The translations under genes and the position numbers were made by a program. A DNA stretch of 64,000 nucleotides from Maylandia zebra (taxonomy: Eukaryota; Chordata; Actinopteri; Cichliformes; Cichlidae), in the NCBI RefSeq assembly GCF_041146795.1, contig NC_135182.1, forward strand, positions 2,876,501-2,940,500. The letters are read 5' to 3'. Shown here piece after piece: positions 1 to 64,000 of this stretch. The notes beneath the pieces were generated by a model, which was not told where the DNA came from, ran no database searches, and was given only the letters and a program-made list of their open reading frames with translations. Each line of letters begins with the position of its first letter. Position 1 is the stretch's first letter.

Positions 1-2249
1 AAAAAGAATGCATGTTTCAATTCACATCACCTCATAAAGACCATGTGAAAATTAAGACAAATCATCCTAGGTGAACTTAAACACCTTTGTTCCCCTTTTG
101 TTAAGACATAGAAAAACGCACCATACAAAAATACTGCAAATGGAAACGGTCACCTTATATACATCGTGTATAAACTCAAAATGCACATTTCACTTAAAAA
201 TTAAGATGTGAAAATGTGAACAAATCAACTTGTTAGAGATATTCATCTCCTGTTGACCCCCCCAAAAAAGAATAAATAAGTCTTCTCATCAGATATTGAT
301 GCCTCTTTCCTGTGCGACAAAAAAATAGGAGACAGATGTTTGTTTGTTTTTTAAGGTAATTCCCAATAAAACTAACTGTTTTACTGCTAACTACATTGCT
401 GTCTGTATTATTGCTGAAGTCCTAAACGTCACCTTTAAAGTGTTTGTGCTAATAACATCATGTACAGTCAGACAGGCATGGAGAACAGCACTGACTGGGA
501 GGCTTTGAACAGATCACATAGTTCAATTCAACATATAAGACTTTAAGGATGCACAAGCATCCACTTAAAATCTATTTAATTTATCATCTGTGATATTATT
601 TTGTACAAATCCAGTGTATTTTGTTCATCTGCCTTAAACAGGCAGCCTTAAAGTATGAAATATTCATATACAAATACACATATAAATGTGTGAACTGTCT
701 CAGTGGCTGATTGTGCCCCACAGGCCTCAGTGTGAGCTTGAAGACATTTATAATGTTTAAGTAGTTTAATGTGTCGGTGCTGACGATAAACACATTTTGA
801 ATGAAAGCCGGGGAACTTTGGTGGCACAGAAACAAGAGGCTATTCTTTGTGACCATATGGATCACTCATATTACCATTATTTCACCCAAAGGCACCAAGT
901 TAATACTCAAAAAAGCTGCAGCTATACACACAAATATAAACAGTACTTGGTGACAACTTTGCTTTTAGCCTCTAACCCTCTGGTGTCCAGGGTATAATTG
1001 GCCGTTTATGACTACTTTTGATTTGGCCTCTATATTTCACCTTTAAAAACTGTTTATCTTGCCAATCTGTTGTTTACTCATTTTGACAAACTGTATCAGC
1101 ACAATTTATCTAAATTCAGACAAAATTTAAAATAAGAGTAGAAAGTGATATTTTTGACTGTAAAAACCAGAAGCATGTTTAATGAATCATTTTCATAACT
1201 TGAAATGCAAATAGAAATTGTACATTTTTAAAAAATATGCACAAGTTTTGCAAACAAAGTATTTACCTAAAAATGCAGCCAAGGCTCAGACGTTTTTTAT
1301 ATAACCCTTTAAAACTATTTACAGAACAATCAGCTGTTCTGCATCAAAGAAGAAGGCACACAAATTATTTATGCAACTCCAAAAAATAGTTTGTGTCACT
1401 ATAACACAGATGAGAACAGCACAGGGATAAACCTGCAGGTCTGACAGCAGGTGTGTCACTCAGCGTTTACACTGCAATCTGCCTTTTTTGCAGCAACTGT
1501 GACAATCACTTGTAGAACTGACACACAAAACAAAACAACGACTACACTACACACTAACTACACAAGACAACACACTAACTTGAGACTCCAAACACGGTAA
1601 ACGTCACAAATGTCTCATGTATCAAAACTCTCTCTTGCCGGTCACTCCTAAAACTTCCCCCTCTTCCCAAACAACCAGATGCCACATGTTGCCATATCAT
1701 TTTTTGATTGGTCGACGTGGTATATTTTTCCACCAATAGGGAAGTAGTGTGTATTTTCCTTTTCTTTTTTCACTCACAAGCAAAGCGTGTCTGCTAGCGC
1801 TCTCCTTAGAAAACGCCGTTTTTACCGTTTCTTCCCGGAGTAAACGCCACTGTTGTATTAATAGTAATAATAATCATAATTTTAAAAAATAGCATGTGTA
1901 ACGTACACGTACTGGAAAATTATTTACTAGGACTCACCTATCATGCGACTGGAGAGCGCAAACTCCACCATTGTTGTTTTCCATCAAACACTCATTAAAA
2001 CAGCGGCCTACAGGTATGTTAGCGCACTCATCCCCGACTGTCCGAGGGAGGGGCGGGGTCACACGTTGAAACAGACGCAAGGCAGCCAGGCGGGGAAAAT
2101 TTGCTTTTACATTTTGCGACTCATTTTATTTCTCTATCTGATAAGAAAACTATTCAATCAGATAGTTATTTGTGGTGAATGAAATACAGCTATACTTCCA
2201 CCTTGAAAAGACAACATTAAAATTCAAGCATTTTCAAGGATTTCAAGCA
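1..2249. other. Unassigned AT-rich sequence downstream of pknox1
   Basis: I see no convincing coding exon, RNA gene or complete mobile element here. Open frames are short and lack recognisable motifs. On the human gene order, cbs would be expected beyond this end, but none of its coding sequence is visible. Confidence 0.5.
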
Positions 2250-2696
2250 CCCGTACGAACCCTGTGTACAGGCAGAATAGCAGAGGAGAAAGTACACAGC
2301 CCTGATGCACTGGAAGTCTGAGACGTGCCTGCCCAGTCTCGTATGCTGCCTGCTGTCAGACAGGAAGTGCAGGTGGGAGCAGGAAGAATCAGCTGGGGAG
2401 CTTGTCCTGCAGCAGAGGCGGGATGATTGTATTCAAAGCAGTACTAAGAAATGTCACTTGCATAGGTTCCAGTGCAGTCCCATGTTAACAGCATCACCTA
2501 CTGACCTGCTGGCTCTGTAAGTGAAAAGGAGGTCCACATGAGGGTCAGTGATGGATCTGAGATGATATAGTACCAGACGCTCAAATGTCTTCACGAGTAC
2601 AGACCTCAGAGCAACAGCCATTAAGGTCTGTGATCCTTGGTGTTTAGGAACATGGTTAACATTTGTGCAAAGCCACAAGGATTTCAAATTGAGCAC
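2250..2696 (-). repeat. Fragment of a non-LTR retrotransposon reverse transcriptase
   Basis: Read on the minus strand, 2696-2454 gives a degenerate reverse-transcriptase segment. It has a VNHVPKHQGSQTL stretch, a KTFERLVLYHLRSITDP stretch and a RASRSVGDAVNMGLH stretch, typical of the region before the YxDD box in fish LINEs. Continuing towards 2250, frame-broken remnants of the next RT segment (the LQDKLS region) follow. Stops and frameshifts show it is dead. The clade is not assigned. Confidence 0.7.
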
Positions 2697-3279
2697 TGCA
2701 GCCTGGAGTAAAGATAAAACTGCATGTTTTAAAACATATCGAGTGCATTTTATGTATTAATAAGCGTCTCTGTACATTTCAGAAAGAAGAGGCTCTGAAA
2801 ACAGGAAACTGAATCCCCCCACAGTGACTTCTCACCGGACTATCCACATGTCTCCACATTTGGCAACAAGTACCTGTAGAGACAAACTGTACACATTATC
2901 ACAGAGACTTTGAAGCAGTCCTGTCTGGTGGAGAACATGACGGAAAAAGAGTAAAGAGACAGTGGACAGCAGAGTTAGGCATCATTTATTCCAAAATAGA
3001 AAGCTCTAAGGCAAAACAGACGAGCGAGAAGTACAAGAGAAAAGTGAATGCTTCATAAAAAGCTAGACAGAGGTGACAGAGTTCAGCGAGGGCAACGCGT
3101 AGCCATTAAACCCTCAGGCTGAATCAAATGAACAAAGTTAACTTTACAAGAAGGATAAAAACCAAGTTACTGCAACTACTTACAAACAACTGTTTTACAG
3201 TACAGCATTACAGTTATTTAAACAAGAGGCACCCCATTATGTGCAGTAATGTCAAACTGATGGAGCTTTCAGATCCTTC

Positions 3280-3348
<69 letters not shown>

Positions 3349-4614
3349 TGGGGCGGGGGGTCATGGTCGCAGCTGCAGCCCTTGGGGATCATTCCTTCAG
3401 GAGGGCAATGACTCCAAGTTTCCAGCTGCTCTGTTTTCAATGCAACAGCATGTATGTAGCGTGTACATAAAATAAAAGCTAAATGCGTGCAAAAAGTCCA
3501 CTGCTTCTTATTGATGGAGTCCGTAACCCCTCCTGATTGTGTGGTTAGCATAGTGTTCTGGATTGTGCATTTTAGAAAGTGACACCTATGCTACTACTGT
3601 AAAATGGTTAAAAGACAATGTATGGTATACACATTGTGGGCCAAACAAAGACGGGAACGCTGCAGTCGCTTTGCTGCTGGAGAGGGTTCCTGTGATACTG
3701 CAGTACACAAAGTAAAAATATGCTTTAAGGAGCCACAAGTGTTCCACTGTTTAGTGTCTTTTTGGCCAATTTCTCCAAGGGTCATACTTCCTTTTTGTGC
3801 TTCTTGGTAAGATTTATTTTAGAAAAGAACACAGATAAGGCCTTGTTAATATTTTAAGCTTAAAACCAATTTAAATAGTAATTTTCATCAGCATTCAATT
3901 CCTTTTTCTGTTTTTTAGAAAACTTCAAAAGAACCCTGGAAAACAGGGTCACAGCATTTATTATGAATCTGTACATAAATATTTCTTACAAAACAGGAGA
4001 ACACAAAAATGAAACCAAAAAACAAACAAACAAAAAAAACACTCATTTCATATGTTTGTATAGAAAAATAAGCATCTCTCCTCTAATTTACTTTTAATCT
4101 CTCCACCTGTGCTCTACTCTGCCTGCAGGGGGCAGTGTGAGCCATGGAGTCAGTCATAAGAGCACACACGTCTACTTAAAACACAAGCATGCAAAAGTCA
4201 AGACAAACCAGAGACACAAGAACAAGACAGAAGTGGTCTCATCCAAAATGACAATCTAGCTGGGAGCAGGGGGGGACGGGGGCGGGGACAAAAAAAGTCA
4301 ACGTTTATTAACGGAGTATACAAACTTGTCTCAGGTGTTTTTAACACTTGTTTTTTTCAGTTTGATTTCATCTTTTTGAGCTTAAATATACAAAAAGTGC
4401 ACTCACCTACATCATTTATACAATAAAAAACTGTTTGTGAAATGACACTCCTGACATACACGTGCAGCAACAACCGCCGTTCAGCAGGGTGGAGGCTTGG
4501 AAGAGTGCAGGGTCCATCCCAGTGTGTCCTGTGCTCTGTGGAAATCAAACGGACGCACCTCTGTTCTGTCGAACTCATTTTGTGTGTCCTCTGCGTGTGG
4601 GCGGTGCTTGTCCT
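2697..4614. other. pknox1 3' flank and probable 3' UTR
   Basis: This lies directly downstream of the pknox1 stop on the minus strand. A TTTATT on the plus strand at 4304-4309 reads as AATAAA on the minus strand, about 305 nt after the stop, and is a candidate polyadenylation signal. Another lies near 3955-3965. Apart from the GT microsatellite I see nothing else here. Confidence 0.4.
3282..3346. repeat. (TG)n microsatellite
   Basis: An uninterrupted TG/CA dinucleotide run of about 65 bp. The Val/Cys and Thr/His open frames over it are products of the repeat, not genes. Confidence 0.97.
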
Positions 4615-17256
<12,642 letters not shown>

Positions 17257-17779
17257 CACGTTCACTGCAGATGCTGCAAACACTGGGGCATTATAGAGTG
17301 CAGGGACTGGTGGCCAACCTACACAGTACACACAGTTTCAGTTAGACTGCCTCAGGTGTTTGCACATAAGCTTCAAATGACAGAACTGTTCTGATTTCAT
17401 TATTAAACTATTATCAGTGTTACTGGCTTTGTTAATTAGGTTGGCATTGTTACGGTAAAATACAGAAGTATGGACATAATACCGTTCCCCTTTGTAACAC
17501 CAAGATGCAAAATATATACAAAATGTCAATATTAGAACAGAAATGGAGAGGAGCTAATGATATGTTGAATATGAATGTTGTCTTCATACGTGCTAGTAGC
17601 GAAAGCACACTACGGGGTCCAACGTTACTCTTCTTTGCATATAGCTTATCCAGCTCACCTCTAAAAGCCAAGAAGAGGCTGGTATCATGAACCTAAGGGG
17701 TGTTGTACAAATAATAATGCTGATGTTATATCTTAGCGTGTCTTGCAATTGATGTTAACACACCCACCACGATTTAGCC

Positions 17780-18800
17780 TTTAGCTCGTGTTAGCTGTGG
17801 CAACCGTGGCGGCAAGGGGACATTAAAGTGAAATAAATCCTTTGGGCTAATATTAGCCTACTCTCCTATAACCCGACTAACGTTACTCGTAAACAAAGCA
17901 GCCCGACTGGGAAAACGGTCGTTTTCGTACAGCTAACAATTATCCAGTAACGTAAACGACACATTTGCGCTTGTTCACGAAGCCAACCTAGGCTTCAGTC
18001 AAATAAGCAACCATATGGCCGAGCTAACGTCTTCGACGTAGCTAAGTATTAACTTCAAAGTGTATTCGTGTTGGTAGTGCAACCAAAACGCAAAGCGCCA
18101 TATTTAGCGAAGGTAATCGCGGCCAAAAAACAAGCTAGCTGACCAATCTAGCCAGGTACAGAAAAAGACCCTCCTGCGGATTGATACGAAGTAAGCCATT
18201 TTACCAAATAATAAGACAGCGTCGGTCGCTTAACAGTATGCATTTAAAATTAAATTATATTTCTTGTCAGCTATATGAAATAATTGGGCAGCAAAGAAAT
18301 TATTAAGTATTGGATTGCTAGCCCGGTTGATCCTAAATTCCTCCCCTTTTCAGTCAATCAATCAAGCGGGGACAGCTGCCCTCTACTTCCCCTCCCCTAC
18401 GTGGTAAAGTGTTGGGCCTCGTTTCTAGCGCTCGCCCTTTGCTTTTCCACAATCCTCCTCAGCCCCCAAAACGCCGACATATTTTTTAACCCCCCCTCCC
18501 ATGTATACAGTTTTTTTTATCCTTCACAGAGCTCTGCCGCTTCTGTTTCCTCTAAAAAACACCCTCTGCTGCCCTGACTAAGTCCGCGCTCCTCGCCCCG
18601 GGACATTTTTGCGTGCGGCCCAGATTGTTTGATTGATAGGGAACGGAAAAAGAGGGACTTTGAGTGACAGCTTACCTGAGTGCCAATCTTCGTCACACTG
18701 ACAAGCGGCTGCAGCAATCGGGACCCGCAGTTGTTGCGTTACGTCATCGCGCAAGGGCACGCAGGGGCGCAGGACTCATGATTATGTATTAGGTGGGCGG
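17780..18800 (-). promoter_or_regulatory. pknox1 promoter region with noncoding first exon
   Basis: CpG content rises over this stretch compared with flanking introns. On the minus strand a strong splice donor, GGCACTCAG followed by GTAAGC, ends at 18676. It fits the 5'-UTR exon that would join the coding exon ending at 17256 (acceptor not pinned). The transcription start is inferred to lie near 18.7-18.8 kb. The ndufv3 stop is only about 550 bp further along. Confidence 0.6.
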
Positions 18801-19220
18801 AGACATGACGTTCTGCTGCCTGCGAGTCCTGCGCCCTGCTGTTTTTTTTTGTCTTAGCAAAAGCGATTCACTTCCCTCGCTTTATGCTTCGTTCCTTTAT
18901 ATACACGCGTTTTAATCATCAACATACTAATGCGTGAAAGACAACAGACTGCTGAGTGCTTATTCCTAAACGAATGCGTATGGATAATTTGAACATTATG
19001 TGCATGCAGGCATGCTAAACGAGTCAAAATTGTAATCATTAAAATAGAACCACAGATAAACCACTTGCACACTCAGCTCTATTCAAATGGTGCCCCTAAG
19101 GCAGAAAAGCACGATAAAAGAACTGTTTGATCTTTCCCATTTCTTTATACACCAATTGCTTTATACAAGACAAAACAACCAAGTCAGGCAAAAAACAGAC
19201 CTCAATTCTTATGTGTGGAC

Positions 19221-19226
19221 TTTAAT
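19221..19226 (-). terminator. Candidate ndufv3 polyadenylation signal
   Basis: ATTAAA on the minus strand about 100 nt after the ndufv3 stop codon. This is a common variant signal at a plausible distance. Confidence 0.5.
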
Positions 19227-19326
19227 GATTTACTTTAAAAACAACAGAAGTAGGGGGACAATGAAAAAAGAGACACTGCCATCACTGTCATCTTTAAGCC
19301 ATAACTTATGGTCATATCAGCTCTTT

Positions 19327-22300
19327 TTAGTGCCTGGGTGAAGGCTTGCCAGAGGAGGGCTGAGGGAGACGAAACTTGGCCATCTGCATATCCAGGTCTG
19401 CAAATGTGTAGGGGTTGTAGCTGTGGTGCTGGTAGTTTTTGTAAGTGCTGTTATCAAACAGTTCTTCTGGCTCCGAAGGCACAGCTGCAGCTTCTGCAGT
19501 AAGGAGGGGGAGGGAAAGAAAGATGTAAGAAAACTGGTAGAAGGGTGAGCTTTACAAAATGTCTTGTCTGGGAACAGAAATAAAACCAGGTCAGTTAATG
19601 CAGTACTAGGTTTAGTCCTGTGTCCCTGTTACTGATTTTAAAGTAGTAACTGCTGCTTGAAGGGATTCATCACACCACATTTGATAATTTCTAAAAATGA
19701 GAACAAAGATGCAGTTTTGTAAGAGTTTTTTGAGGGGACTGCACATTTCCACATTACTCATGCCAACCCAAGGAGGTTTGTGGCCACATTTTACAGTGGC
19801 AGCAACCCCCAATGGAGTATGGAGACACTAGCATAAGGAGCATCAAGGATCATGTTTGTGACTGGAAAAAGGATGTCAAGAAAAACATGTTTCCAGAGAG
19901 TAAAACAGCCCATCATAGAGAAAGAGTGATACTGCAGAGGTAAGAAAAGAAATGGAACAAGTCCAAAAAAAAAAAAAAAAGGGGGGGGGGGATGTCCGAC
20001 ACCCGCACAGCGCTATGTTACTCTTAAACAGAGATACAAGAGAGAGGGATTTCCTGTAAATCTGCCAGCATGCTGTGACAGTAAAGTTTTGTTTTTCTTT
20101 TTTAAATGAAAACACATTAAAAACTTTTTTCCACCTACACTTAACGAATATGATTCCAGATAAACCAAAAGCTAAGATTTCAAAATGTGAAATAAACAAG
20201 TGGTGCAAGGTGAGGAGTGGGGAAGGAAGGTTACTTCAGGAAGCAGGAATACAGTCTTGGGATGTGTGGGACACTTCCAACTTCAAACACATCTAACAGC
20301 TGTGTAGTTGGATCATCTGAAAGGATTTGCACTCTTCTTTTTTGGGACTCAGTTTTTAAAAAAGGGCCTGCAATCCTGATTCCTGGAGTACTCCCACCAA
20401 CTGCAGCCACTCCCAGCTTCTCCTCGTCCAGCTGCTGTTAGGGAAGAGCAGTATATTCATCTACACTACAATCATGAGCCACTGGTGCACCAGGGTTAAT
20501 GATCTGTGACCTCAACATTACCTCAGGCACCTGTAACTCACATTCCATACACACAAAGATAAGGGTGCAAATGAGCCCATGTGAACAGACGTTAACATGA
20601 GAAAATAGCAGTCAACTACTCTGTGAGGGAAAACAGACACTGTTAGCAGTCCTAGGACAAGAACACTCAAACTGTGAAAGAGTTCAGTTGGTCACAAAGT
20701 CAAAAGGAAGACTGCACAAGCAGGTTTAGTGTAGCAGTATGCAAGAAGTAAGTTCATCTGATGACAAACCTTTAATCACATACACCTTTGCCCTTGATCC
20801 TCCACAACAATTAACTTCAGTTTGAGTATACAAGTCAAGTAAATCCTCCAACAGTAGCATAACAGAGTATGGATGAAAAGAGCCCAAAAGCTCTACAAGC
20901 ATCGACCCACAGTGTGTACAGTAGAAAGCACAACTGGAGAAGAACTACTTATTCCAATTTAAAATGATTCTATCATGATTAACAGGAAGTTAAAAGATTC
21001 CACCTCGTGATATACACTACCGGTCAACAGTTTTAGAACATCCCAATTTTCAGTGGAAATTATGCAGTTCAATGTCTCATTGCACTCTGAAATGAAACAA
21101 CGGTACAAATGAGCAATTTGAGTTAAAAAACAAATCATAGAATCAATTTACAGAGTAAAATGTATTCTAAACTTTTGACTCAAAGTAGCCACTTTGGCAG
21201 ATATAACAGCAGCACACACCCGTGGCATTCTCTCTACAATAGAAATCAAATATTCTTCACAAAGTTCTTCCAATATCTGTTGCAGAAGTTCCCATAAATG
21301 TCGCACCTGTAGGTTGCTTTGCTTCCACTCTTCTCTCCAGTTCATCCCAAACCAGCTCGATGGGGTTTGGGGCTTACTACGACTACTACTGAGCTGTTGT
21401 CCCGTGAGCCGCCATCACACAAGCTGTTAACTCTCAGAAACTTGTCCTCTGATTCAGTTGTGTCTTTGGGTCTGCAGACCTCTTCCTGTCACAGTTTGTT
21501 TCTGAGCCTTTGGATGGTGAAAGAAACTACTCACTGACACCTGGACATTCTTTGCAGTTTCTCTGTAGAAGAAATTTTTAAGTGTTATGATGGTCCATCT
21601 CTCTTCCATTTTTAACTGCCTGTTTCTCGCTATTTTTGTAGCAACACTCTACTTTCAGCAGTACAATACAGTTCAACTGATGCTCACGAGGGTATGGTAC
21701 CACAGTGTGTTCCAACACTGCTTTTATGCAGGCAGAGGGGGAAGTAATCCAGAAAGGTTGGAACACCTGTAGGAATTAGTAGCAGCAGCTTTCAAGGCTT
21801 GATCAACCTCCTTTGCTGCACAACAGCCTTAAATTGTTAACCTATGTTGTGTTCCCTGAAAAAGGCCTTTGTGTATAATTCTGTACATTATTTTACAGTT
21901 TTGGGTAACTTTTTTTTTGTAAACCTCTGGCAGTTCACCACTTACCTTTGTACATTTTCAAGCTGTTCATTGGACCTGAATGACTTGAACTGCAACAAAC
22001 AACTGGAAGAACTGTGGTGCTCTAAAACGTTTGACCGGCAGTGTATATTAAAAAAAGAAAAAAAGAAGTGTTCCACATTAGAGTACAGTAACCACTGTAG
22101 CACAACTGAAATCAGCTCAACCTGTGTTCCCTATATGTCCACTATATGATCGCTTCAATGTTATTAGCAGGAAATAAGCATTTTAGCCATTCTGTGACTA
22201 GAGGGTGTGGGAGGGGTCAGGAGCTGCAGAAAACACTATCTGACATCATGCACTCCAATATAATCGATCCCAGAAAGAACGAAGAAAACTCAATGAAGCT

Positions 22301-25300
22301 TGTTTCTGTCACAAACATGATATTGTGCCAGTTTTCATGTGCCTACAGTATGTTCCTGAGATGATTTCAGTCTACTTTCTAGTCCCGTTATTGTTTGCCA
22401 GCACTAAATTGGCAAGCAGTTCAATCTGCAAAGATGACCTCCATAGAGGTTTTCATCCCGTTTACTTTTTCAGTTCTCTTATGTGGATGAGCAGAACTTT
22501 CAGGGAACTTAAAACAATCAACATCAGTGTAAAGTTGGCATATTCTAATGTCAGGAACAACAAACCTCCGACGTTTGTCTTTAACCTGAACATCATTGTT
22601 GCCAGTGTTTTGGGGTTTGTCAGAGAAAAACAAGTTGCATATCCCAAAGTACTCTCTAATATTACAGACAAGTTTAAACTACTGCATCTCCCTTATTTAT
22701 GTTGGGATCAGAGATATTGCTTTAGTTGCTGTAACTTCTAAGTTAATAATGTTTATTCTTATCCTCTTGTCCCACATGGGAAATTTGTCTTGGACAAACG
22801 GTGCTAAACATAGTAGCATTCTGATAATAAAACCAACACCTAGAGACGCTTAAAGGAGGCCATTAAATAGAAAACACGGACGATACTTTTAAAATACAAC
22901 ATGAACTGTTACATGTGAGGGAAGCTGCCGCCTGGTTAACAGAGCAACAGCACTCAGACTGTGTTTGGAGGCACAGGCAGAAAAACAATGGTCATTTCTA
23001 GAAGAGCCATAAATAAAAAGAGAGGGAGGTAAAGATTTAAGGGTCAGGGTAGTGTAGTGTGTACCCTTAGAGTGTTCAGCTGTGGCCTCTGTCTGCAGTT
23101 CCTCTCCTGCAGTTTCAGTTACAATAGGAGCAAGGTCCATCTGCTCCTCGGTGCTCCCTGCACAGACTGAAGCTTCAGCCGCAGCAGCAACTTCAGCAGG
23201 ACGGGCGTCTTCTGCTCCAGCTTCAGCAGCAGCGTCAACAGCTTCAGCAGGACGGGCGTCTTCTGCTCCAGCTTCAGCAGCAGCGTCAACAGCTTCAGCA
23301 GGACGGGCGTCTTCTGCTCCAGCTTCAGCGTCAACAGCTTCAGCAGGACGGGCATCTTCTGCTCCAGCTTCAGCAGCTTCGCCTCCAGCCACAGGAGCAG
23401 CTTCAGCAGAGGAAGACCTTGGGTCTTTTAGAGCCTCACCAATGGCTTCTATTTGAGCATCAACAGGAAATGCAGCATCTTTTGTCACTCCTGCAGCAGT
23501 TTTGGCTGAAACGTCAGACCCAGTCACCTCTCGAGTGATGATTTCTGGGCCTGACTTCACCAGCTTCTCAAAACCAACACTGGGTACAGTCACTGTAGCT
23601 TGAGCTGCTCCTAAGGGTGCTGGTGTTTCTACACCAGGTGTGATAGGAGCCCCATATTCATTCTGAGCTTCGATAGTGCCTGCCTTTACTCCTGTGACTG
23701 TGATCCTCTGGGGTTCTGCCTCTGGTGCAAAGCCCTTGATTTCTTTCTTCTTCTCATCCTCAGAGTCAGAGTCCGAATCGGAGTCGGTAGAGTCTGAATC
23801 GGAGTCGGTAGAGTCTGAATCGGAGTCGGCTGCTGGTTCAGCAGCTACTTGCTCACTGGCAGCAGTAACAGGAGTGATGGCTTGTGCAGCTACAATGCTT
23901 TCTGCAGTGGAGACAACCGCTGGTCCCGTTCCATCCACAGACTGTGCTGGGAAACATCCAGGCCCTGAAAGTCTAACTGGGAAGGCAACTGCTGTCTTGT
24001 AGGCTAACAGGTTTGCTCTCTCATCTGGAGCCTCTGTTGCTGAAGAAAATGGTAAATATAACATGAACAGTTAAATAATAAAATAATATATTCAATTTGA
24101 TTTGTGGGTGTGCATTCACAACTCCTCTTAGATACTTTTAAATCCCACTTCGAATCAAATGTACTTCCCCAATCCCAGAATCTGGAACTGTTACCTCACA
24201 AACCTATTGTATACGTAACAGAACATCGTTTAAACATTTGATGTTTTCTGACACATCTTACAATTTTATGAACAATATAAGCTTTTTTGAAAAGTGTTAC
24301 TAAAAAAAGAAATGGCAGGGAAAATATTTTGTAACCGATTAGTTTAACAGGCAACAGGTCAGTGACATGATTGAAGAGAGCATCTTAATGAGGTCGAATT
24401 TCTAAAGAAGCAAAGATGAACAGATGATCACCAACTTCTAAAAACTGCCTCTGCAAACTGTGGAACGATTTCAGTATAACGTAAAATTATGGAGACTTTG
24501 AAATCGCGTCAGTTCATGGTATCATCAAAAGAATCAGAATTAAGAGAATCTCTAAGCAGGTACGTGCTGCAAACAAATACTGGATTTTTAGGGCTTCAAG
24601 CTCCACAACATTAAAACGGGCATGAACACTGAAGAGAAGAGGGACGACCCAAAGTCTGCATCTCTACACTAAAATAGGAGATGGGGAATTTTGATTATCA
24701 AGAAATAACATGTTTAAGATCATTCAGAATAGCGTCGTACAAATTTAGAAAATTGGCTATTAGACAGAAGGACCACAAAACTAACAACATGTCACAGAGT
24801 AAAACAGCAGCAGCTTTCTCCCTTACAGACTTCTAGTGAATTCAATTAAAATGATTCAAATGTACCACATGCTCTAAAATGTAAAAATCATATGGCACAT
24901 TGTCTGTGAAGGTTCTCAGTCATCCAGGTCATCGTAGTCAAAGGAGCTTGCAAAGAAAAGCGTCTGGACTAGGGCTGCCACGATTTGTCGACTAGTCACG
25001 ATTACGTCGACTATCAAAATCGTCGACGACTGATTTAATAGTCGACGCGTCGTTTGAAGCTTTGTAAGATCACAAAAGACGCAGGAATAAGTGGCAGGAT
25101 TTAAGAGTGTAATAACGGACTGAAACAGAAGATGGCAGCATTGCATATACAAGGATGCCAGCTGCCGTTAAACCCCGAAGAAGAAGAAGAAGAAACAGCT
25201 GTGTCCCAGAATTCATAGCGCGGCCCAGCGCAGTTTCCAACAATGGCGGCAGCTAGTTAGTTTTAACTTTACTCTTATTATTCTTTCTGGGTCACAAAAT

Positions 25301-28300
25301 AAACGTTTAACATATTTTCAGGCGAGAATGTAGCTGTGTAAACCTCAAATATCTGCTCAGTTTATCAGGACACCACATATTTTCAAAAGCGCTCCGACGT
25401 TTTCGGAGACATCTGTTACCCACTAGCTCGTTAGCGAGCCGGGGGCTAGGCTCACTAGCGCCGCGAGAACACCGGACTCCCCGCAAATCGTTTTCAAACC
25501 CACCGCCGTCTTTCGCTACTCAGGTTAAATATATATGAGTCACTTAGATAACTTAAAATGTTATTGTTTGGCTTTTTTTAGTATTTTATTTGTTCCTGAG
25601 TAAATCAGTTTGTCTGAGATTAAAGTTATAGTTTTTACACAGCTGAATAAACGTCAAGCAGACAACTGATTATCAGAAGTGTGAGATGCTCCAGAATATA
25701 CCCCAGGACACTGGGGTATATTCTGGAGCATATTCTGGGGTATATTTTAGATAGCAAGGAGTTTATTAAACTTCACCGAAACAATCTGCAAATTTCATTA
25801 AAATTTAATAAACTATCATCTTGTCTTTATTTTTAGTTAGCACAGACCTTAAACACTTAAAGCTGTAAGCTAATGATAGTTATATAAGAGCAGATGCTGC
25901 TGGTGCAATAAGCTGTAGTTTTACGTCCAATGGATGATGATCTGATTAGTCGACTAATCGCAAAAATAATCGGTGACTAGTCGACTATCAAAATAATCGT
26001 TTGTGGCAGCCCTAGTCTGGACCTCTTTGAGTTACTTGAAGACGTTTCACCTCTCATCCGAGAAGCTTCTTCACCCGAAACTCTGGCTGATTGGGACCCA
26101 CACCCAGTTTCACACCTTGGCTCAGGCGATTAGAGGATCATCAGGGGGTCCTTTTGTCCCTCTGTGGGGGGAAACTCCCACTAGGTTTATATCTGGGACT
26201 CTCCACCATTTGACCTTAGAACTGAAGAAGCTTCTCGGATGAGAGGTGAAACGTCTTCAAGCAACTTAAAGAAGTCCAGACGCTTTTCTTTGCAAGCTCC
26301 TTTGACCATATGGCACATTAGCTTCACTGTGGAAAGAGGTGCATGTTACGCTTTAAAGGCATCATAACTGAAAGTACACATATACTCATCATGCACATAT
26401 GCATTATTGTATGAATGAACAAAAGCAACCACCCAGCACAACTTAAAAAGCCACAGCGTAAAGCAGTTAACAGAACCCAAAGGTCTTTTTCTTGCCTGCA
26501 CTCTTGGTCTTCTTCCCAGGTTTTGCTGGTTTTTCAGTCTTGGTGCAGAACGAAGCAGCTGGAGAAGTCCTCAGGATTCCCAAGTTCTCCAACTGGAGAC
26601 GCTGCAGAAGAGAACAAAACATTGTCCAGTGAGAGTACAGAACCACACATTCAGGCTCGTTTTTGTGATCATTTCACTGGTTCTCGCAGTGTCCTATTTT
26701 CTTAATCCTGTCTGAAAAGACCTGACACACATTAACTTCTTTATAGTCACTTTAAGTCTATCTGCACCATTTTTGCATCCACCACCACTAAGCATTTATT
26801 TATCTGACCAATTTTAAAGTCTGCCACGAAGAGGAAACTGCCTGAACACCATCAACACTGTCCACCGTGAAGTGAGTTTTACATTGTCATGGTCTGAGAG
26901 GGTGCTGACCTATTAAGAAACCTCTGGTCTACCTCCAAATTCTCCGACTTCACCTCAAACCACCTGAAACTTGGACACACTAGGGCACGGGTGTCAAACT
27001 GCAGCCCTCGAGGGCCGGAGTCCTGAAACGTTTAAATGTGTCCCTGCTGCAACACATCTGAATAAACTATGATCCTTAACACACATCAAAAGTGTTTTTA
27101 GAATGGATAGAGCAGGCTAACATCACACTGAGGCTACGTTCACTCTGCAGGTCTTAATGCTCAATTCAGATTTTTTGACCAAATCCGATTTTTTTGTCTG
27201 CTCGTTCACACTACAAATAAAATGCGACAGCAAACGCGCTCTAGTGTGAACGCTCAAAGCGGCCGCATGCGCAAAAGAAGACGTCACACACAACGCGCTC
27301 TGTTTAGACCCAGAACAACAGCATGTTTGACTGATGGCCTTAATGTAAAGACTTCAGACTTTACGTTTTCCAATTTTTGCTTTAAGTTATTTTGTTATTG
27401 ACATAATAATGTAAATAACCTAATAATGATCCTTATTGCTGTTTTAGAGGAGCGCTGCTTCAAAGGATAGCTGCAGATTTCTGTCAGAATCTGCAGATTA
27501 TACAGTACAAATAAAATGTTCACGTTTCTCCAACGCTGTCTTCCCAACAGTTTCACTGACATCTACGCTGGATGGCCAGGAAGCGTTCGTGATGTCTTCT
27601 CCGGAGCTGATAATTAGTGTCTGTCTTGTGTCAGTGACGTAAAAGACGGATTTAATGCGACATGACCATCAAACAGCAGTCGCTTTCTAAAACATCAGAT
27701 ATGTATCGGATTCAGGACCACATACGAAAGTGACCCAGATCGGATTTGTGCCGTTCACACTGTCACACCATGATCGGATAGATGGGTCGAATAGGGTCAC
27801 AAAAAAAAAAAAAAAAAAAAAAAAAAATCGGATTTGATGCGCTTTCGCCTGCAGTGTGAACGCAGCCTTACTGAATGTCCTTCCCAAAGATCCCAACTTC
27901 AACCTTATTGAAAATTTGTGGACTACACTTAAAAGTTGGATCCATCCCAGGAATCCAACCAATTTAAATAAACTCTACCAATTGTACCAGAAAGATTGGT
28001 CATATAACCAGCCAGAATTATGCCAGAGGTTTACTGGTGACTACCAAAAGCATCTGGTTGAGGTGTCAGTGTTTGCATATATTCAAGCCAGTATGTATAT
28101 TTTTGACTGTGTATGGAAAATCCAAAATAAATTCAAACTTTAAAGCCATTAAAGATATATGCTGTACAATCATTCCACCCTGGAAAAAAGAACAAGTCAA
28201 ATTAGCGTGACATTCATGCCCAGTGATGAGCGTATATAAACTTCTGACCTAAACTGTACACACTGCTCGTTTTGAGCGCTCTTATTTAGACTGATCAACT

Positions 28301-29705
28301 GTAACATTATAATCATCTTCCTAACATAGTGTTGGTCCTCCTTCAGCTGCCAAAACAACCCTGACTTCAGGCCGAGGCATGGACTACACCAGACTCCTGA
28401 TGGTGCGCAGTGGAATCTGGCACCAACATGTCAGATCCTTCAGGTCCTGTAAGCTGCGAGCTGGGACCTCCATAGATCTGACTTTTTTGTCCTACACGTC
28501 TCACAGATGCTCGACTGAACTGAGATCTTGGGATTTGGAGGCCAAGTGAGCGCCTCAAAATCATTGTTGTGAACCATGAACCATTTCTGAACCTTTTTGC
28601 TCCGTGGCAGCATGCATTACCTCGGCCATCAGAGAATACCCACAAAGATTCACGTTTTCCCAGCAGAACTTTACCCAAAGCATCACATTGCCGTCACACT
28701 AGGAGATGCTCTGACCCCGTCGTCTAGCCATCCCACTTTGGCCCTTATCAAACAGTCAAATCCTCATGCTTCCCCGTTTCTTCCTGCTTCTAACACATGA
28801 TCCTTGGGGAGAAAATGTCCACTTACTCCCAAATATATTCCAAATCAGGTCAGCAAATCAAAATTTTACTTCACATGTCAATGATCATAATGTTATGCCT
28901 GATGAGTAAATTCATCTATTCATAAAATCAGACTGTGAAGACATTTTAGCTTTATTATGTTCGTTTATCACCTATTTTATCAAGTCACCGAGGAAAGGTG
29001 TGAGTTGGGGCTGACACGCCTGGGAAGGGTTCTAAAAGTCGGTCCCAAGGCCAACACTCCCAAACACAAGCTAAAAACATGTATAAAACATGTATACAGT
29101 CAAGTGCAGCAGGGAATGCTGGGACCTCTACAAAGGAGAAACCAAACAGCCATCCCACAACATGGAAGAGCCACCACAGCGTAAGACTCAGTTGTACACC
29201 TGCACATAAAGGATGCCGATGTTCACATTTTGGACCAAGGGACAAAAAGTACGTGAGGACCATCATCATTATCATCTGACAGGAGCCATCAGCCACCAAC
29301 AATTCAGTTTTGTGCCTGTATGCTGTGCAATCCATCCCCCCTAAGAAAAAAATCAGTCCTAACCGTGATAAAAACCGGCTTAAACTATCAGAGCACAGAG
29401 ATCATTTATTTCCCCTTTTTCAAAGTGGTTCGCCTCTTTCCAATAACAACAGGAACAAACGATGTGACCTGTAACTGTGACAGTTTCAGGGTCATGTGTC
29501 GGTGCTGCGGTTGGCCTGTCCTGTTCCGACAGTTGCCGTCTGGTCTGTACTACAGACGCCAGCGTTGATGTGACTGAGTCCAAGTGTTGTATCTGTACTA
29601 GTACAACTAAACACGACACCGATACAGTAAAACACTGAGAGCTAGTACAGTTCTTGTTACCTTGAGAGGACCCAATCGTCCTATGCGAAACAAGAAAGTC
29701 GCCAT
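19327..29705 (-). CDS. ndufv3: NADH:ubiquinone oxidoreductase subunit V3 (complex I), complete copy
   Basis: NDUFV3 is an accessory subunit of mitochondrial complex I (N-module, matrix arm). Minus-strand exons: 29705-29661, 26601-26496, cassette 24039-23065, last 19493-19327. Exon 1 encodes a presequence starting [15 protein letters not shown]. The last exon holds the family signature [14 protein letters not shown] and ends [11 protein letters not shown], like the human protein. The short isoform (exons 1, 2, 4) is 105 aa. The 975-nt cassette adds 325 aa rich in Ala/Glu and a Ser-Asp tract, as in the vertebrate long form. Exon 2 ends with CAG followed by GCAAGA, a GC-type donor. This is the only reading that gives phase 1 and joins in frame to both acceptors. 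Exons 1-3 lie in duplication unit 1. The last exon is outside the duplication and single-copy. Confidence 0.95.
19963..19990. repeat. Poly(A)/poly(G) tract
   Basis: A run of A directly followed by a run of G in the last ndufv3 intron. It is low-complexity sequence that is prone to length errors. Confidence 0.9.
21013..22045. mobile_element. Tc1/mariner-type MITE holding the duplication breakpoint
   Basis: Terminal inverted repeats TACACTACCGGTCAA (left) and, reversed, TACACTGCCGGTCAA (right) are flanked by TA dinucleotides (21011-21012, 22046-22047), as expected for Tc1/mariner. No intact transposase is seen. It lies in the last ndufv3 intron. The left boundary of the tandem duplication (21602) falls inside it, so unit 2 begins with only its right part. 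Confidence 0.82.
23175..23375 (-). repeat. Ala-Glu tandem repeat in the ndufv3 cassette exon
   Basis: In the minus-strand frame, four units of roughly 42-48 bp encode [16 protein letters not shown]-like blocks. Lengths vary through a missing AlaAla. Further along the exon, towards 23760-23830, GAATCGGAGTCG units encode a Ser-Asp acidic tract. The frame stays open in both duplication units. Confidence 0.9.
24937..26306. mobile_element. Fold-back element interrupted by a hAT element
   Basis: The outer arms 24937-24969 and 26274-26306 are perfect 33-nt inverted repeats. The inner parts of the arms continue at 26015-26073 and 26222-26273, after the hAT insertion at 24970-26014 is removed. Each arm is about 85 bp or more, around a ~150-bp centre. 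No transposase is visible. The family is not named here. Confidence 0.75.
24970..26014. mobile_element. Non-autonomous hAT element (unit 1)
   Basis: Inverted ends TAGGGCTGCCACGATT and, reversed, TAGGGCTGCCACAAACGATT are followed by repeated GTCGACTA subterminal motifs. An exact 8-bp target duplication GTCTGGAC lies at 24962-24969 and 26015-26022. No transposase is present. A 21-nt perfect hairpin arm pair (25686-25706 and 25711-25731) lies inside. Confidence 0.9.
26983..27130. repeat. Truncated hAT-type MITE end (unit 1)
   Basis: The sequence around CACGGGTGTCAAACTGCAG followed by CCCTCGAGGGCCGGAGTCC resembles one end of a very common fish hAT MITE. The matching inverted end is not present, so this is a partial copy. 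Confidence 0.5.
27131..27868. mobile_element. MITE with CGTTCACAC-type inverted repeats (unit 1)
   Basis: The left end AGGCTACGTTCACTCTGCAG and the reversed right end AGGCTGCGTTCACACTGCAG are inverted repeats with two mismatches. Subterminal ATCCGAT/ATCGGAT motifs occur at both ends, with a ~27-nt A run near the right end. Flanking target duplications are not clear; only ACTGA is shared. The structure suggests a hAT-like MITE. Confidence 0.7.
27869..28143 (+). pseudogene. Tc1-like transposase C-terminal relic (unit 1)
   Basis: The plus-strand frame reads [18 protein letters not shown] and then [18 protein letters not shown]. This matches the conserved end of Tc1 transposases (the NPIENLW region with the third catalytic acidic residue). 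The N-terminal two thirds are absent, so it is inactive. Confidence 0.8.
28325..28800. repeat. Dispersed teleost repeat (unit 1)
   Basis: The stretch around GCCAAAACAACCCTGACTTC, the segment with CTGTAAGCTGCGAGCTGGGA, and CCCAGCAGAACTTTACCCAA resemble a repeat I know as widespread in teleost genomes. I assign no class. Open frames across it have no protein match that I recognise. Confidence 0.45.
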
Positions 29706-29960
29706 TTCGTGTTCCCAATATTATTCTCCGGTCGGAAACTGGGCTTAAATACAAGAGTTCCGTGATACCAATGGAACTTTGAAAAACAATGTTTTGATTT
29801 TAAAGGATTTAAAAGCGACGTGATTCGATAGGCCTTCTTTTTACTTTTACTATATAGTGATTTAGGTTGTGTCAGTACAGACATTTGGAGGCTTCTCCTC
29901 GTGTAAATAAGCGAGACTCACTCTTGTGGCGGCGCCACAGCGGATCACCTGCCTCCATCT
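29706..29960 (-). promoter_or_regulatory. ndufv3 promoter region (unit 1)
   Basis: This is the stretch upstream of the start codon on the minus strand. It includes the GC-rich GTGGCGGCGCCAC around 29928-29941. The start codon sits in CGAAATGGCGAC, which fits the YY1-type AANATGGCG pattern often found at starts of mitochondrial-protein genes. The assignment rests on position and composition only. Confidence 0.4.
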
Positions 29961-32689
29961 ATCCCCGTGGAGATGAAACCCATCTCCACAGTGACACCTG
30001 CTGGCCAATTTGGCTGTGGTCACAACTGCTTATTATACTGTGACTGTGAATAACTCAACACAAATTTCGGAGAAATCCACACAAACAACAAACAAAAATA
30101 TTGAGACTGTTAAAGACAACAAGCTGTGACTGTAATGGATTCTCCCTCTGTTAACAATCGTGCTGCTCTTTACAATAAATCAGTTTATAAAGTAAAACAC
30201 ACAGAGAGGAGACTGCTGTGTTTGCTGCAATAAGCACACAGGTTTCCAGCTGCATTTCCAAGTAGGATTCAGCAGGTCAGAAAACCCTAACACTGGCTGT
30301 AATGGCTCCACATAGGGAGAAGGATCGACTCCCAGCAATTTCTATTGTGGGCTTCTGTAGATTTTCTTTATGCACATGCTGTAATCTGCTGACCTGCTGC
30401 TCTCTGTGTCCTTAAACAACTGAATTTAACAAGATGTCAGCAGTTTCATCCCCCACACTGACACTATACAGTTTATACTGTCTTTACACTTGACAGTGTA
30501 CAGCTGGAGTTCAGTGAATTAATCTAAGCATCATCAGCTTAAATACAAATTCATCTCTGCCAGACTTGATAAAACCTAAATCTGAGCATGAGCACCACAG
30601 CCACTGTGTATCCGTACAACACAGTGCTTTACTGTGTTGTACACACTCACTACAGTTACTGGACTCTACACACTGTCACTTTAAACAATGCCACTTTGAA
30701 TGCTCACTGCACAGTTTTGCACAAACTGTAAATGCTAAACTATTTGTTTTAAATTCTCCATAATTTTTAACACTTTTAGTATTTTTATTACAGTTTTAAT
30801 TTTAGTATTATTATTTTTTCTTTAATATACCTGTTTACTTTATATATGTTCATGTAAAGTTGGGGGACACGCGTCTAAGAATTTCAATAGGACTAAATGT
30901 TGCTACAATGTTATCTGTATATGACAATTTGTATGAATAGTCTGTGGGCCACTGTTGCTTGTGCTGTACAAAGTAAGCAGCCAGGGCGGTGAAGAGGGAA
31001 GATATACGAAAGTACCTGGAGAGCTGAAGTGAAACTGACTGTTAATTGTAATGAAAAAATGTCCACGACAGATGCTGTCTATGCTTTTCTTGCTGTATTT
31101 AGTTTTACATCTGCTCCCAGCGATGTACAATTAGGATCTTAAAGGCTTTCATGGGAGCACATCTGAAGTGGGTGAACAGCTTGCTCTTGCTGTTAGAACA
31201 TGTATGTAGACAGACGTGTTTCTGGGACCATAAATTATGCATTAGCTGCTCTTTTTATACCCAATCATGTCACTGACCTGGCCAGTTAACATAATCAGTG
31301 GCAAAAGATATTTCTTTTGATGTCACTTACTTTTCCAGCTTTTTGTTCTCCCCACCCCAACTTCGAAGAGCTGACGCTGCCATCAAATTCAAAATGAGAA
31401 ATTATAATCATGAATTACTGTATTCTGTTTTTATTTATATTTTACACAGTGTTACAACTTTTCTACTTTTGGAGTTGGTAGAGAATTTACTCCAGTGTCC
31501 TGTTATATTTTAAGTAACAAGGAGCAGACGGCTGAGTCTATTAAACTCCACTGAGACAGCTGGTGACACAAATCTGAAGGCTAGACCGTCCCCTTTCACA
31601 GCCACTCACTTCCAGCATTCTCAGTCTTCGGAGGACTTGGCCCACGTAGACTGTGAAGGCCGGGTCCCCCGAAGGATGCAGCTCCTGAATTGAGAAAAAG
31701 CTAATGTAGGCTTTAAGGGTCCTCCTTTCCAGGCATCTGAGGACCAGGTGTCCCACCAACAGGGTCCACAGAGACATTACGATAAAAAGTGTTTTGCCTC
31801 AGTTGTTGCCAACTGCGCCGATGTGTCAAGCCATCCTGCACAAAGAGGTGCAGAACAACGCTGTCACAGACATAAATAAAAGGGTGCAGTATGTTCAAAA
31901 AAGGGGGAAAAATCAAAGTACAGGTCAGTCTGTCTCCCAGCGAGGGTGGAGCTGTACCAGCTTTGGATGCAATCCCCCGGGTCCCTTGGTTGCCATGGAG
32001 AGGGAGTAACACAGTCACTCATACCCTAACATTCACATACATATACTCTTTTGGACATACTGGGGGCAACTCAGGGTTCAGCATCTTGCTCAAAGATACT
32101 TTGACACAGGACAGGAGGGGCAAGGGATTCATCCACCAACCTTCCAGCTTGCTTTACTATTTGAGCCACAGCCACAGCTGACAACAGACCCAGTTTCTTA
32201 TGAGGCTTCTCTGTCACTGGGTCTTATGGAGAATTTTCACCAGCATCTTGCTCTATTTCACAAGGGAAACTGTTTCATTTAGAGCTTGCTTGCGTTGCCC
32301 CGTGTATCCCTCCCTGTGGCTGGATGCCATCTCAGTGACATGGTGCAAGTTTCCCACAAATGCCGTTTAAAAAAGTATTCACTGTGGGTATCCCCGTGGG
32401 TATGATGGATATGAGCAAAACTGTAACAACAGATGCCATGTTGACAGGGTGGGGCTGCCATGCTGCCAGGCCCCAGTGCTCGAGCTGTTGTACATATTTC
32501 TGTACAGCCTGCGTGCGCTGGGCACAATGAGCCATTCACTAAAACAACAGACCCTAAACCTGAACAGCAGCATCACAGCAATGTTAAAATACCTCAATAA
32601 TAAACTTCCCCGCCTTTCAAGCTAAGCGCTACCTGTGCTGGAAGTATGAGCAGTCTTTAAATCTTAATTTTCAAGGTTTTGCTCCGATT
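29961..32689. other. ndufv3-wdr4 intergenic region (unit 1)
   Basis: The divergent intergenic space. Around 32040-32175 lies a fragment of a dispersed fish repeat (TTGCTCAAAGATACTTTGAC onward to GAGCCACAGCC). Minus-strand frames at 31541-31777 and 32279-32597 are open but short, and I do not recognise them. Otherwise nothing is supported. Confidence 0.45.
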
Positions 32690-32845
32690 TTAAAGTTATT
32701 TTTACTCGTACTTCTTCTCCTGTGGACACGGCCGCGCTTCTTATGTGCGTCCCGTACTCAAGGGGCGTTCCGTGACGTATTTCGTACGCGACAAAATACG
32801 GCAGTTTCCCGTCGCACACATGGGTGCCCAGTCGCGTTAAGCATC
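32690..32845 (+). promoter_or_regulatory. wdr4 core promoter (unit 1)
   Basis: A CpG-rich stretch immediately upstream of the wdr4 start codon at 32846. It contains a CRE-like TGACGTA at 32773-32779 and no obvious TATA box. The same sequence precedes the complete gene at 47356-47511. Confidence 0.5.
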
Positions 32846-35800
32846 ATGAGTGCTGTAGGTTTTTGTGGAAACTGGATTATTATCACCTGCGACAAAAAAC
32901 TGTTTGCAGTGCATACAAAGGAAACCAGGTTTGACTTTAAATCTCTTTCATTGGCTCCGTGTTAGAAATGCTCGCAGCTCTTCACGTTAGAGCGAATACA
33001 CTGGGACATGGACGTATGGTTAGCTTGCTTTTAGGGCTTTCTAAAATAGGAGGTCATACTTAATTATACTGTTTAAAGAAAGTGCTGTTACCCTTACACC
33101 CCACCCAACCAAGCGCTCTCCTTGCTCAATCTATACTTGTGGATAATCATACAAGAAAATCTGTGAATATGGGGTAACTCTTGTTTATTGTGTAGAGATA
33201 TATAAATCATGACACAACGATGGTTTCAAATGATAAAAACCGCCACTTACGAATTACACTTGGTTCCACAAAAACGTGTACGGGGATCACATTTTTGCAG
33301 TGTTGCTCCTGCAAACACCAACAGGGGAAGTGATGTAAAACAAGCTGAAAGCTCTCAGCTTTAATTAAAGGGGTTCCTCCATTTCCACAGGCTCAACAGA
33401 AACTGAGCCGGCAAAGTTATGAGGGTTATTTGAACATTAGATTAACATCCTCTGCGTCAAAGACTGCTTGAAGTCTGGAACCGATGAACATTAGCGAATA
33501 GTTTCCTCCTCTGAGATGCTCTGCCGCCTGCCACCACCTTCAGCTGCTTCAAACCTCTGAGTACATTCATGATGGCATCTTTTGACTTTGGACATCTGGA
33601 AAATACTGCTGTAGCTCTCCTGGTTGAGCTGTCTGTATATGAAACACTGAGCTCTTGTTACAGAGGCCTAGGTTTGCTTGGTATCTGGCAGCCTGTGATT
33701 TCTTTCTGCTCCTCTTTAAGTGTTGCTATCTACAGATAACATGCTAAAAAGTAACAAATTGTTGGTACATGTTTAGGTGTTCCTCCTGTATCCGAGGTTC
33801 GACTAACGGACGAACTCTCCTTTCCAGCACCCTGGCATAGACTTTCCCAGGGAGGCTGAGGAGTGTGATCCCCCTGTAGTTGGAACACACCCTCCGGTCC
33901 CCTTTCTTAAAGATGGGGACCACCACCCCGGTCTTCCAGTCCACAGGTACTGCCCCTGATCTCCACGCAACATTGCAGAGGCGTGTCAACCAGGACAGCC
34001 CTACAACATCCAGAGCCTTCAGGAACTCGGGGCGGACCTCATCAACACCAGGAGCTCTGCCACCAAGGAGTTGTTTAACTGCCTCAGTGACCTCGCCCCC
34101 GGAAATTGGCGGGTCATTCCCCTCATCCCCAGACTCTGCTTCCTCCTCGGAAGACGTGTCAGTGGGATTAAGGAGGTCCTCGAAGTATTCCTTCCACCGC
34201 CTGACAATTTTCTCAGTCGACGTCAGCAGCGCTCCGCCAGCACTATACACAGTGCAGGTAGAGCACCGCTTTCCCCTCCTGAGACGCCTGACGGTTTGCC
34301 AGAATCTCTTCGAGGCAGTCCGAAAGTCTTTTTCCATGGCCTCTCCGAACTCCTCCCACACCCAAGTTTTTGCTTCAGCCACTGCCCGCACTGGAACGGT
34401 TCGCAGCCGAGTGTGAAGCAGCGGGAATGAGGATCAGCACCTCCAAATCTGAGGCCATGGTTCTCAGCCGGAAAAGGGTGGAGTGCCCACTCCGGGTCGG
34501 GGATGAGTTCCTGCCACAAGTGGAGGAGTTCAAGTATCTCGGGGTCTTGTTCGCGAGTGATGGGAGAAGGGAGCCGGAGATCGACAGACTGATTGGGGCT
34601 GCAGCTGCAGTAATGCAGACGCTGCACCGGTCCGTCGTGGTGAAGAGGGAGCTGAGTGTAAAAGCGAAGCTCTCAATTTACCGGTCGATCTACGTCCCTA
34701 CCCTCACCTATGGCCACGAGCTGTTGGTAGTGACCGAAAGAACGAGATCGCGGATACAAGCGGCAGAAATGAGCTTCCTCCGAAGGGTGGCTGGCCTCTC
34801 CCTTAGAGATAGGGTGAGAAGTTCGACCATCCGGGAGGGGCTCAGAGTAGAGCAGCTGCTCCACATCGAAAGGAGCCAGCTGAGGTGGTTCGGGCATCTG
34901 GCGAGGATGCCCCCTGGGCGCCTCCTGGGTGAGGTGTTCCAGGCATGTCCCACCGGGAGGAGGCCCCGGGGCAGACCCAGGACACGCTACAGAGATTATA
35001 TCTCTCGGCTGGCCTGGGAACGCCTTGGTATTCCCCCGGATAAGCTGGAGGAGGTGGCTGGGGAGAGGGAGGTCTGGGCCTCTTTGCTTAGGCTGCTGCC
35101 CCCGCGACCCGGCCCCGGACAAAGCGGATGAAGATGGATGGATGGATGTTTAGGTGTTTGCTCTCCTATAAGCTTTTTTTTCTTTACCAGCCTAATGAAA
35201 GTATTATTTCATTTGCATCAGCAACTTGTGTTGGGACAAATTAACATGAACTAAATCCAAATGTGACACTTTTAAATAATAAGAACACAGAAACAAGTCA
35301 TCTGCCAGCTGTCCTGTTACTTTATTGCTGCTGAAATATATGATTGTTGAGTGGATAACGGGCAGTAAAATTTCAGATGGAATTGTAACTGATTTACTCT
35401 CCTTGATCACAGAGATCCATTTGTGTTTGACTGCAGCACTGCTGAGAAGAAGCCTAAGAATACAAAGGATGAGAAGAACAGGTATAAATGGGCTGGTAAT
35501 GTGTTTGTATTGTGCAAATGAAAATAAGAATATGAACAAGAGAAAAATAGACGCAGAGTAGAAGCAGATTTATGCAGCATTTAGACTGCTGTGGGAAATC
35601 TCACAGAAGTTTCCGTCAGGCTTTAGGATATAGCTATAACGTATCTGCTCTGTTCATCAGTGATGGTGGTTCCTCAGAAGAAACAGGAAGTGATAAAGTC
35701 CTCGCCTTTGCTGTATCTCCATCTGGAAAGCTCCTGGCACTGACTGATGACAACAAGAGACTAGTTCTGTTTCGCTGTGAGCCTTCATGGCACTACATCA

Positions 35801-36047
35801 GCATCAGGTATGACTTCACCTCTGTCACTCAGTTTCAGTAGCTTCATCTACTGCACGGAAGTGTTCAGAACGGCGCTGTGTGTCTAACAGGTGGGTGGTG
35901 AGGAGGTGCACGTCCCTGGTGTTCACCCAGGCTGAGGAGGAGCTGCTGGTGGCGGACAAATCAGGAGATGTGTACGTGTTCTCGGTGGTTGAGCCACAGA
36001 AAGAAGGCGAGCTGAAGATGGGCCACCTATCTATGCTGCTAGCTCTA
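32846..36047 (+). pseudogene. wdr4: wdr4 5' fragment: exons 1-4 only (unit 1)
   Basis: Exons 32846-32928, 35413-35481, 35661-35807 and 35891-36047 encode the first 152 residues of WDR4 with intact frame and splice sites. They start [10 protein letters not shown] and reach [13 protein letters not shown] and [10 protein letters not shown]. The copy ends 220 bp into intron 4 at the duplication junction, so exons 5-11 are missing from this unit. It still has its promoter. A transcript could in principle splice from exon 4 to exon 5 at 50981 in frame, skipping the second set. Splicing to exon 2 of unit 2 would shift the frame. Confidence 0.93.
33782..35145. mobile_element. Rex3-like LINE with 5' inversion (unit 1, wdr4 intron 1)
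   Basis: The left part is in minus orientation (34391-33782): an RT N-terminal segment with [37 protein letters not shown] and [14 protein letters not shown]. The right part is in plus orientation (34397-35131): the RT C-terminal domain with [34 protein letters not shown] and [19 protein letters not shown], then a GATG-repeat tail. The YxDD core between them is missing. A 13-bp target duplication ATGTTTAGGTGTT flanks the whole (33769-33781, 35146-35158), so both parts came from one event. The GATG tail and RT type fit Rex3 of the RTE clade. Confidence 0.88.
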
Positions 36048-36267
36048 GTAAGAAACACCACTATCATTCAGTGCCTTATAAATAAGTCTATCAAAAGAAG
36101 TGTTTTGGCTGCTGATTCCTCACGGTGGATAAACAAACATGTTAGCAGTATGTGTGTTTTATGTATGCGTTTCCATCAGTCATTTATAGCATGTTGCTCT
36201 TGCCTTTAGTGGCAGCTGTCTGACAACATACTGCACTGAAATCTGCCGTTGGGTAGTCATCAGTGTA

Positions 36268-36711
36268 TCTTCCATTTTTAACTGCCTGTTTCTCGCTATT
36301 TTTGTAGCAACACTCTACTTTCAGCAGTACAATACAGTTCAACTGATGCTCACGAGGGTATGGTACCACAGTGTGTTCCAACACTGCTTTTATGCAGGCA
36401 GAGGGGGAAGTAATCCAGAAAGGTTGGAACACCTGTAGGAATTAGTAGCAGCAGCTTTCAAGGCTTGATCAACCTCCTTTGCTGCACAACAGCCTTAAAT
36501 TGTTAACCTATGTTGTGTTCCCTGAAAAAGGCCTTTGTGTATAATTCTGTACATTATTTTACAGTTTTGGGTAACTTTTTTTTTGTAAACCTCTGGCAGT
36601 TCACCACTTACCTTTGTACATTTTCAAGCTGTTCATTGGACCTGAATGACTTGAACTGCAACAAACAACTGGAAGAACTGTGGTGCTCTAAAACGTTTGA
36701 CCGGCAGTGTA
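36268..36711. mobile_element. Right part of the Tc1-type MITE at the duplication junction
   Basis: This is a copy of 21602-22045. The left inverted repeat is absent because the breakpoint cut the element. wdr4 intron 4 sequence adjoins it directly. Confidence 0.9.
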
Positions 36712-39635
36712 TATTAAAAAAAGAAAAAAAGAAGTGTTCCACATTAGAGTACAGTAACCACTGTAGCACAACTGAAATCAGCTCAACCTGTGTTCCCTAT
36801 ATGTCCACTATATGATCGCTTCAATGTTATTAGCAGGAAATAAGCATTTTAGCCATTCTGTGACTAGAGGGTGTGGGAGGGGTCAGGAGCTGCAGAAAAC
36901 ACTATCTGACATCATGCACTCCAATATAATCGATCCCAGAAAGAACGAAGAAAACTCAATGAAGCTTGTTTCTGTCACAAACATGATATTGTGCCAGTTT
37001 TCATGTGCCTACAGTATGTTCCTGAGATGATTTCAGTCTACTTTCTAGTCCCGTTATTGTTTGCCAGCACTAAATTGGCAAGCAGTTCAATCTGCAAAGA
37101 TGACCTCCATAGAGGTTTTCATCCCGTTTACTTTTTCAGTTCTCTTATGTGGATGAGCAGAACTTTCAGGGAACTTAAAACAATCAACATCAGTGTAAAG
37201 TTGGCATATTCTAATGTCAGGAACAACAAACCTCCGACGTTTGTCTTTAACCTGAACATCATTGTTGCCAGTGTTTTGGGGTTTGTCAGAGAAAAACAAG
37301 TTGCATATCCCAAAGTACTCTCTAATATTACAGACAAGTTTAAACTACTGCATCTCCCTTATTTATGTTGGGATCAGAGATATTGCTTTAGTTGCTGTAA
37401 CTTCTAAGTTAATAATGTTTATTCTTATCCTCTTGTCCCACATGGGAAATTTGTCTTGGACAAACGGTGCTAAACATAGTAGCATTCTGATAATAAAACC
37501 AACACCTAGAGACGCTTAAAGGAGGCCATTAAATAGAAAACACGGACGATACTTTTAAAATACAACATGAACTGTTACATGTGAGGGAAGCTGCCGCCTG
37601 GTTAACAGAGCAACAGCACTCAGACTGTGTTTGGAGGCACAGGCAGAAAAACAATGGTCATTTCTAGAAGAGCCATAAATAAAAAGAGAGGGAGGTAAAG
37701 ATTTAAGGGTCAGGGTAGTGTAGTGTGTACCCTTAGAGTGTTCAGCTGTGGCCTCTGTCTGCAGTTCCTCTCCTGCAGTTTCAGTTACAATAGGAGCAAG
37801 GTCCATCTGCTCCTCGGTGCTCCCTGCACAGACTGAAGCTTCAGCCGCAGCAGCAACTTCAGCAGGACGGGCGTCTTCTGCTCCAGCTTCAGCAGCAGCG
37901 TCAACAGCTTCAGCAGGACGGGCGTCTTCTGCTCCAGCTTCAGCAGCAGCGTCAACAGCTTCAGCAGGACGGGCGTCTTCTGCTCCAGCTTCAGCGTCAA
38001 CAGCTTCAGCAGGACGGGCATCTTCTGCTCCAGCTTCAGCAGCTTCGCCTCCAGCCACAGGAGCAGCTTCAGCAGAGGAAGACCTTGGGTCTTTTAGAGC
38101 CTCACCAATGGCTTCTATTTGAGCATCAACAGGAAATGCAGCATCTTTTGTCACTCCTGCAGCAGTTTTGGCTGAAACGTCAGACCCAGTCACCTCTCGA
38201 GTGATGATTTCTGGGCCTGACTTCACCAGCTTCTCAAAACCAACACTGGGTACAGTCACTGTAGCTTGAGCTGCTCCTAAGGGTGCTGGTGTTTCTACAC
38301 CAGGTGTGATAGGAGCCCCATATTCATTCTGAGCTTCGATAGTGCCTGCCTTTACTCCTGTGACTGTGATCCTCTGGGGTTCTGCCTCTGGTGCAAAGCC
38401 CTTGATTTCTTTCTTCTTCTCATCCTCAGAGTCAGAGTCCGAATCGGAGTCGGTAGAGTCTGAATCGGAGTCGGTAGAGTCTGAATCGGAGTCGGCTGCT
38501 GGTTCAGCAGCTACTTGCTCACTGGCAGCAGTAACAGGAGTGATGGCTTGTGCAGCTACAATGCTTTCTGCAGTGGAGACAACCGCTGGTCCCGTTCCAT
38601 CCACAGACTGTGCTGGGAAACATCCAGGCCCTGAAAGTCTAACTGGGAAGGCAACTGCTGTCTTGTAGGCTAACAGGTTTGCTCTCTCATCTGGAGCCTC
38701 TGTTGCTGAAGAAAATGGTAAATATAACATGAACAGTTAAATAATAAAATAATATATTCAATTTGATTTGTGGGTGTGCATTCACAACTCCTCTTAGATA
38801 CTTTTAAATCCCACTTCGAATCAAATGTACTTCCCCAATCCCAGAATCTGGAACTGTTACCTCACAAACCTATTGTATACGTAACAGAACATCGTTTAAA
38901 CATTTGATGTTTTCTGACACATCTTACAATTTTATGAACAATATAAGCTTTTTTGAAAAGTGTTACTAAAAAAAGAAATGGCAGGGAAAATATTTTGTAA
39001 CCGATTAGTTTAACAGGCAACAGGTCAGTGACATGATTGAAGAGAGCATCTTAATGAGGTCGAATTTCTAAAGAAGCAAAGATGAACAGATGATCACCAA
39101 CTTCTAAAAACTGCCTCTGCAAACTGTGGAACGATTTCAGTATAACGTAAAATTATGGAGACTTTGAAATCGCGTCAGTTCATGGTATCATCAAAAGAAT
39201 CAGAATTAAGAGAATCTCTAAGCAGGTACGTGCTGCAAACAAATACTGGATTTTTAGGGCTTCAAGCTCCACAACATTAAAACGGGCATGAACACTGAAG
39301 AGAAGAGGGACGACCCAAAGTCTGCATCTCTACACTAAAATAGGAGATGGGGAATTTTGATTATCAAGAAATAACATGTTTAAGATCATTCAGAATAGCG
39401 TCGTACAAATTTAGAAAATTGGCTATTAGACAGAAGGACCACAAAACTAACAACATGTCACAGAGTAAAACAGCAGCAGCTTTCTCCCTTACAGACTTCT
39501 AGTGAATTCAATTAAAATGATTCAAATGTACCACATGCTCTAAAATGTAAAAATCATATGGCACATTGTCTGTGAAGGTTCTCAGTCATCCAGGTCATCG
39601 TAGTCAAAGGAGCTTGCAAAGAAAAGCGTCTGGAC

Positions 39636-40680
39636 TAGGGCTGCCACGATTTGTCGACTAGTCACGATTACGTCGACTATCAAAATCGTCGACGACTGAT
39701 TTAATAGTCGACGCGTCGTTTGAAGCTTTGTAAGATCACAAAAGACGCAGGAATAAGTGGCAGGATTTAAGAGTGTAATAACGGACTGAAACAGAAGATG
39801 GCAGCATTGCATATACAAGGATGCCAGCTGCCGTTAAACCCCGAAGAAGAAGAAGAAGAAACAGCTGTGTCCCAGAATTCATAGCGCGGCCCAGCGCAGT
39901 TTCCAACAATGGCGGCAGCTAGTTAGTTTTAACTTTACTCTTATTATTCTTTCTGGGTCACAAAATAAACGTTTAACATATTTTCAGGCGAGAATGTAGC
40001 TGTGTAAACCTCAAATATCTGCTCAGTTTATCAGGACACCACATATTTTCAAAAGCGCTCCGACGTTTTCGGAGACATCTGTTACCCACTAGCTCGTTAG
40101 CGAGCCGGGGGCTAGGCTCACTAGCGCCGCGAGAACACCGGACTCCCCGCAAATCGTTTTCAAACCCACCGCCGTCTTTCGCTACTCAGGTTAAATATAT
40201 ATGAGTCACTTAGATAACTTAAAATGTTATTGTTTGGCTTTTTTTAGTATTTTATTTGTTCCTGAGTAAATCAGTTTGTCTGAGATTAAAGTTATAGTTT
40301 TTACACAGCTGAATAAACGTCAAGCAGACAACTGATTATCAGAAGTGTGAGATGCTCCAGAATATACCCCAGGACACTGGGGTATATTCTGGAGCATATT
40401 CTGGGGTATATTTTAGATAGCAAGGAGTTTATTAAACTTCACCGAAACAATCTGCAAATTTCATTAAAATTTAATAAACTATCATCTTGTCTTTATTTTT
40501 AGTTAGCACAGACCTTAAACACTTAAAGCTGTAAGCTAATGATAGTTATATAAGAGCAGATGCTGCTGGTGCAATAAGCTGTAGTTTTACGTCCAATGGA
40601 TGATGATCTGATTAGTCGACTAATCGCAAAAATAATCGGTGACTAGTCGACTATCAAAATAATCGTTTGTGGCAGCCCTA
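39636..40680. mobile_element. Non-autonomous hAT element (unit 2)
   Basis: A copy of 24970-26014 with the same 8-bp target duplication (39628-39635, 40681-40688). It is nested in the unit 2 copy of the fold-back element (39603-40972). Confidence 0.9.
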
Positions 40681-41796
40681 GTCTGGACCTCTTTGAGTTA
40701 CTTGAAGACGTTTCACCTCTCATCCGAGAAGCTTCTTCACCCGAAACTCTGGCTGATTGGGACCCACACCCAGTTTCACACCTTGGCTCAGGCGATTAGA
40801 GGATCATCAGGGGGTCCTTTTGTCCCTCTGTGGGGGGAAACTCCCACTAGGTTTATATCTGGGACTCTCCACCATTTGACCTTAGAACTGAAGAAGCTTC
40901 TCGGATGAGAGGTGAAACGTCTTCAAGCAACTTAAAGAAGTCCAGACGCTTTTCTTTGCAAGCTCCTTTGACCATATGGCACATTAGCTTCACTGTGGAA
41001 AGAGGTGCATGTTACGCTTTAAAGGCATCATAACTGAAAGTACACATATACTCATCATGCACATATGCATTATTGTATGAATGAACAAAAGCAACCACCC
41101 AGCACAACTTAAAAAGCCACAGCGTAAAGCAGTTAACAGAACCCAAAGGTCTTTTTCTTGCCTGCACTCTTGGTCTTCTTCCCAGGTTTTGCTGGTTTTT
41201 CAGTCTTGGTGCAGAACGAAGCAGCTGGAGAAGTCCTCAGGATTCCCAAGTTCTCCAACTGGAGACGCTGCAGAAGAGAACAAAACATTGTCCAGTGAGA
41301 GTACAGAACCACACATTCAGGCTCGTTTTTGTGATCATTTCACTGGTTCTCGCAGTGTCCTATTTTCTTAATCCTGTCTGAAAAGACCTGACACACATTA
41401 ACTTCTTTATAGTCACTTTAAGTCTATCTGCACCATTTTTGCATCCACCACCACTAAGCATTTATTTATCTGACCAATTTTAAAGTCTGCCACGAAGAGG
41501 AAACTGCCTGAACACCATCAACACTGTCCACCGTGAAGTGAGTTTTACATTGTCATGGTCTGAGAGGGTGCTGACCTATTAAGAAACCTCTGGTCTACCT
41601 CCAAATTCTCCGACTTCACCTCAAACCACCTGAAACTTGGACACACTAGGGCACGGGTGTCAAACTGCAGCCCTCGAGGGCCGGAGTCCTGAAACGTTTA
41701 AATGTGTCCCTGCTGCAACACATCTGAATAAACTATGATCCTTAACACACATCAAAAGTGTTTTTAGAATGGATAGAGCAGGCTAACATCACACTG

Positions 41797-42534
41797 AGGC
41801 TACGTTCACTCTGCAGGTCTTAATGCTCAATTCAGATTTTTTGACCAAATCCGATTTTTTTGTCTGCTCGTTCACACTACAAATAAAATGCGACAGCAAA
41901 CGCGCTCTAGTGTGAACGCTCAAAGCGGCCGCATGCGCAAAAGAAGACGTCACACACAACGCGCTCTGTTTAGACCCAGAACAACAGCATGTTTGACTGA
42001 TGGCCTTAATGTAAAGACTTCAGACTTTACGTTTTCCAATTTTTGCTTTAAGTTATTTTGTTATTGACATAATAATGTAAATAACCTAATAATGATCCTT
42101 ATTGCTGTTTTAGAGGAGCGCTGCTTCAAAGGATAGCTGCAGATTTCTGTCAGAATCTGCAGATTATACAGTACAAATAAAATGTTCACGTTTCTCCAAC
42201 GCTGTCTTCCCAACAGTTTCACTGACATCTACGCTGGATGGCCAGGAAGCGTTCGTGATGTCTTCTCCGGAGCTGATAATTAGTGTCTGTCTTGTGTCAG
42301 TGACGTAAAAGACGGATTTAATGCGACATGACCATCAAACAGCAGTCGCTTTCTAAAACATCAGATATGTATCGGATTCAGGACCACATACGAAAGTGAC
42401 CCAGATCGGATTTGTGCCGTTCACACTGTCACACCATGATCGGATAGATGGGTCGAATAGGGTCACAAAAAAAAAAAAAAAAAAAAAAAAAAATCGGATT
42501 TGATGCGCTTTCGCCTGCAGTGTGAACGCAGCCT
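41797..42534. mobile_element. MITE with CGTTCACAC-type inverted repeats (unit 2)
   Basis: A copy of 27131-27868. Even the long A run has the same length as in unit 1. Confidence 0.7.
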
Positions 42535-42809
42535 TACTGAATGTCCTTCCCAAAGATCCCAACTTCAACCTTATTGAAAATTTGTGGACTACACTTAAAA
42601 GTTGGATCCATCCCAGGAATCCAACCAATTTAAATAAACTCTACCAATTGTACCAGAAAGATTGGTCATATAACCAGCCAGAATTATGCCAGAGGTTTAC
42701 TGGTGACTACCAAAAGCATCTGGTTGAGGTGTCAGTGTTTGCATATATTCAAGCCAGTATGTATATTTTTGACTGTGTATGGAAAATCCAAAATAAATTC
42801 AAACTTTAA
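42535..42809 (+). pseudogene. Tc1-like transposase C-terminal relic (unit 2)
   Basis: A copy of 27869-28143 with the same [13 protein letters not shown] segment. Confidence 0.8.
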
Positions 42810-42990
42810 AGCCATTAAAGATATATGCTGTACAATCATTCCACCCTGGAAAAAAGAACAAGTCAAATTAGCGTGACATTCATGCCCAGTGATGAGCGTA
42901 TATAAACTTCTGACCTAAACTGTACACACTGCTCGTTTTGAGCGCTCTTATTTAGACTGATCAACTGTAACATTATAATCATCTTCCTAA

Positions 42991-43466
42991 CATAGTGTTG
43001 GTCCTCCTTCAGCTGCCAAAACAACCCTGACTTCAGGCCGAGGCATGGACTACACCAGACTCCTGATGGTGCGCAGTGGAATCTGGCACCAACATGTCAG
43101 ATCCTTCAGGTCCTGTAAGCTGCGAGCTGGGACCTCCATAGATCTGACTTTTTTGTCCTACACGTCTCACAGATGCTCGACTGAACTGAGATCTTGGGAT
43201 TTGGAGGCCAAGTGAGCGCCTCAAAATCATTGTTGTGAACCATGAACCATTTCTGAACCTTTTTGCTCCGTGGCAGCATGCATTACCTCGGCCATCAGAG
43301 AATACCCACAAAGATTCACGTTTTCCCAGCAGAACTTTACCCAAAGCATCACATTGCCGTCACACTAGGAGATGCTCTGACCCCGTCGTCTAGCCATCCC
43401 ACTTTGGCCCTTATCAAACAGTCAAATCCTCATGCTTCCCCGTTTCTTCCTGCTTCTAACACATGA
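42991..43466. repeat. Dispersed teleost repeat (unit 2)
   Basis: A copy of 28325-28800; the class is not assigned. Confidence 0.45.
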
Positions 43467-46400
43467 TCCTTGGGGAGAAAATGTCCACTTACTCCCAAAT
43501 ATATTCCAAATCAGGTCAGCAAATCAAAATTTTACTTCACATGTCAATGATCATAATGTTATGCCTGATGAGTAAATTCATCTATTCATAAAATCAGACT
43601 GTGAAGACATTTTAGCTTTATTATGTTCGTTTATCACCTATTTTATCAAGTCACCGAGGAAAGGTGTGAGTTGGGGCTGACACGCCTGGGAAGGGTTCTA
43701 AAAGTCGGTCCCAAGGCCAACACTCCCAAACACAAGCTAAAAACATGTATAAAACATGTATACAGTCAAGTGCAGCAGGGAATGCTGGGACCTCTACAAA
43801 GGAGAAACCAAACAGCCATCCCACAACATGGAAGAGCCACCACAGCGTAAGACTCAGTTGTACACCTGCACATAAAGGATGCCGATGTTCACATTTTGGA
43901 CCAAGGGACAAAAAGTACGTGAGGACCATCATCATCATCATCTGACAGGAGCCATCAGCCACCAACAATTCAGTTTTGTGCCTGTATGCTGTGCAATCCA
44001 TCCCCCCTAAGAAAAAAATCAGTCCTAACCGTGATAAAAACCGGCTTAAACTATCAGAGCACAGAGATCATTTATTTCCCCTTTTTCAAAGTGGTTCGCC
44101 TCTTTCCAATAACAACAGGAACAAACGATGTGACCTGTAACTGTGACAGTTTCAGGGTCATGTGTCGGTGCTGCGGTTGGCCTGTCCTGTTCCGACAGTT
44201 GCCGTCTGGTCTGTACTACAGACGCCAGCGTTGATGTGACTGAGTCCAAGTGTTGTATCTGTACTAGTACAACTAAACACGACACCGATACAGTAAAACA
44301 CTGAGAGCTAGTACAGTTCTTGTTACCTTGAGAGGACCCAATCGTCCTATGCGAAACAAGAAAGTCGCCATTTCGTGTTCCCAATATTATTCTCCGGTCG
44401 GAAACTGGGCTTAAATACAAGAGTTCCGTGATACCAATGGAACTTTGAAAAACAATGTTTTGATTTTAAAGGATTTAAAAGCGACGTGATTCGATAGGCC
44501 TTCTTTTTACTTTTACTATATAGTGATTTAGGTTGTGTCAGTACAGACATTTGGAGGCTTCTCCTCGTGTAAATAAGCGAGACTCACTCTTGTGGCGGCG
44601 CCACAGCGGATCACCTGCCTCCATCTATCCCCGTGGAGATGAAACCCATCTCCACAGTGACACCTGCTGGCCAATTTGGCTGTGGTCACAACTGCTTATT
44701 ATACTGTGACTGTGAATAACTCAACACAAATTTCGGAGAAATCCACACAAACAACAAACAAAAATATTGAGACTGTTAAAGACAACAAGCTGTGACTGTA
44801 ATGGATTCTCCCTCTGTTAACAATCGTGCTGCTCTTTACAATAAATCAGTTTATAAAGTAAAACACACAGAGAGGAGACTGCTGTGTTTGCTGCAATAAG
44901 CACACAGGTTTCCAGCTGCATTTCCAAGTAGGATTCAGCAGGTCAGAAAACCCTAACACTGGCTGTAATGGCTCCACATAGGGAGAAGGATCGACTCCCA
45001 GCAATTTCTATTGTGGGCTTCTGTAGATTTTCTTTATGCACATGCTGTAATCTGCTGACCTGCTGCTCTCTGTGTCCTTAAACAACTGAATTTAACAAGA
45101 TGTCAGCAGTTTCATCCCCCACACTGACACTATACAGTTTATACTGTCTTTACACTTGACAGTGTACAGCTGGAGTTCAGTGAATTAATCTAAGCATCAT
45201 CAGCTTAAATACAAATTCATCTCTGCCAGACTTGATAAAACCTAAATCTGAGCATGAGCACCACAGCCACTGTGTATCCGTACAACACAGTGCTTTACTG
45301 TGTTGTACACACTCACTACAGTTACTGGACTCTACACACTGTCACTTTAAACAATGCCACTTTGAATGCTCACTGCACAGTTTTGCACAAACTGTAAATG
45401 CTAAACTATTTGTTTTAAATTCTCCATAATTTTTAACACTTTTAGTATTTTTATTACAGTTTTAATTTTAGTATTATTATTTTTTCTTTAATATACCTGT
45501 TTACTTTATATATGTTCATGTAAAGTTGGGGGACACGCGTCTAAGAATTTCAATAGGACTAAATGTTGCTACAATGTTATCTGTATATGACAATTTGTAT
45601 GAATAGTCTGTGGGCCACTGTTGCTTGTGCTGTACAAAGTAAGCAGCCAGGGCGGTGAAGAGGGAAGATATACGAAAGTACCTGGAGAGCTGAAGTGAAA
45701 CTGACTGTTAATTGTAATGAAAAAATGTCCACGACAGATGCTGTCTATGCTTTTCTTGCTGTATTTAGTTTTACATCTGCTCCCAGCGATGTACAATTAG
45801 GATCTTAAAGGCTTTCATGGGAGCACATCTGAAGTGGGTGAACAGCTTGCTCTTGCTGTTAGAACATGTATGTAGACAGACGTGTTTCTGGGACCATAAA
45901 TTATGCATTAGCTGCTCTTTTTATACCCAATCATGTCACTGACCTGGCCAGTTAACATAATCAGTGGCAAAAGATATTTCTTTTGATGTCACTTACTTTT
46001 CCAGCTTTTTGTTCTCCCCACCCCAACTTCGAAGAGCTGACGCTGCCATCAAATTCAAAATGAGAAATTATAATCATGAATTACTGTATTCTGTTTTTAT
46101 TTATATTTTACACAGTGTTACAACTTTTCTACTTTTGGAGTTGGTAGAGAATTTACTCCAGTGTCCTGTTATATTTTAAGTAACAAGGAGCAGACGGCTG
46201 AGTCTATTAAACTCCACTGAGACAGCTGGTGACACAAATCTGAAGGCTAGACCGTCCCCTTTCACAGCCACTCACTTCCAGCATTCTCAGTCTTCGGAGG
46301 ACTTGGCCCACGTAGACTGTGAAGGCCGGGTCCCCCGAAGGATGCAGCTCCTGAATTGAGAAAAAGCTAATGTAGGCTTTAAGGGTCCTCCTTTCCAGGC

Positions 46401-47355
46401 ATCTGAGGACCAGGTGTCCCACCAACAGGGTCCACAGAGACATTACGATAAAAAGTGTTTTGCCTCAGTTGTTGCCAACTGCGCCGATGTGTCAAGCCAT
46501 CCTGCACAAAGAGGTGCAGAACAACGCTGTCACAGACATAAATAAAAGGGTGCAGTATGTTCAAAAAAGGGGGAAAAATCAAAGTACAGGTCAGTCTGTC
46601 TCCCAGCGAGGGTGGAGCTGTACCAGCTTTGGATGCAATCCCCCGGGTCCCTTGGTTGCCATGGAGAGGGAGTAACACAGTCACTCATACCCTAACATTC
46701 ACATACATATACTCTTTTGGACATACTGGGGGCAACTCAGGGTTCAGCATCTTGCTCAAAGATACTTTGACACAGGACAGGAGGGGCAAGGGATTCATCC
46801 ACCAACCTTCCAGCTTGCTTTACTATTTGAGCCACAGCCACAGCTGACAACAGACCCAGTTTCTTATGAGGCTTCTCTGTCACTGGGTCTTATGGAGAAT
46901 TTTCACCAGCATCTTGCTCTATTTCACAAGGGAAACTGTTTCATTTAGAGCTTGCTTGCGTTGCCCCGTGTATCCCTCCCTGTGGCTGGATGCCATCTCA
47001 GTGACATGGTGCAAGTTTCCCACAAATGCCGTTTAAAAAAGTATTCACTGTGGGTATCCCCGTGGGTATGATGGATATGAGCAAAACTGTAACAACAGAT
47101 GCCATGTTGACAGGGTGGGGCTGCCATGCTGCCAGGCCCCAGTGCTCGAGCTGTTGTACATATTTCTGTACAGCCTGCGTGCGCTGGGCACAATGAGCCA
47201 TTCACTAAAACAACAGACCCTAAACCTGAACAGCAGCATCACAGCAATGTTAAAATACCTCAATAATAAACTTCCCCGCCTTTCAAGCTAAGCGCTACCT
47301 GTGCTGGAAGTATGAGCAGTCTTTAAATCTTAATTTTCAAGGTTTTGCTCCGATT

Positions 47356-47511
47356 TTAAAGTTATTTTTACTCGTACTTCTTCTCCTGTGGACACGGCCG
47401 CGCTTCTTATGTGCGTCCCGTACTCAAGGGGCGTTCCGTGACGTATTTCGTACGCGACAAAATACGGCAGTTTCCCGTCGCACACATGGGTGCCCAGTCG
47501 CGTTAAGCATC
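47356..47511 (+). promoter_or_regulatory. wdr4 core promoter (unit 2, complete gene)
   Basis: A CpG-rich stretch identical to 32690-32845, with the CRE-like TGACGTA at 47439-47445. It is directly upstream of the start codon of the complete wdr4. Confidence 0.5.
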
Positions 47512-50500
47512 ATGAGTGCTGTAGGTTTTTGTGGAAACTGGATTATTATCACCTGCGACAAAAAACTGTTTGCAGTGCATACAAAGGAAACCAGGTTTGA
47601 CTTTAAATCTCTTTCATTGGCTCCGTGTTAGAAATGCTCGCAGCTCTTCACGTTAGAGCGAATACACTGGGACATGGACGTATGGTTAGCTTGCTTTTAG
47701 GGCTTTCTAAAATAGGAGGTCATACTTAATTATACTGTTTAAAGAAAGTGCTGTTACCCTTACACCCCACCCAACCAAGCGCTCTCCTTGCTCAATCTAT
47801 ACTTGTGGATAATCATACAAGAAAATCTGTGAATATGGGGTAACTCTTGTTTATTGTGTAGAGATATATAAATCATGACACAACGATGGTTTCAAATGAT
47901 AAAAACCGCCACTTACGAATTACACTTGGTTCCACAAAAACGTGTACGGGGATCACATTTTTGCAGTGTTGCTCCTGCAAACACCAACAGGGGAAGTGAT
48001 GTAAAACAAGCTGAAAGCTCTCAGCTTTAATTAAAGGGGTTCCTCCATTTCCACAGGCTCAACAGAAACTGAGCCGGCAAAGTTATGAGGGTTATTTGAA
48101 CATTAGATTAACATCCTCTGCGTCAAAGACTGCTTGAAGTCTGGAACCGATGAACATTAGCGAATAGTTTCCTCCTCTGAGATGCTCTGCCGCCTGCCAC
48201 CACCTTCAGCTGCTTCAAACCTCTGAGTACATTCATGATGGCATCTTTTGACTTTGGACATCTGGAAAATACTGCTGTAGCTCTCCTGGTTGAGCTGTCT
48301 GTATATGAAACACTGAGCTCTTGTTACAGAGGCCTAGGTTTGCTTGGTATCTGGCAGCCTGTGATTTCTTTCTGCTCCTCTTTAAGTGTTGCTATCTACA
48401 GATAACATGCTAAAAAGTAACAAATTGTTGGTACATGTTTAGGTGTTCCTCCTGTATCCGAGGTTCGACTAACGGACGAACTCTCCTTTCCAGCACCCTG
48501 GCATAGACTTTCCCAGGGAGGCTGAGGAGTGTGATCCCCCTGTAGTTGGAACACACCCTCCGGTCCCCTTTCTTAAAGATGGGGACCACCACCCCGGTCT
48601 TCCAGTCCACAGGTACTGCCCCTGATCTCCACGCAACATTGCAGAGGCGTGTCAACCAGGACAGCCCTACAACATCCAGAGCCTTCAGGAACTCGGGGCG
48701 GACCTCATCAACACCAGGAGCTCTGCCACCAAGGAGTTGTTTAACTGCCTCAGTGACCTCGCCCCCGGAAATTGGCGGGTCATTCCCCTCATCCCCAGAC
48801 TCTGCTTCCTCCTCGGAAGACGTGTCAGTGGGATTAAGGAGGTCCTCGAAGTATTCCTTCCACCGCCTGACAATTTTCTCAGTCGACGTCAGCAGCGCTC
48901 CGCCAGCACTATACACAGTGCAGGTAGAGCACCGCTTTCCCCTCCTGAGACGCCTGACGGTTTGCCAGAATCTCTTCGAGGCAGTCCGAAAGTCTTTTTC
49001 CATGGCCTCTCCGAACTCCTCCCACACCCAAGTTTTTGCTTCAGCCACTGCCCGCACTGGAACGGTTCGCAGCCGAGTGTGAAGCAGCGGGAATGAGGAT
49101 CAGCACCTCCAAATCTGAGGCCATGGTTCTCAGCCGGAAAAGGGTGGAGTGCCCACTCCGGGTCGGGGATGAGTTCCTGCCACAAGTGGAGGAGTTCAAG
49201 TATCTCGGGGTCTTGTTCGCGAGTGATGGGAGAAGGGAGCCGGAGATCGACAGACTGATTGGGGCTGCAGCTGCAGTAATGCAGACGCTGCACCGGTCCG
49301 TCGTGGTGAAGAGGGAGCTGAGTGTAAAAGCGAAGCTCTCAATTTACCGGTCGATCTACGTCCCTACCCTCACCTATGGCCACGAGCTGTTGGTAGTGAC
49401 CGAAAGAACGAGATCGCGGATACAAGCGGCAGAAATGAGCTTCCTCCGAAGGGTGGCTGGCCTCTCCCTTAGAGATAGGGTGAGAAGTTCGACCATCCGG
49501 GAGGGGCTCAGAGTAGAGCAGCTGCTCCACATCGAAAGGAGCCAGCTGAGGTGGTTCGGGCATCTGGCGAGGATGCCCCCTGGGCGCCTCCTGGGTGAGG
49601 TGTTCCAGGCATGTCCCACCGGGAGGAGGCCCCGGGGCAGACCCAGGACACGCTACAGAGATTATATCTCTCGGCTGGCCTGGGAACGCCTTGGTATTCC
49701 CCCGGATAAGCTGGAGGAGGTGGCTGGGGAGAGGGAGGTCTGGGCCTCTTTGCTTAGGCTGCTGCCCCCGCGACCCGGCCCCGGACAAAGCGGATGAAGA
49801 TGGATGGATGGATGTTTAGGTGTTTGCTCTCCTATAAGCTTTTTTTTCTTTACCAGCCTAATGAAAGTATTATTTCATTTGCATCAGCAACTTGTGTTGG
49901 GACAAATTAACATGAACTAAATCCAAATGTGACACTTTTAAATAATAAGAACACAGAAACAAGTCATCTGCCAGCTGTCCTGTTACTTTATTGCTGCTGA
50001 AATATATGATTGTTGAGTGGATAACGGGCAGTAAAATTTCAGATGGAATTGTAACTGATTTACTCTCCTTGATCACAGAGATCCATTTGTGTTTGACTGC
50101 AGCACTGCTGAGAAGAAGCCTAAGAATACAAAGGATGAGAAGAACAGGTATAAATGGGCTGGTAATGTGTTTGTATTGTGCAAATGAAAATAAGAATATG
50201 AACAAGAGAAAAATAGACGCAGAGTAGAAGCAGATTTATGCAGCATTTAGACTGCTGTGGGAAATCTCACAGAAGTTTCCGTCAGGCTTTAGGATATAGC
50301 TATAACGTATCTGCTCTGTTCATCAGTGATGGTGGTTCCTCAGAAGAAACAGGAAGTGATAAAGTCCTCGCCTTTGCTGTATCTCCATCTGGAAAGCTCC
50401 TGGCACTGACTGATGACAACAAGAGACTAGTTCTGTTTCGCTGTGAGCCTTCATGGCACTACATCAGCATCAGGTATGACTTCACCTCTGTCACTCAGTT

Positions 50501-53500
50501 TCAGTAGCTTCATCTACTGCACGGAAGTGTTCAGAACGGCGCTGTGTGTCTAACAGGTGGGTGGTGAGGAGGTGCACGTCCCTGGTGTTCACCCAGGCTG
50601 AGGAGGAGCTGCTGGTGGCGGACAAATCAGGAGATGTGTACGTGTTCTCGGTGGTTGAGCCACAGAAAGAAGGCGAGCTGAAGATGGGCCACCTATCTAT
50701 GCTGCTAGCTCTAGTAAGAAACACCACTATCATTCAGTGCCTTATAAATAAGTCTATCAAAAGAAGTGTTTTGGCTGCTGATTCCTCACGGTGGATAAAC
50801 AAACATGTTAGCAGTATGTGTGTTTTATGTATGCGTTTCCATCAGTCATTTATAGCATGTTGCTCTTGCCTTTAGTGGCAGCTGTCTGACAACATACTGC
50901 ACTGAAATCTGCCGTTGGGTAGTCATCAGTGTATTTTTTATCAGAATGTCTGCTAAAGATGCTCTTGTGCCGTCTTTCAGACAGTGGCGCTGGATGACAA
51001 GTACATCATCACAGCTGACCGTGATGAGAAGATCAGAGTGAGCCATCTCAGGTCTCCATACAACATCCAGTCCTTCTGCCTGGGACATCGTCAGTGAGTG
51101 TGTTAACAGAAAGGGAGAACACTGTCTGTGCACGGTTTCACTGTAGCAGCGTGTAGGTGAGGTTTGCTTCAGTGTTTTTTATGTGTTCTCTCAGGTTTGT
51201 CAGCGCCCTGCAGATCCTGTCAGCACATCCACACTGGCTTCTGTCTGGATCAGGGGTACGTGACATCTAACATGAAGTCTGCGTGTTCTCCCAGTATATG
51301 TATGAGTAGGGCTGGGCGATATGGCCTAAAATTCATATCGTGATATAATTTGAAGCATGTGCAGTAACGATATGTAACGCGATATATTCTCTTCTTCTGT
51401 ATAACGTATTTTCCACACTGTAAGGACTTAAAATCCTTTAATTTTCTCAAAAATCAAGAGTGTTCCTTATGTATGAATTCCGGTTGTGCTTACTGACCTT
51501 GAACAGATTTTGGCTGCAGAAATCTGTTAAAAAATGTTTTAGTACAACTTTGGTAAGCCGCACTGCTTGATGGATTGTCAGAGCATTACGGCTGCCGTAG
51601 TGAGGAGCTTCGTGGAGTAAGCTGGGTCCAAAACTCCGTCCGATTCAGGTCCCAAAGTCAAACAAACACTGAGAGTTAAAAATGGTCTAAATTCTTTCAT
51701 CTTTAATAAAATCATCAGCGTTGCTGCTTTATCGGGTGTAACAATTAAGTTTAACATCCAGGCATCCATGAAAACAGAATTTATTAAATTTCTGTTTTCA
51801 CTTCCTGTTAACTGTAGAAGTTAACAGGAAGTTAGCTCGCTAGTTTACACCTAAACATGACATAGCATGTTCTGACTGAGAGATTTCTGAAACTAATTCA
51901 AACGTACAGCTCTGCTACCACTTCCAACATAAATGAAGACAGAAAACTAAACAGCAGTGGCGTTTGCAGGGTTACTGAAGTTGGACTACCTGCTATATAA
52001 TGATGTGCTACCTGATTGCTAGCGACACAGCTATGTTAGCATAACATTAGCACAGTGAAGCTGGAGGCTGAACGCCAACTTTTTTTCCACTGATAAAAGT
52101 TAACGTGAGGGATTCTGGTGGTCAGGGACAAATGCAGTCGCATAGCAGGATGCTGTACACGGGCCAAACTTCAGTCTGGACAACTAAGATTATTCATCCA
52201 CAATACGAGGTTAGTTATTAATATACTGCAGCAACATGGGAACAGAGTAGCTGCAAGAGAATTCAACATTAATGAATCAATGTTACGGAAGTGGAGGAAG
52301 CGCAGTTTTTGGCTTTCCCCATATTTCAAAAGTGCTTCATCTCTTTGCTGTGACTGTCGGCATAATTTGCAGATGATGATGGTTGTAGCCGCTGCGATGC
52401 TTTCGACCAAAACAGGCGCAGCTTGATGACATCATCAACATGCGCTATGGTGATAGAGCGGTATAGTTAAAATCTCTATCGTTGGCCAAATTTATATCGT
52501 TTCTATCGTATATCGTTTCTATCGCCCACCCCTATGTATGAGTTTTCTCACAGTTTGTCCCACTGTTGTAAAGCATGTCAGGCCATTGTTACCTGTCATG
52601 GGCAGTTCTCCATGAGCTTCACTCTACATCAACATTAAAAAAAAGAGTGGTCATAGAATAGAAGGGTCATAAATGTGTTTTATTGAAACAATGTCTTGTT
52701 TTGTGTCTTTTGACACGCTGTACTCTACTGATGAACAAATCATGTGAATGAGATTGGAAAAAATAACAAGTCAAAACAGCAAAAATGCACATTTGCTGGG
52801 GTTGGATTTTATTGAAGTACTTTGACTGTGCAGTTTGAGTGTCAGTGTGCTTCTTCACCAGGATGGGACGTTGAAGCTGTGGGACTATGAATCTGGTTCT
52901 GAGCTGCAGAGTTTGGACCTCAGACAGCTTGACGAGACCACAAGCTCTGAGGCTGACAAAGACAAGGTATCCAGTGTGTTTCATCCTGTAACACTGAGGC
53001 TACAACACAGGTTCAGCCTAACCTAACCTGTGTGGCTTCTCTAAAGCTGCACGATGTAGCTGGATGGAGAGAAATTGCCTCAGAAGTGTTAAAAATGCAT
53101 AGCATATAAACTAAAGTGTGCAGTGATGTGTGTGACATCTGAGGACTGCATGTGTTTCAGTTCTGTTGGTGATGATTTACACAGGATTTATTAAGTTCAG
53201 CTTCATGAATCATCATTTTCTTTCAAAAAGCTTCCTGTGCACATAAATGTAACCTGCGTTCAAGTCCCGGTGTAAAACTGGGACATCTGGGCTTCCACTC
53301 ATACCTGTATTTTGTATATGGCCATAAAGTGGCCTATAATGATCCTTCTACTAGAAAGCATAGGTTTACATATTACAGACTGTAGACAGTAAACTTTAAA
53401 GATTAATATATGGTTTGAATAACCTGCTGCTACATCCTGAAGTGTTTGGGATTTATATTAAGCTAATATCAATGTTAGCCTGCTTTTATCAGAAAATGGT

Positions 53501-56500
53501 AACCTAATTTCAAAGTGCTATCACACATTACCTGGATTATATCTATATTGAAAATATACACGTACTCTTCCAGTTGAGCCACAGTGATGTTCTGTATAGA
53601 TATGATGTTCCCTCTGCAGCTGTGCACTTTTCCCTGCAGAAAAACGCCCAGCATGTAGAAGCAGCTGAGCCATTTGTTAATCTTTGAACTGTGTAGTGCA
53701 GGGGTAGGCAACTCCAGGCCTCGGGTGCCGGTGTCCTGCAGGTTTTAGATTGCACCCTGGGTTAACACACCTGAATCAAATGATTAGTTCATTACCAGGC
53801 CTCTGGAGAACTTCAGAAATGCTGAGGAGTGATTTAGCCCTTTAAATCAGCTGTGATGGGTCATGGACACATCTAAAACCTGCAGGACACCGGCACTCGA
53901 GGCCTGGAGTTGCCTACCCCTGGTGTAGTGTCTGTAATTGGCAAATCTGTTTTCTAGTAGAGCTTTTTTGTTTATTTAGAGAAAGAAATGTCCACTTTTT
54001 TGGAAAAAGAAAGCAGAAGGCCGAGCTTCACACTGGGACTTGAACACATTTGTGTGGATCTGTGCGAAGCTGGCAGTGTGTCTCACAACCCTACATGGGC
54101 GTGCAAAGTGATCTGTGCGTGTGAGGCGATTCGTCCACTTGCATTTAAGATGTTGTGAGCGAAAGGGAAGTGTGTGTAGTTTTACACATGTGCACGCACA
54201 GACGGCTTTTTCAGAGAAAAATGATCCGATTTATGAAGCTGAACTTGAACTGTGATCACTTTGGGTACACGCATTTGTAAAATTGGTTTGTGTGTGCTCA
54301 AATTGGTTAGTATTTGCATGCAGATTAAAGCACACGCTTGTGAGTCCTTAGACATTACACACAAATCATTGCACACTTCCTAGTTTTTGCTGATGGATCA
54401 TACGGTAGACATTTGTAGCACTTTTCTCTCCGTTTCAGACACAGGTGTCAGTGTAGCACATCACTGAAACCTGTTCAGAGACATCCAAGTCTGAAACATT
54501 TCTTACTTCTTGACAGTTGTCTGTTTGCTGCTGTACAGCTTTAGGAGGCATCTGAACGTTTTTACAGTTAAATCCATGGATCATCATGACAGTTGTCACG
54601 AGGCGTTGGGGAAACTGCTGAAAAAGACCTGTGGATTTATCTCACCAACCAAACATTTTCATATTAGAAATCCTGGGACTGTCGAAACAAGTCGCTTTGT
54701 TAAAAGGCCAAGTAGTCAGAGTGAACCAATCCAACGTATGTTTGTTTGTTTTTTTCATTTCAATGCTCAGGATACAACAGTGTGCCGAATTACCAGCTCG
54801 AGTGACGGTCAGTATGTAGCTGTGCAGTGTGACAGGTGAGTCCCCGTGTGTGACTCTGTTGTTGTTGGACTGTGCACTATATACAACTTTACAAATTTAA
54901 CCAGATGAGCGCCAAATTAAAGGAAAAATGAGTAATGGAACAACAAATACATTTATCATCATGCTCAGTGGCAGGCGGTGGACTATACCTCCCACCCACT
55001 CTGTGACGTGCTGGCCAGTCACAGGAGCACATTCAGTGAGACAGATTACCCATAATGCACCACTGAGCGACACAGGAAATGATTCCTGCCTGTGTCTCTC
55101 TGTACAACTCTTCTATATAATACACAGTGCAGCAGTTTTACCCTTTTGCTCTACAGTAAAATAACAAATGAAGTTTTACAGGTTGGAGTAAAATCTCTTT
55201 CACCTCCGTTATAGTCTTGATATTTATAATTAAGCTATTTGTATATATTACAGCTATTTCTTATATTTTAATAGATTAAATGCTGTGTTGAGATGGATTT
55301 TAAAATCACCCACAATAATTCTTTAATTTAATCTAAGCACTAAATCGGATTTAAAAAAAACCTGAGAAATCTGATAGAAACTCCAAGTAAAGGCCAGATG
55401 GACGTGTGGAGTGGTGCACTGAGCGATTCTGTTTAGGCTTCCGAGGAAGAGGCTGAGGAGTAGCTAGCTTATGTGTGGTAGTTGGTTTAAGCTAGTTATG
55501 TAAGGCTTACCTTTGCTTTAACGATGAAACATTTCTTCTTCACCTCCTACATGATGGCACTATTTAACCATCCAGATCAAAATTACATGTTGCTGTCCTT
55601 ACTTTGAAGGCTGCTATCATGGCTGTATATGTCACTCTGTGAGAGATGCCATTTTCAGGGATTTAAATAAAGCTGCTGGGGAAGAATATGGATCACACTT
55701 CCCCAAAAGTCGTAGTTTCTATGCATGTGTTCGTTTTTTCCTCCATTGATAGATAATCCAAGTAGTCTGGGCTCAAGACAGATGAGGAAATAACAAAACA
55801 TTTTGTCCTGCAGTACCACCGACTGTGGTACTGTGGTCACAATGGAGTAATGTTTTGCCCACCAGGGTCAGTCACAAGACTGAAAACTAAACACAAGCAC
55901 TTTGTGTGTTGTGAGAAGTGCAGCAAAGTCCAGCTCTTTACCTTTACTTTCTTTGTTTATAACGATTTCTCCAAACATTAGATCAAACATTCTTCACCTT
56001 TAGTTTTGTTATCAGAATCAGTTGCACTCTCCATCCTGCTGACAGTCCTGGGACCCACTGTCTATGTTTAGCTGCCAGCTCCCACCTACAGCAACTTTAA
56101 ACCCATCCTGTGCATTCGCGCAGGGCACCAATGTGAATTGCACTATCAAATAAGACGTTATGTAAAAGTGTTTAATTAAATGGGCTACACACGTAAGCTA
56201 CATAAAACACTGCTGTGCTTTGTAACAGGAAATGTTACTGCAGAGCCAACACCAAGCACTTCAAATCAAATCACTTTGATTGTCACATCACATGTGCAGG
56301 TACACTGGTACAGTACATGTGAGTGAAATTCTTGTGCGAGCTTCACAAGCAACAGACGTGTGCAAAAATACAATAACATAAAAACAAGCAAAATATAAGA
56401 ATGGCCGCCTTTCTACACAGCTACACATTAGTTCTGATTCGATCTCGTTTCTAAACATTGACAAAAAGTGTCAGTATATTTCATCACAGTTTCTATCCTT

Positions 56501-58942
56501 GTGCTTTACTTTTTATTTAGTTAGCATCTGGCTTTTGTCAGGAAAAAATGTGGTCTACAGAGACTAAGCCAAGTCTCTGTAGTAGTTAATCCAGTTTCAG
56601 AATTAAAGCTAGAGTCTTACGGAGGGGTCCCACTGATGATTTGCTTGCGCCCCGTGTGTTCTCAGCGTGCCCATACTCCAGCTTTTCACACTGACTCAGA
56701 AGGGCAAGGAGAAGCTTGTGCCACACAGCAGGATCTCCCTGCCCTGCTGTCCCCTGGACGTGAACTTTGACCCCGAAGGACGACTGTGGGTGCTGATGGA
56801 CTCTAGTGATGCACCACTTCAAATCTACTCACTGACACACAGCTCCTGGGAGGTACAATGCCATAATTCATAATGAATATATGTAGAGAAGAAACTGCAC
56901 TCAGATATTTTCAGATGATTGGAGTCTCTGTATTGGTTACATTCATACACTGGATACACAAGATTGGAGACTGGACACATCCAGGGTCCATATTGGATAT
57001 ATGACAATAGTTTTAAGTATTGAAAACGAGTTTGTTCTTTGTGATACACTAACTCTGATGAAACACAGGCTCAGCGAATCAGATCCTATGACATGGGGCA
57101 GTACAGCTGTACCTTTATGGTTGCCATGGTATTGTTCTCTCTTCCAGGGATGTTGGCCAGTGTTTCAGTGTATATAGTCATAAATATAGTCTGCTGCTAT
57201 CGTTTAATTCCCTGTTTAATTCTCTCCCATAAATGTGTATGGGTGTGTTGACTCTGGCTGACGTGTCTGCTCTCTGGGTCTCTCTAGTGTGTTGTTCATG
57301 TACCTGAACTTAACAGAGTGACTAAAGCCTTCAGGCCACACTGGGAGACACTTGAAGGTGAGTTTAATTCAGTTTTATTTATTTAGCGCCAAATCACAAC
57401 ACAAATCGCCTGAAGGTGCTTTATATTGTTAAAGACCCTACAGTAATAGAAAGAAACCCCAACAGTCAGACTGAGCAAACGATTTGGCGACGGTAGGAAG
57501 GAAAAACTCCCTTTTAGCAGGAAGAAACCTCCGGCAGACCCTGGGTCAGGGAGGGGCGGGTCCATCTGCTGCGACCATTTTAGGGTGAAGGGCGGAAGAC
57601 AAAAAGACACGCAGTGCAGGAGAGCCACAGTTTAATAATAGCTAATGATTACATGCAGAGAGGTGTATGAACACACGTGGTGAGTGAAGAAACATTCAGT
57701 GCATCATCCCCCGGCAGCCTACACCTGTCGCAGCATAACTAAGAGAGGATTCAGGGTCACCTGGTCCAGCCCTAACTATATGCTTTAGCAAAAAGGAAAG
57801 TTTGAAGCCTAATCTTAAAAGTAGAGATAGTGTCTGTCTCCTGAATCCAAACTGGAAGCTGGTTCCACAGAAGAGGGGCCTGAAAACTGAAGGCTCTGCC
57901 TCCCATTCTACTTTTAAATACTCTAGGAACAACAAGTAGGCCTGCAGAGCGAGAGCGAAGTGCTCTAATAGAGTGATATGGTACTACAAGGTCATTAAGA
58001 TAAGATGGGGCCTGATTATTTAAGACCTTGTATGTGAGGAGCAGGATTTTGAATTCTGGATTTAACAGGAAGCCAAAACAGGAGAAATCTGCTCTCTCTT
58101 TCTAGTCCCTGTCAGGACTCTTGCTGCAGCATTTTGGATTAGCTGAAGGCTTTTCAGGGAGTTTTTAGGACTTCCTGATAATAATGAATTACAGTCGTCC
58201 AGCCTGGAAGTAATAAATGCATGAACTAGTTTTTCAGCGTCACTCTGAGACAGGATATTTCTAACTTTAGAGATGTTGCACAAATGGAAGAACGCAGTCT
58301 TACATATTTGTTTAATATGTGCGTTGAAGGACATGTCCTGGTCAAAAAGGACTCCAAGGTTCCTCAAAGGCAAAACAACCCAGAGTAAACATCTGGCTGG
58401 TACCATATTTCTAAGATTTTTAGGCAATTTGCAAATTGCCTAAAATTTGCAAATTATTGATGAAGAAACTGACCTCCCAGCCCATTGTTCATTCAGTGGG
58501 CCGGTTCCAGTCATTGTGCAAATGTACTGTTTATAAAGTTGGAAACCTTCAGTCAGCTGAGACTGAAGACGTCACCTGGATGAGTGACAATATGTTTCTC
58601 CTGCTGAAAACGCTACGTTGGGTTGAACAGAATCAACCTTTTGGGATTTCCTTACCTGGATGATTGAGCCTGCATCAGGACATCTGTCTGTATTATTATA
58701 TTTTTCATATACTGACGCAGACATATACTTACTGTACCTTCTCTTAAATACCAGCCTCCTTAAGGACTAATAACCGGTTTGAGCAGCTGCACAAGGTGAC
58801 CTTTGACAATGTGGCGGTGTACCTCCAGAGGAAACAACAAAGGCTGGAGGAGCAGCACCTGAAGAGGAGCGGGGGTCAAAGAGCAAAGGGCAACAAGAGG
58901 GTCAAGAAGGAAACTGAGTCGGTGACTCAGCCATTTGCCTGA
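47512..58942 (+). CDS. wdr4: tRNA (guanine-N7)-methyltransferase non-catalytic subunit WDR4, complete gene
   Basis: WDR4 is the WD40 partner of METTL1. The heterodimer makes m7G46 in the variable loop of tRNAs. Exons: 47512-47594, 50079-50147, 50327-50473, 50557-50713, 50981-51093, 51195-51255, 52862-52966, 54771-54835, 56666-56852, 57288-57357, 58755-58942. Phases match at every junction. They total 1245 nt (414 aa, human ~412). Landmarks: FDCSTAEKK in exon 2, [12 protein letters not shown] in exon 3, [13 protein letters not shown] in exon 4, [12 protein letters not shown] in exon 5, LLSGSG plus [12 protein letters not shown] across exons 6-7, and a basic coiled tail [19 protein letters not shown] in exon 11. 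Exons 1-4 lie in duplication unit 2, the rest in single-copy DNA. Introns 1, 6, 7 and 10 carry transposons. Confidence 0.96.
48448..49811. mobile_element. Rex3-like LINE with 5' inversion (unit 2)
   Basis: A copy of 33782-35145, including the inverted 5' part and the 13-bp target duplications (48435-48447, 49812-49824). Because its flanks are duplicated too, it was inserted before the tandem duplication. Confidence 0.88.
51307..52534. mobile_element. hAT-type element in wdr4 intron 6
   Basis: The ends TAGGGCTGGGCGATATGGCC and (reversed) TAGGGGTGGGCGATAGAAAC are inverted repeats. An exact 8-bp duplication TGTATGAG flanks it (51299-51306, 52535-52542). Subterminal CGATAT motifs recur at both ends. 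No hAT transposase is present. A plus-strand frame at 52118-52426 contains a helix-turn-helix-like stretch, [20 protein letters not shown], which is not a hAT domain. Confidence 0.87.
53699..53922. mobile_element. Short hAT-type MITE in wdr4 intron 7
   Basis: A 224-bp element with near-perfect inverted ends: CAGGGGTAGGCAACTCCAGG and its reverse complement. An exact 8-bp target duplication GTGTAGTG flanks it (53691-53698, 53923-53930). It has no coding capacity. Confidence 0.92.
54836..56665 (+). other. wdr4 intron 8
   Basis: No exon or complete element is seen. The stretch 56262-56400 (CTTTGATTGTCACATCACAT, then GTGAGTGAAATTCTTGTG) resembles a dispersed fish repeat tail. I assign no class. 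Confidence 0.45.
57362..58436 (-). mobile_element. 5'-truncated L2-like LINE in wdr4 intron 10
   Basis: In minus orientation, the end of ORF2 (58427-58062) encodes the domain after the RT palm: [20 protein letters not shown], then [19 protein letters not shown] and [13 protein letters not shown]. These are standard for the L2 clade. The 3' part shares the tail found at 16290-16580. Most of the element upstream is missing. It lies antisense in the intron. Confidence 0.88.
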
Positions 58943-59083
58943 AGACACTTGAAGAACATTTATTTCCTTGTTTTGATGCATTGATAAAATGTGTGAGCTT
59001 CACCACACAGGCCCGATGAGGGGTTCTTATGTTTGACTCAAATTTCTCTTATTTTTAAAGAAGAATGTTGTAGAAACATTATC

Positions 59084-59089
59084 ATTAAA
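59084..59089 (+). terminator. Candidate wdr4 polyadenylation signal
   Basis: ATTAAA about 142 nt after the wdr4 stop codon on the coding strand. Confidence 0.5.
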
Positions 59090-60203
59090 GTCTGCCCTAT
59101 GTTTCCACCATCACCAGTGAAGGAAACATGCTGTTCACGGAACCATATGCACTCACACTGTCTTCGGGTTAGAGTTGCTCTCTGTTCACATTTCTGATTG
59201 CATGCGATTGCAGTGTGTGTTAGCAGCAGCTGAGGAAGTGACTACTAAACTTCCTCAGAGTTTTTCCAGAGCAGGATTCTGACGTGTAGGAAAAGCTGAG
59301 TGAGTTATGAGAATGAATGAAACAGGAAAATGTGTTCCACAGCTTAAAAAGAATATGAGACTAGGATTTAATTAAACACTCTGGGCTTCACAGCCTCTCA
59401 GCAATAAATTGAAGTAATCATTTTCTCAATGACTGTTTCATATAATTGTGAAGGAAATTGGGCCTCTTCTGTTTTACATGGTTTATGCATAGCTGTCCTG
59501 ACACTGTAGGGTTGAGGCCTGGAGTTTGAGTTACTGCAACACCACCTTTCCCAGGTCAGGCGGCGAGAAAAGAAGCTCACATCATTACCTGTGCACCACA
59601 GTGCAGACAGCTGCTGAGATGCTTTTTGCTCTTGTGCTGTGTGTGTTTTGGGTTTTTTTTGGTCAAATAATTTATTCTCTATCACATCGAGACTCTCTCT
59701 CCACTCCGTTACATATTCCATATGTACAGGGAATGATCCCCATTGGTTGGATGTGTAGATACTTCTTTAAGACACTCTGCCTAGCCTGCCCACTCCCCAC
59801 AGCACACGTATAAAGCAGCTGCGCAGACATGAAACCACCTGTGCAGTGTGTCCGTGTACTTCATGTACATGTACATAAGACTTAAATCAACTCAGAGTGG
59901 ATGGTTAGTTATGTGTGTGTGTGTATATATTTAGATTATACGGGACCTCATATGGGTATTCTGCTATTGATACATCATTACGTTTACATATCCACTGGTA
60001 CGTAGCCCACATGTATTATCACAGCAGGGCTGCTGTAAATCAAATGAGCTGATGTCAGTACTTCACAGTTGGTCAGAAAGATTCGTCACATTCCCAGGGC
60101 TTCATCACACCATCAAAGGTACCCACACTGTCACCACACCCCCCACAGACTTGTGTTGTACCACACATTGTACAACACAAGATATGATCGATGTGATAGA
60201 CCT
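59090..60203. other. Intergenic DNA after wdr4
   Basis: I see no supported gene, RNA or bounded repeat between the wdr4 3' end and the Harbinger element. Confidence 0.5.
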
Positions 60204-60410
60204 GGGCCCTGTTTCAGGAAGCCGGTTTAGAAAACTCAGAGTGAAAAACGATACGCAGGGTTGAGTAACCCCGAACTGTCCAACTCGGAATATTCGGTTT
60301 CAGAAAGGCTGATAACAATTAGTTCAGTCAACTGCTTTAACCCCAAGTGAAGCGCGCGGACGAGGGTACATAAAGCCCTGATAAGCGGAGCACAGATTAA
60401 GCGAGTCACC

Positions 60411-61121
60411 ATGGAGACGGAGGGAAAGAAGGCGCGGTCAATGTATCTTACAGCGCTTGAGGCCGAAATTCTGATGGCAGCATATGCCGATAACATGCAA
60501 ATTCCGCGGAAAAAAGTAAAGTTAGCCACAGCTGCAAAAGAAAGTGAGCATGCATGGCAAAACATAGCCGACAGAGTCAATGCGTGAGTGTTAATATAAA
60601 CATTGATCGAGGGATTTCCACCCATTTAACACGTTATTTTATCATATGTTATTTTATTTGTTATTTTATACATTTTATTTTGTGACGTGATGTGAGCGCA
60701 GGTGCAACCCAACAGGCCCCAAACGTTCCTGGCAGCAAGTAAAAATGAAATATAAAAATATAGTCCAAACAGGTAAGGTGTAATTGTATTATGAGCCATA
60801 GTGCTTGGTCTGTTTGTCCCATGTAAATCAATTGCAGTTAGAGGCTACATTAATTTCCTTTCTGTAAGCACTTATTGAAATTATCTGAGCACATTACAAG
60901 TACATATTTGCTTACTCTGTATGCTCAAATGTGACCCGTTATAGCCAACAGAAAAAAAGCGGAGGCCCGAAAAACAGGTGGGGGTCCTCCACCACCACCA
61001 CTCACAGAGGCTGAGCAGTTGGCCCTCAGCCAAAACAGTGGGCGCCCTGTGGCCGAAGGCATCTCTGCGGGGACATCCTCTGAGTCAATAACCCCGCAAG
61101 ACACAAGTGCCTACATAGGGG
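60411..61121 (+). CDS. Harbinger Myb/SANT-like accessory protein (5' exons)
   Basis: In this superfamily the Myb-like protein binds transposon DNA and helps bring in the transposase. Exons seen: 60411-60583, 60702-60772 and about 60945-61121, with GT-AG borders and matching phases. The product starts METEGKKARSMYLTALEAEI, then has helices with WQNIADRVNA and CNPTGPKRSWQQVKMKYKNI. A basic NRKKAEARK stretch and a Pro-rich segment follow. This is the trihelix/Myb-SANT pattern. Likely further exons lie at 61385-61446 (VDGGGVLHLVQPP) and 61516-61578 (ENNEETLTAVTEEE). The end of the protein is not fixed. Confidence 0.82.
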
Positions 61122-61682
61122 GTGAATTCAAAATAATACATGATGTGCATACATCCTTTCTTCACAGTCACCTTTGCAGTGCTGCTCATTCATTTGATAA
61201 ACTCTTTACCATAATGGATTATTTTGTAGTGAAGTTATTTTCCGACTGATTTTGCCTTCCCTCAGTCTTGGTTGTCTTTGAGAGCATAATGACAATGAAG
61301 TGTAAGGTGATTGGTATGTTTGTTAATTGCCATTTGGTCCCTTGTAAGTCATAAGTGACCTGTATAAACCTCATATTCTATCAGTTGATGGTGGTGGTGT
61401 ACTGCATCTGGTGCAGCCTCCTGTTGAGCCAGACCAACATGCAGTTGTGAGTAATACTCCACAGATTATATGAGTTTACAGTAGAACAGCAATGTTGTCT
61501 ATTTATTTACTACAGGAAAATAATGAAGAAACATTGACAGCTGTTACAGAGGAGGAAGCAACAGAGACACTTTATGAGGTTTACATCTTTTAATACTTTG
61601 TGTACAGGAAACACAGGCGACCAATAAAGCCAGTTGAACAAAAAATCTGTTTATTCTTCTTTCAACATGTTGAGGTGATGGG

Positions 61683-62964
61683 TCAAAAGAAATGATTGTG
61701 ACATATGGTGTCTCTGACTGCTCTTCCATCTTGTATGTCCGTGGGAGGGTCAGGATGTTCATGGTTTGGATCACTGCTGATGTTTGGTTCAGAAGGACAG
61801 TGTTCTCCTCTAATTGTGGCAATGTTGTGAAGAATCACACATGCCACAATAATGTCACATGCCCTTTCTGGGGTGACCCTGAGTCTTTGCAGGCACTGGA
61901 ACCGGGCCTTAAGCATTCCGATAGTCATTTCAATTCTGGCTCTTGTCCTGCAATTAGCCAGATTATATCGCTGCTGTGGGCCCGGTTCAGGGTCAGAGTA
62001 AGGGGTAAGCAAATAGGGTAAACATGGATACCCCCTATCACCAAGCAAGTAGCCAGTGAACTCTCCTAAGACAGAAGGGTACACTTCAGTTCAAATGTCC
62101 CTGAAGCAATTGGTCTTTATATATTTTAAAGTATTCTCAACTCACCATGTCCAAATTTTGTGCTCAGTGTACATTCACGGAATATTTGTGAGTCATGGAC
62201 AGAGTCTGGCCACTTGGCTTCCACATTTGTGATAATGTTGGCAGCATCACATATGATCTTCACAGTGCAGAGAACACAAATTAGCATCCATTACTATGAT
62301 GAAATAATTTGTTAGTTTGACATGCTACAGGGAACTATGTACCTGTACATTAATGCTGTGGAAAGACTTCCTGTTCACATAGTCTCCTTCATTTACTGAA
62401 GGAGCAATGATTGGAATGTGAGTGCCATCTGTATAGCCAATCACGCCTGGGAACCCTGAAAATAAATGTAATATTTAAGTAGTAGTTCAAGTATCACCAC
62501 ATCATAAATTAAGTTTTGGTCATCCTGATACCTACAACTTTGTGGCATCCCTCTTTGATAAATCTTGTGGGTCTGTGACCGGGGAACACCACAAACGAGT
62601 ACAGGAGACGTTTCAGTGCAACTGTAACATTCCTGACTGCCCGACAGACGGTAGCCTTGGAAACGTGCTCAGCGTCACCAATATTATACAGAAAGCTCCC
62701 GTTTGCAAAAAACCGAAGTGCAATACAAATAATATGCAATGAACTGAGAGCATGTCCACGATGTGTCACATGCGTAATATATGGCCTGAGGATGTTATCC
62801 AAATAAATTATAGATTGTGCTGAGAAACGGTAACGTTCACACAGAAAATCATCAGGAAATGATAAAATGTCCAAACGCGCTCTAATCACTCTCTCCCGGC
62901 GGAGAGCTCTGCGGAGAATTTGGGCTTCACGATCTACTGGCTCTTCAAGGAAGGGACACGCCAT
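61683..62964 (-). CDS. PIF/Harbinger (HARBI1-like) transposase, intact frame
   Basis: A DDE nuclease that would cut and move this element. Minus-strand exons are 62964-62532, 62455-62343, 62257-62146 and 62065-61683. Phases agree and total 1041 nt (346 aa), close to the ~349 aa of human HARBI1. The N-terminal region has a helix-turn-helix-like segment ([20 protein letters not shown]). Catalytic candidates are D154 in [10 protein letters not shown]204 in [11 protein letters not shown] or D229 in LLGDRGYP, and E265 in [16 protein letters not shown] see no stop or frameshift. The start is the ATG before ACPFLEEP; the reading frame extends slightly upstream without another ATG. Confidence 0.9.
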
Positions 62965-63191
62965 GTCTGACACTTCCTACTGTCAGGTTTCCGACAAAGG
63001 GGCGGAGACAGTCAGGGTTAGTTGTAGTAAACCTGCTAGGGGGCAGGTTAGCTTCACGGCGTGTGTCGTCATAGTGACTCACTCAGGCTTCAGCTGAACT
63101 CGCTTTGTGAAACCGAAAACCCAGAGTTTTCGTTAACTCAGGGTATACTTACTCAGTTTTTCCACTAAACCGGCTTCCTGAAACAGGGCCC

Positions 63192-64000
63192 CGATCCAAC
63201 GAGCGCAACAAAGCAAAGAGGTGAGGAGCCGATTCCTTTTGGGCCAGGAAAAGTTTGGGACAGCAGGCCAAACAGGCGTTTTAGCTAACCGCCCACCTCA
63301 CTTACCCTGACGTCTGTGCCGCTTCCAGTGAGGTGAGCACGGAGGTTGGTAGAAAAAAGCTTTAGAACTGTCTGGTGATCATACATCGGTAGACACTTGA
63401 CATTTTGCTTGACACACAACAACAAAAACAAAGTGGAGAGCAAAAGATGCAGCAGATGGCATGCCATACACACTGGCGCCACAATGACCCATGAAGTTAA
63501 GGAGGATATGCAGAGGGTGTGACAGAGGAGGATAGGGTAAGATGGATGCAGATGATCCAGTGAGAGGGAGCAATCACAAGAAGAATTAGGAAGCATTTCA
63601 TTTCACTGCATTTCGTTAACTTTTGGCTTCTCCCTCTCTTGTATTTTGTCCTTGTCTATCTTTGCCCTCCTTTTTTCCTCTTCTCTTTTGCTGCCTTTCC
63701 ATGACGAATAATTGGCTATTTTGTGTGAAAATAAAAGAAACAGTCTAGACAGAACTTTGCTATTAAGATTATACTTTTAATTTTTGTATAAAATAACAAA
63801 AGCCAATAAAAATATGTAAAAACAAACACAATACACAAATTATATCTAAATATTGTTCACTGAAGTAGTCTGTGGTATTCGAATGCTAGCATTCAGCTAA
63901 AACCACTCAATTCAGAGTCCCTCTGGTCCTCAAGTCCTGTAGCAGCTTAAGAAGCTGCTCTTAAACATCGGCCATCATCTTCCTGTGGCACACTGGAAAC
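63192..64000. other. Right-end sequence, nothing recognised
   Basis: AT-rich towards the end, with several AATAAA-like strings near 63730-63830. On the human gene order a convergent pde9a 3' end would be expected in this direction, but I see none of its coding sequence. Confidence 0.45.

Follow-up and report, generated by a model that had tools for sequence, protein, structure and literature searches.

A gapless 14,666-bp direct tandem pair across wdr4 and ndufv3 in a Maylandia zebra assembly, probably a homotype false duplication

Two adjacent direct copies of 14,666 bp, differing at a single position, span the 5' halves of the divergent genes wdr4 and ndufv3 in Maylandia zebra. Judged on the sequence, the pair is probably a homotype false duplication introduced during assembly, and it looks more like an unmerged assembler overlap than a biological duplication. 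An initial annotation of this DNA had raised the doubt of a false assembly duplication, and this is the right doubt. A real and very recent tandem duplication takes a substantial minority of our confidence, with a very small remainder left to all other readings; this division is a judgement and not a computed posterior. The window referred to below is the whole stretch of 64,000 nucleotides that was analysed (assembly GCF_041146795.1, contig NC_135182.1, positions 2,876,501 to 2,940,500).

Extent and identity of the tandem pair

The near-perfect direct tandem described in the initial annotation is borne out by ungapped comparison of unit 1 (21602-36267) with unit 2 (36268-50933), in which 14,665 of the 14,666 positions are equal. 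As the two units stay in equal register with one mismatch, there is no insertion or deletion between them. The sole difference, T at 29270 in unit 1 and C at 43936 in unit 2, falls within an interrupted CAT tract in ndufv3 intron 1. Over the 1 kb to each side of the pair, identity at the unit spacing is at background level (0.14 to 0.44 per 50-bp bin). Among the 51 repeat pairs found in the window by self-BLAST (E up to 1e-3), the two units form the longest and the next measures 332 bp at 78%; chance is no explanation for a match of 14.7 kb. Two tracts within the unit are equal in length between the copies, namely a run of 27 A at 27801-27827 (42467-42493 in unit 2) and a coding minisatellite in ndufv3 exon 3 at 23191-23377, with a period of about 51 bp, which is identical at 37857-38043 in unit 2.

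The degree of identity bears directly on two further explanations. If one animal's two haplotypes had been placed in succession, as in a heterotype false duplication, the single difference could be a heterozygous site, and heterotype duplications are the larger false-duplication class in five of the six assemblies in Table 1 of Ko et al. (PMC9516828). At 0.1% heterozygosity, however, one would expect about 15 differences, with a probability of 6.7e-6 for one or fewer. The differences are far too few, so that a heterotype origin would need an unusually homozygous stretch, and we consider it highly improbable. An older tandem duplication whose copies gene conversion or unequal exchange had kept alike seems more improbable again. 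Either process could account for near-identity across the unit, but homogenisation would have to reach both boundaries, and the sole difference lies near the unit middle.

Junction and breakpoints

The units meet at 36267/36268 with a 1-bp microhomology (T), no inserted bases and no N, and their boundary is ambiguous by one base, as 36268 and 50934 are both T. When 200,000 random equally spaced breakpoint pairs were drawn, 44.4% had a homology of at least 1 bp; junction homology is thus at chance level, and no repair signature is present at the junction. Comparison of the 2-kb regions at the two breakpoints yielded no alignment that crosses the breakpoints, and hence no shared repeat there, and the longest exact match between these regions is 14 bp, situated more than 600 bp away from the breakpoints. 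Non-allelic homologous recombination between repeats was rejected on the basis of these alignments and the 1-bp homology.

A sequencing-adaptor remnant was also considered and rejected. Neither 15-base end of a PacBio hairpin adaptor occurs exactly in the window, and such an error would give inverted and not direct copies.

By eye, the left breakpoint adjoins or sits in an apparent decayed Tc1-type transposon at 21150-21650, which includes a Tc1-like frame on the minus strand (21373-21260), a short piece without a Pfam match. Another frame, inside the unit at 27838-28143, resembles the end of a Tc1-type transposase (Pfam DDE_3, E 0.0057, below the curated cut-off).

Overlapping contig ends as the probable origin

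Near-identity, the equal length of the 27-A run and of the coding minisatellite across the units, chance-level junction homology and the lack of a common repeat at the breakpoints all support an assembly artefact. A length of 14,666 bp falls within the range of common long reads generally. We infer that two contigs with a common end of 14,666 bp, about one long read, would have been set end to end with their overlap unmerged, and that the gap between them would have been either closed or never written. The animal would then have one copy of this stretch, ndufv3 and wdr4 would be a normal pair of single-copy neighbours, and the additional promoters and exons would be nonexistent.

Such errors are recognised in the literature, where two studies describe homotype false duplications as contig ends that overlap but were set one after the other (PMC8081667, PMC9516828), and where Ko et al. 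2022 count genes falsely gained, in whole or in part, through duplication errors (PMC9516828). The pair is similar to these published cases in its tandem, direct and near-identical copies, in its partial gene gains and in a length that is plausible for one long read, whereas it is unlike them in that no N gap separates the copies. Rhie et al. 2021 describe scaffolded homotype copies with a gap between them (PMC8081667), and for Ko et al. an inter-copy gap is one of the primary characteristics and is present most often (PMC9516828). The 64-kb window has no N letters anywhere, and the absence of the expected gap counts against an artefact. According to Ko et al., wrong gap filling or other errors had joined some of the copies (PMC9516828); this leaves room for gapless cases, and the missing N lowers the claim without defeating it. 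It also counts against an artefact that homotype duplications are the smaller class in five of the six Table 1 assemblies, and that Ko et al. report a true allele-specific tandem duplication within one contig (PMC9516828).

If the pair is a false duplication of the homotype kind, it represents a compact case of how two genes could each acquire a false partial paralogue through a gapless overlap error, and it could mislead the annotation of both wdr4 and ndufv3.

Two divergent genes across the pair

Gene models place one whole copy of each gene and one additional 5' half of each in the assembled sequence, in agreement with the initial annotation. The complete ndufv3 gene occupies 19327-29705 on the minus strand, with exons 1 (29705-29661), 2 (26601-26496) and 3 (24039-23065) in unit 1 and exon 4 (19493-19327) outside it. 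Because exon 4 sits to the left of unit 1, ndufv3 is whole through that unit. The extra ndufv3 half, at 37731-44371 on the minus strand of unit 2, holds exons 1-3 (unit 1 positions plus 14,666) and has no exon 4. Reading frames of a long form (exons 1-2-3-4) and a short form (1-2-4) are both open. For the short form, solved NDUFV3 chains give a match over residues 2-105 (best E 7.2e-25), and the Pfam family NDUFV3 matches as well (PF15880, E 1.5e-16).

On the plus strand, the complete wdr4 gene extends from 47512 to approximately 58940. Exons 1-4 (47512-47594, 50079-50147, 50327-50473 and 50557-50713) lie in unit 2, and exons 5-9 (50981-51093, 51195-51255, 52862-52966, 54771-54835 and 56666-56852) lie to its right; exons 10 and 11, near 57.3 and 58.8 kb, were read by eye from frames. 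With exon 5 onwards to the right of unit 2, wdr4 is whole through that unit. The extra wdr4 half in unit 1 (32846-36047, plus strand) carries exons 1-4 and lacks exons 5 onwards. Exons 1-9 form an open frame of 329 residues, for which solved WDR4 chains give a match over residues 4-328 with a best E of 2.7e-78; the two gene names given in the initial annotation are supported by these matches to solved chains and by the Pfam assignment.

Both breakpoints are intronic, as had been proposed. The left breakpoint (21602) is inside ndufv3 intron 3 (3,571 bp) and the right breakpoint (50933), 47 bp ahead of exon 5, is inside wdr4 intron 4 (267 bp when counted once). Of the 14,666 bases in the unit, 1,582 (10.8%) belong to coding exons, so chance alone would be expected to place breakpoints in introns. 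The initial annotation had presented the arrangement, if real, as a gene-preserving promoter duplication. Both genes are indeed spared, yet the idea that their preservation is remarkable finds no support, since it follows automatically: two divergent genes both stay whole under any tandem duplication that breaks once in each. Gene preservation is no evidence of selection.

Several features were observed within these genes. Intron 2 of ndufv3 apparently has a GC-AG splice pair, with the donor CAG|GCAAGA at 26490-26496; the choice of this GC donor for exon 2 leaves the long and short forms open, and nearby GT donors were judged by hand only. Exon 3 of ndufv3 (23065-24039) contains an acidic DSDSDSTD run in addition to the minisatellite, its length of 975 is divisible by 3, and the frame is still open when the exon is skipped. 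In wdr4 intron 1, a G+C-rich stretch at 33744-35131 has long frames that appear by eye to be like those of non-LTR retrotransposons and that have no Pfam match.

A possible recent duplication and its transcripts

A single mismatch would also be seen after a real, very recent tandem duplication, either fixed or segregating, that arose with hardly any homology through end joining or replication-based repair, and we regard this as a possible, if less probable, source of the pair. It is favoured by the gapless sequence. A 1-bp junction homology is compatible with end joining, though an arbitrary join gives at least 1 bp with a P of 0.444. The pair is also similar to the known kind of recent tandem copy-number variant that has both breakpoints in genes: the copies run head to tail between sharp boundaries with almost no microhomology, and gene fragments lie at the inner ends; it differs in being known from an assembly alone. 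Among the literature matches listed, none reports a wdr4/ndufv3 duplication in fish, judging from titles and the opening lines of abstracts.

With the mean mutation rate for fish of 5.97e-9 given in PMC9995274, one substitution corresponds to an age of about 5,700 generations (Poisson 95% range, 145-31,800), which would be in keeping with a recent event. Weak evidence against it comes from the 27-A run, which is unchanged where about 0.8 changes would be expected in two copies over about 5,700 generations. This argument lapses for a younger duplication, which would show no change. The human mononucleotide rate used for this expectation is 6.8e-5 per locus, with long runs under-sampled according to its authors (PMC9743774), and the portion of PMC12769509 available holds no usable rate for long A runs.

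Were the duplication real, each gene would retain one whole copy, and the extra 5' halves would be transcribed convergently toward the junction. The extra wdr4 exons 1-4 of unit 1 and the extra ndufv3 exons 1-3 of unit 2 point at each other across it. From reading phase only, and with wdr4 frames taken up to exon 9, the unit-1 wdr4 half could give frame-shifted transcripts, or a normal one by skipping to exon 5. Splicing of copy-1 exon 4 to copy-2 exon 2, 3 or 4 shifts the frame and leads to a stop after 157, 152 or 166 residues, respectively, and the normal frame returns with the skip to exon 5. The idea that the additional promoters would be useful gains no support, given that both extra promoters would drive toward the junction and that the three wdr4 exon-repeating splices tested are frame-shifted.

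For ndufv3, read-through from unit 2 could yield an in-frame transcript in which exon 3 occurs twice. A splice from exon 3 to exon 2 leads to a stop after 397 residues, and one from exon 3 to exon 3 is in frame; the order 1-2-3-3-4 is open to the final stop, which is a further point in favour of a real recent duplication. We judge it improbable that all of the following hold together: that the pair is a genuine young tandem duplication, that it provides a complex I gene and a tRNA-methylation gene each with a second promoter and 5' half while both are spared, and that the outer ndufv3 promoter gives an in-frame NDUFV3 with its long exon 3 repeated. A real duplication would count as a young structural variant in which promoter dosage is uncoupled from gene dosage for both genes, and it could serve to test how a cell deals with convergent transcripts and with exons repeated in frame.

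Promoters, gene neighbourhood and other elements

Two CpG-rich stretches are likely promoters, one at about 29.6-30.0 kb, where observed/expected values are 1.1 and 0.83, and one at about 32.6-33.0 kb, where they are 1.56 and 0.89. Three CpG bins in a repeat-like stretch at 34.2-34.8 kb also reach 0.69-0.94. The first coding exons of wdr4 and ndufv3 are about 3.1 kb apart, and this looks like two promoters and not one that is shared.

Past ndufv3, a Meis/PKNOX N-terminal domain is encoded at 8576-8938 on the minus strand. The WDR4-NDUFV3-PKNOX1 order of genes at human 21q22.3 is similar in that wdr4 and ndufv3 are divergent and a Meis/PKNOX-type domain lies past ndufv3; the assembled cichlid sequence differs by the extra 5' halves that lie between wdr4 and ndufv3.

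A structural RNA was considered and rejected, as nothing in the window matches an Rfam family at gathering score. Elements outside the pair were also observed. Transposase pieces, presumably Harbinger-like, are present at 61683-62976 on the minus strand, with a Pfam DDE_Tnp_4 match for 61683-62090 and no match for 62509-62976. A reverse transcriptase fragment is found at 5652-6137 (Pfam RVT_1, E 4.1e-11). Finally, an imperfect palindrome of about 224 bp at 53699-53922, with 74.8% identity to its own reverse complement, is possibly the remnant of a hairpin-type transposon.
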